The notes under the pieces are model-generated. The model did not search any database. It had not been told where the DNA came from and saw only the letters and a list, made by a program, of their open reading frames with translations. A program made the translations under genes and the position numbers. From Tyzzerella sp. (GTDB taxonomy: Bacteria; Bacillota; Clostridia; Lachnospirales; Lachnospiraceae), in contig JAFTWA010000047.1 in NCBI GenBank assembly GCA_017465565.1, forward strand, positions 62,001 through 126,000: a stretch of DNA of 64,000 nucleotides. The letters are read 5' to 3'. This document shows positions 1 to 64,000 of the stretch, one piece after another. Every line of letters begins with the position of its first letter. Positions within the stretch are counted from its first letter, which is position 1.

Positions 1-3000
1 TTCATTACAACCTTGCTGCTCACTTCATCTGTCTTGGTGACAGAACCTACAAGTGTTCCGATATGGGTATTAGGCTCTTTTCCTTCGCCTACAGTTGCAA
101 AGGTACCGGCATTCAAACTGTCTGTCAGATTCAGGGTTCCCCCTGTTTCAACCATACCGCAAAGACCGCCAACATCTCCGTAACCAATCTGCACTGCAAC
201 ATGTCCTGTGTTCAGACAGTGCGTAATATCCACTTCAATGTTTTCTTTGTTTCCGTAAACACCGCCTAAGATACCACCGGTTCTACTAACTCCGGTAACC
301 TTTCCATCAAACCAGCTGTTAGAGATTACATTTTCTCCTTCGCCAGTAATCATACCGACAATACCACCAGTCATTCTTGCGCTGTTTACTACAATTGCGT
401 TGCTGTAAACGGTATCAATGATTCCGTTATTTCTACCAGCAATACTTCCGACTGCACCACGCTGATTTGCAGCCATGGTTCCTTCAATATAACTGTTGAC
501 AAGTTTTAAGTTCTTCACAGTACCGTTCTGGTAAACACGGTGGAACAATCCGACATAATTGTCTTCCGCTCCGCCTTTTACATAGATACCGCTAATGGTG
601 TGCCCTTGTCCATCAAAGGTTCCGTTAAATTTCATCGGTTCCCACACAAGAGCTGGAGCTTTTTCTGCCCAGTCTGCTGCGTTTCCTTCGTTTACAACAA
701 TATCTGCGCCCAATTTAATGGTCTTGTCCTTGAAGAGATTTGTTACATCCCAAAGGCGTGCCATTGCGTATAATTGCTGATAGGTCTTGATTGTCATAAC
801 ATCACTATTTGCATCGTACCAGCTGTAATCTACCATGCGTGCAATACCAGACACACTTGGTCTGCTTGTTGCAAAAACTACAGGCACTGGAACATCATCC
901 GTGCGAACCGCCCAGCTGTCCTTGAAATCAAGTGTTGTCCACTGATATCCACCGTAGCCTTTTACTTCATCAGCACTTACAAAGGCAACCGATGACTGCT
1001 CAATTCCCTCGTCTCCGAATTTCCAGCCTACTAATTTGTCGTAGAATTCTTTTGTACCAAATGAATTGCTGATAATTACTTTACTACCCACACTATCTGT
1101 TTGTGTAACTGAACCGAAAATAGTTCCAATATGGGTATTTGCTTTCGCGCCTTCTCCAACTGTTGAAAAGGTTCCCGCATTCAAACAGTCTTTGATGTAA
1201 AGTGTACACCATGTCTCTGCGATACCACACATACCGCCGACATCACCTTTTCCGATTTGAACGGCAATGTCACCTGTATTGAGACAGTGCTCAATGGTTC
1301 CTTCGATGTTTGCTTTATTTCCATACACACCGCCAAGGATACCACCCATTCTGCTTACACCAGTGATTTTTCCATCAAACCAGCAGTTTGAGATGGTATT
1401 CTGTCCTGTACCGTTAATCATACCAGCGATTCCACCAGTCATTCTTGCACTGTTTACGATAATTGCATCACTATACACACTGTCGATGGTTCCTCTGAGT
1501 CGTCCACAGACACTACCCACCGTTCCACGAACACTGCCATCCATCGTTCCTTCGAAATATCTGTTTACAATTTTGAAATTCTTTACAACAGAACCGTTAT
1601 AGATTTCTCCAAAGAGACCGATATAGCCATCATCTTCGTCACCTTTTACATAGATTCCACTGATGGTGTGTCCCTGTCCGTCAAAGTTTCCTTTGAAACG
1701 CTTGCTAAGACTGGTTCCATGCCAAGCGATTGGTGTCCATTTGTACTTTGGAGCTTCTTCCTGCCAGTCTTCTGCGTTGCCTTCATTGATTGTGATGTCA
1801 GCTCCCAACTTAATCGTCTGTCCACTGAAATCATAGCTTCTTGAAAGGTATGCAAACCCATAAAATTGTTTTGCGTTTTTAATCTCGAATGTCAAACCGG
1901 TAGGATTATACCAGCTGATATCTACCAATCTGTCTAAGCCTGCCACACTCTCTGATTTTTCAGCAAAATAAGTAAGGATTGGCATTTCGTCTGTTTGCGC
2001 TGACCAATAATTTTCAAAATCCAAAGTTGTCCACTGATAGCCGCCAACTCCGGTTAATTCTGTTGCACTAATAGCAATTGCGCTTCCTTCCTGATATCCG
2101 CTAGTGGTTCCGATGGTTCTGTTTGCAATTTCATCAACTGTATATGTATCTTTAATAATTGCGGATGAACCACCTGTAATCACACCAATGGCCGAACCAA
2201 CTTTGTCATAATAATTGGTATCGTACTTTAAAGTACCAGTGTACATGGTATCGATAAGATTCAAAAACGAATTGCTTCCCAGATTACCTACAATACCGCC
2301 GACCTGTTTTCCCATACATTCGATATCTGCTGTACTGAGACAGTGCTGGATTGCATTAATCGCATCTTCTACCGTGTAGGCTCCAACAAGACCACCTACC
2401 TCTGAGGCATCGGCGCCTTTCATGGTGATGGCTCCATCGAACCAGCAGTTGGTGATTTGGTTTTCACCCTTCTCGATCACACGGCCAATCAGACCACCCA
2501 CATACTTTCCTGCACTGACGATCACTGCATCACTGTAGATGTTTTCTAACTTTCCGCCACCGATTCCGATGATACTTCCTGTTCCCTTTTCATTGTTGTT
2601 TTTGAAACAGCTGTTTACCAGCTTCAAGTCCTTAATCACACAAGTCTTCTGTGTGTCGGTAAACAAACCAAGACTAGTTATAATACTGTCTCCGTAAATA
2701 CCGCTGATTGTATGCCCCTGTCCATCAAACTTTCCTGCAAATCCGGTAATCGGAATCCACAGCTTTTCTGGAACTGTTTTCACCCAATCTTCAGCATTTC
2801 CTTCGTTTACCACGATGTCAGCATCAAGCTTAATGGTCTGGCCTTTGAAATCATGGCTTTCGGAAAGCTGTGCTAATCCATAAAGCTGCTGTGCCGTGGT
2901 AATCGTAAATTCTTTGCCATTCTCATCATACCAGCTGACATCTGCTGTGACTGCTGTTGCACGCTGATATCTCTTTAATACGGTGACGCCTGTAATTACA

Positions 3001-3059
3001 AGCAAAGACACCAGCAAAACGCCAAGCAAAGTCACAATGATTTTGTTACTCTTTTTCAT
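1..3059 (-). CDS. Giant GLUG-repeat surface protein (partial, C-terminus beyond window)
   Basis: The reading frame opens at an ATG behind a GAGGAAAG ribosome site and stays open to the left edge, so at least 1019 residues are present and the C-terminus is missing. Residues 1-30 are a basic N-terminus plus one hydrophobic segment without lipobox, read as a signal anchor. Three large repeats follow, starting near residues 42, 383 and 742. Each begins with an S-W-Y motif, then a TIKLxADI strand, an FDGQGHTISGIY motif, and several GG-(L/I)-(V/C/L)-G motifs of the GLUG family (PF07581). Such repeats are predicted to form a right-handed beta-solenoid on the cell surface. The gene lies 18 bp downstream of the phosphodiesterase gene and is probably co-transcribed. 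It is a clear paralogue of the 2639-residue protein at 23012-30931, with matching unit order. Function is unknown; adhesion or glycan binding is inference. Confidence 0.85.
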   Translation of the reverse strand, partial: MKKSNKIIVTLLGVLLVSLLVITGVTVLKRYQRATAVTADVSWYDENGKEFTITTAQQLYGLAQLSESHDFKGQTIKLDADIVVNEGNAEDWVKTVPEKLWIPITGFAGKFDGQGHTISGIYGDSIITSLGLFTDTQKTCVIKDLKLVNSCFKNNNEKGTGSIIGIGGGKLENIYSDAVIVSAGKYVGGLIGRVIEKGENQITNCWFDGAITMKGADASEVGGLVGAYTVEDAINAIQHCLSTADIECMGKQVGGIVGNLGSNSFLNLIDTMYTGTLKYDTNYYDKVGSAIGVITGGSSAIIKDTYTVDEIANRTIGTTSGYQEGSAIAISATELTGVGGYQWTTLDFENYWSAQTDEMPILTYFAEKSESVAGLDRLVDISWYNPTGLTFEIKNAKQFYGFAYLSRSYDFSGQTIKLGADITINEGNAEDWQEEAPKYKWTPIAWHGTSLSKRFKGNFDGQGHTISGIYVKGDEDDGYIGLFGEIYNGSVVKNFKIVNRYFEGTMDGSVRGTVGSVCGRLRGTIDSVYSDAIIVNSARMTGGIAGMINGTGQNTISNCWFDGKITGVSRMGGILGGVYGNKANIEGTIEHCLNTGDIAVQIGKGDVGGMCGIAETWCTLYIKDCLNAGTFSTVGEGAKANTHIGTIFGSVTQTDSVGSKVIISNSFGTKEFYDKLVGWKFGDEGIEQSSVAFVSADEVKGYGGYQWTTLDFKDSWAVRTDDVPVPVVFATSRPSVSGIARMVDYSWYDANSDVMTIKTYQQLYAMARLWDVTNLFKDKTIKLGADIVVNEGNAADWAEKAPALVWEPMKFNGTFDGQGHTISGIYVKGGAEDNYVGLFHRVYQNGTVKNLKLVNSYIEGTMAANQRGAVGSIAGRNNGIIDTVYSNAIVVNSARMTGGIVGMITGEGENVISNSWFDGKVTGVSRTGGILGGVYGNKENIEVDITHCLNTGHVAVQIGYGDVGGLCGMVETGGTLNLTDSLNAGTFATVGEGKEPNTHIGTLVGSVTKTDEVSSKVVM

Positions 3060-3077
3060 CCTCTTTCCTCCTTGTTT

Positions 3078-3806
3078 TTATTCTATAATATTGGTTGTTA
3101 TATAATCGACGCCAATTTCTTCCAGTTTCTCGGCTATCTCAACCTTATTGACGGTCCAAACATTAATCTTGATTCCATTACGATGAAATTCTTCTGCAAT
3201 TTCTTCTGTTATGCAGGTATGCTTCGCGTCAATATCAAACCGATACTTCTTCAAGGTTTCAAGTAAGTCTGTCATATTCTCGATTTTTTCTACGAGATAC
3301 TGTGCCTGTTGCTGCGGATATGCTTCTCGCAGAGCAACCAGATTACTGAGAGCAAATGAAATAAAAATCGTAGATTCCAGATAATCCAGTTCTTCAATCG
3401 TCTTCGCGATTTGCAGGATTGTCTCTGCTTTCATCTTGTTCTTCAATTCAAGAACAGCGATTTTCTCATATCGTTTACAGATGGAAATATATTCTTCCAG
3501 AGTCGGCAATACCAAATCTGCACGCTTTTCCTCGCTCTTTCTGTCAAAAAGTGTGATACTGCGGAGAGTGTCAAACTCAGTCTGCTCTACTATGTAGTCG
3601 TCCCCTGATACTCTTTGGGTGTTATCATCATGAATAATGATAAATTTCCCATCTGCCGTCTCATGAATGTCCGTCTCTATCCCGAAATAGCTACGGTTAC
3701 CGGCAGCCACAAAAGCCGCTGCTGTATTCTCACGTTCCAAGCCGCAGACACCTCTGTGAGCAATCATCTGCGCCGAGCCTTTGTGGTTCATTTTCAATGT
3801 ATTCAT
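3078..3806 (-). CDS. Glycerophosphodiester phosphodiesterase family protein
   Basis: 242 residues, normal for a short bacterial GDPD (UgpQ type). The N-terminal H-R-G motif (MIAHRG), the following E-N-T, the E-T-D-I-H metal-binding motif and the I-H-D-D segment match the GDPD TIM barrel, and the C-terminal half ends with the usual NVWTVN motif. The family hydrolyses glycerophosphodiesters to glycerol-3-phosphate and an alcohol using a divalent metal. No signal peptide is seen, so it should be cytosolic. An upstream in-frame ATG would add seven residues, but an AAGGAGGG site sits correctly before the ATG chosen here. It is first in an operon with the GLUG protein and diverges from an AraC gene. 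In the related cluster further right, the same first position is held by an MBL-fold hydrolase, which suggests that a phosphoester-type hydrolase belongs with this surface protein. Confidence 0.88.
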   Translation of the reverse strand: MNTLKMNHKGSAQMIAHRGVCGLERENTAAAFVAAGNRSYFGIETDIHETADGKFIIIHDDNTQRVSGDDYIVEQTEFDTLRSITLFDRKSEEKRADLVLPTLEEYISICKRYEKIAVLELKNKMKAETILQIAKTIEELDYLESTIFISFALSNLVALREAYPQQQAQYLVEKIENMTDLLETLKKYRFDIDAKHTCITEEIAEEFHRNGIKINVWTVNKVEIAEKLEEIGVDYITTNIIE

Positions 3807-3861
3807 AATTGTTTTCCCTCCTTCCATTTATTCAAATTTGACAATTTTGTATAATTATATA

Positions 3862-3890
3862 TTGATTGTAGGTAATTTTTATGGTAATAT
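3862..3890 (+). promoter_or_regulatory. Probable promoter of AraC gene 1
   Basis: TTGATT (3862-3867) and TAATAT (3885-3890) are spaced by 17 bp, with a TG just upstream of the -10 as in extended -10 promoters. The paralogous AraC gene at 32548 has the same TTGATT-17-TAxxxT arrangement. An ATG at 3881 falls inside this promoter, which supports translation starting at 3947. Confidence 0.5.
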
Positions 3891-3946
3891 CCATCTACAA
3901 AAGCAAGGAAAAATTCCCAAAAACGAAACTCGCGGAAGGAGAAGCC

Positions 3947-4795
3947 ATGACATTAAGAGACTGTAATCCATTTATTCGAAGTATCAAAGCCTATACTATT
4001 ACGGAGTCTACGGAGAAGACATATGCCCTGAATCACCGTCTGATTTATTTTACCAGTGGCAGTGGTTCTATCTATATTCATCCGAATACATACCCTATAT
4101 ACAAAGATACGGCTATACTGTATCCGTCGGGACTTGTGTATGAAGTGATTGTCGATACACCAATCTCTTTCCTGACCCTTAATTTTGATTATACTCAGAA
4201 TTTTACTCATCTCAATGTACCTCTTGAATTGCAGAGAGTTGGAACAGGGTTTGCCACTCCTCTGGAGGAAATTGCATTTACAGATTTTCCTGCCCTGAAT
4301 CAGGAAATCTATATTCCAGACGCAACATCCATTCTGAATGACATGTATACCCTTTTGGATGAGATGCAAAAGAAAAAAATAGACCGGAGACCATTCTGTT
4401 CCGGATTAATTAAGATGGTTATTTGTAAGGTACTGCGTGCCAGTGCAAACCTTTCTAAGGATATAAACCCTAAGGTGGAAAACATCTTTTCTTTTATTCA
4501 TGAAAATTACGCTTCTAACATTGACAACATGCAGATTGCCGCTCACATAGGCTATCACCCATATTATGTTAACAAGTTATTTTCCACTCATACAGGAATG
4601 ACGATACACCAGTATGTCAATCATTATCGTCTGATGCAGGCAGCTCATTATTTAAGCACAAGCACAATACCAATTAATGAAATTGGGGAAATGGTAGGGT
4701 TTTTAACTCCTGGACATTTTACAGGGAATTTTAAAAAGAAATTTGGACTTAGCCCGAAGCATTATCGAGACATGCATAACGCAAAAAAACAATAA
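3947..4795 (+). CDS. AraC-family transcriptional regulator (paralogue 1)
   Basis: 282 residues. The N-terminal part, about residues 10-150, resembles the cupin-like sensor domain of AraC regulators. The C-terminal 100 residues hold the two helix-turn-helix motifs, with the family signature around YVNKLFSTHTGMTIHQYVN and ending in FKKKFGLSPKHYRDM. A GGAAGGAG site precedes the chosen ATG; the in-frame upstream ATG lies within the promoter and lacks such a site. The protein is strongly similar along its length to the regulator at 32548-33393 (both start with a CNPF-R motif and share LNFDYTQNF/INFDYTQNF). It is divergent from the GDPD-GLUG operon and is the obvious candidate activator of it, probably responding to a sugar. 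Confidence 0.92.
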   Translation: MTLRDCNPFIRSIKAYTITESTEKTYALNHRLIYFTSGSGSIYIHPNTYPIYKDTAILYPSGLVYEVIVDTPISFLTLNFDYTQNFTHLNVPLELQRVGTGFATPLEEIAFTDFPALNQEIYIPDATSILNDMYTLLDEMQKKKIDRRPFCSGLIKMVICKVLRASANLSKDINPKVENIFSFIHENYASNIDNMQIAAHIGYHPYYVNKLFSTHTGMTIHQYVNHYRLMQAAHYLSTSTIPINEIGEMVGFLTPGHFTGNFKKKFGLSPKHYRDMHNAKKQ

Positions 4796-4800
4796 AAAAT

Positions 4801-4830
4801 GGGGCTGTCGCGACAGCCCCTTTCTCTTTT
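4801..4830. terminator. Bidirectional intrinsic terminator
   Basis: A perfect GC-rich inverted repeat (GGGGCTGTCG/CGACAGCCCC, 4801-4820) is followed on the + strand by TTTCTCTTTT and on the - strand by a T-rich run. It lies between the convergent AraC gene and the nuclease-like gene and can serve both. Confidence 0.85.
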
Positions 4831-5614
4831 ATATAGTAATGCTTTCCTTTATCTTTAAGATCTCCTCCGCTTCAAGTCCTGCTGATACAGCAATTTCCTC
4901 AATAGATAATTTGCCAAGTTTTAAAAGATTCTGCACAATCTCCACCTTCTCTTCCTTCACCAATTCTTCCATTGCTCTACACATAGCCTGCACTCCTTTC
5001 TCGTCCTCTTTAAAATAGCGAACTCTTTCTGCCAGAATCTGGTAATTCATGTCTTTTGCGTCTGTACACGAAAAATCCCACATTAACTTTCCTAATTCGG
5101 TATTATCTCTAATACTAGCATTTACGTATATAATATGCGCCTCGTCAGAAAAAACTTTTCCTGTTTCACGAACAACTCTGTCAATATGATAAACCGGTAA
5201 TCCCTCCCCCAGGACATCATTTTCTGTTATAAAAATGACATAGGTTTCTGGAAGCTGTTCTGGGTCAAACCCTTTCGGAATTTCCTTACCATCAATCAAT
5301 GCACTATTCAAACGGGCACGCTTCGCCCCCGCGCCATGGTCACTTCGTTGAATTTCAAAATTATATTTTTTCTCATTACTGTCTTCTGCGTAAACATCCA
5401 ATCTGAGTGAACGACCATGAAGATTCTTTACAGTATACTGGATTTTCACATCCGTAACACGCAAATCTTTGTTGTTCATAATAATTTGTATGACAAGCTC
5501 TATTCCTTCAATATTATCCTGAAAACAAGCTGTCATAAAGTCATCATCTAGAAGCCGAAAATTTTTTATTCGTTCTAGATTTTCTTGCTGTTTTTCTTCT
5601 TTTGTCTTTGCCAT
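4829..5614 (-). CDS. Rpn/PD-(D/E)XK nuclease family protein (copy 1)
   Basis: 261 residues. The N-terminal half matches the PD-(D/E)XK nuclease family transposase/Rpn group: an F-x-x-L-D-D-D-F-M opening, then an L-D-V-Y aspartate and a downstream F-E-I-Q (E-x-Q) motif, which together form the nuclease core. The C-terminal 60 residues contain an acidic helix and a short helix-turn-helix-like tail (SIEEIAVSAGLEAEEI). Family members are reported to promote recombination in Enterobacteria; no function is shown here. The start was placed at an ATG preceded by AGAGG; an upstream in-frame start would add 31 residues without a good ribosome site. It lies between loci A and B, and two similar genes lie at other locus borders (33490 and 56465). 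Confidence 0.8.
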   Translation of the reverse strand: MAKTKEEKQQENLERIKNFRLLDDDFMTACFQDNIEGIELVIQIIMNNKDLRVTDVKIQYTVKNLHGRSLRLDVYAEDSNEKKYNFEIQRSDHGAGAKRARLNSALIDGKEIPKGFDPEQLPETYVIFITENDVLGEGLPVYHIDRVVRETGKVFSDEAHIIYVNASIRDNTELGKLMWDFSCTDAKDMNYQILAERVRYFKEDEKGVQAMCRAMEELVKEEKVEIVQNLLKLGKLSIEEIAVSAGLEAEEILKIKESITI

Positions 5615-5769
5615 AATTGCCTCTCTTTCTCTATTTTCCACAGAAAAAAGAAAGACTCTTTTGTACATCAAACTATCACATATCCCATATATAATTATAA
5701 TAAACACTCAAAATTGAATAGTCAACAATAGATTATTTAAAACATCTGAATAAAAAATTGGGAGAACCT

Positions 5770-6933
5770 CTAAAAAAATTTCCTATAAAATAGCTTTATA
5801 TCTAATTCATGATTCGTACAGTTCTCTTTCACGCAGAGTGCAGCTGCTTTTCCAGCTGCTTCCCCGGATAATGCTGCCACAGGAATGACACGGGTAAGCT
5901 CCCATCCGTCATCCTTCGCACTGATAATGCGTCCAGCCGCAAAAAGATTACCGACTTTGCGATTATATAGTGTCGTGTATGGTAGTTCAAAATGTCTGCC
6001 TCGCTTTCGGAAATCTCCAAAAGAGCCAACTGAATTCTCAATATGTACGCCATCTTCGTTGCCATCGAATTCCGTTTCCCCTATGATTCTTCGGATTTTA
6101 CGGAACTGTGGCATACTTGGAAGTGTCAGAATGTCTCTGCTTTCTTTGTCTTCTGTTTTGAGGCGTTCTAAAACCTTCTTTCCACCCCAGAGCATATATT
6201 CTGTCACATCATCTGCCGTCCTTACTCTGATGGTTGGTACGCCCTCTGGATGTCCATTTCCCGCCAAATCACTGCCAGTGCTTTTCCACTTTCTTCCTTT
6301 GCAGAAATTGCTTGTTTCGGCTAGTTTCTTTGCACCCTCGTAATTCAGTTCATGAGTCACATAGGTCAGATAGTTTTCTCCTAATTCTGTAGGAATTCCG
6401 GCACGTTCACAGATACAGGCATCGCCAGTGGCATCCACCACCATTTTAGCTGGAAAGTATTCTCTTCCGCCTACGGTTTCCACTAGGATACCTTTGCATA
6501 GACCGTCTTCCATATCTGGGTATGTAGCCAATGTATCCAGTCGGAGTGATACTCCGTTTTCCTCTAAATATTCAATTAAAGCAAGGGCAAATATATTCGG
6601 CGAAAAATGTGTGGCATAGCGGTCATGGTGCGATGGATTCTTTCCAGTTCCACCCCATTTCTCTGGAAGATTTTCAAAACCATATTTTACAGATAACTTA
6701 ATCAATTCTTCTGCAATGCCATGAATCATCTGCTTGCCTTCGCCATCGCAAAGAGGTTCATACCAGCTGATAAGACCAGCCGTTGCAAGGCCACCTAGAA
6801 TCACAGTCTTCTCCATAAGCAGAGTCTTCGCTCCGTTTCTGGATGCAGCCACAGCAGCTGCTACACCTGCAACACCACCGCCAACAACAATGACGTCATA
6901 TTCTGGCATTGTTTTTACTTCTATTTTATACAT
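5770..6933 (-). CDS. FAD-dependent oxidoreductase (last gene of locus B)
   Basis: 387 residues. The N-terminus carries the Rossmann dinucleotide motif G-x-G-x-x-G (GGGVAG, residues 18-23) followed by an acidic residue in LLMEK. A second FAD-binding region near the C-terminus reads NLFAAGRIISA. This layout fits the FAD_oxidored family (PF12831), in which related proteins oxidise hydroxy acids or sugars; the substrate here is not predictable. No signal peptide is present, so it is cytosolic. The ATG follows a GGAGG box at good spacing. It is 37 bp downstream of the glycyl radical enzyme and is the last gene of the 26.5-kb same-strand cluster. The residues joining the two FAD motifs are short compared with larger family members, but there is no sign of a break. 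Confidence 0.8.
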   Translation of the reverse strand: MYKIEVKTMPEYDVIVVGGGVAGVAAAVAASRNGAKTLLMEKTVILGGLATAGLISWYEPLCDGEGKQMIHGIAEELIKLSVKYGFENLPEKWGGTGKNPSHHDRYATHFSPNIFALALIEYLEENGVSLRLDTLATYPDMEDGLCKGILVETVGGREYFPAKMVVDATGDACICERAGIPTELGENYLTYVTHELNYEGAKKLAETSNFCKGRKWKSTGSDLAGNGHPEGVPTIRVRTADDVTEYMLWGGKKVLERLKTEDKESRDILTLPSMPQFRKIRRIIGETEFDGNEDGVHIENSVGSFGDFRKRGRHFELPYTTLYNRKVGNLFAAGRIISAKDDGWELTRVIPVAALSGEAAGKAAALCVKENCTNHELDIKLFYRKFF

Positions 6934-6970
6934 TTGTCAATCCTCCTACCAAACTATCGTTTAATATATT

Positions 6971-9184
6971 TTAAATGCCCTGTAAAAATCTGTCCACTAC
7001 CAATTGTCTAAATTGTGGAGAGAGGCTTGCAAAGTATGCTGTAAATCCTGTGACTCTGACAACGAGGTCTGGATGTAAGTCTGGATTTTCATTTGCTTCT
7101 AACAGTTTCTCACTGTCTAAGATATTAATGTTAATCAGAGTTCCGCCTTGATTGAAATGGGATTCGATGAGACGCAAAACGGTATCTACCCCTTTTTCGT
7201 CGGCTGCCAGTTTTGGGTCAAATTCAATCTGCAGTGGTGCTGTATTACCATAGCCACACTGTACAGATGCAATTCCATTTGCCTGGGCCGTAGGTGCCCC
7301 GTCAGTTCTAAAGTGCGGATTTGGATTGGCACCATGTGAGATTGGCGCTCCGCTTCTTCTGCCGTTTGGTGTTGCTCCAACCTTGCTTCCATACTCAATA
7401 GTTCTTGACCACGAAAACCATCCTGGAATAAATTGCCTTCCTTCTGGCATTGACTGCGCTTTTACAATGCGAACCCAGCTTTCTGTAAGGCGCTTTGCCC
7501 ATTCGTCCGAAATTGTTCCTCCCTGACAGTACTTTGGTGCAGAGTTTAAGATTAATCTAGTTCTTTCATCCGCAAAGTCACTATCTAAGGCTTCGTACAT
7601 TTCATCCCAAGTCAGAAGTTTTTCTTCCTCCACTCTCGTCTGCAGCGCCCCAAAGGAATCGGCTACCACAGCAAGACCTGCTCCGTCAATACCAACAGTG
7701 TATAGCTCTGCACATTGCGAAATGTCTTCACCACGTTCCAGTGTATTTTTCATCATCAGATTCATTACCAGCTCTGGAGTTACTTCCCAAGCATGGTCAA
7801 TATGTAAATTCACACCTTCTGCTGTCACTTCTACTGCCTTTTTCAAATGTTCTTCGTAGATTTCAAACAGTCTCTCTGTGCTTCGAATCTCTTCCTTACG
7901 TAAATCTTTTAACGCTTCATCCAACACCTTTGCAACGTTGACTTTTACTGTGTCGTTCATTGGGAATTCTTTTCCCGGAACACACATCCAGTTACAGCCA
8001 ACTGCAATACGTTCTCTTGCCGTTTTCTTGTCAATGCCATTTCGCATATAGCCCTCTGCCAATGCCTTATCGTTGCAGAATCTTGGCCAGCCGTTTTTAT
8101 TCTTTAACAGGTAATAAACAGCCTTTTTCATAAATTCTTTATCGCAATTTTCATGTACACGAACGGTAAGATTTGTAGCAATATTAATGGAATCTGCAGC
8201 CTCCAAGATGAGATAGGACAAGTGATTGGTCATATCCTTGTCATTTTCATCCACGCCTGAAATCTGATAATAATGTGGATCAATAAGAAGCAGATTTGCA
8301 ATGAGGAACTTCGCTTTCTCATCATCTAAAATGCCTGCTTTCACGTCTCTTTCATAGTATGGATATAAAAGTCCATCTAATTGGAATCCCGCTCCATCTC
8401 TTGTGTAAATACGGGAAGCACAATTAAAAAAGGCTGTCCACTGGCAGGCTTCCTGGAAAGTAGAAGGCGCATTGTATCTGATATTTTCACAGGTTTGCTT
8501 CATTTCTATCAAATTATTTCGAACAGCTCTATTCTCTTCTTTTGCAATCATAGTTTCCAACTTATCAATGTGTCTCTGCACAAAACTTATAATTGCCTCT
8601 ACAGTGCGCTCTTCTGCATCATAGAATTCTCTTTTATCAAGATTAATCGCACGGTATTTATCAATCTTTTTAAGAAGACCACCGAATCCCAATTCAAAAC
8701 CAATTCGATAATCACATGCAAAATGGGCATCCCCGTCAATACCTGTTGTAATATTGTATTTTTCCTGCAGTGGTTTTAAATGGTCATATGGAAAACGCTG
8801 CTCATCCCAGCGCTTGCTCCACTGATTTGTGGCACTCTTCATGAATTCCTGTGTCTTTGGATTCTTCTTTAACCAGTCTGGCATATAGTGAAGGTCGCCC
8901 CGGTAGTTTACAAGCATATCGCGCCATCTTCCACATAACATTTCATTTGGGTCAATATAAGGTTCATGCGCATCCAAAACACGACAGAAATTTTCACACA
9001 TACCGTCATATCCATAGAAGCTTCCATTAGTGCTGTTATACCATGGTTCTACAAAATATCCTTCTGATATTGGAACTGTACCAAAGTCATCCAAATCTGT
9101 ATAACCATTCTGTTTTCTTTTTGCCAAAGTATGCGCAATCTTCGTATCACGCATTGCCTTTAATCTACTCGCGTATGAATACAT
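6971..9184 (-). CDS. Glycyl radical enzyme, atypical active-site loop
   Basis: 737 residues, close to the 750-850 of pyruvate formate-lyase-like enzymes. The glycyl radical loop near the C-terminus reads RVTGFTAYF, with the radical glycine at residue 713. The central cysteine loop reads VGCNWMCVPG with the likely thiyl cysteine at residue 397. Known dehydratases, decarboxylases and sulfite lyases of the family usually have G-C-x-E at this place, and pyruvate formate-lyase has C-C; here the +2 residue is tryptophan and a second cysteine sits at 401. The reaction is therefore not assignable, but activation to a glycyl radical is well supported by the adjacent activase gene, whose 3' end overlaps the start of this gene by 20 nt. 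The enzyme would be cytosolic and oxygen-sensitive. No microcompartment shell genes or encapsulation peptide were seen. Confidence 0.9.
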   Translation of the reverse strand: MYSYASRLKAMRDTKIAHTLAKRKQNGYTDLDDFGTVPISEGYFVEPWYNSTNGSFYGYDGMCENFCRVLDAHEPYIDPNEMLCGRWRDMLVNYRGDLHYMPDWLKKNPKTQEFMKSATNQWSKRWDEQRFPYDHLKPLQEKYNITTGIDGDAHFACDYRIGFELGFGGLLKKIDKYRAINLDKREFYDAEERTVEAIISFVQRHIDKLETMIAKEENRAVRNNLIEMKQTCENIRYNAPSTFQEACQWTAFFNCASRIYTRDGAGFQLDGLLYPYYERDVKAGILDDEKAKFLIANLLLIDPHYYQISGVDENDKDMTNHLSYLILEAADSINIATNLTVRVHENCDKEFMKKAVYYLLKNKNGWPRFCNDKALAEGYMRNGIDKKTARERIAVGCNWMCVPGKEFPMNDTVKVNVAKVLDEALKDLRKEEIRSTERLFEIYEEHLKKAVEVTAEGVNLHIDHAWEVTPELVMNLMMKNTLERGEDISQCAELYTVGIDGAGLAVVADSFGALQTRVEEEKLLTWDEMYEALDSDFADERTRLILNSAPKYCQGGTISDEWAKRLTESWVRIVKAQSMPEGRQFIPGWFSWSRTIEYGSKVGATPNGRRSGAPISHGANPNPHFRTDGAPTAQANGIASVQCGYGNTAPLQIEFDPKLAADEKGVDTVLRLIESHFNQGGTLININILDSEKLLEANENPDLHPDLVVRVTGFTAYFASLSPQFRQLVVDRFLQGI

Positions 9185-9935
9185 ATTTTTCTAACTCCTC
9201 CATAAATTCTTTCGATGGAATGGTAAATCCATCTGGTTCTATTCCAAGAGCTTCTCTTTTTGCACCGCCTAGTGGATGATAAGGGAGAAGCTCATATTTT
9301 TCAACATTACTAAGTTCTTTTAAAAACTCCGAAATCTTGTCGATTTCCTGACAAATCCCAGGAATGACAGGCGTTCTCGCAATCACAGGAATATGTAATT
9401 CGCTCAACTGACAAAAATGCGTCTTGATTTTCTCATTGCTGACACCTGTATATTTTTTGTGTAACTCGTCATCCCAGATTTTTAAATCAGCCATGACTAA
9501 ATCCACTTTTCGGAATATTTCTGCATCAAAATAAATCAGGGACGTCTCTACTGCACAGTGAATGCCCTCTGCTTTACAGGCATCAATTAGTGCATTTAGA
9601 AACTCGCTCTGCATAAACGGTTCGCCTCCCGAAAAGGTGACGCCTCCGTCTGTTCCATAATAATCTTTATCGAGAAGTACCTCTTTCAGCACTTCCTCTA
9701 CACTCATTTCTTTTCCGCAGATAACCCTTGCACCAGAAAAACAGCCTTTATCGCATGAACCACAGCCAATGCATTTTTCTGGATAATACATAAGCTGTGG
9801 CGCTCTTTCTATGCATTCTGGATTATGGCACCATGCACAGTGGAGGGGACAGCCTTTCAAAAAGACGGTTGTCCGAATTCCCGGTCCATCATGCACGGAT
9901 GCTCTCTGGATATCTGCAACGATTCCACTAATCAC
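9165..9935 (-). CDS. Glycyl radical enzyme activating enzyme (radical SAM)
   Basis: 256 residues. The radical SAM cluster motif C-x3-C-x2-C is at C29, C33 and C36 inside the VHDGPGIRTTVFLKGCPLHC segment typical of GRE activases, and a GGEP SAM-binding motif follows. One ferredoxin-like motif, C-x2-C-x2-C-x3-C (C55, C58, C61, C65), is present. Most larger GRE activases have two such clusters and pyruvate formate-lyase activase has none, so a single cluster is unusual. The likely start is a GTG behind AGAGGAAA, overlapping the stop of the upstream oxidoreductase gene by 8 nt; the 3' end overlaps the GRE gene. This tight coupling indicates that it installs the radical on the neighbouring enzyme using S-adenosylmethionine. 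Confidence 0.93.
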   Translation of the reverse strand: MISGIVADIQRASVHDGPGIRTTVFLKGCPLHCAWCHNPECIERAPQLMYYPEKCIGCGSCDKGCFSGARVICGKEMSVEEVLKEVLLDKDYYGTDGGVTFSGGEPFMQSEFLNALIDACKAEGIHCAVETSLIYFDAEIFRKVDLVMADLKIWDDELHKKYTGVSNEKIKTHFCQLSELHIPVIARTPVIPGICQEIDKISEFLKELSNVEKYELLPYHPLGGAKREALGIEPDGFTIPSKEFMEELEKYVFIRE

Positions 9936-11028
9936 TTATTTTTTCCTCTTTTCCACTCTGTGAGCTCTTCATCAAAGCGTCCATAATCGCCATGATTTCT
10001 ACGTTTTTATCAAATGTCAGCATCTCATGAATTGGTTTGCCTTCATTGATATGAGCCGCGTAGTGCCATGGCATGTTTTTGTAGTCATCATTAAAAATAT
10101 GCTCTGGTACTGAAACTTCCTCTCCAAACATATCGTAAATCTTTACGTCTGGCTGGTTTTCAGCGCCGCCAATGCAAGTGATAACACCATCTGTACAAAG
10201 TATGGTTGGTCCCGATGGCATCATAACTCTTGGGGTTGTCCATGTTCCTTCAAGAACTGACATCCTGCCATCGTATTTTACGATTGCGGCAAAGTTATCT
10301 GCCGTATCACCAAATGGAGTGTTTAAGTTTGCTCCATATGCAAGCACGCTTTGTTCCCCTTCGCCCATAAGCCATTTTGTAAAGAATGCCCCATAACAAG
10401 AGATGTCAAGGAACACACCGCCACCAAGCTTTTCCTGGTGCCACCAGGTCTTACTTCTCTGCTCATCCGTCATCTCTTCTGCCTTTGCACTTACACCTCT
10501 GTGCTTTGCACCTTTTCCCAGAGGTCCTGTGTGGCCATTCATGTAGTGAAGCTTGATTGGCTCGCCGACAATCCGCTGTTCTAAAGCCTGTTGCATTTTG
10601 TGGATATATGGTCTCCACATAACAGGCCAGTTTACTACTGCTTCAATGCCGTATTTCTTGATGACAGCCTGCATCTTAAGGGCTTCTTCTAAATTCATGG
10701 CAATTGGCTTTTCAATCGAAACATGGATGCCGCGCTTTGCACACTCTTCCACAACTTCCAGCTTTTGTGCATTCTCTGTCAGAATAAATGCAATATCAGG
10801 CTTTATATCATCCAGCATCAATTTATAGTCATCATAGACATTTGTACAATAATTTTCTTTCACATTCTGCATATTCCAAACTGGCGTATAGCGGAGAGCC
10901 TCGATCTGCTCTGCCCGCGCTGAAGCATCAGCTACAGCCACTAATTCAAAGGATGGCTGTTCGCTGATATAAAGTGCCACTTCATTTACATGCATGTGTG
11001 AAAATCCAATAATTACTGCTCTAATCAT
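9928..11028 (-). CDS. Gfo/Idh/MocA family oxidoreductase (D, variant nucleotide loop)
   Basis: 366 residues. The N-terminal Rossmann domain begins AVIIGFSHMHVNE, so the usual G-x-G-x-x-G/A loop is replaced by G-F-S-H; the dinucleotide acid is still seen in AVADA. The signature E-K-P of the family is present (SIEKPIAM). The C-terminal half carries the mixed alpha/beta domain with a G-G-G-V-F-L-D motif. These enzymes oxidise or reduce sugars and polyols with NAD(P). The protein resembles the one at 16502-17581 (same altered loop, same W-W-x-x-x-x-L-G-G-G segment) more than the two in between. Its stop overlaps the activase start, so it is translated together with the radical enzyme genes. Confidence 0.88.
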   Translation of the reverse strand: MIRAVIIGFSHMHVNEVALYISEQPSFELVAVADASARAEQIEALRYTPVWNMQNVKENYCTNVYDDYKLMLDDIKPDIAFILTENAQKLEVVEECAKRGIHVSIEKPIAMNLEEALKMQAVIKKYGIEAVVNWPVMWRPYIHKMQQALEQRIVGEPIKLHYMNGHTGPLGKGAKHRGVSAKAEEMTDEQRSKTWWHQEKLGGGVFLDISCYGAFFTKWLMGEGEQSVLAYGANLNTPFGDTADNFAAIVKYDGRMSVLEGTWTTPRVMMPSGPTILCTDGVITCIGGAENQPDVKIYDMFGEEVSVPEHIFNDDYKNMPWHYAAHINEGKPIHEMLTFDKNVEIMAIMDALMKSSQSGKEEKISD

Positions 11029-11064
11029 AATGTTTCACTTTCCTTTATGTATTGACTTTATGTA

Positions 11065-12156
11065 TTAAAACGTTGTTTCCAAATCAAGGGTTTTGCCTGA
11101 TTCGATTGCTTCTGGAATCTTGCACATGATTTCAAGCACGTGTCTTGCATGCTCTGCTGATAAAACTGGTTCTGTATCGTTTTCAATAGCTTGTACTAAA
11201 TCAGCCAGACAACAGCATTGGCTTGTTAATTTCTTAGGTGGTTTAACACCTTTCTTTGGCTGCATCCATCCACGAATTCCTTTTTCTGGGTCGTCAACAA
11301 ACAATTCTGGAATTGGATTTGACATATAAGGTTCCGTAAAGCTAATTGTTCCTCTATCACCAAAGATTTCCATAAGTGGAGCCTTTGTAGCCTTAATTGA
11401 GAATCCTGTATCTACAACAGCCATCTTGTTGTCGCCGAAATCTAATGTGATAATATATTGGTCTGGTATCTTATCCGTCTTAATAATTTTTCCATCATAA
11501 GAACCCGAGCGAACCATTCTTGTTGGGCATGTAACTTTAGCCATACATCCAACCTTCTTTGCAGGTCCAAAAATAGATGTGACAATTTGAAGGCCATGAA
11601 CACCCATGTCGATTAACGCACCGGCGCCTTCTTCAAAGAACCATGTTGGGTCTGCATTTCTGTATTGGAAATATTCTGGTCCACCATGAGACATATTACA
11701 TTTAATATAATACGCATTGCCAATTGCACCATTTGCAATCCATTGTTTTGCAGTATTGATGTCATATCTCATTGGATGAATTGGTACACATACGAATTTT
11801 ACATTCATTTTCTTTGCCATTTCGATTTGCTCTGTTAACATTTCTACTGTTGGCGCTGCTGTTTTCTGAGAGATTAAATGCTTCCCTGCTTTTAATAGCT
11901 TCATGTTAATGTTGTGATGCTCTTGAATAATAGCTGCGTCAATGGCAATGTCGAAATCACATTTTTCGATCAAATCATCAACATTTGTGTAGTATTCAGG
12001 TACATTAAAGTCCTGACATGCCTTTTTTGCACTTTCTTCCACTGGGTCTACTACTGCTACGATGTCTGCATTTGCTTCTTTTCGGATATATGGAAAATAT
12101 TGAACTCGTGAGAAGAATCCACATCCGATGACTGCTACTTTCCATGTCTTTTTCAT
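11065..12156 (-). CDS. Gfo/Idh/MocA family oxidoreductase (C, E-K-P motif replaced)
   Basis: 363 residues. The Rossmann motif is canonical (VAVIGCGFF), with a following AVVDP acidic strand. At the place of the family E-K-P motif the sequence reads SQKTAAP, so the glutamate is replaced by glutamine and the proline by threonine; the lysine, which usually binds substrate and cofactor, is kept. The C-terminal domain has the IDMGVHG motif expected for the substrate-binding histidine region. The start at the ATG behind AAAGGAGAG gives MKKTWKVAV; an upstream in-frame start would add 16 residues without support. It sits 31 bp after the next upstream oxidoreductase gene. The changed motif suggests altered substrate or a cofactor-recycling reaction; this is inference. 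Confidence 0.87.
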   Translation of the reverse strand: MKKTWKVAVIGCGFFSRVQYFPYIRKEANADIVAVVDPVEESAKKACQDFNVPEYYTNVDDLIEKCDFDIAIDAAIIQEHHNINMKLLKAGKHLISQKTAAPTVEMLTEQIEMAKKMNVKFVCVPIHPMRYDINTAKQWIANGAIGNAYYIKCNMSHGGPEYFQYRNADPTWFFEEGAGALIDMGVHGLQIVTSIFGPAKKVGCMAKVTCPTRMVRSGSYDGKIIKTDKIPDQYIITLDFGDNKMAVVDTGFSIKATKAPLMEIFGDRGTISFTEPYMSNPIPELFVDDPEKGIRGWMQPKKGVKPPKKLTSQCCCLADLVQAIENDTEPVLSAEHARHVLEIMCKIPEAIESGKTLDLETTF

Positions 12157-12187
12157 TGTTTTCTCTCCTTTGGATTTAAAAATTATA

Positions 12188-13267
12188 TTAAAGAAGTTCC
12201 TCAATCATAACTTCTCGGTTTTCAGCAGCTGACAAATATGCTGCTTCTAAAATAGCGGTTGTGTTGATGGTTTCCTGAGGCTTTACAAAAGCTTCCGCTT
12301 TTCCACTCAATACTTCTGCTACATTTTTTATCAAACAGAAATGTCCGTAGAACGGTTCATCTTCGAAGCCACTTGGTCCTACTTCCAAATCAAATATATC
12401 CTCTGCACCTGCGTAAATCTTTTTGTTCTCCATATCTATGCCACAAGCTTTACCTGCAAGTACAATATTGTTTTCTTCTTTTAGGTTCGCTGCCCAAGAA
12501 ATCTTAAAGCTAAGCGACGCACCATTTTCAAAGGTAACCTGTCCCTGTGCAAAAGATTCCACATTCATCTCATCTGGATTGAAATTAGATGTGTCCACAT
12601 TATCTTTAAATGCACCAGAGCTTTTTGCCGAACCAATTTCATCTGCATGAATCTTGCTCATGCTTGCAATGACGCTGCGAGGCTTTGGATTTCCCATAAG
12701 CCATAAAACGCTGTCAAAACCGTGAACACCAATATCAATCAGTGCTCCGCCGCCACTATATTCTTTGAGGTGGAATTTGCCCCATGTTGGAATACCTCTG
12801 CGGCGAATTCTAGAAAGTTCTGCATAATATACATCTCCAACTTTCCCCTCATCAACCAATTTCTTGGCAGCAAGTCTTTCAGGCAGGAAACGGATGCTCT
12901 GGCATGCCATCAGCATCTTCCCCTGCTTTTCTGCATAGGCAAACATTTCACATGCATCTGCATAAGAAAATGCAAGAGGTTTTTCACAGAGAACGTTTGC
13001 ACCATAAGAAAGTGCCAACATCGCAAACTCCTTATGCATCATATTTGGTGTACAGATAGACACTACGTCTGGCTTCATTTCCTTCAGCATTTCTTCTGCA
13101 TTAGAATAATAATTTGGAATATCATGTTCCTCTGCAACCTTCTTTGCTGATGCTTCAAACGCGTCACATACTGCAACAATTTCAAAATCGTCCGACCAGT
13201 GTTTATATGCCGGAATATGTGCGCTCTGTGCAATCATTCCACATCCGATAATACATACTTTGTTCAT
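12188..13267 (-). CDS. Gfo/Idh/MocA family oxidoreductase (B, canonical)
   Basis: 359 residues. The N-terminus has the standard G-C-G-M-I-A dinucleotide loop (VCIIGCGMIAQSAH) and AVCDA acidic strand. The family E-K-P is intact (NVLCEKPLAF). The C-terminal alpha/beta domain carries GGGALIDIGVHGFDSV, where the aspartate and histidine are usual catalytic or substrate-binding residues. It should be a cytosolic NAD(P)-dependent sugar or inositol-type dehydrogenase. It is the only one of the four family members in this cluster with all standard motifs. It follows the HAD phosphatase gene by 29 bp in the same operon. Confidence 0.9.
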   Translation of the reverse strand: MNKVCIIGCGMIAQSAHIPAYKHWSDDFEIVAVCDAFEASAKKVAEEHDIPNYYSNAEEMLKEMKPDVVSICTPNMMHKEFAMLALSYGANVLCEKPLAFSYADACEMFAYAEKQGKMLMACQSIRFLPERLAAKKLVDEGKVGDVYYAELSRIRRRGIPTWGKFHLKEYSGGGALIDIGVHGFDSVLWLMGNPKPRSVIASMSKIHADEIGSAKSSGAFKDNVDTSNFNPDEMNVESFAQGQVTFENGASLSFKISWAANLKEENNIVLAGKACGIDMENKKIYAGAEDIFDLEVGPSGFEDEPFYGHFCLIKNVAEVLSGKAEAFVKPQETINTTAILEAAYLSAAENREVMIEELL

Positions 13268-13296
13268 TGGACTTCTCCTTTAATTTATCATTCTAT

Positions 13297-13911
13297 TTAA
13301 ATTATCTCTTTCAACTCACTAAGTGTTTTAATTCGATATTCTGATTTTAAATCAGGATAAAAATTGTCAGTATCAATTAGACAAGCGTGAATTCCGGCAG
13401 CATGAGCCACTTCAATATCCAGATCGCGGTCACCAATCATAAGGGCTTTTGACTTGTCAATGCCGCATTTTTCAATCATGAAATTCAGGGCTGTCGGGTC
13501 AGGCTTGCGTGGGAAATCGTAAGTGCTGTCTAATACAAAATCAAAACAATCGCGGATTCCCATACGGTTCAGCAAAGCATATACCCAGAGTCCTGAATGA
13601 GTATAAACATAATTTTTTTTATTCTTGCTCAAACCAAATCTTAAAATTTCTTCTGATTCAGGAAATAGATTCTGTTTTTCCACTGCGATTGGCTGATAAA
13701 TTTCTTCAAATTCTGCCCTTGCCTCTTTCTTAGACATTGGAAAATCATAGTTACTAATCGCTGCACCTACTGACTGTTTTAAAAACCCATAGACTGTATC
13801 GTAATCCTGTGGAATACCGTATTTTTCCATCATTTTGAGGAACGCCTCTGTAAAAATAGGATAGGTATCCGAAAGCGTACCGTCAAAATCGTAAATTAAA
13901 TAGTCGTACAT
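13297..13911 (-). CDS. HAD-superfamily phosphatase
   Basis: 204 residues, typical of beta-phosphoglucomutase/phosphoglycolate phosphatase-like HAD proteins. Motif I is DFDGTLSD (nucleophile D8, acid D10), motif II is the Y-T-H-S-G segment, the lysine of motif III is in RKPDP, and motif IV is MIGDRDLDIEVA. The inserted helical cap between motifs I and II marks subclass I. It hydrolyses a small phosphorylated metabolite, probably a sugar phosphate from this pathway; the substrate is not predictable. The start codon lies inside the end of the SDR gene (16-nt overlap), showing translational coupling. Confidence 0.88.
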   Translation of the reverse strand: MYDYLIYDFDGTLSDTYPIFTEAFLKMMEKYGIPQDYDTVYGFLKQSVGAAISNYDFPMSKKEARAEFEEIYQPIAVEKQNLFPESEEILRFGLSKNKKNYVYTHSGLWVYALLNRMGIRDCFDFVLDSTYDFPRKPDPTALNFMIEKCGIDKSKALMIGDRDLDIEVAHAAGIHACLIDTDNFYPDLKSEYRIKTLSELKEII

Positions 13912-14708
13912 TCTTGTCTTTCCCTCTTTAATACATTCAAAATTTGTGGATAAAGCTGACTGCTCATACCTCCATCCACGATCAGTTCAGTTCCAGTCAC
14001 ATTCTTTGACTCATCACTTCCCAGATACCAGGCTGCGTTAGCGATATCTTCAAAATCAGAAATGTCGCCAATTGGAGTTAACTCACCATTTACAATCTGT
14101 TTGGAACCCATATCATGCCATCTCTGTGTCTTTATCGTTCCTGGAAGCACCACGTTGCTTCGGATTCCATAAGGACCCAAATCAATGGCAAATGCTTTTG
14201 ACATTGCATTGATACCGCCCTTTGAAGCACAGTAAGCACTTCTGTTTGGAATCGCACGATATGCGGTATTAGAGCCAATAAATACAATGGCACCTTTATG
14301 TTTCTCTCTCATTCTCAGAGCTGCCTGACGCACGATTGTAAAGTTCCACACTAAGTTTGTCTCAAAGACACGCTGGAATTCTTCTAAAGGTACATCAAAG
14401 AATGGCATTCCTTTTGCAGGGTCATTGCCAAATCCCATGTCAGCAGAATTGAGACACACTGTTTCTACAAAAAGCCCGCTGGCATCAATATTATTGAAAA
14501 TATCAATGACTCTCTGCTCGTTACGAATATCAAGGGCATACCCTTTTCCAACAACATTATATTTTTCAGAGATTTCCTTTGCTGCTTTTTCCGCACGGTC
14601 TCCGTCTCTGCTTGTAATTACTACGCTATATCCTTCTTTGGCGAAACGCTCAGCAATCGCGTATCCACTGCCAACAGTTCCGCCTGTTACAAATACTGCT
14701 CTACTCAT
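13896..14708 (-). CDS. Short-chain dehydrogenase/reductase
   Basis: 270 residues. The cofactor loop T-G-G-T-V-G-S-G-Y replaces the usual T-G-x-x-x-G-x-G and is followed by a Y-S-V-V-I-T-S-R-D strand. The catalytic Y-x-x-x-K is SAYCASKGG, preceded by the IGSN serine. The C-terminus carries a normal TGTELIVDGGM signature. It should be an NAD(P)-dependent alcohol or sugar-acid dehydrogenase in the cytosol. GTG and ATG codons are adjacent at the start; the ATG was chosen because it is seven bases from the AAGGAGG site. It is placed directly after the enolase-superfamily gene, as in many sugar-acid catabolic operons where a dehydratase and a dehydrogenase act in sequence. Confidence 0.9.
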   Translation of the reverse strand: MSRAVFVTGGTVGSGYAIAERFAKEGYSVVITSRDGDRAEKAAKEISEKYNVVGKGYALDIRNEQRVIDIFNNIDASGLFVETVCLNSADMGFGNDPAKGMPFFDVPLEEFQRVFETNLVWNFTIVRQAALRMREKHKGAIVFIGSNTAYRAIPNRSAYCASKGGINAMSKAFAIDLGPYGIRSNVVLPGTIKTQRWHDMGSKQIVNGELTPIGDISDFEDIANAAWYLGSDESKNVTGTELIVDGGMSSQLYPQILNVLKRERQECTTI

Positions 14709-14720
14709 CACGTTTCCTCC

Positions 14721-15881
14721 TTAGAAATAAAATTCTGATTTCGCTGGTCTAATATCGGTTAAAGCGCCTGTGTAATGGCGAAGTGTGTGTACCTGATATG
14801 GGTGCTTCAAGCACTCTTTTTCATTAATCTCGATACCAAGACCTGGCTTGTCAGGGATTGTCATATAGCCATCTTTATACTCTAACGATTCATTAGTAAC
14901 GTCTTTTCTCCATTCCACATCTGAGTACATGATTTCCAGAATTTCAAAGTTTGGACAGGTTGCTGCAAGATGAAGTGTGGCTGCATTTGCCACTGGTCCT
15001 GATGGATTATGTGGCGCAAACGGAATATATCTGCACTCTGCCTCCGCTGCAATCTTCTTGAGTTCCATGATACCGCCCGCGTGAGAGATATCTGGCTGTA
15101 TGTAATCAGCTGCCATAAGGTCAAACATTCTCTTATAATCCCAGCGGGTATAAAGTCTCTCACCTGCTGAGATAGCAACTGGCGATTTGTCACGCACTGC
15201 CTTCAATGCATCCAGATTGTCTGGCGGCACCGGCTCTTCAAAGAACATTGGCTTGAACTGCTCTAATTCCTTTGCAATCTTGATGCCTGTTGGAATGTTG
15301 AATCTGCCGTGCCCTTCAATCAATAAATCCACTTTATCTCCAACAGCTTCACGCACTGCCGCCACGTTTCGAAGCGCCTTATCAAGCTCTGCATTGGAAA
15401 TATTCAAATAATTCTTTCCAAACGGGTCCCACTTCATGGCTGTTACCCCACGTTTTACGGCTTCTTTTGCTTTTGCGCCGAACTCTTCTGGCTCTTTCGC
15501 ACCGGCAAACCAGCCGTTTACATAGATACGAACCTTGTCGTTCACCTTTCCGCCTAACAATTGATAAACTGGCACATTGAGACTTTTTCCTAAGATATCC
15601 CATAATGCCATCTCCACTGCGGAAAGGGCTGACATCAGAACTGGACCGCCTCTCCAGTAAGCATCGCGGTAAATCGCATGCCAGTGCTTTTCAATATCCA
15701 GAGGATTCTTCCCAACCAGATATTCTTTGATATGTTCTACAGCACCCCAGAGCGCCTTTTCTTTATATTCCAGAGTTGCTTCGCCTACTCCATCAATGCC
15801 TTCATCGGTATAAACCTTTACAAACACCCAGTTCGTACGAAAGCAATCTACGGAAAAACATTTAACGTCTGTTACCTTCAC
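14721..15881 (-). CDS. Enolase-superfamily acid-sugar dehydratase
   Basis: 386 residues, the usual size for the mandelate racemase/muconate lactonizing family. The barrel carries a K-W-D motif (K150), likely metal ligands E189 in an E-G-H-G-R segment, E215 or E216 in F-F-E-E-P, and E241 in A-G-E-R, and the catalytic-type histidine H291 in P-H-N-P. The DxHGR-like segment and APHNP resemble D-galactonate, gluconate and mannonate dehydratases, which remove water from an aldonate to give a 2-keto-3-deoxy acid. In E. coli galactonate dehydratase the first ligand is an aspartate; here it is glutamate. The exact acid sugar cannot be named. The start is GTG behind a strong AGGAGGAG site. No 2-keto-3-deoxy acid kinase or aldolase is found nearby, so the product must be handled elsewhere or differently. 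Confidence 0.87.
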   Translation of the reverse strand: MKVTDVKCFSVDCFRTNWVFVKVYTDEGIDGVGEATLEYKEKALWGAVEHIKEYLVGKNPLDIEKHWHAIYRDAYWRGGPVLMSALSAVEMALWDILGKSLNVPVYQLLGGKVNDKVRIYVNGWFAGAKEPEEFGAKAKEAVKRGVTAMKWDPFGKNYLNISNAELDKALRNVAAVREAVGDKVDLLIEGHGRFNIPTGIKIAKELEQFKPMFFEEPVPPDNLDALKAVRDKSPVAISAGERLYTRWDYKRMFDLMAADYIQPDISHAGGIMELKKIAAEAECRYIPFAPHNPSGPVANAATLHLAATCPNFEILEIMYSDVEWRKDVTNESLEYKDGYMTIPDKPGLGIEINEKECLKHPYQVHTLRHYTGALTDIRPAKSEFYF

Positions 15882-15899
15882 TTTTCTCTCCTCCTAAAG

Positions 15900-16487
15900 C
15901 TACTTTTGAAGCGCGGCATTATACTTTGTAAACCCTTCATTTGCAATGGCCTTGTCGCGCTTTGTAATCCATGTACGAATCGGATTCACCCAGGCTGGCC
16001 TGTGTATGTTCACCCAGCCAATATGGGTTTCAAAAGTATAAATCTTTTCTAATCTCGTTCTCGCATGCCACTCTCTGTCATGAGGTCCTTCTACTGGAAA
16101 GCCTTTCGCTTCAACTCCCTGCTTTTTGCAGATTAAGAGCGCACGGGGCATATGCCAGTCAGTGGTAACAACGGCTGCTGTGAAGTCGTTGTTACCATGT
16201 ATTTTTATGGTCTCTTCCACATTTAAAACAGTTGTTTTTGATTTATCTTCTCTGATAATGGCTTCGTTTGGAACTCCCCTTTCAATGAGAAGTTCCGCCA
16301 TTACATCAGCCTGCGCTCTGTCATGTTTTTCGTTGTAGCCTTGATAACCAGAAGCTACAATAATCGGTGCGATGCCATTTTTCCACAGTTCTGCCGCTTT
16401 GTCCACACGTCCGATGGTTGTCGCATCTGGCGAGGCATCATCATATAACCTGTGACCGAGCAATAATATAATGTCAAATTTTTCCAT
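15900..16487 (-). CDS. YdcF/DUF218-like protein
   Basis: 195 residues. The N-terminus (DIILLLGHRL), the S-K-T-T segment after it, and the V-T-T-D-W-H-M-P-R-A motif are typical of the DUF218/YdcF fold known from SanA, ElyC and YdcF. Most relatives are membrane-anchored or involved in envelope metabolism; this one lacks a transmembrane segment and should be cytosolic. The biochemical role of the family is not settled; YdcF of E. coli binds S-adenosylmethionine. The ATG chosen is eight bases from a GGAGG box; an upstream in-frame ATG is too close to it. It lies between an oxidoreductase and the sugar-acid dehydratase with short gaps, so a role in the same pathway is likely, though unknown. Confidence 0.78.
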   Translation of the reverse strand: MEKFDIILLLGHRLYDDASPDATTIGRVDKAAELWKNGIAPIIVASGYQGYNEKHDRAQADVMAELLIERGVPNEAIIREDKSKTTVLNVEETIKIHGNNDFTAAVVTTDWHMPRALLICKKQGVEAKGFPVEGPHDREWHARTRLEKIYTFETHIGWVNIHRPAWVNPIRTWITKRDKAIANEGFTKYNAALQK

Positions 16488-16501
16488 GTCCATATCCTCC
16501 G

Positions 16502-17581
16502 CTAGAATTGGAATGGGTCTGCACATGTTTCAATCTGTCCGCTTGCGCAAGAACGAATACCTGCATCGTAGGCTGCCATAACCTTCATATTGAATTCTGG
16601 AGTTACGAGTTCACAAAGCTCTGCGCCTTCTTTGATGAAATCAAGAATATTGCGTGCAAGCTTGTCTGGACATTCCTCTGTCATATATTCCACATTTGGC
16701 TTTGGAGATGGCTGATAAGGAATAAAATCCGTATAAACCTTAACTGCAGGGTCAAAACGGTCTGCTACGATAACTGCTTTGCTTCCATATACTACAGGAC
16801 CAGTTGGAATTTCACCGTTGCTGAGTGTTGACCATGAACCCTCTACTAACCCCAGACAGCTTCCAAAGTCAATGGAAAGGACTGAATAGTCCTCAATGTC
16901 GGAAAATGGGTTTTTAAAATTCTTTTTAAAGCCACTCACTCTTTTGGCTGTCTGTCCACTAATCCATGTTGTAAGAAGGCAGCCATAGCCTGCATAGTCT
17001 GATAAAGAGCCACCACCAAGTTCACTCTTATACCACCAGCTCTGTGCCAAATCAGCTGGGTCCATTACCTTTTGACTAAATGGTCCATATGTAGCAGGAC
17101 TGCGGTACTGTACACGATATACTTCACCAGCAACACCTGCGTCAACCAATTCCTTCACCTTACGGAAGGTTGGATACCAAGCTACAGGCCAGTTAATGAT
17201 TAACTGAGCTTTGCTGGCCTTATAAGCACGATACATACGTCTTGCATTTTCCATCGTAAGTGCCATTGGTTTTTCTACGATAGTATGGATATTCATCGCC
17301 ATAGTCTCTTCTACAATCTCTGGATAAGAATTAATTACAGTACAAACGATAGCAATATCAATATCCTGCTTTAATAATTCCTTATAATCTTCCCAAATCG
17401 GAATTTCTCGCTTAGCAAGAAACTTCATACGATTTCCTATCTCCGATTCATTCACCGTATAAGGTGGCACATCTGCTGCACCAACCACTTCTACCTCTTC
17501 TGGATAGTTTAAAAAGTCACGAGTCAATTGTGCAATGTGAACGTGAGACAAACCAATCAGTGCTATTCGTAATTTCTTCAT
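16502..17581 (-). CDS. Gfo/Idh/MocA family oxidoreductase (A, variant nucleotide loop)
   Basis: 359 residues. The Rossmann domain begins RIALIGLSHVHIAQ, with G-L-S-H in place of G-x-G-x-x-G, and an acidic strand VGAADV. The E-K-P motif is intact (IVEKPMAL). The C-terminal domain contains W-W-Y-K-S-E-L-G-G-G and S-D-Y-A-G-Y-G, aligned with the corresponding segments of the protein at 9928-11028, its closest relative in the window. It follows the solute-binding protein gene by 28 bp and is the first enzyme gene after the importer, which would fit an early oxidation of the imported sugar. The substrate is unknown. Confidence 0.88.
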   Translation of the reverse strand: MKKLRIALIGLSHVHIAQLTRDFLNYPEEVEVVGAADVPPYTVNESEIGNRMKFLAKREIPIWEDYKELLKQDIDIAIVCTVINSYPEIVEETMAMNIHTIVEKPMALTMENARRMYRAYKASKAQLIINWPVAWYPTFRKVKELVDAGVAGEVYRVQYRSPATYGPFSQKVMDPADLAQSWWYKSELGGGSLSDYAGYGCLLTTWISGQTAKRVSGFKKNFKNPFSDIEDYSVLSIDFGSCLGLVEGSWSTLSNGEIPTGPVVYGSKAVIVADRFDPAVKVYTDFIPYQPSPKPNVEYMTEECPDKLARNILDFIKEGAELCELVTPEFNMKVMAAYDAGIRSCASGQIETCADPFQF

Positions 17582-17609
17582 TATTCATTCCTCCAAATAT
17601 TTCTGTCTA

Positions 17610-19217
17610 TTATTTATTCAAGTCATCTAAAACAGGTTGCCAAATGGTGCTATATTCATCCACAAAAGCCTTCCAGTCCTTTTCAATGTTATTAGAGCTG
17701 ATAACAAGCTTTGTCACCTGGCTGGTAACCGCGATACTGTAGTTCTTCTTCGCGTCTGTATCAAGTATCACATAATCCATATCAATTGGGAAAATAGTTC
17801 CATTAGATTTCACTTCATAGATATCAAGTACCATTTCTTGTTCTGTCAAATATCTTCCTGCAATTCCTGGAACATAAGCCACGTCATCACCAGCAGTTCC
17901 CCATACATTAAAGAACTTCGAAGGAGATGGTTCATATTCACCACTTGCCAGTTCTTCATTCAAAATCTTAACACTGCCATCTTCTGCAAATTCCCAATCT
18001 TCTCCTGGGATACCTTGAGTTACACCAACCTGTCCTTCCTTTGTACAGAAGTAGTCAATCATATCAAGGATACGAACCATTGTTGCTTCATCACACTTTG
18101 GACTAAAACCAGTCATTGTGTAATAGTTATCTGTAGCATCTGAGTATACAGTTCCGTCTTCTGCTGCAACCGCTGCGATACCATAAGCATCATAAAGTTT
18201 TTCGCGTTCTTCTGTGTTATTTGGCGAATAACCATTACGCTTTAATACATCGCTTAACATATCCTGATAGTTTCCTACACCACCTGAATAGTAAATAGCT
18301 GGAGAAAGACCATTCTTATATTCTTCAAATGCTGTTTCTACGTCTGTAACATATGCATCAGGGTCAAGTAAACCTCCCTTGTACCATTCTTGAAGCATTT
18401 CAATTAAATCAATGTATTCATCTGTTGCAGGGGTCCATACATAACCGCTGTCTGTTTTTGTAAAATCACTGGTACCATCGATACCTGCTGAAAGCTTAAA
18501 GACTTCTAATGCACCGCTTACAGTACCTGCAAGACATGGTTTTGAACAAAGACCTGCATCTGAAACCTTCTGGATATATTCCTTGAGTTCAGAAACTTTA
18601 ATCGTTCCATTTGCTCCAAGGTCGCTCATTCCAACCTGTTCTGCCCAGTCTTTTCTGAAATGAATTGATTTATGTCTTGGCAATGGATCGATATCTGTAA
18701 AGTTGTAGAATGTAGCATGTGGAATCGCATAAGTACGTCCATTCATTTCTACTACCCCTTCATAACCAGTTGCTGCAACCATGTCTGCAATGTTTGGCCA
18801 TTTTTCTTTCCAGTCTTCTGGAAGTGGCTGTAACATTCCAAGATTCATATACTGGCGAAGTTCTGTAACAGGCATACCATAAGGTACGATAAACATATCT
18901 GGCACATTAGAACCATTTAACCAGAGACGTGTGGTTGCTAAAGCATTGGATGATGGAAGAGACCATGCATCGATTTCCACATTAAATTTATCCATTACCC
19001 ATTGTGTATAAGCCTCGCTCTCTAAATCATAGCCTGCATCTGCCATATACATGCTGTACCAGCTAGTAGCAGAAAAGGAAACTGTTTCGCTATAATCTCC
19101 AGAAGTTCCTGAGCCGCCAGATTTACCGCTGTCATCTCCGCCACAGCCTGCAAGTCCCACTGCCATACAGAGAGCAAGTGCACCTGCTAAAAGTCTTTTT
19201 ACTAAATTTTTCTTCAT
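17610..19217 (-). CDS. Sugar ABC importer solute-binding lipoprotein (Lpl type)
   Basis: 535 residues. The N-terminus is a lipoprotein signal peptide with the lipobox GLAGC followed by a Gly/Ser/Asp-rich tether. The mature part resembles family 1 solute-binding proteins of about 500 residues (LplA/YtcQ type) that serve oligosaccharide or uronate-derived importers of Firmicutes, with the late motifs (TQGIPGEDW and QPVLDDL) seen in that group. It would be anchored to the outer face of the membrane and hand substrate to the two permeases encoded immediately upstream. The ATG was chosen for its AAAGGAG site; an upstream ATG would place charged residues before the signal. No ATPase gene is present, so a shared MsmX-type ATPase is expected. 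Confidence 0.88.
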   Translation of the reverse strand: MKKNLVKRLLAGALALCMAVGLAGCGGDDSGKSGGSGTSGDYSETVSFSATSWYSMYMADAGYDLESEAYTQWVMDKFNVEIDAWSLPSSNALATTRLWLNGSNVPDMFIVPYGMPVTELRQYMNLGMLQPLPEDWKEKWPNIADMVAATGYEGVVEMNGRTYAIPHATFYNFTDIDPLPRHKSIHFRKDWAEQVGMSDLGANGTIKVSELKEYIQKVSDAGLCSKPCLAGTVSGALEVFKLSAGIDGTSDFTKTDSGYVWTPATDEYIDLIEMLQEWYKGGLLDPDAYVTDVETAFEEYKNGLSPAIYYSGGVGNYQDMLSDVLKRNGYSPNNTEEREKLYDAYGIAAVAAEDGTVYSDATDNYYTMTGFSPKCDEATMVRILDMIDYFCTKEGQVGVTQGIPGEDWEFAEDGSVKILNEELASGEYEPSPSKFFNVWGTAGDDVAYVPGIAGRYLTEQEMVLDIYEVKSNGTIFPIDMDYVILDTDAKKNYSIAVTSQVTKLVISSNNIEKDWKAFVDEYSTIWQPVLDDLNK

Positions 19218-19241
19218 ACTTTTTCTCCTTTCAAAATGCAT

Positions 19242-20129
19242 TTACATTTTAACTGAACCTACATACATACCTTTTACAAAATGTTTTTGTACAAAAGGAT
19301 AAATACACATAACCGGTACAATAACTACAAGAATGGTTGCCATCTGAATTCCCATGGAGAAGGACATATTGATGGCACTATCGCTGGCAGCAAGACCAGT
19401 TGTCATAGAGTCTGCCGCTTTAATAATGTTACGCACATATACCTGCAACAACAATTTGTTATTGTCTGTCAAAGTCAGCATTGGCCAGTACCAGTCATTC
19501 CACAAGCTTACAAAGGTAAACAGTGTAATGGTTGCAAGTGTTGGTTTGTTGAGCGGAATCATTACAATTCTAAAGATATCCAAATCGTTTGCACCATCAA
19601 TCATTGCCGCCTCTTCCAGTTCCTTTGGCACAGCCTCAAAGCCCTTCATCAGCAGGATGATGTGACTGACAGACACCAAGGTCAGCATAATAACACCTGT
19701 AAAGGTATTTAAAAGATTTAAGTTTTTCAGATTCAAATAAGTAGGTACTACACCACCGCCAAAATACATACTGAAAATACTAATCATAAACAGTACACGT
19801 CTTCCTGGAAATCTTCTCGAAAACCCATAAGCTGCACAGGTCATTACAACCATACCTCCTAAGGTACCGATAAAGGAAACCCATATGGTATTTCCGTAAG
19901 CAGTAAGCAAACCTTTTCCCCGGCTCAATATGGCAACGTAATTACCAAGTGTAAATTCACTTGGCCAAAGCGAAAAACGGTTGTTAATATAGGCCTCATT
20001 GGTTGAAAAAGAAATTACAATTGCATTCCAGAAAGGAATGATAATTACTACTACAAGAAAAGTCATAATTATAGAAACAGCAATATCCAGTTTCGAAAAT
20101 TTCTTTCTTTTTCTTTTCAACTTCTTCAT
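19242..20129 (-). CDS. Carbohydrate ABC importer permease (LplC/YtcP type)
   Basis: 295 residues with six predicted membrane segments. The ATPase-contacting EAA loop is seen as EEAAMIDGANDLDIFRI...IPLNKP. The basic N-terminus (KKLKRKRKK) and the C-terminal FVKGMYVGSVKM tail are normal for the MalG-like subunit of CUT1/Lpl importers. The start lies one base after the stop of the upstream permease gene, so the two are translationally coupled. It forms the inner-membrane channel with the product of the gene at 20131-21117. Confidence 0.9.
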   Translation of the reverse strand: MKKLKRKRKKFSKLDIAVSIIMTFLVVVIIIPFWNAIVISFSTNEAYINNRFSLWPSEFTLGNYVAILSRGKGLLTAYGNTIWVSFIGTLGGMVVMTCAAYGFSRRFPGRRVLFMISIFSMYFGGGVVPTYLNLKNLNLLNTFTGVIMLTLVSVSHIILLMKGFEAVPKELEEAAMIDGANDLDIFRIVMIPLNKPTLATITLFTFVSLWNDWYWPMLTLTDNNKLLLQVYVRNIIKAADSMTTGLAASDSAINMSFSMGIQMATILVVIVPVMCIYPFVQKHFVKGMYVGSVKM

Positions 20130-20130
20130 C

Positions 20131-21117
20131 CTACTTCACCCCCTTTTTCTTATTACGTTTTTCAAAGCTCCACATCTTTTCACCAGTCATCTTACCAACG
20201 AGCTGATTTGCAAGCATCAACAGCATAAAGTTGATGATACTCTTAAAGAGACCAACTGCCGTTGAGAATCCGTAGTTTGGAATAGAACGGAATGTAATAT
20301 CATATATGTATGCATCCAGAATCTGTACAGAATCTGCTACAACAGCATTTCTCATATTGAAAATTTGTGAGAAACCTGCATTCATAACGCCACCCACCTT
20401 CATAATTAATCTCATAGAGATTAACGGTAAAAGTGCTGGGATGGTAACATGCCATATCTGTTTCAATCTTGACGCACCATCAATTTCCGCCGCTTCATAT
20501 AATCCTGGGTCAATGGTACTGATAGTAGCCATATAAATAATCGATGCCCATCCCATTTCCTTCCAGTTATGGGTAATGAAAAGCATTGCTTTAAAGAGTG
20601 GTCCATCTGATAAAAATGGTATTGTATCCAATCCCAAAGCAGTCAGCACTGAGTTTAAGGCTCCTGCTTCTGAAAAGATGGATACTAAAATCGCAGACAC
20701 TGTGATCCACGAAAGGAAATGTGGGAAAGTAAGAACGGTCTGGAATACCTTTTTAATCTTCTTTCCACGCATTTCAGTAGTAATAATCGCCAAAATAATT
20801 GGCGCTGGAAATTCAAACAAAATACGCTGGAAGCTTAATGTAATTGTTGTTATGATTGACTTCACTGCCGCAGGAGTTGAGAAAATTCTTTCGAAATGCT
20901 TGAGGCCAACCCAAGGACTTCCGAACATTCCATCAATCGCATTAAATTCCTTGAACGCCAGCACTACACCGGCCATCGGAACATACGAGAACATAATTAG
21001 CCATATAACAAACGGAATCAAAAGCAGATATATATATTTTGCTTTCCAAATTTCCATAAGCAGGGTATTCTGTTTTTTTTCAGCCGCCTTGCCTGTTGCT
21101 TTTCCTATCTTTTTCAT
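20131..21117 (-). CDS. Carbohydrate ABC importer permease (LplB/YteP type)
   Basis: 328 residues, six predicted membrane helices after a basic N-terminal stretch. The segment IYLLLIPFVIWLIMFSYVPM is the usual first helix of LplB-like permeases, and the EAA loop reads YEAAEIDGASRLKQIWHVTIPAL. It pairs with the following permease. Such pairs import complex glycans, often uronate- or rhamnose-containing oligosaccharides; the substrate here is not known. It follows the MBL lipoprotein gene by 28 bp. Confidence 0.9.
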   Translation of the reverse strand: MKKIGKATGKAAEKKQNTLLMEIWKAKYIYLLLIPFVIWLIMFSYVPMAGVVLAFKEFNAIDGMFGSPWVGLKHFERIFSTPAAVKSIITTITLSFQRILFEFPAPIILAIITTEMRGKKIKKVFQTVLTFPHFLSWITVSAILVSIFSEAGALNSVLTALGLDTIPFLSDGPLFKAMLFITHNWKEMGWASIIYMATISTIDPGLYEAAEIDGASRLKQIWHVTIPALLPLISMRLIMKVGGVMNAGFSQIFNMRNAVVADSVQILDAYIYDITFRSIPNYGFSTAVGLFKSIINFMLLMLANQLVGKMTGEKMWSFEKRNKKKGVK

Positions 21118-21145
21118 GGAATTACTCCCTTTCTGTCGTTATACA

Positions 21146-22948
21146 TTAATTGTAAATATCTTTTGTCTGATAAATAAGTTTTGCCTTTCCATTTTCATAA
21201 GCAAAACCAACTGTTTCAGTTCCACCACAGTACCATTCATCACACCATTGTTTTGCCAATGTTGAACGTTTTGTCATACCATCATCCCTGGTAAGTCCGC
21301 CCAATGACTGCGTAAACAACATTATCTGAGCATTCGCATATTCGTAAATAGTAGTGTTGTCATTGAAGTTATGATGTGGCTGTTGAAGAATATCGCTCTT
21401 CAAGGTTGCAGTTGTGAAATTTGTACACATTACAGCCTCAGCTTTCACGTTCATATCTCCACCAAGCAGCATCGTCATTCCAGATGCGGTTTCCACCTTA
21501 TAAACCGTACTCGTATCATTAAAGTCCGTTGAAGTAAACGTACCCTTTGAATCTGTAAGGTCTTCATGTGTAAACACAACTGTAAGTGTTACATCTGCTA
21601 ACTGAATCACATCTCCTGTGTGAACCTTAATATCCTGGCAATTCGGGAAATTACCTAAAATAGCACCTGCGGTTTCTGAAAATAACAAATCATTCTCCTG
21701 ATAAACGGTAGTTGGGTCCGGCATGTTGCAAATCACACGCTCGATGTTCACTTTGTCTGCATTGGCAGCCAGAATCGCCTTTAAGCCAGATACGTGGTCA
21801 CTATGAAGATGCGAGATACACCATGCTGAAATGGTAATTTTCTCGTTTTCACTTGTTCCTGTAATCTTATGTAGTAGATTAAAGAAACGTTCCTGGTCAG
21901 CTGCTGACATCTGCTCATCATCACCACCATCAATAAGAATGATGCTATTATCTGCACATTTGATGATGATGTTTTCTCCGTTATTTACGAAACCACTAGT
22001 ATTCGTCGAAATATTTACTCCATTCGGGTCCATCTTAAGCCCAAACATATAAATTTCTGCCCGCTCTCCTGCTTTTGGTTCATAAGTATAAGAAGCTTCT
22101 GCTGTACTAACACCTTTTTGTTCATCCAGAACTACTAATGCTCTTCCTTCGTTTCCATAGTAATTGACATAAACTCTTTGGTCGTCCTTTGTAAAACGAT
22201 AAAATTCATTATTTTCAATCGTCGTATGACTTTCTTCTGCATATTTATTTGTTTTTAATGCGGCCACATATTTCGATACGTCCTCTGCAGTTGTGGATGT
22301 CACACTCTGCATCATACTGTTTGAGCTGTTCATATTGCCGTATTTTTTTACAAAAGAACCGTCGTTATAGAGTACCGTTGCTAAGTCATTATCTCCTGGG
22401 TAAGCCGGTATGGTTTTTAACAACCAACCTTCGCGATAATAGTCAACCTTGGTTACTTCTTTTGTTACATCAGAAGCAAGTACTACTTGGCCTTCCACAT
22501 CTCCATCGGCCCAATTTTCCATAAAATGGTCTACGGCGAGTCCTAACATATACTCATTAGATCCATTAACTATGATTGTGTCACCATCAATTTTCACACA
22601 CCAATAGCAATCGTCTGCATCCAATTCAGGCAAAGCACTCTCAGGACGATTAGTGGAACCAACCAAAATCTGTTTGGTTTCTCCCGAATCTTCCAGTTCT
22701 GTGTCGGCTAACAATTCTGGTTCAATACCACACTCTTTTGTTAAGCTTTCATAGATTTCTACAATAGCTGAATTTTCCCAATCTGCTCTATCTGAACCAT
22801 AAACAAGCGTATAGTTATAGGCTTCTTCCTCGAAGAGAACAAGTTCCTTACTATTTCCGCATGATGTCAATGTGGCTATGTTCAGGCACAGTAACAGGAG
22901 AATCGCTAGTAGCGTTATTTTCCCTATTTTTTTTTCTTTTTTCATCAT
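21146..22948 (-). CDS. Metallo-beta-lactamase-fold lipoprotein
   Basis: 600 residues. The N-terminus is a lipoprotein signal with lipobox LTSC. Residues about 35-165 form a domain with the ILVGSTNRPES motif that is also seen in N-terminal domains of glycosidases. Residues about 165-300 hold a segment starting YYREGWLLK shared with the cytosolic paralogue at 30948-32255. The MBL domain follows: IILIDGGDDEQ, then H-L-H-S-D-H (H380, H382, D384, H385), and late PHHNF, as in ComEC-type MBL hydrolases. All main metal ligands appear present, so it is likely an active extracytoplasmic hydrolase, possibly a phosphodiesterase; this is inference. The start at tandem ATGs (22948/22945) follows GGAAAGGGA. 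It lies between the GLUG gene and the importer genes. Confidence 0.85.
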   Translation of the reverse strand: MMKKEKKIGKITLLAILLLLCLNIATLTSCGNSKELVLFEEEAYNYTLVYGSDRADWENSAIVEIYESLTKECGIEPELLADTELEDSGETKQILVGSTNRPESALPELDADDCYWCVKIDGDTIIVNGSNEYMLGLAVDHFMENWADGDVEGQVVLASDVTKEVTKVDYYREGWLLKTIPAYPGDNDLATVLYNDGSFVKKYGNMNSSNSMMQSVTSTTAEDVSKYVAALKTNKYAEESHTTIENNEFYRFTKDDQRVYVNYYGNEGRALVVLDEQKGVSTAEASYTYEPKAGERAEIYMFGLKMDPNGVNISTNTSGFVNNGENIIIKCADNSIILIDGGDDEQMSAADQERFFNLLHKITGTSENEKITISAWCISHLHSDHVSGLKAILAANADKVNIERVICNMPDPTTVYQENDLLFSETAGAILGNFPNCQDIKVHTGDVIQLADVTLTVVFTHEDLTDSKGTFTSTDFNDTSTVYKVETASGMTMLLGGDMNVKAEAVMCTNFTTATLKSDILQQPHHNFNDNTTIYEYANAQIMLFTQSLGGLTRDDGMTKRSTLAKQWCDEWYCGGTETVGFAYENGKAKLIYQTKDIYN

Positions 22949-22978
22949 ATACAATCCCTTTCCGTAGTTGCATCCACA

Positions 22979-22998
22979 GTGGCGGGTACTCCCGCCAC
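22979..22998. promoter_or_regulatory. GC-rich intercistronic hairpin
   Basis: GTGGCGGG (22979-22986) and CCCGCCAC (22991-22998) form a perfect eight-pair stem with a four-base loop in the 63-bp gap between the GLUG stop and the MBL lipoprotein start. It is not followed by a T run, so it is more likely an mRNA processing or stability element, or a partial attenuator, than a terminator. Confidence 0.6.
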
Positions 22999-23011
22999 CA
23001 CAATAGATCAT

Positions 23012-26000
23012 TTACTCTGTCTCTACAGTCCAGAGATATTTCTTAAAGTCATAAAGTACAGGCTGGCCGTTATTTAAATCCCATTTTCCTGTTGTGTTGG
23101 AAGTGCTATAGAAATCAAGTAGCAAGTCTTTCTTATCTTCATCAGTTAATCCTGTCAGTTGTTCCATGGTTCTGCCTGCATAACTGTTTATCGTGTCTAC
23201 ATCTTTTGTAGTAACGTTATTAATAGTCAAACTAGCCGTATTCCCTTTCGCAGTTGAAACTTTCACTGCTTGGTTGTACCAAATCGTTTCATCTGCATCG
23301 CCTATACATCCATATACATTTGTCAGTGTTGCAGTGGCATTCGTGATTAATCCAATGATAGAAGCAGTATTTCCACTTGCCCCTGTTCCTTGCAAAATAC
23401 TCTTGCCCACATTCAAACTATCTTCTATGATTAATTCTGCACCGTTTGCAAGAACACCACAAAGACCACCAATCTGCTGTTGTTTATTAGCTGTAGCCAC
23501 AATATCCGCACTATTTAAGCAATGAGAAATTTGAACTATAATATTTCCGGCAGAAGTTGTGTCATTAATTCCACCCACAATTCCTGCTGTTTTTTGTTGT
23601 CCACTTGTTATTGTGCCATCAAACCAACAGTTCTTAATTGTATAATCATCTTCGTCGCACTCTGTAGAACCGATAATTCCACCTACAATTCCACCATTGT
23701 ATTGGCTATTACTGTAAATGCTTGCATTACTATAAATTGTGTTCAATGTTCCATGAAGCACACCCGTTACACTTCCTAAGTAAGCATCATAATTCTTAGT
23801 ATAAGGATAAGAATTATTAAAATAACTTTCCTTAATCTCTAAATTTTTCACTACTCCGCCTGCACCTACGGTTCCAAAAAGACCTACTCTCCACTGCTTA
23901 TCAGTTGACACATAAATACCACTGATCACATGACCATCGCCATCGAAAGTTCCTCTAAATTCTTTTCTCTCTTCTGCATCTTCCGTCATGTCATAATATC
24001 CAATTGGCGTCCATACATTGAGAGGCTTTTTCGCCGCCATCTGTTCAGCCGTTTTATTGTTTAAAGTGATATCGGCACCCAGTTTAATTGTCCAACCGCT
24101 AAAATCATTCTCTTTTGAAAGTTCTGACAATCCATAAAGTTCTGCCGCACTACTGATTGTAACTGTTTTATCTTCTTTATGTGTTTCATACCAACTCGTA
24201 TCTGCTGCAACAGGCGTTGCTTCTGCTCTCTGATAGCCCGCAAATTCACAAAGCACCGGTGTTGAATTCGAATCAAGCACAACCCAATATCCAGCTTTAT
24301 TTACTGTACTGTCATAGAATTCGAGATTTAAGTTCTTCGCATTGTCTCCTGTCAGTTCGGTAGCAGTTTTTTCTATATAACTGTCTATCGTATTTAGATT
24401 ATCGGGACTAGCCTGCTTTTTACCACCAGTTACTACAACTTCATAATCTTCAACTTTAGCTTCTGCCTGATAGATTTTTGCAATTGCTCTACTCCATTCA
24501 CTATTCACATATACACTGGTTAGTTCAGCATAAGTTCCGTCTTCTACCGAGCCTTGTAGCAATCCAATCACAGAGCCTGAAGTACTACTTGACGCACCAC
24601 TTGCTATAGTAAGTGTTCCTGTATATAAGCAATTCGATAGATTCAATTTTGCTTTGTACAACACGGCTCCAATGAGTCCACCATTTTGTGATGTGCTAGT
24701 TCCTGCAAATATGTTTGTTGCGCCACTGCTTAAACAGTTTGAAATAGTTACATTCATTTCATGTGCATTTTCGTTTACATCTTTACCATTAATACCACCA
24801 ACAAGACCTGCTGCCTTTTGCGAGTTAATATTCAGTTCTCCGACAAACCAACAGTTAATAATCGTGTAATCTCCGCCGTCTCCTGAGCCACGCATTGTAC
24901 CTACAAGTCCTCCTGTATACTGACTTGTACTGTAGAGTTTCGCATCACTCTTAACAGTATCCAAAGTTCCATAAAGCAATCCTGTTACACTTCCTGTAAA
25001 TGCACCTTCTTTTGCTCCGGCAGTATTTTTGAAATAACTTTCTGTAATCTTCAAGTCTTGTACCGTTCCACCTTTTCCTATAGTTCCAAACAGACCAAGA
25101 TATTGCTGTGCACTATCACTGGTAGTAACAGTTGCATAAAGACCACTGATTGTATGACTGTCACCATCAAATGTTCCTAAAAATTGTTTTCTATCGTTTG
25201 CGTCATCAGCATCAAAATCGTTATCTCCAATCGGAACCCATTCATTCAATCCCGTTAATTGGTTGTTATCAATCTTTGAATACAGACCTTCATTTAAAGT
25301 AATATCTGCACCTAAAATAATGGTCTCATTCTTGAAGTCATTTGTTGCAGAAAGTTCTGACAATCCATATAAATCTGCCACTGTGTAGATTGTATATTCA
25401 TTATCTGTGTTCTTTGCATCATACCAAACAGTTCTTGCATCTGTGAGTGCTGTGAGATCCATTGCAATCACATTACCTTTAAAGCTTCTAAGAATAGGCG
25501 TACCATCTGTCACAATCCAATAACCAGTTGAGTCAGCCTCATTGAGACAGAAATCTAAATTCATGTTTAGGTATGCATTCTTACCTGTCAATTCGTTCAT
25601 GGTCTTTTCCGCATCCTCATGACCTGTAACTGTTGACTTTGAATTCTTAAGAGCCTGATTATACCATTTGCCTTCTTCTGCATAGCCATATGCATTTGTT
25701 AATTTTGCAGTTGCACTTGATACCAAGCCAATAACTGAACCGCTGTTTCCACTTTCTTTAATACCCTCGCCCAGCTTCAACTCGAGTTCACCTGCGTTCA
25801 AACTATCTTCCATAACTAATTCTGCTTTGTTAGCTACGAGACCACAGAGACCACCATATTGCTGCACATTCGTTTGTTTTTGACCTGTTAGGCAGATTGT
25901 ACCGCTGTTTAAACAGTGTGAAATAGTTGCTTCAAAGGCCTTACCAAACGCTTTGGCATTGATACCACCTACGATTCCTGCTACTTTTTGTGTACTGCTT

Positions 26001-29000
26001 GTTACCTTTCCGGCAAACCATGAGTTTGTAACGGTGTAATCTTCAATTTCATCATTATCAACACATTCGTCTGAACCTAAAATTGCACCTACAAGACCAC
26101 CTGTGTATTGGCTTGAGCTCTCAATAATGGCTGTACTCTTAACCGTATCAATCTTTCCATGAAGCAGACCTGCGATACTTCCTGTATAAGCACCATCAGT
26201 AAGACCGCTGATATTCTTGAAATAGCTTTCTTCAATTGCTAAGTTTTGTACTGTTCCGCCAGCACCTACCGTTCCAAATAAACCAAGGTATTGTGCTTCA
26301 TTTGTTACGGCATAAATACCTTTAATCGCAAAATTCTGACCGTCAAAGGTTCCTTTGAATTCTTCTCCTGTTCCATCTGCGTAGTGACCAATTGGTGTCC
26401 ATACATTTGCAGGGGCCGTTTCTTTCATTTGCTCTACAGTCTTATTATTCAATGTAATTGTTTGACCAAGTTTGATCGTCCATCCACTGAAATCATAGTC
26501 TCTTGAAAGTTCTGCCAATCCGTAAAGTTCTTCTGCTTTATTGATTGTAAATTCTTTATCTTCCTTATGTTCTTCATACCAGCTTGTATCTGGTTTTACT
26601 ACAACCGACATATCAAGGCTGTCTTTTCCTACAAAGCTAGCAAGTACAGGAGTTGCTTTTTCATTCTGAATTACCCAGAACTTTTCAAAATTCAGTTTTG
26701 TCAAGCGACGCCCTGAATATCCTGCAAGGCTAGTCATATCAGATACAGATGTTTCGTTTTCTGTTAAAGTTGCTCCTTTTGAGTAGCCAACCATTTTCGA
26801 AGCAAATTCTTTTGCGCCGTATACTTTATTTAAATCAGCAACACTGATACCACCTGTATCCTTTGCAACGGCTCCGATTGCGGTTCCGATTTTCTCTACC
26901 TCACCTGTAGTTTTAATCGTTCCTGTATTTAAACTGTCGTTCAAGTATAAAACACCTAGCTGTTGTACTACACCAACGAAACCACCAATCTGGCTGGCAC
27001 CAGCTTCACCACCACTGATATATAGGTCCCCAGTATTGAGACAGTGTTCCATCGTCACAGACATTTCTTTCTTATTGCCATAAACACCACCAAGAATACC
27101 ACCAGTGTTTGTTGTAGAATGGAGTTCTCCAGCAAACCAACAGTTTGTAATCTTGCTGTCACCATCGTCGGTAACCATACCTACTAATCCGCCAGTCATT
27201 CTTGAGCTGTTTACTACAATCGCATCACTATATACAGAATCAATTGTCATATCAAGTGCACGACCAGCAAGACTTCCCACACAGCCTCTTGCACTGCTTT
27301 CTCTAGTACCTTCAAAATAACTGTTCGTAATTGTCAAATTGCTTACAGTAGCACCGCGATAAATTTCTCCGAAAAGACCAATATATGATTCATCTACTTC
27401 TCCCTTAGTATAAATACCACTAATGCTATAACCTTGACCATCAAAGATACCTTTAAAATGCGATTCTGTTCCTTGGTAGCCAATTGGCATCCACTCATTT
27501 TTAACTGGTGGATTCTTTGCCCAGTCAGCTGCACTTCCCTTATTGATTGTAATGTTATAACCAAGCTTTATGGTCTCTCCTTCAAAATCATTGGTTTTTG
27601 AAAGTAATGTAAATCCATAAAGGTCGCTGGCATTATTGATTGTATTACCATTCTTATACCAGCTTGTGTTTGCCCGGATAACACCAGTCATATCAACCTT
27701 GTCGCTTCCTGCAAACTTTGAAAGTACAGGAGTTGCATCTACTTTTTCAGTTACCCAGTAATTTTCAAAATCTAATTGTGTATAGCGATATCCATCATAT
27801 CCCTCAAAGTATTCTCTATCTAATATGAAGATTTCCGTCTCACTCTTTTCTGCATTACAATAAGCCACAGTTTTTTTCGAAAATTCCTTTACGCCATATA
27901 CTTGATTTAATGAAGCAGTACTGATTCCACCGCTATCTTTGGCTACAGCACCGATGGCATTTCCGATTTTACTAACTTTACCTGTAGTGACAATTGTTCC
28001 TGCATTCAAGCTATCTGATAACTTCAAAACACCTTTTTGTTGCACTACACCAACGAAACCACCAATCTGAGTGGCACCATCGCTGATATGGAATGTACCT
28101 GTGTTTAGGCAGTTTTCTATAGTCACAGACATTTTCTTTTTGTTACCGTAAATGCTTCCAATAATTCCACCACTATTGCTAGCTGAATGAAGTTCTCCAG
28201 CAAACCAGCTGTTTGAAATCTTGCTGTTTCCATCATCGGTAATCATACCTACAAGACCACCCGTCATTTTTGCAGTGTTTGCTAAGATTGCATCACTGTA
28301 TACGGAATCCATTGTCATATCAAGCGCTCTACCTGCAATACTACCTACACATCCGCGCTTGCTGCTATCTCTGTTACCTTCGATATAACTGTTTGTAAGT
28401 TTTAAATTCTTTACAGTCGCTCCACGGTACACTTCGCCAAAAAGACCAAGGTATTCTTCGTCCGCATTGCCTTTTACATAGATGCCGCTGATGGTATGTC
28501 CCTGACCATCAAAGGTTCCTTTAAAATGTTCTCCTACACGTGAAGCCTGATAACCCATAGGAGTCCATGTATTTGCTGGCGGATTCTTTGCCCAGTCGGC
28601 TGCATTTCCTTGATTTACGGCAATGTCAGCACCAAGCTTAATGGTTTTTCCTTCGAAACTAAGAGTCTTCGTTAACTGTGCAAATCCATAAAGCTGTGCA
28701 ACCGTAGAAATTGTGAACTCTTTCTTATTCTCATCATACCAGCTTACATCCACCATTCTTGCAATTCCTTTTACACTTGGTCTGCTATCTGCAAAGCTTG
28801 CAAGAATCGGAGTATCATTTTTTCTGATTGCCCAATAGTTATCAAAATCAAGTGTCGTCCACTGATAACCACCAAAGCCTTTTATCGAAGCAACATCCAC
28901 ATTTGCACAGTGTCCTGTCCATGCTCCGTTAAAATAGCCAATCGTTTTTGTCGAAAATTCTTTTATACCATAAGCACTGCTGGCGATTCCGTGGCTGACA

Positions 29001-30931
29001 CCACCTTTATCTTCTGCCACAGCGCCCATAACAGAACCATACTTGGTTACTGTATCATTCGCCTCAATTGTTCCTGTATTCAAGCTGTCTGTCAGATTGA
29101 GTGTCGCACCCTGCTGAACAACACCACAGAGTCCACCAATCTGAGTTGAATCGTCGCTGATAATCAGTTTTCCTGTATTAAGACAGTGCTGCATGGTTGC
29201 TGTAATATTTTTTCTATTACCATACACGCCGCCTAAAATACCACCGGAGTTGGTTGTTGCATAAAGCTGTCCATCATACCAGCTGTTTGTAATTAAGTTT
29301 TCACCATCGCCAGTTATCATACCGACAAGTCCACCCGTGTATTTTGCTGAGTTAACTACAATAGCATCACTGTACACGGTATCAATTGTTCCGATATTTC
29401 TGCCTGCAATACTTCCTACAATTCCCTGATATGCAATATCTCTAGTGCCTTCAAAATAACTATTCGTTAGTTTCAAGTTCTTCAAAGTACCTGTACGGTA
29501 TATTTCTCCAAAGAGACCAAGATATTGTTCATTTTCATCTCCTTTTACATAGATACCGCTGATGGTATATCCTTGACCATCAAAGGTTCCTGTAAAGTGC
29601 TGTCCTGTATTTGTGCCATGCCATCCAATTGGTGACCAATCGTATATTGGTGGATTTTCTCTCCAGTCATTGGCATCGCCTTCGTTAACTGTAATATCAG
29701 CACCTAACTTGATTGTTTTCCCATTGAAAGTTTCTGAAATAGACAAAAATGAAAATCCATATAACTGTTCTGCAGTCGTGATTACAAATTCACTCTTGCT
29801 TGAGTCATACCAGCTCATATCAACCTTCTTTGTAATACCTGCTAAACTTGGCAATTCTTTTGCAAAGCTCATAAGAACTGGAGTATCATCCAACTTTACT
29901 GCCCAATAATTATCGAAATCCAATGTCGTCCACTGATAACCGCCAAAGCCTGTAAGCAGTTCTTCTTTCTTGGAAATAACATTACCATTTAATTTTCCCG
30001 TTGCCGTGCCAATGGTTTCCTTTTTAATTTCTTTTACTGTGTATGTATCTGCGATAAAAGCAGATGAGGAGTCATCAACCTCACCAATCACAGACCCAAT
30101 ACTTACTGCTTCTTCACCATAAGTAACGATTCCCGAACTCATACTGTCATCTAGTCGTAAGAATCCACCTTTCGCCACACTTCCTAAAATACCACCAACT
30201 CGATTTCCCTCACTGACAATATCACCTGTATTAAGACTATGCTCAATCAAATTCATGGCATCTGCCACTTCAATCGAACCCACAAGACCACCTATGTAGG
30301 AGCTTTCTGTTCCTCTCATGGTTATGGTTCCATCAAACCAGCAATTGCTAACCTTATTTTCTGCTTTTACAGTCAACTTACCAATTAAACCGCCAAAATA
30401 TTGACCGCTTCCTTCAATGATTGCATCTGAATACACGGACTCAAGTGTTCCTCCACCAAATCCGATAATACTTCCCGTTCCTTTATCATTACCATTTTTA
30501 AAGTAACTGTTTACCAACTGGAAGTCGCGGATTACACTGCTCTTCTTGGTATCTGTAAATAATCCCATACTAGTTACGATACCATCTCCGTAAATACCGC
30601 TAATGGAATGCCCCTGTCCATCAAAGGTTCCTGCAAATCCACTAATCGGATGCCATCTGCGTCTAGGAGCTTTTTCTACCCACTCCTCGGCATCCCCTTC
30701 GTTTACTACAATGTCAGCACCAAGCTTAATGGTCTGACCTTTGAAATCATAAGTTTCAGAAAGTTCTGCCAGGTCATATAACTCGTCTGCCGTCGTAATT
30801 GTGAATTCTGTTGCATTCACGTCATACCAGCTAGCCTTGGCATTTTTCATCCACCAGAGTCCGCCAACCACTGCCGCCAAAGCAAGCAGTACAGTAAAGA
30901 CTAGAACTATGATTTTCTTTTCTTTTTTCAT
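23012..30931 (-). CDS. Giant GLUG-repeat surface protein, 2639 residues
   Basis: The N-terminus (MKKEKKIIVLVFTVLLALAA) is a signal anchor with one membrane segment and no lipobox. Seven long units follow, starting at S-W-Y or V-W-Y motifs near residues 34, 372, 728, 1088, 1449, 1833 and 2244. Each unit has an FTIxTAxxLYGLAxLS strand, a TIKLGADI strand, the FDGQGHxISGIY motif, a GLFG motif and several GG-(L/I)-V/C-G GLUG motifs (PF07581), ending with a W-x-x-L-D-F-x-N-Y-W segment. Unit 1 differs from the rest (GLFTDT instead of GLFGE) and matches unit 1 of the protein at 1-3059. A long beta-solenoid outside the cell is expected. No LPxTG or other wall anchor is seen at the C-terminus. It is the second gene of locus B, 16 bp after the MBL gene. 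Binding of a polymeric substrate is inference. Confidence 0.9.
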   Translation of the reverse strand: MKKEKKIIVLVFTVLLALAAVVGGLWWMKNAKASWYDVNATEFTITTADELYDLAELSETYDFKGQTIKLGADIVVNEGDAEEWVEKAPRRRWHPISGFAGTFDGQGHSISGIYGDGIVTSMGLFTDTKKSSVIRDFQLVNSYFKNGNDKGTGSIIGFGGGTLESVYSDAIIEGSGQYFGGLIGKLTVKAENKVSNCWFDGTITMRGTESSYIGGLVGSIEVADAMNLIEHSLNTGDIVSEGNRVGGILGSVAKGGFLRLDDSMSSGIVTYGEEAVSIGSVIGEVDDSSSAFIADTYTVKEIKKETIGTATGKLNGNVISKKEELLTGFGGYQWTTLDFDNYWAVKLDDTPVLMSFAKELPSLAGITKKVDMSWYDSSKSEFVITTAEQLYGFSFLSISETFNGKTIKLGADITVNEGDANDWRENPPIYDWSPIGWHGTNTGQHFTGTFDGQGYTISGIYVKGDENEQYLGLFGEIYRTGTLKNLKLTNSYFEGTRDIAYQGIVGSIAGRNIGTIDTVYSDAIVVNSAKYTGGLVGMITGDGENLITNSWYDGQLYATTNSGGILGGVYGNRKNITATMQHCLNTGKLIISDDSTQIGGLCGVVQQGATLNLTDSLNTGTIEANDTVTKYGSVMGAVAEDKGGVSHGIASSAYGIKEFSTKTIGYFNGAWTGHCANVDVASIKGFGGYQWTTLDFDNYWAIRKNDTPILASFADSRPSVKGIARMVDVSWYDENKKEFTISTVAQLYGFAQLTKTLSFEGKTIKLGADIAVNQGNAADWAKNPPANTWTPMGYQASRVGEHFKGTFDGQGHTISGIYVKGNADEEYLGLFGEVYRGATVKNLKLTNSYIEGNRDSSKRGCVGSIAGRALDMTMDSVYSDAILANTAKMTGGLVGMITDDGNSKISNSWFAGELHSASNSGGIIGSIYGNKKKMSVTIENCLNTGTFHISDGATQIGGFVGVVQQKGVLKLSDSLNAGTIVTTGKVSKIGNAIGAVAKDSGGISTASLNQVYGVKEFSKKTVAYCNAEKSETEIFILDREYFEGYDGYRYTQLDFENYWVTEKVDATPVLSKFAGSDKVDMTGVIRANTSWYKNGNTINNASDLYGFTLLSKTNDFEGETIKLGYNITINKGSAADWAKNPPVKNEWMPIGYQGTESHFKGIFDGQGYSISGIYTKGEVDESYIGLFGEIYRGATVSNLTITNSYFEGTRESSARGCVGSLAGRALDMTIDSVYSDAIVVNSSRMTGGLVGMVTDDGDSKITNCWFAGELHSTTNTGGILGGVYGNKKEMSVTMEHCLNTGDLYISGGEAGASQIGGFVGVVQQLGVLYLNDSLNTGTIKTTGEVEKIGTAIGAVAKDTGGISVADLNKVYGAKEFASKMVGYSKGATLTENETSVSDMTSLAGYSGRRLTKLNFEKFWVIQNEKATPVLASFVGKDSLDMSVVVKPDTSWYEEHKEDKEFTINKAEELYGLAELSRDYDFSGWTIKLGQTITLNNKTVEQMKETAPANVWTPIGHYADGTGEEFKGTFDGQNFAIKGIYAVTNEAQYLGLFGTVGAGGTVQNLAIEESYFKNISGLTDGAYTGSIAGLLHGKIDTVKSTAIIESSSQYTGGLVGAILGSDECVDNDEIEDYTVTNSWFAGKVTSSTQKVAGIVGGINAKAFGKAFEATISHCLNSGTICLTGQKQTNVQQYGGLCGLVANKAELVMEDSLNAGELELKLGEGIKESGNSGSVIGLVSSATAKLTNAYGYAEEGKWYNQALKNSKSTVTGHEDAEKTMNELTGKNAYLNMNLDFCLNEADSTGYWIVTDGTPILRSFKGNVIAMDLTALTDARTVWYDAKNTDNEYTIYTVADLYGLSELSATNDFKNETIILGADITLNEGLYSKIDNNQLTGLNEWVPIGDNDFDADDANDRKQFLGTFDGDSHTISGLYATVTTSDSAQQYLGLFGTIGKGGTVQDLKITESYFKNTAGAKEGAFTGSVTGLLYGTLDTVKSDAKLYSTSQYTGGLVGTMRGSGDGGDYTIINCWFVGELNINSQKAAGLVGGINGKDVNENAHEMNVTISNCLSSGATNIFAGTSTSQNGGLIGAVLYKAKLNLSNCLYTGTLTIASGASSSTSGSVIGLLQGSVEDGTYAELTSVYVNSEWSRAIAKIYQAEAKVEDYEVVVTGGKKQASPDNLNTIDSYIEKTATELTGDNAKNLNLEFYDSTVNKAGYWVVLDSNSTPVLCEFAGYQRAEATPVAADTSWYETHKEDKTVTISSAAELYGLSELSKENDFSGWTIKLGADITLNNKTAEQMAAKKPLNVWTPIGYYDMTEDAEERKEFRGTFDGDGHVISGIYVSTDKQWRVGLFGTVGAGGVVKNLEIKESYFNNSYPYTKNYDAYLGSVTGVLHGTLNTIYSNASIYSNSQYNGGIVGGIIGSTECDEDDYTIKNCWFDGTITSGQQKTAGIVGGINDTTSAGNIIVQISHCLNSADIVATANKQQQIGGLCGVLANGAELIIEDSLNVGKSILQGTGASGNTASIIGLITNATATLTNVYGCIGDADETIWYNQAVKVSTAKGNTASLTINNVTTKDVDTINSYAGRTMEQLTGLTDEDKKDLLLDFYSTSNTTGKWDLNNGQPVLYDFKKYLWTVETE

Positions 30932-30947
30932 CCTTTTTCCTCCCTTT

Positions 30948-32255
30948 TTAATAAATATCTTTTGTATGATAAATTAACTTTGCTCTATCATCTTCGTATG
31001 TAAATCCCACGGTCTCATCACCGCCACAGTACCATTCGCTGCACCATTTTTTTGCCAAATCCGAATGCGCTGTCATTTCTTCATTCTTGACAAGACCACC
31101 TGAAGTCTGAAGCATCAGCATCACCTGCGCATTGGCATATTCATAGACAGTAGCATTATTATTAAAATTGTGATGCGGTTGCTGCAGAATATCGCACTTT
31201 AATGTTGCTTCTGAAAAATGATTGCACAAGGACTCTTCCGCCCGCTCCGTAATGTCTCCTGTTACAAGTATTTTCATTCCTGCCCGTGTCTCAACCATAA
31301 TCACCGTGCTTGTCGCATTATAATCACGGGTTGGAAATGTACCATCGCCATCTGCCAGGTCTTCATGTGTATACAAAACAGTCATTGTATTATCCGCTAT
31401 ACGGATTACGTCGCCTGTATGAACCTTTATCTCCTGGCACATTGGAAAATGTTCCTGAAGAAAATCCGCGATATACTGAAACATCAAATCCCTTGCCTGA
31501 TTCGTAGTTTCAGGATTTGGCAGGTTACAAATGACTCGTTCTAAGTTGTACTTTCTTGGATTCCTGCTTAGAAGCGCCATAAGTCCCATCACATGATCAT
31601 TGTGTGTGTGGGTAATATACCACGCAGAAATGGTAAGCACTTCCTCTTCGCTTTTCCCAGTAATCTTGTGTAAAAGCTTTGAAAACCGTTCTTGATCCTC
31701 CTGTTTCATCTGGCACTCTGCACCACCATCCACAATGATAAGACTATTATCTGCACATTTGATAACCAGGCATTCGCCATTATTGACAAAACCACTCGTG
31801 TTTTCTTCCAGCGCGATATTCATACCATTAGGATCCATTTTCAAGCCAAACATATAAATTTCCGATTGCTCGTCATGTTTGGGCTCATATATATAAGAGA
31901 TTTGTTCTGGACTTGTGCCTTCATTTTCATCCAGAACCACCAATGCTTTCTTCTCATTCTCGTAATAATTTGCACATACTCTTTTATCGTTTTGTACCAA
32001 ACGATAAAAATAGTTGTTTTCGATAGAATGGTGTTTTTCCTCTTGATATCCGTTTTCTTTTAAAATATCCACATAATATAAAAATTCCTCCAAGGTTGTA
32101 TCTGTTATGCTTTGCATCATACAGTCCTTGCTGTTGTTATTTTCATATAACTTGGCGTATGTACCACAATTGTATAGTTCTGTTGACATCTGATTATTTC
32201 CTTGATAGGTTGGTAATTTTTTTAATAACCATCCTTCTCGGTAATAATGCCTCAT
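30948..32255 (-). CDS. Cytosolic metallo-beta-lactamase-fold protein (first gene of locus B)
   Basis: 435 residues. It begins MRHYYREGWLLKK and is collinear with residues about 165-600 of the MBL lipoprotein at 21146-22948, lacking the signal peptide and first domain. The MBL motif is T-H-T-H-N-D-H (H216, H218, D220, H221), and the late PHHNF motif and the IIVDGG strand are also present, so metal binding seems intact. The start was set at the ATG behind the very strong GGGAGGGAGG site; an in-frame upstream ATG at 32387 would add a 44-residue basic extension but lacks a good site. No membrane segment is seen, so it is cytosolic. It is first in the operon, divergent from the AraC gene. Function is unknown; a ComEC-like phosphodiesterase or lactonase activity is possible. 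Confidence 0.82.
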   Translation of the reverse strand: MRHYYREGWLLKKLPTYQGNNQMSTELYNCGTYAKLYENNNSKDCMMQSITDTTLEEFLYYVDILKENGYQEEKHHSIENNYFYRLVQNDKRVCANYYENEKKALVVLDENEGTSPEQISYIYEPKHDEQSEIYMFGLKMDPNGMNIALEENTSGFVNNGECLVIKCADNSLIIVDGGAECQMKQEDQERFSKLLHKITGKSEEEVLTISAWYITHTHNDHVMGLMALLSRNPRKYNLERVICNLPNPETTNQARDLMFQYIADFLQEHFPMCQEIKVHTGDVIRIADNTMTVLYTHEDLADGDGTFPTRDYNATSTVIMVETRAGMKILVTGDITERAEESLCNHFSEATLKCDILQQPHHNFNNNATVYEYANAQVMLMLQTSGGLVKNEEMTAHSDLAKKWCSEWYCGGDETVGFTYEDDRAKLIYHTKDIY

Positions 32256-32547
32256 ATTGTCCTCCCTCCCTTCATTACATTTACTTTTTTGTTTTTTTAC
32301 AATTTTTTCCAACAACTTGTTTTTTTTTGATACTTTCTTTAAAAAGTCTTTAAAAACAGTCTGGAACACGTTTTTCTTTTTTGACATCTTTTTTGTGCAT
32401 TCAGACTATATCTTTAAGTTGTTCAATTGAATTTGTGAAAAAATAGTCAAAAACAAACATCTTTATATCTTGATTATATAAATGCTCTATGCTATACTCA
32501 ATTCAAAAAATAAAACTAAACTATAAAAAAAAGAAAGTGTATAAAAT
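32256..32547. other. Divergent intergenic region, locus B and AraC 2
   Basis: The region holds the AraC promoter on the + strand. For the minus operon no -35/-10 pair of good quality was found, which fits a need for activator binding. A short palindrome, TTCAATTGAA (32422-32431), is a possible operator half; this is weak. The basic ORF extension of the MBL gene occupies its left part. Confidence 0.35.
32470..32498 (+). promoter_or_regulatory. Probable promoter of AraC gene 2
   Basis: TTGATT (32470-32475) and TATACT (32493-32498) are spaced by 17 bp, a good vegetative promoter. Transcription would start near 32505, about 43 bases before the ATG. Confidence 0.6.
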
Positions 32548-33393
32548 ATGACAATAGACCAATGTAATCCATTTGTTAGAAGAGCAAAAGAATTCTCACT
32601 TCTACACTCTTATATAAAGGCATACAGTGTAGACTGCCGTTTGATATACTTTACTAAGGGAGAGGGTTCTGTAGAGTTTAACCACACCACTTATCCAGTC
32701 TTCAAAGACACAGCTCTTTTATTTCAGTCTGGAACCATGTACCAAATACAGACCAATAATTTTATTTCGTATATTCCGATTAATTTTGATTACACGCAGA
32801 ATTTCACCTACCGAACGGTAGCTTTTAAAATGCAAAAAGAAGAATCTGAACATAAAATTCAACCTCTGGAAAATGTTGAATTTACAGATTTTCCAATATT
32901 GAATCAGGTACTTTACATACCGAATGCGGAATTTATTTTTTCAGATGTACATAAGATTGTGTCAGAAAAGCAAGAATTGAAGATTGGACACCAGGCATAC
33001 TGTTCTTCTATTATGAAAAAAATCATCTGTAAAATTCTTCGTTCAAGCAACGCTTTTTCAAACTCTGCTGACGAAAAAACAGAACGAATACTTTCGTATA
33101 TTCATAAAAATTATGCTACTGATATCAACAACGAAGAGATTGCTTCCCAGATAAATTATCATCCGTATTACGTAAATAAACTTTTCTATTCTTATACAGG
33201 GATGACGATTCACCAGTACTTGAATCACTACAGGCTCACGATGGCAGCTCATTTTCTATCAACCGGAAGTGAACCTATTAACCAAATTTGTTATGCAGTT
33301 GGATTCCAGAGTCCTGCACATTTTGCCATGAATTTCAAGAAGAAGTTTGGAATCAGCCCGAAGGATTATCGAAATATGTATCATGAAGATTAA
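32548..33393 (+). CDS. AraC-family transcriptional regulator (paralogue 2)
   Basis: 281 residues, the same architecture as the regulator at 3947-4795: an N-terminal cupin-like ligand domain starting DQCNPFVRR and a C-terminal double helix-turn-helix domain with YVNKLFYSYTGMTIHQYLN and FKKKFGISPKDYRNM. The two proteins are similar over their whole length. The ribosome site (AGAAAG) is weak. The gene diverges from the 26.5-kb cluster and is its most likely activator. Since the binding helices of both AraC paralogues are almost identical, cross-regulation of loci A and B is plausible. Confidence 0.92.
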   Translation: MTIDQCNPFVRRAKEFSLLHSYIKAYSVDCRLIYFTKGEGSVEFNHTTYPVFKDTALLFQSGTMYQIQTNNFISYIPINFDYTQNFTYRTVAFKMQKEESEHKIQPLENVEFTDFPILNQVLYIPNAEFIFSDVHKIVSEKQELKIGHQAYCSSIMKKIICKILRSSNAFSNSADEKTERILSYIHKNYATDINNEEIASQINYHPYYVNKLFYSYTGMTIHQYLNHYRLTMAAHFLSTGSEPINQICYAVGFQSPAHFAMNFKKKFGISPKDYRNMYHED

Positions 33394-33404
33394 TAACTAA
33401 CGCA

Positions 33405-33446
33405 AAAACACCGTGATATGTTTTATTCAACATATCACGGTGTTTT
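33405..33446. terminator. Bidirectional intrinsic terminator
   Basis: An 18-bp perfect stem (33405-33422 with 33429-33446, AAAACACCGTGATATGTT on the left arm) with a six-base loop lies between the convergent AraC gene and the nuclease-like gene; A/T runs at both stem ends allow use in both directions. Confidence 0.9.
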
Positions 33447-33489
33447 CACCTTACTAATATGAATTTATCATTATATCCTCAATTAGCGC

Positions 33490-34335
33490 CTATACTAACT
33501 GCAATAATTCCTTCTCAACTGCTTCAACTTCTACCAAAGGAATCCCCATAACTCTAGCAACCTCCGTCGCACTACTTCCATTTTTAAGTGCATTCAAAAG
33601 CATATCTTTTTTCGCCTTTTGCACCTCTTCTTTAATTTCTGGTTCCATTAATTTCCTTAAAGCCTCACACATGTCTTTATCCCCCTTTAATTTATCAAAT
33701 ATTTCTTCATTTTCCTTCAATGCAACTTGTAGTATCGAATCACCATACAATTCTTTCACTTCATGTGCTAGATGATTTAACTGTGTAACTGTTCTCTCAG
33801 CATCTTCTTGACTCAAGCTACTACTCAATAGGGTTAACCACTTTTGATTCTCTTTTGAAAGCAGTTTTGATACAATAATCTGTGTTGGAAAACACCCCTC
33901 TTTAATCACATAAAAAATTCCTTCATATTTTTTATCGACTTGATACCCATTTTCTCTAAACCAGCGAAACAGTTTTACTGGTTTTACTTCTCTTACCAAT
34001 GTAATCGTAATGTCATCCAATCTAATATCATCTACATGTTCTTCATACATTTTGTAAAGGCATGCATAAGCAATTACTTGTAGAAACGTGTTTACATTCA
34101 TGGAATCTTTTGGCGATTTGTATTCGATAATATTATGTTTTTTAAACAACCTGCCAATTTCGTTTTTGATTACGATTTCCTTGATTTTCTTTACAACAAG
34201 CAAATCAATTTGAAGCGGTTTTGTATTTAAATTATATTCGCTTTGGTAATCTAAATACTCGCCATCTTCTATCAGTTCCAGCTTCATCGCAGAACAAAAC
34301 GCTGGATGCCATTGTGTTTTTAGTTCCTCTGTCAT
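33490..34335 (-). CDS. Rpn/PD-(D/E)XK-like nuclease family protein (copy 2)
   Basis: 281 residues. Near the N-terminus an L-Q-I-D-L-L-V strand and a following N-I-I-E-Y-K-S-P motif give the D...E-x-K layout of a PD-(D/E)XK nuclease core. The C-terminus is rich in charged helices (PEIKEEVQKAKKDML) and ends in a small helix-turn-helix-like segment (SATEVARVMGIPLVEVEA). The middle part is not recognised. It is a more distant relative of the genes at 4829 and 56465. The start is an ATG behind AGTGAGGA. Function unknown; such genes are often wrongly named after metabolic enzymes in automatic annotation. It lies between locus B and the GH3 gene. Confidence 0.65.
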   Translation of the reverse strand: MTEELKTQWHPAFCSAMKLELIEDGEYLDYQSEYNLNTKPLQIDLLVVKKIKEIVIKNEIGRLFKKHNIIEYKSPKDSMNVNTFLQVIAYACLYKMYEEHVDDIRLDDITITLVREVKPVKLFRWFRENGYQVDKKYEGIFYVIKEGCFPTQIIVSKLLSKENQKWLTLLSSSLSQEDAERTVTQLNHLAHEVKELYGDSILQVALKENEEIFDKLKGDKDMCEALRKLMEPEIKEEVQKAKKDMLLNALKNGSSATEVARVMGIPLVEVEAVEKELLQLV

Positions 34336-34675
34336 TTTTCCTCACTTTCTTGGTACTATAACCAAACAAAGAAAGCAAAAAATAACTTTGTTTGAATATA
34401 GTATACCATATTACTTGTAAAATTGTTCATCAAATTTGAGTTTCTTTGGCAGAACTGCCACGAAATTCAGACACGTTTCGTTAGATGAAACGTAAATAGA
34501 CATTTTTGAATAATTCTAATATAAATTAATGTCTTGATTGATGTATAAATATTATAGCATTAGCAATAAATAATCTCCTCTTTTATTTTGTGGATAATTT
34601 TATTTTTTTGTGGACAACGTGGATAAGAAAAATTCCCAGTAACATTTACCAGGAATTTTTCACTAATTACATATT
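34336..34675. other. 340-bp intergenic region with two hairpins
   Basis: No gene was seen. A small hairpin (ACGTTTC, 34473-34479, with GAAACGT, 34487-34493) lies in the middle, and the terminator of the GH3 gene is at the right end. The left part is AT-rich and should hold the promoter of the nuclease-like gene, but no clear -35/-10 pair was found. Confidence 0.5.
34628..34660 (-). terminator. Intrinsic terminator of the GH3 gene
   Basis: AAAAATTCC (34628-34636) pairs with GGAATTTTT (34652-34660), with an inner GTAA/TTAC stem. On the minus strand the stem ends in a T run, 15 bases after the GH3 stop. Confidence 0.7.
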
Positions 34676-36967
34676 CTATTCTAACCATAGAATCATTTCT
34701 AAGATTCTCTTTGCACAAACGCAGAGTTCTTCACGACTAAGAGTTCCCTCTTCCAGTGCCTCTCTTAAATTATCGTTATTTCCTCTCGGCATTTTGATAT
34801 CATTTCCAGCCTTAGCTTCTTTCCAGTGTTCTCCTAGAGTCAGCCAGTCGGTTGTGACCATGCCTTTGTATCCCCATTCACTTCGGAGAATTCCATCCAG
34901 CATTTCTGCATTTTCAGATGCACGTACCCCATTGATAAGATTATATGCTGTCATAATCATCTTCGGTTTTGCTTCTTTTACACAGATTTCAAAACCTTTT
35001 AGATAGATTTCACGAAGTGCTCTTTCTGATACAATAGAATCGGAATTCTTGCGGTTTGTCTCCTTGTTGTTACATGCAAAATGTTTTGGAACTGCAACAA
35101 TATTCTGAGATTGGATTCCGTTTACCATAGCAGCAGCCATTTTTCCAGATAAAAATGGATCTTCTGAATAATACTCAAAGTTTCTTCCACAAAGAGGACT
35201 TCTATGAATATTCAATGCTGGAGTGAGCCAAATCTGCATATTATTTTCTTTGGTTTCTAACGCACCTGCTCTTCCTATTTCTTCTAGAAGTTCTAAGTTC
35301 CAAGAACACGCCAATGCTGTTGCTACAGGAAATGCAGTTGCATACACGCCTTTGCGTGGATTCACACGGACACCGGCTGGTCCATCAGTTGTCATGACTG
35401 GTGGGATTCCATATTTTTCTAAACTTCCCATTCCAGAGGTACCTGCAACTCCATGGTTTGGTTGTCCACCTAGCAAGTGTATAAGTTCCTCATCTGTAAG
35501 TTGTGCTATAAAGGTGTCTAAGTCTGCTTTTCCCTCTGCAACATCCACTAGACGGTACATTCTTTCTGGTTTATCAGCACACTTGTAACCCCAATCAAAA
35601 ACTGCTCTCTCTACAGGCTTACATTCTAATATCTCATAAGTGCCATCTGCCTTCATTCGCTTATCGAGTCTCTCAGGTGTCATATATGGATGCAGTTGCT
35701 CGATGATTGTATCCACCTCTAACACATATGTATAGTCGATTTCTTTCGCACTACGAATGTCTGTACCAACATAAATATGATATTCGCCCTTTTCAAGCAC
35801 ATATGCAGATTTCGAAATCATACCACAGTCATCTAAAGATGCCATATCATTTATTGCGAAAGATATATAAAGTTCTTCACTTTCACCTGGTACAAGTTCT
35901 TTTGTTTTTGCAAATCCGCAAAGTTCTCTGGCTGGTTTATCTAATTTGCCAGAAGGTGCACTAAAATATACTTGCACAACCTCTTTACCCGAAATTCTTC
36001 CTGTATTTGTTACAGTAACAGAAACTATAATCCTGTCTGCGTTCTGACATGCAGCCACCTTAGATAAAGCAAATGTTGTGTAAGATAATCCATAACCAAA
36101 TGGATATACAACACATTCTTTCTTACCCGGCACTGTTTCAAAATAACGGTACCCAACAAAAATATCTTCTGTATATTTCACGTAATCTGCTGACTCATGA
36201 AATCCTTCTGAGGACGGATAATCATCAAATGTCTTTGCACAAGTATCCACAAGTTTACCTGACGGAGTCACTTCGCCGACTAACACATCCGCAGCAGCAA
36301 GTCCACCTTCCATTCCACCTTGCCACAACATTACAGCAGAGGAAACAGCATCATTATAGGCAAACCATGTCGTATCAATCATAGCACCCACATTCAAAAG
36401 TACTACGACATTCTCGAAACTGTCAGTAACTGCCTCTAACATGGCTTTTTCTGCATCACTCAGATAGAAATAATCATCTGTTCCGTCATTCTTTCTGTCC
36501 GATGCCTCTGATGAATAACGTCTGATAACAATGATTGCTGTATTTGCGAAGTCTTTTGCCTGCAACAGTAGAGTATTTGGAACCTCTGGCTCTTCAAACA
36601 ATCCAATCTTCGCCCCATTTTTATATTGTTCTTCCACATAATTCTGATAATACAACGAAAGTGCATCAAATACCTCAACATGGTCTGCTTTCAGTTTTAA
36701 CCCCTGATAAATATTTCGTGTATATAAAGCGTGTACAACACCCGAACCGCCGCCACCTTTTACATAATCAATCTGCCCACAACCAAATATTGCAACCTTC
36801 GTGCCTTTCGCAAATGGCAGCAAATTGTTCTTGTTTTTCAGTAACACAATTCCTTCTGCAGCAGCCTTGCGCGCAAGCTGAATATGAGCTTCTGAACCGG
36901 TTATCAAAGAACGGTTGTCTCCCAGCGGAAGACATGGGGTGTAATTCGCTCTAGCCCATTTCTCCAT
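34676..36967 (-). CDS. GH3 beta-glycosidase with permuted domain order
   Basis: 763 residues. The usual C-terminal GH3 domain comes first (LARKAAAEGIVLLKN, then AIFGCG and the GGMEGGLAAADVL motif), followed by the fibronectin-like domain, and the catalytic TIM-barrel domain comes last (residues about 470-763). The barrel has MTTDGPAGVR, the LTPALNIHRSPLCGRNFEYYSEDP segment, KHFACNN, and the nucleophile aspartate D707 in TTDW. This reversed order is known from beta-glucosidases of Butyrivibrio and related bacteria. No signal peptide is present, so it hydrolyses imported oligosaccharides in the cytosol; beta-glucosidase or beta-xylosidase activity is likely. The ATG follows GGAGG at good spacing. 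It stands alone between a terminator and the hip locus. Confidence 0.92.
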   Translation of the reverse strand: MEKWARANYTPCLPLGDNRSLITGSEAHIQLARKAAAEGIVLLKNKNNLLPFAKGTKVAIFGCGQIDYVKGGGGSGVVHALYTRNIYQGLKLKADHVEVFDALSLYYQNYVEEQYKNGAKIGLFEEPEVPNTLLLQAKDFANTAIIVIRRYSSEASDRKNDGTDDYFYLSDAEKAMLEAVTDSFENVVVLLNVGAMIDTTWFAYNDAVSSAVMLWQGGMEGGLAAADVLVGEVTPSGKLVDTCAKTFDDYPSSEGFHESADYVKYTEDIFVGYRYFETVPGKKECVVYPFGYGLSYTTFALSKVAACQNADRIIVSVTVTNTGRISGKEVVQVYFSAPSGKLDKPARELCGFAKTKELVPGESEELYISFAINDMASLDDCGMISKSAYVLEKGEYHIYVGTDIRSAKEIDYTYVLEVDTIIEQLHPYMTPERLDKRMKADGTYEILECKPVERAVFDWGYKCADKPERMYRLVDVAEGKADLDTFIAQLTDEELIHLLGGQPNHGVAGTSGMGSLEKYGIPPVMTTDGPAGVRVNPRKGVYATAFPVATALACSWNLELLEEIGRAGALETKENNMQIWLTPALNIHRSPLCGRNFEYYSEDPFLSGKMAAAMVNGIQSQNIVAVPKHFACNNKETNRKNSDSIVSERALREIYLKGFEICVKEAKPKMIMTAYNLINGVRASENAEMLDGILRSEWGYKGMVTTDWLTLGEHWKEAKAGNDIKMPRGNNDNLREALEEGTLSREELCVCAKRILEMILWLE

Positions 36968-37067
36968 AAAGTACCTCCAAGTTTTATATTGTTGTACTTA
37001 TTTTACAAGAACGTTTCCTCTATTAAAATACAAAAAATCAAACTAAAATACTTAAAAATAAAACAAG

Positions 37068-37875
37068 TTATAACTCAACAAAATTTGATTGAATTATCTT
37101 TGCTAAATTCTCCTCTAGTTTTGCCTGCTCTGCATACATGTTCCACTTAGAAACGGCACTCCTCACTTCTTCTATTATACTTTCAATTCTTTTCCTGCTG
37201 ATATTCATCCTTTTTCCGCACATTTGGATATCTTCTTTTGTAAAGGAATCTAGTTTTCCATTTATGCTCATTTGATGTTTGCTTAACCAGAAATTTTGAG
37301 GTTCATAAGCAAATGTAATATCATATGCTGGTGCCAAACTCCATATTCCTTTTGTATCCATCAAAAAAGATATATTCTTGACGTGATCATCTTGATTTCT
37401 TGCCAGTACATTAAATACCATTCTTCTAAATAACTGTTCTATTTCTTTCTGTCCCATTCCTAATTGATAGATAATCTGTGCAACCTGCTCATAACTATGC
37501 ACACCTGGTGTATTATAATCGAAATGAGCCAACGCACCTAATGTTTGCATATGAATTTTTTTGCCTGTAGTGATATCTCTATCAAATCTTCTTGTCATAA
37601 AATGATAATTGTTAGATTCCTGATACAAACGGCATTCTTGTTCCAAATTTATCTGGCAATGAATCTGCAAGTAACCCTGGCAGACCATGGAACGAATCTT
37701 TATTTAGATTAGAAAATGAATATACTCTTCTTGACAGTGGCATTGTCAATGGTGAAACTTCAATACCGCTCTGTAAAAATCTGTCATCATAATTAAAAAC
37801 GGGAACACTTGCTACATTTTCTTGTGCCACAACTCCAATTCTTGTTCCCCATAAATATACTTCTGCAGATATCAT
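37068..37875 (-). pseudogene. hipA: hipA toxin kinase, internal deletion and frameshift
   Basis: The first frame (37612-37875) encodes a normal HipA N-terminal domain up to GLPGLLADSLPDKFG and then stops. The second frame resumes at about 37640 with ECRLYQESNNYHFMTRRFDR and runs to 37068, covering the C-terminal kinase part with the catalytic NQDDHVKN and LAPAYD motifs. Intact HipA proteins have about 400-440 residues; here roughly 150 residues between the two parts, including the ATP-binding glycine-rich loop, are absent, and the junction is out of frame. The toxin should be inactive. The 5' end overlaps hipB by four bases (ATGA), so the operon structure is preserved. A ribosomal frameshift could not restore the missing domain. 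Confidence 0.88.
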
Positions 37876-38216
37876 TCTTCATCTCCCCATTTCCATTCAA
37901 TAGTAACATTTGGTCTTTTCTTTGATGTTGCTCTTACTCTTTTTTTACTTCCATCAAGCAATTCTGTTGGCCGAATCACCTGTTCTGGAATCAGATTATC
38001 CAAATTCTGTAGCAACTGCATCGCACGTAATATGTTAATAATATTTTCGACTTTCACATTTTCACCGTTTTCAACTCTTTCCACTGTCCGCTGAGAAATC
38101 CCAGCTCTTTCCGCTAACTCTTTTTGCGTTAGTGCTATTGCAATTCTAGTGTCTCTTATTCTTATACCAATTTCTCTCAAAATAATCTCGTTACTTTCTA
38201 TTCCATATATCTTCAT
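37872..38216 (-). CDS. hipB: HipB-like XRE-family antitoxin/repressor
   Basis: 114 residues. A helix-turn-helix of the Cro/C1 (XRE) type lies at about residues 15-70, with LTQKELAERAGISQRTVERVE as recognition region. The last 35 residues are basic and end in WKWGDEE. In the HipBA system it binds the toxin and represses its own operon. The reading frame is intact although the toxin gene is broken, so the protein may survive as a plain repressor. The start is an ATG preceded by GAGGTG. Confidence 0.88.
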   Translation of the reverse strand: MKIYGIESNEIILREIGIRIRDTRIAIALTQKELAERAGISQRTVERVENGENVKVENIINILRAMQLLQNLDNLIPEQVIRPTELLDGSKKRVRATSKKRPNVTIEWKWGDEE

Positions 38217-38253
38217 ATTTGCACCTCATTATAATTCGTCATTTCTGTCTATT

Positions 38254-38297
38254 ATTATACAATTTTAAGTGTTATTTCGTCAATAATGGCGAAATAA
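38254..38297 (-). promoter_or_regulatory. hipB promoter with overlapping operator
   Basis: On the minus strand TTGACG (38278-38283) and TATAAT (38254-38259) are spaced by 18 bp. An inverted repeat, TTATTTCG (38272-38279) and CGAAATAA (38290-38297), covers the -35 box. This is the expected layout for autorepression by HipB. Confidence 0.65.
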
Positions 38298-38340
38298 AAA
38301 ATGATGTTGTCCGTGTCATATAACGAGACAACATCATTTT
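38298..38340. terminator. Intrinsic terminator after lacZ
   Basis: A 14-bp perfect stem (AAAATGATGTTGTC at 38298-38311, pairing with 38327-38340) ends in T runs in both directions, 13 bases after the beta-galactosidase stop. Confidence 0.88.
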
Positions 38341-38353
38341 ACTTATTATACTA

Positions 38354-41209
<2,856 letters not shown>

Positions 41210-43372
41210 TTATTTAAGAACTAATTCCTTTGTATGAACTAAGTGGTCAGCATAACCTGTTGAAATATGGAACAAGCCAGGTTCTGACACAAATTTATGT
41301 TCATTATTCCAGAAACGAAGCATTGGCTCTTCGATGGTAAATTCGATAGTTTTTCTTTCGCCAGCTTCAAATTCTACTTTCTCAAATGCAATGAGCTGCT
41401 GTATTGGACGTGCATTGGATGCAACAAGGTCACGCATATAAAGCATAACTGTCTCTTTTCCCTTCACATCGCTGTCATTATGTATTGTTATTTTTACGGT
41501 TACTTTCTCATCTGCTGTAAATGCATCTTGTGAAAGAGTAAGGTCTTCATAAACAAAATTTGAATATGAAAGTCCATGTCCAAATGAGTACAGAGGAAGG
41601 TTTCCACATCCAATGTAATTTGATGCGTAACCCTTGTGAATCAAATCCATTTCTGGAGCCTTTGGTCTACCTGTCATCAGGTGATTGTAGTAAATTGGAC
41701 ACTGACCAACTGCCTGCGGGAATGTCATAGAAAGCTTACCGCTTGGATTCATCTTTCCAAATAATAAATCAGCCGCAGCACTTCCGCCCTCTGTTCCTGG
41801 GAACCACATATTTAAGATTGCCGGTACAGTTTTGCTAAGTCTTGTAATAGCAAGTGGACGACCAGTAAAGATAACTGCTGCAGTATTTGGATTTGCTTTC
41901 ATTACTTCTTCTGCAAGTTCGTTTTGAACACCTGGTAAATCGATATCTCCACGGCTGTTTCCTTCACCACTGTAGTTTTGTGGTTCACCAAGACAAAGAA
42001 CAACAATATCTGCTTCTTTTGCAGCCATAACGGCTCTGTCAAAACCAGATTTGTCTAAATCATCCCATTGGTCTCCACAGCCTTTTATAGCAACTACTTC
42101 TGCGTTTGGAATGGCCGCTTCAATACCTTCTTTTACAGTAACGGTCTCTTCATCTCTACCCTGGCATGCCCAAAAGCCTTTGATTGCATGATTATCTGCA
42201 AATGGTCCAATCACAGCCACCTTCTTCACATCTTCTGAGAATGGAAGGATTCCATCGTTCTTTAACAAAACTGCACATTCTGCAGCTGCTTTACGAACGA
42301 GTGCACGGTTTTCTGGAGTCAGACATGCAGCCGCTTCTTTTTCAGGTGATGCTCCATGGTAAGGGTCTTCAAACAGTCCAAGTCTGTCTTTTAATTCGAG
42401 AACCTTCATAACAGCTTCATCAACCTGTGCTTCTGTAAATACGCCTTCTTCAATGAGTTCTTTCAAGTATTTGATATAACCGCTTGAGCACATTTCGATA
42501 TGGCATCCATTGTCAAAAGCAAGCTTTGCAGCATCCTTCATATTGTCAACGATTCCGTGCTTCAAGAGTTCTCCAACTGCGTTGTAATCACTGATAACAA
42601 GCACATCTGCGCCCCATTCTTCTTTCAGAATCTTCTTCATCAGCCAGCTGTTCGCAACGGCTGGAACACCATTCAAAACATTAAATGAAGGCATCAGCAT
42701 ATCTACGCCTGCATCAATACATGCTTTGTATGCTGGCAGATAGAACTCGCGAAGTGTATGCTCTGAAAGTTCCACTGTATTATAATCTCTTCCCGCTTCT
42801 GCACCGCCATATGCAGCAAAATGCTTCACACAGGTAGCAAGATTATCTGGCTTATCAATTCCATCTCCCTGGAAAGCCTTGATTTGGGCAGCTCCCATAA
42901 GTCCGTTTAATAATGGTTCTTCACCGCATGACTCCATAACACGTCCCCATCTGGCATCACGTACATAGTCAACCATTGGTGTAAATGTAACCTGAATTCC
43001 TGATGCTGCCGCTTCTTTGGAAGCCATTCTCGTACATTCCGCTACCATATCTGTATCAAAAGAACATCCCAGTGCCAATGGAATCGGATAAATCGTTCTA
43101 TAACCGTGAATAACATCCATCATAAAGCACATTGGAATCTTATTTCTATCTTGTTCTAAGTGACGTTTTTGAATTGTACATACTTCTTCTGCATTTTTAA
43201 AGTTCAAAATACTTCCTACATGTTTTAAATCTTCCTCTGAGAGACCAGCCTGGGTAAGCGGTCCTGTAATATCAGCTCCTGACTGAATAAACAAATTGGC
43301 ATTGTATTGTCCAAGTTGTCCAATTTTTTCTTCTAAGGTCATTTGTTCTAGTAATTTTTTTAAATCCTTCAT
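41210..43372 (-). CDS. bglX: GH3 beta-glucosidase, conventional order (BglX type)
   Basis: 720 residues with the catalytic barrel first: MTLEEKIGQLGQ, MMDVIHGYRTIYPIPLALG, RDARWGRVMESCGEEP, VKHFAAYG, and nucleophile D262 in VISDYNA. The GH3 C-terminal domain (ECAVLLKNDGILP) and a fibronectin-like domain (SFGHGLSYSNF onward) follow. BglX proteins are often periplasmic or secreted; this one has no signal peptide and should be cytosolic. It probably removes beta-glucosyl units from imported oligosaccharides together with the beta-galactosidase encoded next to it. Confidence 0.92.
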   Translation of the reverse strand: MKDLKKLLEQMTLEEKIGQLGQYNANLFIQSGADITGPLTQAGLSEEDLKHVGSILNFKNAEEVCTIQKRHLEQDRNKIPMCFMMDVIHGYRTIYPIPLALGCSFDTDMVAECTRMASKEAAASGIQVTFTPMVDYVRDARWGRVMESCGEEPLLNGLMGAAQIKAFQGDGIDKPDNLATCVKHFAAYGGAEAGRDYNTVELSEHTLREFYLPAYKACIDAGVDMLMPSFNVLNGVPAVANSWLMKKILKEEWGADVLVISDYNAVGELLKHGIVDNMKDAAKLAFDNGCHIEMCSSGYIKYLKELIEEGVFTEAQVDEAVMKVLELKDRLGLFEDPYHGASPEKEAAACLTPENRALVRKAAAECAVLLKNDGILPFSEDVKKVAVIGPFADNHAIKGFWACQGRDEETVTVKEGIEAAIPNAEVVAIKGCGDQWDDLDKSGFDRAVMAAKEADIVVLCLGEPQNYSGEGNSRGDIDLPGVQNELAEEVMKANPNTAAVIFTGRPLAITRLSKTVPAILNMWFPGTEGGSAAADLLFGKMNPSGKLSMTFPQAVGQCPIYYNHLMTGRPKAPEMDLIHKGYASNYIGCGNLPLYSFGHGLSYSNFVYEDLTLSQDAFTADEKVTVKITIHNDSDVKGKETVMLYMRDLVASNARPIQQLIAFEKVEFEAGERKTIEFTIEEPMLRFWNNEHKFVSEPGLFHISTGYADHLVHTKELVLK

Positions 43373-43420
43373 TTTAACCTTTCCTCCATCTGTAATATTA
43401 GAAAATTACATATTTTGTTA

Positions 43421-43460
43421 ATTATACCACAATCAAAGAAAGAACGGAATATCCGTTCTT
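43421..43460 (-). terminator. Terminator, with GH3 -10 box after it
   Basis: AAGAACGGA (43440-43448) and TCCGTTCTT (43452-43460) form a nine-pair stem followed on the minus strand by TCTTTGATT, 20 bases after the phosphoesterase stop. Just beyond it, TATAAT (43421-43426) with a poor -35 marks a probable separate promoter for the GH3-lacZ pair. Confidence 0.6.
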
Positions 43461-43479
43461 CCTTAAAATTGGTAAAATG

Positions 43480-44505
43480 TTATCGTTTTTCGAAACAAAA
43501 TCGCCCGCTGGAAATTTTAGGCATAATATCTGGATCATAATAGCTCTCTGGTTCGACACCATAACGCCAGGTTGTCTCACTTCCTGTGATTTCAATGCAT
43601 TCGTCAGAAATTTTCACTACTGCATCAAGCGGCGACGCAAAATAATGTGTATTTACCGACTGCCAAAGCTCAGTCAGCTTCCTTTCGCACTCTCCAGTTT
43701 TGCGCCCTTCTTTATCATACTCCTCATACACAAAGGTATGCTCTTTTGTATAATGATGTTCTTTCTTAAGTTCCCACGAACCATTCAAAACCGCGTTTAC
43801 ATCAAAATATACGATTCCATCTTTCATCTCTACACGATTGGTATGATAGTGTCCATTGATACAGAGAATAACCGTCTTTTCTTCTATTTGATTTACCTTT
43901 TGAAAAATCTTAAGAACCGCTTCTGTATCTGGTGAAGCCTTCGCTCTTTCGGTAAAGCTTGCATGTCCTAGCACGATGCAAGACTTCTTCTGCTTTGCGG
44001 CGTCTGTAAGAACCCGTTCCAGCCATTCTAACTGCACTGGTCCCAAGCTGTTTGGTACTTTATTACCAACTGGTTCACCCCAGCTGGCTGTTTTGTTATG
44101 TTCCCATACCTGCAACTTTTCATTCCAAGAATAATTGGTATCTGTACAGACAATTCGATAGCCGTTCTTATCAAAATAATAATAACCGACAGAATCTCCG
44201 CCCCAAATTACATTTTTATCATTGGTAAGGAACTTATTAACTGTCTCCATTGAATTACCCCTGCTCTCCAGCTCATGGTTTCCATAGATGCCATAAGCCG
44301 GAAGCTTGTAAGGATTGTCTAAATAGAGATTAACCACCTCTGGTGAACCAACATAATCATTGCTAAAATCACCTGCATGAATGATAAAATCCACATTCTC
44401 ATCAGAGGCTCTTTTTAAGATTGCCTCCAAATCTGCTACTGTTGCTGCGTACATTCCTTTTTTGTAATGAAAATCTGCAAATACAGAAAAAGTCAAGTCT
44501 AACAT
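43480..44505 (-). CDS. Calcineurin-like metallophosphoesterase
   Basis: 341 residues. The metal-binding motifs appear in order: D-x-H (ADFHY), G-D (HAGDF), G-N-H-E, the G-H-A-S-F histidine and N-G-H-Y-H. This is the core of the calcineurin-like phosphoesterase superfamily, which hydrolyses phosphomonoesters or diesters with two metals. No signal peptide is seen. It is 14 bp after a sugar permease gene and is the last gene of the GH43-importer operon, so a phosphorylated or phosphodiester substrate from the imported glycan is possible; this is inference. A related but truncated gene is at the right edge of the window. Confidence 0.88.
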   Translation of the reverse strand: MLDLTFSVFADFHYKKGMYAATVADLEAILKRASDENVDFIIHAGDFSNDYVGSPEVVNLYLDNPYKLPAYGIYGNHELESRGNSMETVNKFLTNDKNVIWGGDSVGYYYFDKNGYRIVCTDTNYSWNEKLQVWEHNKTASWGEPVGNKVPNSLGPVQLEWLERVLTDAAKQKKSCIVLGHASFTERAKASPDTEAVLKIFQKVNQIEEKTVILCINGHYHTNRVEMKDGIVYFDVNAVLNGSWELKKEHHYTKEHTFVYEEYDKEGRKTGECERKLTELWQSVNTHYFASPLDAVVKISDECIEITGSETTWRYGVEPESYYDPDIMPKISSGRFCFEKR

Positions 44506-44519
44506 TTACGTCTCCTTTT

Positions 44520-45434
44520 TTATTCTCCAGTAATACCCGCAGACTCGATACCTTTTACGAACTGTTTCTGCATTACTAAATAGAATAACATTAATGGCAC
44601 AATTGTAAGCAGCGTTGCTGCGAATTGATAACGTTCATTTAATCGGTTTGACGCATCACCGAAGCTTGTTGAGAAGCTGGCGCCAAATAACGCATCAAAT
44701 GATTGTAATTGTAATGGAAGTGTCTGGAAATCGCTTCCTACAAGCATTGCTGTCTGTGCTGTTTCATTCCAGTACCAAACTAACGAGAAAATAATACATA
44801 ACACGATAGAAGGTACTGCCATAGGCAATGCTATCTTAAAGAATACACGGATTCTTCCTGCTCCATCAAGCTGAGCCGCTTCGTCAAACGATTTTGGAAC
44901 AGCCGAAAAGGCCTGCATGAAAATCAGGACGAAGATGGAGCTCTTAAGCCCCTGCCCTAGGGCTGCCGGAATAATCATAGCAAGTGGCGAGCCTATCATT
45001 TTAAAGGAGTTGAACAAAATGTATCTTGGAATCATTACCACGTCTGCCGGAATAATGAATGTCAAGATTAAAAGCACTACCCAAAGCTTCTTGAATGGCA
45101 CATTAAAACGTGCCAGCGCATATCCCATGAGTGCACAGCAGATGGTCTGTAAAAGTGCGCAAATCACAGAAAAGATAATACTTGTCAAAAGGCTGGTTGG
45201 GTAATCAAGTACTCCCCATACCATCTCAAAGTTTGATAAATCCAGTTTGGTAGGAACCCACATAATCGTAGGGTTAATAAGGTCTTCCGTTGTCATAAGT
45301 GATGTTACAATCATGTATAAGAACGGATATAAATAAACAAATCCGATACAGATAAGCAGGAAATAAATTACTGCATTCAAAACAATATTCTTACCTTCTG
45401 CCTGTGCTTTTGCCTTAAACTTTTTACCGAACAT
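44520..45434 (-). CDS. Carbohydrate ABC importer permease (MalG type, second pair)
   Basis: 304 residues, six predicted membrane segments. The EAA loop reads FDEAAQLDGAGRIRVFFKI...LPMAVP, and the C-terminus QKQFVKGIESAGITG is standard for MalG-like subunits. It overlaps the previous permease gene by 11 bp. This pair is separate from the pair at 50637-52458 in the same operon. Confidence 0.9.
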   Translation of the reverse strand: MFGKKFKAKAQAEGKNIVLNAVIYFLLICIGFVYLYPFLYMIVTSLMTTEDLINPTIMWVPTKLDLSNFEMVWGVLDYPTSLLTSIIFSVICALLQTICCALMGYALARFNVPFKKLWVVLLILTFIIPADVVMIPRYILFNSFKMIGSPLAMIIPAALGQGLKSSIFVLIFMQAFSAVPKSFDEAAQLDGAGRIRVFFKIALPMAVPSIVLCIIFSLVWYWNETAQTAMLVGSDFQTLPLQLQSFDALFGASFSTSFGDASNRLNERYQFAATLLTIVPLMLFYLVMQKQFVKGIESAGITGE

Positions 45435-46296
45435 GTCGTTCCTTCCTCCTTTCCTTCAATATCAAGAATACAATTGCCAATAAGAGCAATACCGCAATTG
45501 TGTACAGCCATGACAACGCTGAAGAATATGAGTATGGTTTTTCCGTATTCATCATGTTGTTCATGATTAAACTGTGAATTGGCGTTGTTGTCATACCTGC
45601 CAAATCCACAATGGTGTACGCTGCCGATACCAGAATCATCGGTCTTAAGTGTGGCAATGTGATTTTCCAGAACTTCTGCCATGAGCTTGCACCGTCAATC
45701 GATGCCGCTTCATAGATTGGGTCTCCAATCTTTTGAAGTCCTGCAAGGATAATCAGCATCTGCACACCTGAATACCATAAAATCGTAACAATATTATCAA
45801 AAATATAGCAAAGAGGTACTGATAAAACACCTGGTAAATTTTCTAAAACCGTGTAAATTGCATACTGGTCAGGATGGATAATGGTTGTAGCCTGATTGCT
45901 CATAAGCTTCGACATAACCGGACCACTGATGATAATTACCGGGAAGAAATAAAGTACACGGAAAAATGCCCGCCCTTTAATCGAAGTATTTAACAATAAT
46001 GCCAGAATAATCGCAGCAACGATAATCATCGGCATTGTAAATACTATTGATTTCATGGTGTTTATCATATCCGTAATAAATTTCGCATCTGCTGTAAATG
46101 CTTCTATGTACCACTTAGGTCCCACAAATTCTGTCACAATACCATTTGGACTAAACTCTACCTGGCAAAGACTTAGCCAGATAGAATATATGAGTGGGAA
46201 CATTGTGAAAGCCAAAAGACCTATTACCCAAGGAAGCATAAAGGCTGTACCAATCAGTGCATCTCTGCTTTTCAGTGTTAATTTCGCTTTTTTCAC
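45424..46296 (-). CDS. Carbohydrate ABC importer permease (MalF type, second pair)
   Basis: 290 residues with about six membrane segments; first helix FMLPWVIGLLAFTMFPLIYS, EAA loop YEAASIDGASSWQKFWKITLPHL. The start chosen is GTG behind AAGGAGGG; a longer frame adds a cysteine-rich stretch with no ribosome site. It lies 13 bp after the DUF5696-like lipoprotein gene. No solute-binding protein of standard type accompanies this pair, so it may share the 961-residue one or use the lipoprotein upstream. Confidence 0.88.
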   Translation of the reverse strand: MKKAKLTLKSRDALIGTAFMLPWVIGLLAFTMFPLIYSIWLSLCQVEFSPNGIVTEFVGPKWYIEAFTADAKFITDMINTMKSIVFTMPMIIVAAIILALLLNTSIKGRAFFRVLYFFPVIIISGPVMSKLMSNQATTIIHPDQYAIYTVLENLPGVLSVPLCYIFDNIVTILWYSGVQMLIILAGLQKIGDPIYEAASIDGASSWQKFWKITLPHLRPMILVSAAYTIVDLAGMTTTPIHSLIMNNMMNTEKPYSYSSALSWLYTIAVLLLLAIVFLILKERRKERHVR

Positions 46297-46309
46297 TGTC
46301 AATCCCTCC

Positions 46310-48601
46310 TTACACTGACGGCACAAACATGCCGTTTTCTGCTGGAATAACTGTACCATTTCCTAATGTATAGTCTGCATCTCCATAGTTAACATAGACT
46401 GTTCCTGTCTCATAGGTAATTGCAAAAATCGTACTGTTAATTCTCTGATGCTTTGTCATTTGCTGCCCTTCTACATTTTGAAGAACCTCACTTACAAAGA
46501 AGTATGATTCTTTGATTGTTTCCTGCCAGTCGTTAAATCTTGTGGAACTCAAATCATCAATTGTAGTCTGTGTCAAATCAAGATTATCTGTTTCTGTAAG
46601 AATATATGAAGGGTAAACATTGTATTCAATGCATTTTAATAAGTCAATCTTTGAATAAAAGCTTTCGTTTGCATACGGAGCAACCATGGTCATATTACCA
46701 GAAAGCACCATCTGCAAGAATGGTACAGAGTCTGTCTCATAAAGATCCTGACTTCCTGATACTGGAGTATTTCTATAAACGCTTGTGTACTTCAGCAAAT
46801 AATCGTTTGGATTAAATAATGTCAAACCGCCCTCTTCTGCCAAATCAGCGTAAGTTTTGCTAAGCTGGGCTTTTGTTTCCTCGCGGGATACAAATTCATC
46901 TACGAGATATTCACCGTATAACAGGTTTGCTCCATCGATTGCGGCATCCAAACCATTCTCAGCAAGCACATCCATCTGGTCTGCAAAGTAACTCATTCCA
47001 AGCGCTGTCTTAAGATACCACACATCCCCAAGGAACTCTGTCTCTTCCACTGCTGTCTTAGTGATTGTACTCTGTGAAAGAGTAATACCTGCATCCTGAC
47101 GGCTGTTAATCTGAACCTCTGTTGCCCGGAGTGGGTCGGAATAAAGTAACAAGCTTCCCTTTGCTTCTGTCAAAGTATCTTTCACACTGCTAAAATCGTC
47201 GAACGAACCGATTACTGTATCTGTAAATAATTCCGACTTCTGGTATCCACTTAGACCGCCATCCTGCCAGCCTTTCACCGTTAATCCAATGCGTTCTAAA
47301 CCTGCTTCCTGCAATGTTTTAATAGCCTTTTCCATATAAGCGATACTAGTAACCTCTTTTGTTGAATTTGAAAGAAGTCCTTCTTCTATATCTGCAGCCA
47401 CAAAATCTAATACGATTTGCGGTGCTGTATCTGACATATTATCTTGTAAGCTTCCTTCTTCCTTCAGAATATTCGAATACAATTTAGCCATACCGCTGTA
47501 GTTTGCTTCTTCTCCCGAGAGGAAATAAATATCTACCGAAGGATTTACTGTATTTGCATCCTTTTGAACTACTGGTACACCAGCACCATTTTTCGATGTT
47601 GGCTGTGAATATACCTGACGGTATACAAAATGCGAAGCAGCCCAATTATAATCTGTAGAGATACCAGCTGGTGTTGCATCAATGTATGCGTAAGCTTCAC
47701 CCGCTGTTACATGTCCAAAGAGCGCCTGGTTATTTACTCCAAGAGTAAGTCCATATACAGGCATTGTAACTGTATTTTCAGACTTCAAGAATTCTACCGG
47801 ACGGTTTGAAGCCAAGTCATTCAATTCACCAAGATTGTCAATTGCATAATCCATTCCATATACACGGCCTGAGTATGCCTTCAAATATTTTGCTGGATTC
47901 TGGTAGCGAAGAAGTGCTCCGCTGCCATCTGGAACTAACATGTATCCGTCTGTCTGATTTCCAATGGTACTTCCTAAGAATGGAATAAAGTAAACTGCAC
48001 TGATATAGAATTCTCCCTCTTCTTTGATCGTCGAATCATCTACTGAGAAAGTCAGATGGTCGTCATTCAAAGCCACCTTTGCATCAAGGGAAATATCAAT
48101 GTCATCTTTAAACGAGACACTTACTGTAAAACCATTGTCACCATAAGTAAATTTACGTTCTGCATCTTCATGTCCTGCACCGATTTGCTTTGTTGCACCG
48201 GTAGAATCCATGTAAGAGATACTTACAACTGACTGTGCAAATGAGCCCCAGGTATCGTTGAGATTTTCCGGGTCTTCCACTTCCAAAGCACCCCAAACGA
48301 ATCCACTTTCTTTGTTAAGAACACGGATAGATGCCGTATCCTCTTTTACATATAATGCCAATTTTTCATTTTCTGTCACTAATGTAAATCCGTCGAGTTT
48401 ATATTGTGGAAGTGCCTTATCTCCTGCCGGTTCCAGCTGTGTGAACCTATTGGAAGAAAGCTGTTCTACATCGACGTCTCCAAGGAGTGCTTCTGTTACT
48501 TCGTAGTCGCTGGTTGTAGCTTTGCTGCCTCCACAGCCTACAGTAAAGAGCATTACCCCTGCCATACACAGGGCAACAATTCTTTTAAGATAAGAAGACA
48601 C
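46310..48601 (-). CDS. DUF5696-like lipoprotein
   Basis: 763 residues. The signal peptide ends in the lipobox LFTVGC, followed by a GGSKATTS tether. The rest resembles the DUF5696 family of Firmicutes, large extracellular proteins found beside sugar importers; I am fairly, not fully, sure of this family. Residues about 190-420 contain MLVPDGSGALLRYQN and the late part is alpha/beta-rich, possibly a degenerate TIM-barrel-like glycosidase. No catalytic residues could be assigned. The start is GTG behind a near-perfect AAGGAGGTGA, overlapping the end of the upstream gene by 17 bases. It lies between the NHL-Yip1 gene and two permease genes. Confidence 0.72.
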   Translation of the reverse strand: MSSYLKRIVALCMAGVMLFTVGCGGSKATTSDYEVTEALLGDVDVEQLSSNRFTQLEPAGDKALPQYKLDGFTLVTENEKLALYVKEDTASIRVLNKESGFVWGALEVEDPENLNDTWGSFAQSVVSISYMDSTGATKQIGAGHEDAERKFTYGDNGFTVSVSFKDDIDISLDAKVALNDDHLTFSVDDSTIKEEGEFYISAVYFIPFLGSTIGNQTDGYMLVPDGSGALLRYQNPAKYLKAYSGRVYGMDYAIDNLGELNDLASNRPVEFLKSENTVTMPVYGLTLGVNNQALFGHVTAGEAYAYIDATPAGISTDYNWAASHFVYRQVYSQPTSKNGAGVPVVQKDANTVNPSVDIYFLSGEEANYSGMAKLYSNILKEEGSLQDNMSDTAPQIVLDFVAADIEEGLLSNSTKEVTSIAYMEKAIKTLQEAGLERIGLTVKGWQDGGLSGYQKSELFTDTVIGSFDDFSSVKDTLTEAKGSLLLYSDPLRATEVQINSRQDAGITLSQSTITKTAVEETEFLGDVWYLKTALGMSYFADQMDVLAENGLDAAIDGANLLYGEYLVDEFVSREETKAQLSKTYADLAEEGGLTLFNPNDYLLKYTSVYRNTPVSGSQDLYETDSVPFLQMVLSGNMTMVAPYANESFYSKIDLLKCIEYNVYPSYILTETDNLDLTQTTIDDLSSTRFNDWQETIKESYFFVSEVLQNVEGQQMTKHQRINSTIFAITYETGTVYVNYGDADYTLGNGTVIPAENGMFVPSV

Positions 48602-50615
48602 GATAGTTCACCTCCTTGATAACCGAAATAATCATGTTGATTAATTGGTCAAATAGCATGTAAATCAATGAAAATGCAAGTACAATTACGCACATCAGGA
48701 ATAATGTAATAAGCAGATGGCGAAGTGTATCTGACATTTCATAATTGTGGATTTGCATTGTTGCAATCAGCAGATAAATGAATATCCAGCCAATCATTCC
48801 AACTAACACTAATTGTAAAATACGGAGCTCATTGCCTGTGAGTACATGTGAAATTGGAATAATAAATGGCATTAACACTGCAAATGGTGCTAACACATAT
48901 GCAGTCGAGATAAATACATCACGAAGACGCGCTTCCCCTTCTCCTACTTCACACACCAGGAAGTTGCTGATTACAAATAAAGCAACTGGTCCCCAGAACA
49001 TAGCTGATAAGAATAAAATCGAAGCATCTTCCGCAGAGTTTCCAATTAAGATAAATCCTGAACCGAGGAAATATCCCAAGAAAATTAAATATTCAAAAAC
49101 ATATAAACCTAATGCTGTCGAAACGTGACCCTTGCCCTCTCTTCTGATTGCATAGAAGCTGTCAATTGGATGACGAAGGGTTCTAAAAATTAATTGGAAA
49201 TCATCTTTAATAATATTTGATTTCTGAACCTTCTCTGTTGGTTTGCGCAGTTTTTTGTAAAGGAATCTGGCAACTACAACTACTACAAGCACTGCAATTA
49301 CATATGGTAAAACCGCGCTAATCTGGTTATTTCGAATCTGCCAGTATGCATCCGAATATCCATCGCGGTTACCAGCTAATTTATAGTGCTCAGCCGCCTG
49401 CTTGAAATCACCTTTTTCATAGAGGCACTGTCCTAAACTATTTTCTACATAATAGCTTGTACCACCAACTGCGTTGATGTGTTTCCAAAGCTGTGCACTG
49501 CCGTCATAGTCACCGATATCATAGAGTGCCAATGCTTCGTGATAGCTTTCCGCGTAGTCTGTTGGTCTCATAACGTGTACAAGACCACGCTCCGCATCTA
49601 ATACGTATACGCGGCCTTCTTCATCACAGGTAACAGCTGAAACAGTTGTAAATACACCATTTCGCTCTGTAGAAATCGCTCTGCCGCCGAATGTGAAAAG
49701 AAGTTCACCATTTACATCGTATTCAAATAAAAGTCCTGTGGATGTTACTGCATAGATTCTCTTATCAAGACCTAAACAGACATCTACATAATCCTGCTCA
49801 TCCATCATGTCTGTTGACAACAGGTTGTGGCCTGCTACGTCATGCTTCTTAAGGGCATTTCCCTCTGCGGCCTGTGTGACTGTGTAAAGCATACCTTTTT
49901 CATCAATCGCAACGCTCTTGAATGAATAAGGGACACGGTTTGTGAGCTGTTCCTTCATCTCGTCGGTGAAGAAAAAGTCAACGAAATAATCCCATGCTGT
50001 CATCGGGTTGTTGTTATAACCAAAGTATCCAAGGAATTCTCCCTGCTGGTCCATTTGAATAATACCATCGAATGCACCATCCGAAACTACATACATAGTT
50101 TCACTTGCATTGACTACGATTTTCGAAGGACGAAATACTGCATCCGAACCAAATGTTACTGTAGTTGGTCTGCCATATGTGCGGAGCACCTGACCATTTT
50201 GGTCAAACACTACGATTTGACTTGCCCCATTATCGGCAACATAAAGCTCGCCGTCGTCTGTAAGGAAAAGACCCGCCGGAGTCCCAAGCACTCCTACTCC
50301 CCATTCCGTTACCTCTGAAGTTTCAAGGTTGTAGAGAACAACCTTACCATTTCCTGTATCTGCAATATAAAGAATTCCATCATGCACAATAATATCCTGT
50401 GCCTGATTTAATGCTACTTCTTGCAGAATTACCTGTGTAACCTGATAGGCATCCTGAGTACGCACCCAGCCTTCATTTACAGCTGGTGTGTATGTATAAG
50501 TAGATGCACTCTCAGCAGATACTGACATAGGCGCCAGCATTGTAAGACAGCCTGCCATTACAAGTGCAATGATTCCAAACAACACATTGCGGCAAGCTAA
50601 TTTGCACTTTTTCAT
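48585..50615 (-). CDS. NHL-repeat protein with C-terminal Yip1-like membrane domain
   Basis: 676 residues. After a signal peptide (cleavage near VSA-ES) there are NHL-type beta-propeller repeats (ILYIADTGNGKVVLYN, LYVADNGASQIVVFDQNG, VYVLDAERGLVHVM) to about residue 370. A short tetratricopeptide-like stretch follows (ALALYDIGDYDGSAQLW, CLYEKGDFKQAAEHYKLAG). One membrane helix is at about 430, then a loop and five hydrophobic segments resembling the Yip1 family. The propeller would face outward and the C-terminal part sits in the membrane. Similar proteins accompany DUF5696 genes and importer pairs in other Firmicutes; their role is unknown, perhaps sensing or scaffolding the importer. Confidence 0.78.
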   Translation of the reverse strand: MKKCKLACRNVLFGIIALVMAGCLTMLAPMSVSAESASTYTYTPAVNEGWVRTQDAYQVTQVILQEVALNQAQDIIVHDGILYIADTGNGKVVLYNLETSEVTEWGVGVLGTPAGLFLTDDGELYVADNGASQIVVFDQNGQVLRTYGRPTTVTFGSDAVFRPSKIVVNASETMYVVSDGAFDGIIQMDQQGEFLGYFGYNNNPMTAWDYFVDFFFTDEMKEQLTNRVPYSFKSVAIDEKGMLYTVTQAAEGNALKKHDVAGHNLLSTDMMDEQDYVDVCLGLDKRIYAVTSTGLLFEYDVNGELLFTFGGRAISTERNGVFTTVSAVTCDEEGRVYVLDAERGLVHVMRPTDYAESYHEALALYDIGDYDGSAQLWKHINAVGGTSYYVENSLGQCLYEKGDFKQAAEHYKLAGNRDGYSDAYWQIRNNQISAVLPYVIAVLVVVVVARFLYKKLRKPTEKVQKSNIIKDDFQLIFRTLRHPIDSFYAIRREGKGHVSTALGLYVFEYLIFLGYFLGSGFILIGNSAEDASILFLSAMFWGPVALFVISNFLVCEVGEGEARLRDVFISTAYVLAPFAVLMPFIIPISHVLTGNELRILQLVLVGMIGWIFIYLLIATMQIHNYEMSDTLRHLLITLFLMCVIVLAFSLIYMLFDQLINMIISVIKEVNYRVFLS

Positions 50616-50636
50616 ACTTTACTCTCCTTTCAGGTT

Positions 50637-51512
50637 CTATTTGAGTCCAGAGTGAGCCATTGTACTCATAACTCTTGATTGCATCATTACGAAAAGAACC
50701 ACGTTTGGAACAAACATTAAGAGTGATGCCGCCGCAGACATACCTACACCCGCAACACCATTTCCCGAATTAGAAAGGCTGTTCATGTAGAATGCAAATG
50801 TTTTAAGTGATTCTGTATTGATAAATAAGTTGGAAGCTTCCATCCCATTCCATGAATGCTGGAATAACAGGATTGCTACGGTTGCCATCGCAGGTTTTAC
50901 AAGCGGAAGCACAATTTTCCAAATAATCTGATAGTCGTTTGCCCCGTCGATTCTTGCTGATTCAATCAGTGCATCTGGCAGCTGGTCAACGAACTGCTTC
51001 AAGAGGAATACCCCTACTGGAAGCGCCAACATTGGAACAACGTTCGCCCAGAAAGAATCAAGTAACCCAACCTCTTTTACAATCAGATATCTAGGAATAC
51101 TAACTGCTGTCGCAACGAACATCATAGACAATGTATTTAATTTGAAAATAATCTCACGTCCGCGGAAACGTTTCTTTGAAAGAACATATGCTGTTGCTAC
51201 CGCAATCGCCATTCCTAAGAATACAACTAACACAGTAGAAACAATACTGTTAAACAGATACATGGACAGTGGGAACACTGTATTTTCCGATGCTTCAAAT
51301 AACTTTCTAAAGTTATCGAAGGTTGGACGGAGTGTGATAAATTTAGGTGGATATGCAAATAATTCACCTATTGGTTTAAATGCCGTAAAAACGATATACA
51401 AAATCGGCAACAGCGATAAAAGTACCATCGGTGTCAAACAGATATATGCCGGCCATTGTGAACGTTTTACGCGCAAACGTTTATGTCGTTTTGGTAATTT
51501 AATCTTCTTCAT
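50637..51512 (-). CDS. Carbohydrate ABC importer permease (MalG type, first pair)
   Basis: 291 residues, six predicted membrane helices after a very basic N-terminus (KRHKRLRVKRSQW). The EAA-type loop is IESARIDGANDYQIIWKIVLPLV, with S in place of the usual A. The ATG follows AAAGAGGTG; an earlier in-frame start overlaps the upstream gene and was rejected. It pairs with the product of 51526-52458. Confidence 0.9.
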   Translation of the reverse strand: MKKIKLPKRHKRLRVKRSQWPAYICLTPMVLLSLLPILYIVFTAFKPIGELFAYPPKFITLRPTFDNFRKLFEASENTVFPLSMYLFNSIVSTVLVVFLGMAIAVATAYVLSKKRFRGREIIFKLNTLSMMFVATAVSIPRYLIVKEVGLLDSFWANVVPMLALPVGVFLLKQFVDQLPDALIESARIDGANDYQIIWKIVLPLVKPAMATVAILLFQHSWNGMEASNLFINTESLKTFAFYMNSLSNSGNGVAGVGMSAAASLLMFVPNVVLFVMMQSRVMSTMAHSGLK

Positions 51513-51525
51513 AACTAACACCTCT

Positions 51526-52458
51526 TTAATCGTCACCGAATAACTTATACGCTAATTTACTTGCCAACGTGATAATGAGAAGCAATATCACAGAAAGTGC
51601 TGCCGCATATCCCATCTCATATCGAATAAAACCAAAGTCGTCTACATGGTTTACGATAACAGAACCTGCATATCCCGGTGTTGGATTGGATCCTGATAAC
51701 TGTACACCTAGTCCGGCTGAGTTAAATGCATTTACTACTGCCATAACCGCACCAAAAAGGAGCTGTGGACGAATGGAAGGAATGGTTACATAGATACATT
51801 CCTGAACACGGTTCTTGATACCGTCCAGCTTTGCTGCCTCATAGAGTTCTGGGTTAACATTTAAGATACCTGAAAGGATGGATAAGAAACCAATACCCAT
51901 ACTTGACCACAATGCAACCAGAATCATGATTGGCATCAAAGTATCTTCATTTTGAAGCCATGTAATTGGAGTCTGAATCAGTCCAAACCTTAAAAGTATA
52001 CTGTTAAGGTAACCTGTTCTGTCACCTGAGAATAATACCGACCATACCGTGGAAACGGTAACACCGGCTGTCATGGATGGCAGGTAAAGGATTACTGCAA
52101 GAATGGTTCTTGGCACTGCCCGCAGCTGCGACAAAAACCAAGCCATAATAAATGCAAGGATAAATCCACCAGGACCAACTAATACCGCATACACAATGGT
52201 ATTTGGTAAAATTTTCTGCATAAATACCGAATCCTTTGAAAGAATCCGGATGTAGTTATCCAAAAATACGAAATCAGGCGTCTGAACACCGTTAAAGTCG
52301 GTGAATGACAAACCGATCGCCGCAATAATTGGAAGAATAATAAATGTTAAGAAAAGCACCAAGAAAGGCGATATTAAAATCCAATGAGAATAACGAGTAA
52401 AGAAATTCCCACTCTTTGCGTTCTTAGTCGTTTTCTTTTTTAACGCTTGTGTACTCAT
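51526..52458 (-). CDS. Carbohydrate ABC importer permease (MalF type, first pair)
   Basis: 310 residues with six membrane segments; EAA loop YEAAKLDGIKNRVQECIYVTIPSI. The basic N-terminal tail (KKKTTKNAKSG) precedes the first helix. It lies 19 bp after the solute-binding protein gene and forms the channel with the next gene. No ATPase is encoded in the operon. Confidence 0.9.
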   Translation of the reverse strand: MSTQALKKKTTKNAKSGNFFTRYSHWILISPFLVLFLTFIILPIIAAIGLSFTDFNGVQTPDFVFLDNYIRILSKDSVFMQKILPNTIVYAVLVGPGGFILAFIMAWFLSQLRAVPRTILAVILYLPSMTAGVTVSTVWSVLFSGDRTGYLNSILLRFGLIQTPITWLQNEDTLMPIMILVALWSSMGIGFLSILSGILNVNPELYEAAKLDGIKNRVQECIYVTIPSIRPQLLFGAVMAVVNAFNSAGLGVQLSGSNPTPGYAGSVIVNHVDDFGFIRYEMGYAAALSVILLLIITLASKLAYKLFGDD

Positions 52459-52477
52459 AATACGCTTCCTTTCTTAG

Positions 52478-55363
52478 TTATTTTTCTGAAATATCATCTA
52501 GAATTTCGGTAATAGGACGCATGCTGTATTCTTTCAATACCTCCCCGCCATCCATATACCCGAATTCCTGTAACTTGATTACCATTTCCTGATTAATATC
52601 AACCGCCGCTTCATTCAGTGCTCTACGAACAGGAATATGGTCATTTACGACATTATACCAGGCATCACTGAGCGAACGCTCGAGCATGTATGTTGCTGGT
52701 GTGTGGCGTAAGTTCTGTGCATTCTGCCACTGCTTTAAAATAACCTCACGGTCAGTCGCTGGAATGGCCAATTCTGAAAATGCATTGTAGTTCGCACTGT
52801 TCCATACGAATTCAGAACCGAACTTCGCCTGAAGAATCTGTGCAAATTCAATTTGTGTTTCATCAGAAAGCCACCATTTTATGAAATCCCATGCAGCCTC
52901 TTTCTTTTCACTGCTTTCGAAAATGATTGCCGAGCGGTCCGTTGTTGGCATTTCATTATGAATCTCGCCATCTTCTCCCTCAAATCCCGGTACTGGAGCG
53001 ATTGCCCAGTCATCTGCGATTTCAGGTGCCGCATAAAGCATCTGCATATAGTTTGCAAATGTACCAATACCGACAGGTGATACACCGTAACGGAAGTTAT
53101 TGAAGAAGCTTGGCATATTATTTTGTAAACCATAAAGCACATACAAATCTGTTAAATTCTGGAATGCTTCAATATTGGTTTCCGTATTAATTGTAGTAGT
53201 CAGACCGTCTTCTGCCCAAAGACTATAATCAGGATTTTCTCCCTTTGCCGATGCTGACTGATATAAGAAAGGAATGATGTTTTCCAAACTCTTTGTACCT
53301 GTCTGTGATGAAAGCGGCATATAGAAGTTCATGCCATTACGTCTGAGTGTTGGCATCATATTTGCCACATCTTCCCAAGTCTTTGGAACCTCAAGTCCAA
53401 GTCTTTCTAAAATATCTGTACGATACATGAGTACATAGAATTGCTGCGTCTCTGGCATCGCATAGATTTTGCTGTCATGTGTATAGGTTTCAAATGCTTC
53501 TGTTAAGAACTTATCTTCCACATATTCATCAAAATCTTCAAAATCAGAGATTGCAGTTGCAGCACCACGAAGGCCCAATTGATATGGCTTGTCTATGGAA
53601 ACACTGAGCGCAACGTCTGGGCTTGTGTCCGAAGCATTTGCAAGTAATAACTTGCCTTCATCTGGCATGATTGAGAACTTGAGTTCAATCTTATTGCCAT
53701 TTTCATCGGTGTAACCTTCATATCTTGAGTCAGCGAGCATCTGAATCGTCTCTACATATGGAACAGAACGGTTTACCCAGATTGTTAAAGCATCTTCATC
53801 CACCGTACCTGTACCATAGTTTGCATCACGTGATGTTAACGAGAAAATAAATCTCTTCACGCCATTTACAATATTTTCAAAGAAGCCGCCGTTTGCTGCT
53901 GGAAGCTTTTCGTTATCAGCCGTTAAGTAAATGTTGTCGATAGAAAGTGCCTGGGTCTTCCATCCGTTAATGAGTTCTGCAAGTAAGCTTGTTACAGAGC
54001 TAGAACCGACGTTGATTTCTTCTGTACGTGTTGGAAGCTTTTCAGGTTCTTTCAAAATCTGCTTAATCATGTCAGCAGAAAGCTGTAAGTTCAAACTGCT
54101 GGCAGGTTCTTCACCATACTGCTCTTCTAATTCTGCATAGATGGTTTCTAATTCTTTTTGAATGGAAGTAAGGTTTTCTGTAATACCTGGTATGTAAGTC
54201 TCAATTTCCCAGGTTCTGGTTGTATCAGCGTCGCTCCCTGCAACCTGCTGTAAACTAAGACCGATATCTTGCAATTCTTCGATGATAGCTTGTACCTGAT
54301 CGATAAGTGGAGCCATCTCTGGCATCTCTACGTACATTCCCAATGTATGTGTTCCTGCCGTCAGATAAATCTTACCATCCATTGATTTGTAATCATAATC
54401 TGCCCCTGTATATGGGAAAGCCGCTGCCCGGAACTCTGCATAAGGAGTTACTCCATCAATTTCGATGGTACGTCTGGATTCCTGGCCTTCCTTTTTCGAT
54501 TGAGAATAATGGAATGTCAAGTTGTACCATCCATCTTCTGGAACCTCAAAATTCCATACAATTCTCTGGCCTGCACTATTCCATGCATTACCGTCTACCG
54601 ATGCAAGCCATTTGTAATATGGATTGTAAGGGGTAACACCAGAATTTGATTCCGCTTTACAGCGGATAAATGAGTCAGACTTTACTGCATAATTTTCCCC
54701 TTCAATAATAATAGGGTCACCTTCATAATCAGAACCTTTATTTTCTGCCTGGTATGTTTCGTATGAAGCAAGTTCTTCTAATTCCACTAGGCTTACCCCT
54801 TTTATAATGATGTCCTGATCATTATTCAGAATGGTAAGCTTCTGGGCACCCGCCTCAAATGTAAATAAAACTTCTGAACCATCCACCGACGCAGAATTAC
54901 GCACATAATCCGTAACATCCTGGTCGATTGTTACCTGAGATGGTGTAACCTCGTTGCCATAACGGTCTGTCTCATATTCCTTTGACGCATCCTGCCACAA
55001 ACTGTAAACCTCTGTTGTGACAGACTGCTCGCCATGTGTCACTGTCACCGTACTGTCAAGGACCGTATTTTCCACCATATGATAGGTAAATGCAACGGCA
55101 TAGTCTCCTGCTTTTGGAACCTCAAAGTCAAGTGCCAATTCCTCGCCGACAGCCAATGTGACTTCTTCTGCCGGCAGTTTTGCAGTTGCCGCGACTGAAT
55201 CCTCTGGCACGGTGAGCCATCCACGATACGATGTGTCTGCTTCTGCGCGAACCGGTCTCTCAAAGTCACTGTCCGAGCCTTCAGCTGCTATTGCTGAAAT
55301 TCCCAGCGACAACACCATGACAAGAACCAAAAGAATCGCTACAAATCTCTTCATCTTTTTCAT
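52478..55363 (-). CDS. Large extracellular solute-binding protein with N-terminal accessory domains
   Basis: 961 residues, about twice the usual size. The signal peptide ends near ISAIA-AEG and has no lipobox, unlike the other binding protein in the window. Residues about 40-200 and 205-350 are beta-rich; the second, with IIIEGENYAVKSDSFIRC, EVPEDGWYNLTFHYSQ and LTAGTHTLGMYVE, looks like a carbohydrate-binding (CBM6/CBM35-like) domain. A helical linker (about 355-440) and a second beta part precede the solute-binding domain at about 530-950 (YVLMYRTDILERLGLEVPKTW, then WDFIKWWLSDETQ). It should capture an oligosaccharide for the two adjacent permeases. How it stays on the cell is unclear; the hydrophobic signal may remain uncleaved. 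It follows the GH43 gene by 16 bp. Confidence 0.85.
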   Translation of the reverse strand: MKKMKRFVAILLVLVMVLSLGISAIAAEGSDSDFERPVRAEADTSYRGWLTVPEDSVAATAKLPAEEVTLAVGEELALDFEVPKAGDYAVAFTYHMVENTVLDSTVTVTHGEQSVTTEVYSLWQDASKEYETDRYGNEVTPSQVTIDQDVTDYVRNSASVDGSEVLFTFEAGAQKLTILNNDQDIIIKGVSLVELEELASYETYQAENKGSDYEGDPIIIEGENYAVKSDSFIRCKAESNSGVTPYNPYYKWLASVDGNAWNSAGQRIVWNFEVPEDGWYNLTFHYSQSKKEGQESRRTIEIDGVTPYAEFRAAAFPYTGADYDYKSMDGKIYLTAGTHTLGMYVEMPEMAPLIDQVQAIIEELQDIGLSLQQVAGSDADTTRTWEIETYIPGITENLTSIQKELETIYAELEEQYGEEPASSLNLQLSADMIKQILKEPEKLPTRTEEINVGSSSVTSLLAELINGWKTQALSIDNIYLTADNEKLPAANGGFFENIVNGVKRFIFSLTSRDANYGTGTVDEDALTIWVNRSVPYVETIQMLADSRYEGYTDENGNKIELKFSIMPDEGKLLLANASDTSPDVALSVSIDKPYQLGLRGAATAISDFEDFDEYVEDKFLTEAFETYTHDSKIYAMPETQQFYVLMYRTDILERLGLEVPKTWEDVANMMPTLRRNGMNFYMPLSSQTGTKSLENIIPFLYQSASAKGENPDYSLWAEDGLTTTINTETNIEAFQNLTDLYVLYGLQNNMPSFFNNFRYGVSPVGIGTFANYMQMLYAAPEIADDWAIAPVPGFEGEDGEIHNEMPTTDRSAIIFESSEKKEAAWDFIKWWLSDETQIEFAQILQAKFGSEFVWNSANYNAFSELAIPATDREVILKQWQNAQNLRHTPATYMLERSLSDAWYNVVNDHIPVRRALNEAAVDINQEMVIKLQEFGYMDGGEVLKEYSMRPITEILDDISEK

Positions 55364-55379
55364 GTCTTTCCTCCTTGTA

Positions 55380-56264
55380 TTATGTCATTTGAACTGTTTC
55401 AATATGATTATCGCAAATTTGCATTTTATCGATGCACAGTACTCTTCCATGACCGTCCGTTTCTGCAATCGATTTACGATGGTACACAATGTAATACTCA
55501 TCCTTCTCAGGTATATAGAAATACCCATTATGTCCAGGTGATTTTGCCACACCTTCCTTCGATGCGACTACAACACCCTCTTTTTCGAATGGTCCTATCG
55601 GCGAATCTGCTGTACCATAATACACACAATAGTCGTTCAGATACCAGTTTCCTGAAGACCACATAAAAATATACTTGCCGTTACGCTTAATCATACATGG
55701 ACCTTCCACATAATCCTTTGGCGTAATCTCTTTTCTATATTCTCCATCTGGAAAAGGAATAAATCCATCCATGGTTTCATTCATAATCATAACAATACAG
55801 TGCTTCCAACCGCCATAATACAAATACACCGTTCCGTCTGTATCTTCAAACAAATGGGCGTCAATCGGCTGTGCACCATTGTAGATATCTCCTACAAAGG
55901 ATTTGTCGAACACTGCTTTAAACGGTCCTGCTGGCGAATCGGAAACGGCAATTTCAAGGCCTCCCGGTTCTTCATCGCTGTGAATATCATTTGTAGCAAA
56001 AACCAAATAATATTTTCCATTCTTCTCAAGAATCGTCGGAGCCCAGACTGCTCCCCATACCCATGGAAATCCACTCATATCAATGATATTATCATGCTTC
56101 TCCCACGTCTTCATATCAGTCGAAGAAAATGCGGTGAGATTCTGTTGTTCTTTGAAAGGCTTGGACTGGGTAACGTATATCCAGTATTTCCCTTCATAAA
56201 ATCTTGCTTCTGGGTCTGCGTAATGTCCTGGGACAATTGGGTTATGTATTGCGTTAGTTGTCAT
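55380..56264 (-). CDS. GH43-family glycosidase
   Basis: 294 residues, a minimal five-bladed propeller without extra domains. Catalytic residues fit GH43: base D17 in HYADPEA, pKa-tuning D135 in PIDAHLF and acid E187 in VEGPCM. Usual activities are beta-xylosidase, alpha-L-arabinofuranosidase or exo-galactanase. No signal peptide, so it works in the cytosol on imported oligosaccharides. It is the first gene of the operon; the AAGGAG site is ten bases from the ATG. A TATAAT box at 56308-56313 with a poor -35 lies upstream and suggests activator-dependent expression. Confidence 0.9.
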   Translation of the reverse strand: MTTNAIHNPIVPGHYADPEARFYEGKYWIYVTQSKPFKEQQNLTAFSSTDMKTWEKHDNIIDMSGFPWVWGAVWAPTILEKNGKYYLVFATNDIHSDEEPGGLEIAVSDSPAGPFKAVFDKSFVGDIYNGAQPIDAHLFEDTDGTVYLYYGGWKHCIVMIMNETMDGFIPFPDGEYRKEITPKDYVEGPCMIKRNGKYIFMWSSGNWYLNDYCVYYGTADSPIGPFEKEGVVVASKEGVAKSPGHNGYFYIPEKDEYYIVYHRKSIAETDGHGRVLCIDKMQICDNHIETVQMT

Positions 56265-56428
56265 AATTATATAACTCCTTATTAATAAGTCTAATTGTGC
56301 TGATTACATTATATAATGCCGATTTTTATATTGAAATTAGTTATAATATACAAAAAGTTAGAAATGAAATTGATTTATTGCCATTCTTTTCTTTTTAAGC
56401 CGCTTGACCGTTTAAAGTCATGAATAAA

Positions 56429-56450
56429 GGGATGGATTTTACTCCATCCC
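56429..56450 (-). terminator. Intrinsic terminator of nuclease-like gene 3
   Basis: GGGATGGA (56429-56436) pairs with TCCATCCC (56443-56450) and is followed on the minus strand by TTTATTC. It separates this gene from the GH43 operon. Confidence 0.75.
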
Positions 56451-56464
56451 CTTGTCACTCCTAA

Positions 56465-57376
56465 TTAGCACTCTGTAATGTCTGCAATTATCTGCTCTAA
56501 AGGAATCCCCATGAACTCGGAAATTTCCTCTATCGTTCTTCCATTATCTAGCGCTTTTTGAATTAAATCTCTTTCTCTTTCCAATCTAGCATCCTCTAGC
56601 ATACCTTTTAAACCTTCACACATATCAACATCCTCCTCTCCATCTTTTATTACAATATTGCTATTTGTACACTCGTTAATCAATCTAACTGTCTCCACAC
56701 CTACACTTCTAAATGCTTCGTCATGTTGAAGCTGGGATAAAGCTTTTTTATCTTTTGAAAATGCTATATACTTCATAACTTTCCCAAAATCTGTTTTAAA
56801 TTTATCGAAGTCTTTAATCTCATTTGGCACAATCAAATGAACTTTGTAATCTTCCACAAAGTCCATAATGCTCTCATCGATTTCTTCAAACATTTCTTTC
56901 AAACTTCTCGGTGCATCCCAATCTTCTGCTCCAAAATAAATTGTCAACGTAATAATTGGTTTCAGTTTGTCTTCTTTTGTGAATCCTGACAGAAATTCTC
57001 CTCCGTCTTTAATGTCTTTTTTCTTCCGATGTTCTTTTGCAATGTCTGAAACCTGCTTTCCATAATTTATTGCATCATAATTCATGTTTTTAACTGGTAA
57101 AGCATAATGAATGTCTGACTGGTTTTCAATTCCCAGAAGCAAATATGTAGCCCTTTCGTCCTCCATAAGTACGCATTGTTTCAAAAGATCTCGAATTTTC
57201 TCCACCGTTTCCTCCGAAGCATCTTCTGGAATAATCGCAATCTCAGTCGGATCTAAAACCTGTAAATTACTTGGTTTAATTATTTGTCTTCCATCAAACA
57301 AATAATAATTAAAACTGTCAGCAAAATACTCTGGTACGGACATGTAATCCTTGGTTATGGTGTTCTTTTTACCCAT
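56465..57376 (-). CDS. Rpn/PD-(D/E)XK nuclease family protein (copy 3)
   Basis: 303 residues. The N-terminal part has the F-N-Y-Y-L-F-D-G start of the family, an L-Q-V-L-D aspartate and a later G-I-E-N-Q (E-x-Q) motif, followed by the Y-x-x-x-Y-G-K-Q-V helix typical of Rpn-like proteins. The C-terminus ends with a charged helix and a small helix-turn-helix-like tail (TIEEISEFMGIPLEQIIA), as in the copies at 4829 and 33490. The ATG chosen follows AGAGAGGA; a longer frame would add 25 residues. It sits between the GH43 operon and a palindrome-rich region. Confidence 0.78.
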   Translation of the reverse strand: MGKKNTITKDYMSVPEYFADSFNYYLFDGRQIIKPSNLQVLDPTEIAIIPEDASEETVEKIRDLLKQCVLMEDERATYLLLGIENQSDIHYALPVKNMNYDAINYGKQVSDIAKEHRKKKDIKDGGEFLSGFTKEDKLKPIITLTIYFGAEDWDAPRSLKEMFEEIDESIMDFVEDYKVHLIVPNEIKDFDKFKTDFGKVMKYIAFSKDKKALSQLQHDEAFRSVGVETVRLINECTNSNIVIKDGEEDVDMCEGLKGMLEDARLERERDLIQKALDNGRTIEEISEFMGIPLEQIIADITEC

Positions 57377-57712
57377 ATATATGTTCCTCTCTTTCTCCAC
57401 ACCGTATGGCAATATCCTTATACAAGCGGAGCTTTTGAGAAACCAGTACAAGTTTTATAATATTATTCTAAAGACTATTAAATGATATGTCAATGACTCC
57501 ATAGTTAAAAAAGTTTATATTAAATTTAAAACATGTGAAATTTTCTCGGATATCGAGATAAGATAAACGTATTACCGTTTATTAAATTTAAGAAATTTAA
57601 TAACTTGACAGTTTCTTTGTATAGGACTGTCGTTGTGTGGAATTTCATTATATGATGCAGATATGACAAAGTCAAGCAGAATTCTGCTTGACTTTGTCAA
57701 GTTTATTTTCTT
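57377..57712. other. Palindrome-rich intergenic region
   Basis: No gene was seen. The region holds a 10-bp inverted repeat with a three-base spacer (57580-57589 and 57593-57602), a 5-bp repeat TCTCG/CGAGA near 57545-57560, and the 36-bp palindrome listed separately. A -35-like TTGACA lies near 57604. The promoter of the nuclease-like gene 3 should be in its left part. Confidence 0.5.
57664..57699. repeat. Perfect 36-bp palindrome
   Basis: Two 18-base arms (left arm TGACAAAGTCAAGCAGAA) meet at a central GAATTC with no spacer. It is followed on the + strand by a T-rich run and lies 14 bp after the stop of the gene remnant on the minus strand. It may be a bidirectional terminator or the trace of a small mobile element. 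Confidence 0.85.
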
Positions 57713-57996
57713 TTACCTCATCAATATTTTCGCAACTCTCTTTGCCACCTTATTAAAGGTACCAAGTCCAGCCACCTTCACATGTTGAACACGATGTGCC
57801 CATTATTTTCTGCAGTGTGATATCCCTTTTCAAAGTAAATCACGTTTTGATATTCCTCTTGATTATATTCTTCAATTGCATCTGCAAAAAGGTGAAGGCA
57901 GCCTGAGATATCTCCATCTGGCTCAATGTCCAGTTTGCAAGGTTTATCAATTGCAAATTGGATTATTGTTGTTGATTTATAATAATCAATAATTTT
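57713..57996 (-). pseudogene. Gene remnant of unknown function
   Basis: On the minus strand an open stretch without a start codon encodes KIIDYYKSTTIIQFAIDKPC and then IEPDGDISGCLHLF, to a stop at 57778. A neighbouring frame continues with QHVKVAGLGTFNKVAKRVAK to a stop at 57713, which suggests a frameshift near 57783. Composition looks coding-like but no family is recognised. It has no start and overlaps the toxin-antitoxin operator at its 5' end, so it was probably cut when that pair arrived. Confidence 0.45.
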
Positions 57997-58036
57997 CGTG
58001 CAATGTGTTGTATTTTTCGTGCAAAACGCATATAAT
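57993..58036 (+). promoter_or_regulatory. Promoter and direct-repeat operator of the toxin-antitoxin pair
   Basis: TTGTAT (58008-58013) and TATAAT (58031-58036) are 17 bp apart. The 11-base sequence TTTTCGTGCAA occurs at 57993-58003 and again at 58014-58024, a 21-bp period (two helix turns), with the second copy filling the spacer between -35 and -10. This is a typical place for an autorepressor site of a ribbon-helix-helix antitoxin. Confidence 0.75.
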
Positions 58037-58068
58037 ATTAGTGTCAGCTAAGGAAAGGAGATGATTAT

Positions 58069-58347
58069 ATGGCCAACGACACAACCAATATTAGTATTCG
58101 AATGGATAGCAAATTAAAAAAGCAAGCAGATTCCTTGTTTGAAGAGCTTGGTATGAATATTTCTACTGCTTTTAATATTTTTGTTCGTCAGGCACTTCGT
58201 GAAGGTCGAATTCCCTTCGATATCACTATCCATAATCCGAATCAAAAGACTGTTGCTGCCATGTTAGAAGCAGAAAGGATTGCCAAGGATTCTTCTATCA
58301 AAGGTTATACTGATGTAGATGAACTTCTTGCAGACTTAAAGAAATGA
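58069..58347 (+). CDS. dinJ: RelB/DinJ-family antitoxin
   Basis: 92 residues. The N-terminus NISIRMDSKLKKQADSLF is the ribbon-helix-helix DNA-binding part of RelB/DinJ proteins, with MNISTAFNIFVRQALREGRIPF as second helix region. The C-terminal tail would wrap and block the toxin. A GGAAAGGAG ribosome site precedes the ATG. The gene overlaps the toxin gene by four bases (ATGA). It likely represses its own promoter through the repeats at 57993-58024. Confidence 0.92.
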   Translation: MANDTTNISIRMDSKLKKQADSLFEELGMNISTAFNIFVRQALREGRIPFDITIHNPNQKTVAAMLEAERIAKDSSIKGYTDVDELLADLKK

Positions 58348-58628
58348 CAAATTATATAATTAAGTACACTACGCAATTCAAAAAAGACTATAAGCTGGCG
58401 CAGCGTCGTGGACTTAACATACCCCTTCTAGATAACCTTATCAAAAAACTATCGACAGGCGAACCACTTCCCAAAGAATATAAAGATCACGCGTTAACTG
58501 GAAATTGGGTTGGATATCGCGAATGCCACATCCAACCCAATTGGTTACTTATCTATTATATCCACAATGATAATTTAGTTCTCACTTTATCTCGTACTGG
58601 TACTCACAGTGATTTATTCAAGAAATAA
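58344..58628 (+). CDS. yafQ: YafQ-family mRNA interferase toxin
   Basis: 94 residues, the RelE/ParE superfamily size. KKDYKLAQRRGLN, DHALTGNW, RECHIQPNWLLIY and the C-terminal LSRTGTHSDLF carry the aspartate and histidines of YafQ toxins, which cleave mRNA on the ribosome. All key residues seem present, so the toxin is probably active. Translation is coupled to the antitoxin. The pair is transcribed against the neighbouring operons, which fits independent acquisition. Confidence 0.93.
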   Translation: MTNYIIKYTTQFKKDYKLAQRRGLNIPLLDNLIKKLSTGEPLPKEYKDHALTGNWVGYRECHIQPNWLLIYYIHNDNLVLTLSRTGTHSDLFKK

Positions 58629-58732
58629 TTTCAGTTTAAAATTCCTCTATAACATTCTCACCCTTAAGCGGATTGTCTTTTCAGCCAATTCTTTCGCTTC
58701 CTCATGAAATATCTCCCGCTCCAAAACGAATT

Positions 58733-61069
58733 CTATTCACGATTCCCTTCGAAGACAATCTTTAACACTGCTGCCTTTAAACCGTCTGCTTCTGCATACA
58801 CCTTTAAATCACCAGCCGTTTCCTTCACCTGCACCATCACAGAGATTCTTCCTGCCCGCATACGGCGGTCGGTATCCGTTACAGGATTATGGTCACAAAT
58901 ATCGGAACCAGTTGCAACAATTTTTCCAAGTTTATTGGTTGCAAATCTTACAAACGGAGTTGCAGTCGGTACCTCTAATTCATTTTCATCTACACAATAA
59001 CAGCTTAGATGAATCATATCTCTTCCATTAGCAACTGCGTTTTTGTTTTCTTGTTTTAGTACAAGCGCATATGGCTTTCCGGTTGTCACTCGTTTATCTT
59101 CAATAACCTTTTCACCGTTTTTATATGCTACTGCGTGAATGATTCCTGGTTCATAAACAACCATCCATCTCGCATTACCAAATCGCTCTACCACCTTACG
59201 ACCCTGGCTTTTGCCATTCAAGAATAATTCCACCTCATCACAGTTTGTATAAGCGCCAACCTGAATCTCATCCCCTTCTCTTCCTTCAAAGTTCCAGTGT
59301 GGAAGCAAATGCAGAATTGGTCTGTCTTCAATAAAAAGTGACTGATTCTGATAAAAGGCATCCTTCTTTTGCAAATATAAATCAATGGCTCCTGACTGCG
59401 AAGAAAGCCTTGGCCACACACATTCGCCGCGATGCTCGAACGCCGTCCACTGATAAGCACCCACAATCCATTCTCTTTCGCCAAAGAATTTCCATGTGTT
59501 TTCTCTTCCCATAAACCAATGATTCGTGTCTTTGTCAAAAGCATTTATGTAACCCTTTTCTGGCGCATCATCATAATACCATCCACGGGTAGTTCCCGTC
59601 GCACAGCATTCCGATGCAAAAATCATCTTATCCGGGAATTTCGCATGAATCTCATCGTATTTATTGAGATTGTAGTTGATTCCAATCGCATCTAATTCTT
59701 CGTATACAGTTGATTTTCCCGGCGCATCTACTGCCGCCATCACAATACGTGTGTCATCGAGTTTCCTTACCACATTCATCATGTTTCTACAGATACGAAG
59801 TCCTGATTCTGAGGCATGCTTTGGCTCCTCATTTCCAACAGACCAGAATAGAATCGATGGTCGATTTCTATCTCTCTTAATCAGCATTTCTAACTGCTTG
59901 ATGCCTTCTTCCGTGGACTCGAACCATCTCGTCTCTGCCATAACCACAAATCCCATCTCATCCAGTGCATCCATGGTAGCCTCTGTGTGTGGATAATGAC
60001 TGCAGCGGAATCCATTTGCACCCATTTCCTTCATCAAAGCCACCTTATACTTTTGGATATTGTCAGGAACTGCTTTTCCTGTCAATCCACAGTCCTGATG
60101 GGCACAGACACCATTGATAAAAATCTTCTTGCCATTCAAAGACAAGCCATTTTTTGTATCAAATTCAAAATAACGGAAGCCAAACTTGGTCTCATAACAG
60201 TCCACTTCCTCATCATCTCTGTAAATACGGGTTCTCGCCACATACTGATGCGGGTCCTCTATAGACCAAAGATGAGGATGTTCTATCTGACCACTCAGAT
60301 ATATCTTATTCAACTCTCGCGCCTGCAATTCTGTGTCTGTCTCCATAGACAGCACAATCTCATTCTCATCCAATATTTCTGTTATAACAGTAGCTTCTTC
60401 GTCAATATATAAATCATTGCGAATAGTGTTTTCTATCGTTAACTGCCATGCGTCTTTCTTCTTTTCCGGCTTTACATAAAGCCCCCAGAGGTCAACTGAT
60501 ACAAAGTCCGTCTTCACCATCCACACATGACGACAGATTCCGGCGCCCTGATACCACCAGCCTTCAAAGCTGCTACTGTCCACATAGACTGCCAATACAT
60601 TTTCTTTATCAAATTCCACATAATCTGTAATGTCCACTTCAAAGCTTGTGTAACCGCAGAAATTATGTTTCATCAGACAACCATTCAGATAAACGGTAGC
60701 ATTGGTTGCAATTCCTTCAAAATACAGATAGATTCTTTTATTCTTATCCTCTTCCGTCAAAGAAAATATTTTGCGGTACCATGCATTTTCATACTTAAAA
60801 TACCCCAAAGCATTATTATACTCTTTGCTTGGCCTTTGACCAATAATATAGTCATGTGGTAGTGTCACCTTCACCCAAGTCTCTGGATTCAGTTCATGAT
60901 TCATGCTGAAGTCATCTTCCACTGCTACATAAGTTCTGCTTGCAGGTCCAAAACGAAAACGCTCTGTTTTTGCCTGTGTATAGATTGGCCCCTTTTGTGT
61001 CGGAACCTTGCGCTCAATGTCGCCTAAGTGAAACAACCAATTATCGTCAAATAAAATCTTGTCTCTCAT
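58733..61069 (-). CDS. GH2-family glycosidase
   Basis: 778 residues. The N-terminal jelly-roll has VTLPHDYI and YFEGIATNATVYLNG, then an immunoglobulin-like domain, a TIM barrel (FINGVCAHQDCG, RCSHYPHT), and C-terminal Ig-like domains with VELFLNGKSQG. The acid/base is E414 in SVGNEEP and the nucleophile E487 in ASECCAT. Possible activities are beta-galactosidase, beta-glucuronidase or beta-mannosidase type; the domain plan is nearest to beta-galactosidases with a DUF4982-like part. No signal peptide, so cytosolic. It follows the isomerase-family gene by 15 bp and forms a two-gene operon with it. Confidence 0.9.
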   Translation of the reverse strand: MRDKILFDDNWLFHLGDIERKVPTQKGPIYTQAKTERFRFGPASRTYVAVEDDFSMNHELNPETWVKVTLPHDYIIGQRPSKEYNNALGYFKYENAWYRKIFSLTEEDKNKRIYLYFEGIATNATVYLNGCLMKHNFCGYTSFEVDITDYVEFDKENVLAVYVDSSSFEGWWYQGAGICRHVWMVKTDFVSVDLWGLYVKPEKKKDAWQLTIENTIRNDLYIDEEATVITEILDENEIVLSMETDTELQARELNKIYLSGQIEHPHLWSIEDPHQYVARTRIYRDDEEVDCYETKFGFRYFEFDTKNGLSLNGKKIFINGVCAHQDCGLTGKAVPDNIQKYKVALMKEMGANGFRCSHYPHTEATMDALDEMGFVVMAETRWFESTEEGIKQLEMLIKRDRNRPSILFWSVGNEEPKHASESGLRICRNMMNVVRKLDDTRIVMAAVDAPGKSTVYEELDAIGINYNLNKYDEIHAKFPDKMIFASECCATGTTRGWYYDDAPEKGYINAFDKDTNHWFMGRENTWKFFGEREWIVGAYQWTAFEHRGECVWPRLSSQSGAIDLYLQKKDAFYQNQSLFIEDRPILHLLPHWNFEGREGDEIQVGAYTNCDEVELFLNGKSQGRKVVERFGNARWMVVYEPGIIHAVAYKNGEKVIEDKRVTTGKPYALVLKQENKNAVANGRDMIHLSCYCVDENELEVPTATPFVRFATNKLGKIVATGSDICDHNPVTDTDRRMRAGRISVMVQVKETAGDLKVYAEADGLKAAVLKIVFEGNRE

Positions 61070-61084
61070 ACCACAGTAGTCTCC

Positions 61085-62494
61085 TTATTTCCCTCTGATT
61101 GTGTCATCCATTTTTAAATTCGGAAAATATTTACAGAATTCGCGAAGTTCTGCCGTATAGTCCCCTTCAATTTCTGCAAAGTGATGAATATATGGTCCAT
61201 CTAGCAGTCGGTCTTCCCATGCCTGCAAATCCTGAAATTCACCCCATAAATAAGTTCCATGGGTCTGTGGTCCCGATGTGCTTCGACAGGTTCCTGCAAG
61301 TACCATATAGTCTCCATTTTCCTGGTCGATACGTGCTAGCGTGTATTGACCTTCTTTTACTTTAAACCACTCTCGCTGATTCACCAGGCGAGCTTTCGAT
61401 GCAGAGTCTTTTACAGAGAGTGGAAATGGACCACAGTGCCATAAAAGTTCTGCATTTCTATTTTCAGGGTGACGCACAGTAAATTCTCCTAAGAATGGGG
61501 ATGCCTTCCCAAATGCTGCTGAACGAAGAAGTGCCATGGTCATGGCGCAATGCATATCACTTTCACAACTGATTACATAGCCCATATCAGCCAAAATCCC
61601 GTATACTGCACACGGTGCCATGCCATCAAACATAACTGGAGTCGCCGTCCAGCATTCCGCACTGATGACGTCCAGTCTAAATTCCTCAAATAACCCGATA
61701 TAGGTAATCAGAAGACATGCCATTCTCTCCAAATACTGCGGAGTCAAATCGTCCATCTCATAGTTATCTTTGAACACCTGTACATATTTTGCAATCTCAT
61801 CCTGTTTTTCTTCCTTGGTCTTATCGAAACGCTCCTGCACAACTGCCATGTTGATTGGGACAATGCGGAGTCCAAACTTTTGCATAAGTTCCCCTTCATT
61901 CCAGATAACAGAGAAAAACGGTGTTGGCCGTGTACCTATTTGTCCAATTCTCATACCAGTAAAGTTTTTCACCATACACGTCACACGGGCAAACTTTTCA
62001 AAACCTTTCTTAAATTCCTCGGACTCCACTCTGCAGCATGGAATATGCGAAAATGGAATTCCATAGCGCTGCATCTGTCTGGAAACTCCAAAAAGACCAC
62101 ACTGTGAATCGGTCGGGCGCATACCATCCACATAGTATTCATCATCCAATGGTGCCCACAAACAGACTGGCTTTCCTAATGCCTTTGCCACATCCGCAGC
62201 AATTTCTTCATTTCCGAAATTTGTGTTGATAATGATGACTGCATCCACTTTTTCCGCTTTGAATTTCTCGACTACAGCTGCTGCCGAATCATCGTCAAAC
62301 ATCAGGTCTCTGCATCCAATGCCTTTGATATTAACAAGCTCCACATTTTCACTCGTAAAATTTTGTTCGATATACTCCACAAAACGGTGACCTCTCGCCT
62401 CGGCAGATGACCATGTTAAGAAGGTCTTTGGCGGACGGTCCGTTGTATTGCGGCGCATTGGTGCAAGACCAATCTTAATCTTATAACTTAGCAT
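61085..62494 (-). CDS. L-fucose/L-arabinose isomerase-family protein
   Basis: 469 residues, the usual size. The N-terminal domain begins IKIGLAPMRR and contains VDAVIIINTNFGNEE; the catalytic region has SVIWNEGEL (likely metal-binding glutamate), RLDVISAECWTA and, near the C-terminus, PYIHHFAEI with the metal-binding histidines. Proteins of this family interconvert aldoses and ketoses with a divalent metal, but many members have unknown sugars. No kinase or aldolase for the product lies within the window. It is the first gene of the operon with the GH2 enzyme and diverges from an AraC gene. Confidence 0.85.
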   Translation of the reverse strand: MLSYKIKIGLAPMRRNTTDRPPKTFLTWSSAEARGHRFVEYIEQNFTSENVELVNIKGIGCRDLMFDDDSAAAVVEKFKAEKVDAVIIINTNFGNEEIAADVAKALGKPVCLWAPLDDEYYVDGMRPTDSQCGLFGVSRQMQRYGIPFSHIPCCRVESEEFKKGFEKFARVTCMVKNFTGMRIGQIGTRPTPFFSVIWNEGELMQKFGLRIVPINMAVVQERFDKTKEEKQDEIAKYVQVFKDNYEMDDLTPQYLERMACLLITYIGLFEEFRLDVISAECWTATPVMFDGMAPCAVYGILADMGYVISCESDMHCAMTMALLRSAAFGKASPFLGEFTVRHPENRNAELLWHCGPFPLSVKDSASKARLVNQREWFKVKEGQYTLARIDQENGDYMVLAGTCRSTSGPQTHGTYLWGEFQDLQAWEDRLLDGPYIHHFAEIEGDYTAELREFCKYFPNLKMDDTIRGK

Positions 62495-62579
62495 CCTAAA
62501 ACTCCCTTTCTCATTACATTTTTTCTTTATTATAATTCTCTTGTCCTCTGTAAGGAATGTATTATTACTCCCAAATACA

Positions 62580-62608
62580 TGGACAAAACTGCGTTCTTGT
62601 GATATACT
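62580..62608 (+). promoter_or_regulatory. Probable promoter of AraC gene 3
   Basis: TGGACA (62580-62585) and TATACT (62603-62608) are 17 bp apart, 46 bases before the ATG. On the opposite strand a TATAAT at 62529-62534 with a poor -35 is the likely promoter of the isomerase operon. Confidence 0.6.
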
Positions 62609-62654
62609 CCTGGAAATAAAACTCCTATGTTTTATCTTCGGAAAGGGAAAAGAT

Positions 62655-63467
62655 ATGAAAATATATAATGGAGATTTAAGGGATACAACTAATCAAAAAA
62701 ATGATTCTTTTTTACAGATTAACAGCTGCGGAATACACCTGCCGTCTGGGAGTCAAGTAATCGTTTCTCGTAAGAAGGGACGTTTGGATTATCAGCTTAT
62801 GTATATAATGACTGGCAAATGTAAAGTCGAATATGACGGCAATACCACCGTTCTCTCGCACGGGTTCGTATTATATCCACCAGATATGCCACAGCTCTAC
62901 ATGGACTATAAAGATACGAAAAGAATCTGGCTGCATTTTACAGGCGATAAGATCGATGACCTTCTGAAAGATGCGCATCTCACATGTGGTGTCCACCCAA
63001 CTGGTCAATCTCCAATTATTGAAGATATGCTTTTGCAATTAATCATTGAATTCAATCAGAAAGCCAATATTTCCACTGGAAAAGGCTTGTTATTATACAT
63101 TATTTATGAATTGGGAAAGCTTGCAAATAATATAGATACAAATAATGACAAAGTATCAAAGGCAATTACATACATTACCACACATTACAACAAAGACATT
63201 TCAATAAATGAGTTGGCAAATTCTTGCGGGCTCAGTGAACGCCAGTTTATGCATCTCTTTAAGGAACAAGTCGGGATGCCACCCCATGCTTATCAGCAGA
63301 CCCTCCGCATTCAAAATTGCAAGGTTCTGCTCACTTCGACACAGCTTAGTGTTGCTGAGATTTCTGAACAGGCTGGATATAATGACCCACTATATTTTAG
63401 CAGGATTTTCAAGAAGCGGGTCGGGGTGTCTCCAAAAGTGTACCGGGCACAAAATAAGGTTGGATAG
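62655..63467 (+). CDS. AraC-family transcriptional regulator (third)
   Basis: 270 residues. The N-terminal cupin-like domain (QLMYIMTGKCKVEYDG, GFVLYPPDMPQLY) binds a sugar in related proteins, and the C-terminal 100 residues contain the double helix-turn-helix (LANSCGLSERQFMHLFKEQ, ending YNDPLYFSRIFKKRVGVSP). It is of a different subgroup from the two paralogues in loci A and B. The ATG follows GGAAAGGGA; an upstream in-frame ATG would lie before the promoter. It probably controls the divergent isomerase-GH2 operon. Confidence 0.92.
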   Translation: MKIYNGDLRDTTNQKNDSFLQINSCGIHLPSGSQVIVSRKKGRLDYQLMYIMTGKCKVEYDGNTTVLSHGFVLYPPDMPQLYMDYKDTKRIWLHFTGDKIDDLLKDAHLTCGVHPTGQSPIIEDMLLQLIIEFNQKANISTGKGLLLYIIYELGKLANNIDTNNDKVSKAITYITTHYNKDISINELANSCGLSERQFMHLFKEQVGMPPHAYQQTLRIQNCKVLLTSTQLSVAEISEQAGYNDPLYFSRIFKKRVGVSPKVYRAQNKVG

Positions 63468-63485
63468 TTACAATTCTATCCAACC
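63458..63485. terminator. Hairpin between convergent genes
   Basis: GGTTGGATAG (63458-63467) pairs with CTATCCAACC (63476-63485). The stem overlaps the AraC stop. A TTATTTTG run follows on the minus strand only, so it would mainly stop transcripts of the phosphoesterase gene. Confidence 0.6.
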
Positions 63486-63494
63486 CCATCATAC

Positions 63495-64000
63495 TTATTT
63501 AATATTAAATTGCTGGTCCTCTCCTGCCCCAAAACGAATGCGGTGAATCGTTCCATCTTCCGTATATACAATAACATCAAATAATGCCTCTGTAATAGTA
63601 CCCCGTTCACGCTTAGGTGACGCACAATATTCCACAGTTGCCAAGCTGCAATCATATTCGCTGATGTGACATACTCCTGTGTTGATCATCCACAATTTCG
63701 ACGTTTCATCATAATGATAACCGTCAAGATGCGTATGTCCAAAGACATGCAGTGGTACATTTGACTTTGCAGTACTATAATCTACCCTCACATCTAATGC
63801 CTTGTTTTGATAAGATTTTTTCTGATTAAAGGAAGTTACCATATCCAAAACAATGGATGCGTTAGCACATGGTCCCGTTACAAAGCCATCAATCAATGGA
63901 CCATGGCTGCATAAAATATAATCCCATCCTTCTTTCGTTGTATCTAAAGCAGTTTCTGCAAACCATTTTAATTGTCTATCTGAAAATCTATCCCATCCTT
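63495..64000 (-). CDS. Metallophosphoesterase (partial, N-terminus beyond window)
   Basis: The frame is open to the right edge and encodes at least 167 residues of the C-terminal part. It contains DRQLKWFAETAL, then LCSHGPL and FGHTHLDGYHYD, the late metal-binding histidine motifs of calcineurin-like phosphoesterases; the D-x-H and G-N-H-E motifs would be upstream, outside the window. A possible internal start near 63896 (TTG) is rejected because the motif region continues above it. Substrate unknown. Confidence 0.82.
   Translation of the reverse strand, partial: GWDRFSDRQLKWFAETALDTTKEGWDYILCSHGPLIDGFVTGPCANASIVLDMVTSFNQKKSYQNKALDVRVDYSTAKSNVPLHVFGHTHLDGYHYDETSKLWMINTGVCHISEYDCSLATVEYCASPKRERGTITEALFDVIVYTEDGTIHRIRFGAGEDQQFNIK

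Follow-up and report, generated by a model that had tools for sequence, protein, structure and literature searches.

A composite 17-gene cluster of Tyzzerella sp. joining sugar uptake and sugar-acid genes to an apparently undescribed Cys-x-Trp type of glycyl radical enzyme

Our analyses of a 64,000-nucleotide stretch of Tyzzerella sp. DNA (the window) have identified a cluster of 17 consecutive open reading frames (ORFs) on the minus strand, running from 32387 to 5770, in which successive genes are separated by gaps of 0 to 37 bp or overlap by 8 to 25 bp. This bears out the same-strand, operon-like cluster described in a first-pass annotation; the upstream end given there, 32255, falls on an ATG inside the first gene (its Met45), the ORF of which starts at 32387. 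Pfam also agrees with most of the gene types named at that stage, viz. four GFO_IDH_MocA proteins, an MR/MLE dehydratase, an SDR, a HAD, a DUF218 and a FAD_oxidored protein, and with the pairing of a glycyl radical enzyme (GRE; PFL-like and Gly_radical domains) with a radical SAM activase. The genes and flanking features are as follows:

32548..33393, plus strand: AraC-family regulator, divergent to the cluster (Pfam HTH_18, 1.6e-21)
32473..32501, minus strand: promoter-like site ahead of the first gene and next to the divergent AraC gene (TTGAGT-17-TATAAT, 10/12, consensus match only)
30948..32387, minus strand: MBL2, metallo-beta-lactamase-fold protein, first gene (PF00753, 31.0 bits against a cut-off of 22.7; 61% to MBL1)
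23012..30931, minus strand: giant repeat protein of 2639 aa (from translation), with an N-terminal hydrophobic segment and about seven long degenerate repeats of weak GLUG character
21146..23011, minus strand: MBL1, MBL-fold protein (PF00753, 21.0 bits, just below the cut-off of 22.7; lipoprotein-like N-terminus, a hydrophobic stretch followed by Cys51)
20131..21117, minus strand: sugar-type ABC permease 1 (PF00528, 51.6 bits)
19242..20129, minus strand: sugar-type ABC permease 2 (PF00528, 28.1 bits)
17610..19241, minus strand: solute-binding lipoprotein (SBP), assigned from its position and from the relatives (61% and 45%) that two other importer sets contain
16502..17581, minus strand: Gfo1, Gfo/Idh/MocA oxidoreductase (PF01408, 48.5 bits), the neighbouring cluster having no Gfo1 between its DUF218 and SBP genes
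15900..16526, minus strand: DUF218 protein (PF02698, 92.4 bits)
14721..15881, minus strand: MR/MLE-type aldonate dehydratase (galactonate dehydratase model NF010624, 367.9 against 311 bits; PF13378; 97% copy in the neighbouring cluster)
13896..14711, minus strand: SDR dehydrogenase (PF13561, 159.9 bits; 97% copy in the neighbouring cluster)
13297..13911, minus strand: HAD-type hydrolase (PF13419, 84.9 bits; 93% copy in the neighbouring cluster)
12188..13267, minus strand: Gfo2 (PF01408, 110.5 bits; 89% copy downstream of the GRE on contig C30)
11065..12204, minus strand: Gfo3 (PF01408, 67.4 bits)
9928..11028, minus strand: Gfo4 (PF01408, 64.5 bits), the Gfo type with the tightest GRE linkage
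9165..9935, minus strand: GRE activase, radical SAM, CX3CX2C (TIGR02494, 267.4 against 174.35 bits; CPLHCAWC in translation)
6971..9184, minus strand: CxW-type GRE (PF02901, 329.7 bits; PF01228, 51.9 bits; Cys397, Trp399, Gly713)
5770..6933, minus strand: FAD_oxidored protein (PF12831, 186.2 bits)
4791..4830, no strand assigned: hairpin (inverted repeat I2, 80% complementary) with A/T-rich flanks, its minus-strand tail being T-rich

As far as the sequence indicates, this layout fits co-transcription of the 17 genes. All five minus-strand terminator-like sites identified in the cluster are intragenic, and the terminator counts are not above those of shuffled sequence. With both strands counted, 5500-20000 has 52 promoter-like sites, against 34.6 (sd 5.8) in shuffles, and 19000-33600 has 47, against 44.7 (sd 7.6); the excess in the former region and a minus-strand promoter-like site in the SBP-Gfo1 gap (17609-17580) make internal promoters possible and count against a single transcript. 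Downstream of the FAD gene, at a distance of 62 bp, lies a further gene of the same strand, for an Rpn-type nuclease (4829-5707); it is followed by the hairpin, at which both the cluster transcript and a convergent AraC gene may end. A 51% relative of the AraC regulator of 32548..33393 is located at 3881-4795, where it heads a neighbouring repeat cluster. An Rfam search of 3000-34000 returned 0 matches. A mobile unit between two related nucleases was considered and rejected, the gene at 33490-34335 having no significant similarity to the Rpn-type gene, and no virus link was found in a search of viral contigs.

The upstream genes differ in how well their initial labels held. The giant protein had been called a GLUG protein, a label that does not stand at the Pfam threshold: the search gave no Glug match, the best PF07581 stretch scoring 14.2 bits against a cut-off of 20.5. 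The protein contains seven G[TIE]FDG[QND] motifs at a spacing of 347-408 residues and 30 G[GS][LIVF]xG motifs, and its paralogue on contig C18 exceeds the PF07581 cut-off once stretches are summed, in a search that also gives matches in 9 of 14 control genomes (above the cut-off in 2). Of two proposed MBL hydrolases, MBL2 (whose N-terminus has no strong hydrophobicity by hydropathy) scores above the Pfam cut-off and MBL1 just below it. Of the proposed Lpl-type importer, Pfam confirms the two BPD_transp_1 permeases; for the SBP it gives no match, even with the threshold relaxed to E 10.

A neighbouring cluster on the same contig (C17) repeats the surface/uptake and DUF218-MLE-SDR-HAD blocks and has neither MBL2, Gfo1 nor the GRE block. 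Protein identities between the two are 97% for MLE and SDR, 93% for HAD, 76-81% for the permeases and 42% for the giant protein, and DNA identity is 85.8% over 3194 bp. The combination of 97% protein identity with only 85.8% DNA identity points to constraint rather than to very recent copying, and recent gene conversion of MLE/SDR was rejected accordingly. Alignment breaks coincide with gene ends, and the alignment jumps from 16487 to 17577 where the sister stretch is continuous, making Gfo1 a clean insert. A similar surface/uptake set is also present on contig C18. The score of the MLE protein above the galactonate dehydratase cut-off is a model-based prediction of its activity.

A second GRE block, on contig C30, is devoid of the surface block. 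It holds a GRE (90% identity), its activase, Gfo4 (89%), Gfo2 (89%), a further Gfo and an AP_endonuc_2-type protein, which falls in one BLAST cluster with a homologue in locus L030 that was itself typed by Pfam. The search for Gfo domains in the 3.2-Mb genome gave 15, seven of them in its two GRE blocks. With the surface/uptake and sugar-acid blocks repeated on C17 without a GRE, and the GRE block repeated on C30 without the surface block, the cluster is a composite of separable blocks and not a conserved unit.

The window GRE has a radical SAM activase beside it and carries the RVxG[YF] motif as RVTGF (710-714, Gly713), in a glycyl loop that reads RVTGFTAYF in 29 of 30 aligned rows and RVTGYSAFF in the remaining one. 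The radical cysteine, Cys397, is kept in 49/49 core rows, in L008 and in 9/9 outgroups. In place of the CXE motif of GRE eliminases, its loop is Cys-Asn-Trp (GCNW), a peculiarity that the first-pass annotation did not mention: Trp occupies Cys+2 in 50/50 aligned clade members (the L114 GRE being left out of this count and of the tree, and fragment L045 unused), and Glu does so in all nine CxE GREs compared, which are a sample and not every GRE of those genomes. A scan of 38 further family loci, several overlapping the aligned set, read the loop in 37 (no motif was read in L066), and all were CxW. Clade support is 1.0 (46 members in the tree). Outside the aligned set, the weak GRE relative L010 also has a Trp in this place, its loop being GCQW as in L008; the loops of L012 and L015-L017 are GCVE. 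Judged by these sequences, the clade is apparently an undescribed kind of radical enzyme in which Trp would replace the usual catalytic Glu.

Among the 12 NCBIfam GRE models listed, none reaches its equivalog cut-off with this protein, which stays far short of each; the best is the PFL2/glycerol dehydratase subfamily (TIGR01774, 282.8 against 678.2 bits), and the HypD model scores 219.8 against 1100. The top-scoring solved structures are led by glycerol dehydratase (1r8w) and include HypD, with PflD third. Aligned to glycerol dehydratase, Glu435 corresponds to Trp399 and His281 to Gly264, and His164, Asp447 and Tyr339 are kept, all of which we take to have roles in that enzyme. Across the 49 core sequences, His154, Asp411, Glu471, Asp500 and His617 do not vary, and a dehydratase chemistry that would use another base is compatible with Trp at Cys+2 taken alone.

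The association of the GRE with Gfo proteins extends to other genomes. Of the 28 close loci with context, 26 have a same-strand Gfo no more than 3 kb from the GRE (Gfo4 in 25/28), and the same holds for an activase in 24/28 and for an FAD gene in 7/28; L031 and L038 have no same-strand Gfo within 10 kb, and the activase is missing from the stretch read in 4/28. In distant loci, a same-strand Gfo was found in only 6/14 by the BLAST criterion. GRE and Gfo4 divergences are correlated across 21 loci (Spearman 0.72, reached by 0/2000 permutations), which shared ancestry alone could explain. AP_endonuc_2 (PF01261), which we take to be the family of DgpC, occurs within 10 kb of the GRE in 13/28 close loci; in the distant locus L110 it is fused to a Gfo as one protein beside the GRE, and in L130 the GRE is accompanied by two AP_endonuc_2-type genes (one above and one below the cut-off), two Gfo and importer permeases. 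In L031 the GRE adjoins a GH88 gene, presumably of the unsaturated uronyl hydrolases. Across the 45 of 46 loci counted (L102, with no focal GRE by ORF picking, being omitted), MLE and SDR are near the GRE in two, the window and the roe-deer locus L019, where about 5 kb and an AraC gene of the opposite strand separate them from it; the link between the sugar-acid and radical blocks is seen in these two loci only.

Only one of the 45 loci, the window itself, has the giant protein at 10 kb or less from the GRE. The GRE family occurs in 27/391 class genomes (E 1e-200 or better) and the MBL2 type in 2/391 (E 1e-30 or better), the two together, at these thresholds, only in the window's own genome. 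These counts come close to the situation named beforehand as speaking against the first-pass idea of one coherent pathway, viz. that GRE and GLUG genes never occur together in relatives. Taken with the GRE-free repeat next door, they led us to reject a single conserved GRE-plus-surface-protein pathway, which is not supported outside the window. A dedicated route for a sugar or sugar acid is still the best broad reading. The Pfam matches of the 17 genes (two of which have none) include no microcompartment shell family, as had been noted, and a microcompartment reading was rejected; the reported absence of DgpB/C partners is confirmed as to the DgpC type, with no AP_endonuc_2 among these matches.

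The explanation we prefer, although we hold it to be slightly short of evenly balanced, is a composite sugar-catabolism operon of three blocks, in which the CxW GRE acts on a Gfo-primed substrate in the breakdown of an uncommon sugar or glycoside. Block 1 (MBL, giant repeat protein, MBL, ABC importer) would serve capture and import, block 2 would supply sugar-acid enzymes (SDR, MLE dehydratase, HAD, DUF218), and block 3 would be the conserved radical block (Gfo oxidoreductases, activase and GRE, here with the FAD oxidoreductase). Beside the observed gene content, modularity, Gfo linkage and GRE clade with its Trp, we infer a substrate, order of steps and reaction as follows. Gfo enzymes would turn a ring hydroxyl of the uncommon sugar or glycoside into a ketone. 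The activase would place a radical on Gly713, from which it would move to Cys397, and Cys397 would abstract a hydrogen from the keto-sugar, against which Trp399 would stack. A C-O bond might then be cleaved without a Glu base, because, as we propose, the carbonyl has made the substrate reactive enough. The product, re-reduced by another Gfo, may in this genome enter block 2.

An accidental or recent junction, in which the GRE block came to lie beside a complete uptake-plus-aldonate operon, acts on an unrelated substrate and perhaps has its own promoter, appears rather unlikely to us. It accords with the separate occurrence of blocks 1 and 2 and of block 3 in the same genome, with the alignment breaks at gene ends and the clean insertion of Gfo1, and with the promoter-like excess in 5500-20000; against it, tight gaps and overlaps span the block borders, and MLE and SDR recur near the GRE in the roe-deer locus, though behind the AraC gene. 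We also consider it unlikely that the CxW GRE is an ordinary eliminase (a sugar alcohol, aldonate or diol dehydratase) using another base for the CXE Glu, with the Gfo enzymes supplying its substrate or reoxidizing its product. The nearest structures and NCBIfam model are of this kind, and invariant acids and histidines are at hand, but the source, in the part available (PMC7077986), gives CXE as a conserved motif of GRE eliminases and the E436Q variant of HypD as inactive, and the motif is missing throughout the aligned clade.

It is highly improbable that the GRE, in the manner of pyruvate formate-lyase (PFL) or the arylacetate decarboxylases, cleaves a C-C bond of a uronic or keto acid or decarboxylates it. 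The GH88 neighbour in L031 and the resemblance of block 2 to sugar-acid chemistry would suit such a reaction, but the window GRE (GCNW) has no Cys-Cys pair like that of PFL, the second Cys of its loop, Cys401, is not conserved in the clade, and the PFL and arylacetate decarboxylase models fall far below their cut-offs (pyr_form_ly_1, 72.3 against 994.2 bits); a PFL-like reading was thus rejected.

Beyond the three-block operon, it is conceivable, though doubtful, that CxW GREs constitute a new catalytic class acting on keto-sugars made by Gfo/Idh/MocA oxidoreductases, in an oxidize/radical-cleave/reduce route of anaerobic gut Clostridia. If so, sugar and glycoside bonds beyond the reach of hydrolases and CXE eliminases would become breakable. 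Were the CxW clade to represent a functional class, a group present in 27/391 sampled class genomes would have replaced a catalytic residue that GRE eliminases are said to conserve, and this group would gain a function. Because 14 of 28 named relatives come from ruminant gut-site records (two from one MAG, and the ruminant share of the collection not being factored in), a glycan derived from fodder or of the hindgut may be the substrate. With two copies in one genome and a tight Gfo4-activase-GRE unit, the gene set is small and testable. No Gfo-linked or CxW GRE appeared in the titles or abstract starts of open-licence literature, among the matches listed, and this is weak evidence of novelty because of that coverage; neither 'moca' nor 'sugar' was found in the available part of a paper on the GRE superfamily (PMC11528403).

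Compared with the GRE eliminases (glycerol/diol dehydratase, HypD, CutC and IslA; PFL2-3, TIGR01774), the window GRE shares the fold family, radical cysteine, glycyl loop and adjacent activase, and differs in having Cys-x-Trp where they have Cys-x-Glu. E. coli PflD and YbiW, which reportedly open the rings of anhydrosugar phosphates, are likewise sugar-linked GREs; however, PflD has GCVE in the alignment, and kinase and PTS genes are absent from the window cluster. In the C-glycoside cleavage system DgpA/B/C, a Gfo enzyme is the first oxidant, as proposed here, in the part of the account available (PMC11239390). No AP_endonuc_2 protein, the type to which we assign DgpC, is encoded among the 17 genes, whereas a GRE is. 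The four Gfo proteins score 32-83 bits with a levoglucosan dehydrogenase model (cut-off 650). The levoglucosan route of Bacillus smithii (LgdA, LgdB1, LgdB2 and LgdC), in the available description, contains no GRE, in contrast to the window cluster; it has a nearby ABC importer, as does this cluster, and its Gfo and sugar phosphate isomerase-type proteins acting in sequence provide a precedent for combining steps of these two kinds (PMC7676230).

We find 17 minus-strand open reading frames in succession from 32387 to 5770, separated by 0 to 37 bp or overlapping by 8 to 25 bp; Pfam and NCBIfam confirmed the gene families. The giant protein matched no family in the Pfam search, its Glug stretches appearing only below threshold in the profile search; MBL1, a metallo-beta-lactamase-fold (MBL) protein, fell narrowly below the Pfam cut-off, and the solute-binding protein had no Pfam match. 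The motif of the Gfo/Idh/MocA family is retained in the translations, as EKP in Gfo1, Gfo2, and Gfo4 and as QKT in Gfo3. One further gene and a hairpin (4791-4830), which could be the transcript end one gene past the cluster, follow:

4829-5707, same strand as the FAD gene and 62 bp below it: Rpn-type PD-(D/E)XK nuclease gene, preceding the terminator-like hairpin

The 17-gene cluster is a composite, parts of which are repeated in the same genome. Immediately next to it, the contig carries a second cluster (window 1-4795 and C17:47700-66000; loci L095 and L096), in the order AraC, GDPD-family protein, 2919-aa giant protein, MBL, two permeases, solute-binding protein, DUF218, MR/MLE-type dehydratase (MLE), SDR, and HAD. 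Identities to the window's cluster are 42% (giant protein), 55% (MBL), 81% and 76% (permeases), 61% (solute-binding protein), 73% (DUF218), 97% (MLE and SDR alike), and 93% (HAD). No block containing the glycyl radical enzyme (GRE; 6971..9184 in the window) follows HAD in this second cluster, where a further AraC-like gene, a zinc-ADH-like gene (both by eye), and a Gfo-like gene hold its place. In a third set, on contig C18, the giant protein, MBL, permeases, and solute-binding protein are followed by other enzymes. The radical block is found separately on contig C30 as AraC, a 428-aa Gfo, an AP_endonuc_2-type protein, Gfo4 (89% identity to the window's), activase (83%), GRE (90%), and Gfo2 (89%), and a different importer set lies ~7 kb past it. 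By DNA alignment with the neighbouring cluster, Gfo1 has been inserted where DUF218 meets the solute-binding gene; Gfo2 is upstream of the GRE in the window but downstream in C30, and Gfo3 separates Gfo2 from Gfo4 in the window. A glycan region (34676-61069) holds two GH3 and two GH2-type enzymes, a DUF5696 protein, a calcineurin-like phosphoesterase, two more permease pairs, and a protein of 961 aa whose domains are of the solute-binding and, weakly, the CBM_6 type.

Relatives of the GRE comprise 28 loci (L018-L045) obtained by scanning named genome contigs, plus others from further genomes. Within 10 kb of the GRE at 45 loci, where short contigs depress the counts, we find activase (40), any Gfo (35), two or more Gfo (29), AraC (24), AP_endonuc_2 (14), FAD protein (9), permease (8), cupin (4), another GRE (4), MLE (2), SDR (2), and giant protein, solute-binding protein, HAD, and DUF218 (1 each). 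MBL genes were found within this distance at 0 of 45 loci, the window's own falling just past 10 kb. The close loci, whose GREs are 60% or more identical to the window's, number 31; the sequence upstream of the GRE reaches 3 kb or more in 28 of them, and within 3 kb on the same strand these 28 carry Gfo (26/28), Gfo4 (25/28), and activase (24/28); a same-strand Gfo lies within 10 kb at 6 of 14 distant loci. The GRE family is present in 9 of 392 order genomes. Of 391 class genomes, 27 have the GRE family (E 1e-200 or better) and 2 the MBL2 type (E 1e-30 or better), and at these E-values both occur together in the window's own genome only.

Some loci of this type, named CxW for its Cys397-x-Trp399 loop, vary in their surroundings. 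L030, L037, L041, and L115 have the CxW GRE and Gfo genes, but the stretch read showed no activase, which another part of the genome may encode. In L031 (12277-17748), genes for GH88, for a second and different type of GRE (GCQE loop, glycyl loop RIHGTFVNF) together with its own activase, and for an FGGY kinase come directly after the CxW GRE; this second GRE type also occurs in the window's genome (C3:53868-55637). The GRE block is followed in L024 (13231-18825) and L036 (11921-17954) by QueG-like 4Fe-4S proteins (by eye; Fer4_9 weak), a Pfam-matchless protein, and a DUF5696-type protein (Pfam on L036 only).

In the window, the radical block adjoins the aldonate-type dehydratase block, and L019 repeats these neighbours (MLE 88%, SDR 77%), there separated from the GRE by 5 kb and an AraC gene on the opposite strand. 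Entry of the GRE product into a ketodeoxyaldonate route is thus thinly supported, by a recurrence with this distance and intervening gene. Promoter-like sites exceed shuffles in 5500-20000 (52 vs 34.6, sd 5.8), so internal promoters are possible, and they show no excess in 19000-33600. Five terminator-like minus-strand sites, each intragenic, lie in the cluster, and terminator counts there are not above shuffles. A promoter-like site precedes the first gene, beside a divergent AraC gene; that gene's 3' end carries a strong inverted repeat of 20 pairs (33402-33449), likely a two-way terminator.

A composite operon with a CxW GRE acting on a Gfo-primed sugar is the best explanation, held tentatively at slightly under an even chance. 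A chance or recent joining of the GRE block to a complete uptake-plus-aldonate operon is rather unlikely; the L019 spacing and the promoter counts weigh slightly in its favour and slightly against the composite operon. For the operon as a whole, the most fitting view is one of three blocks assembled locally: import, aldonate, and a conserved radical block.

The question worth following is the chemistry of the CxW clade. The window GRE loop is GCNWMCVPG; Trp occupies Cys+2 in 50 of 50 aligned clade sequences, whereas a sample of CxE-type GREs, taken from the same genomes and from other Clostridia, has Glu there (9 of 9). Of 38 fetched family loci put through a motif scan, several of them also in the alignment, 37 gave a readable loop, all CxW (37/37). 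Support for the clade was 1.0 (FastTree, 46 clade sequences at that point, with this genome's PFL chosen as the root), and the window GRE was nowhere near any cut-off of the NCBIfam GRE equivalogs. Weak GRE relatives with GCQW loops (L010 and L008, genomes G054 and G024) suggest that the Cys-x-Trp type may extend beyond this clade. Aligned to glycerol dehydratase, the base Glu435 is replaced by Trp399 and His281 by Gly264, whereas His164 (His154), Asp447 (Asp411), and Tyr339 (Tyr306) are conserved. PMC7077986 describes CXE as conserved among GRE eliminases and HypD E436Q as inactive.

The partner genes point to sugars. L110:12457-14346 joins AP_endonuc_2 and Gfo/Idh/MocA in one polypeptide (Pfam), and L108:7332-9218 does so by BLAST and length only, both near a CxW GRE. 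GRE neighbours elsewhere include a GH38 mannosidase (L100), a phosphomannose isomerase-type protein (L107), GH88 (L031), a GH130-type protein (L044), and, in L130, two AP_endonuc_2-type genes, two Gfo, and permeases. As the least certain step, we infer that the substrate of the CxW GRE would be a sugar activated beforehand as a ketone, for which Trp399 may serve as a stacking platform; the ketone is suggested by these sugar-type partners and by the levoglucosan route of Bacillus smithii, in which, according to PMC7676230, a C-O bond is broken through oxidation, elimination, hydration, and reduction carried out by Gfo together with sugar phosphate isomerase-type proteins.
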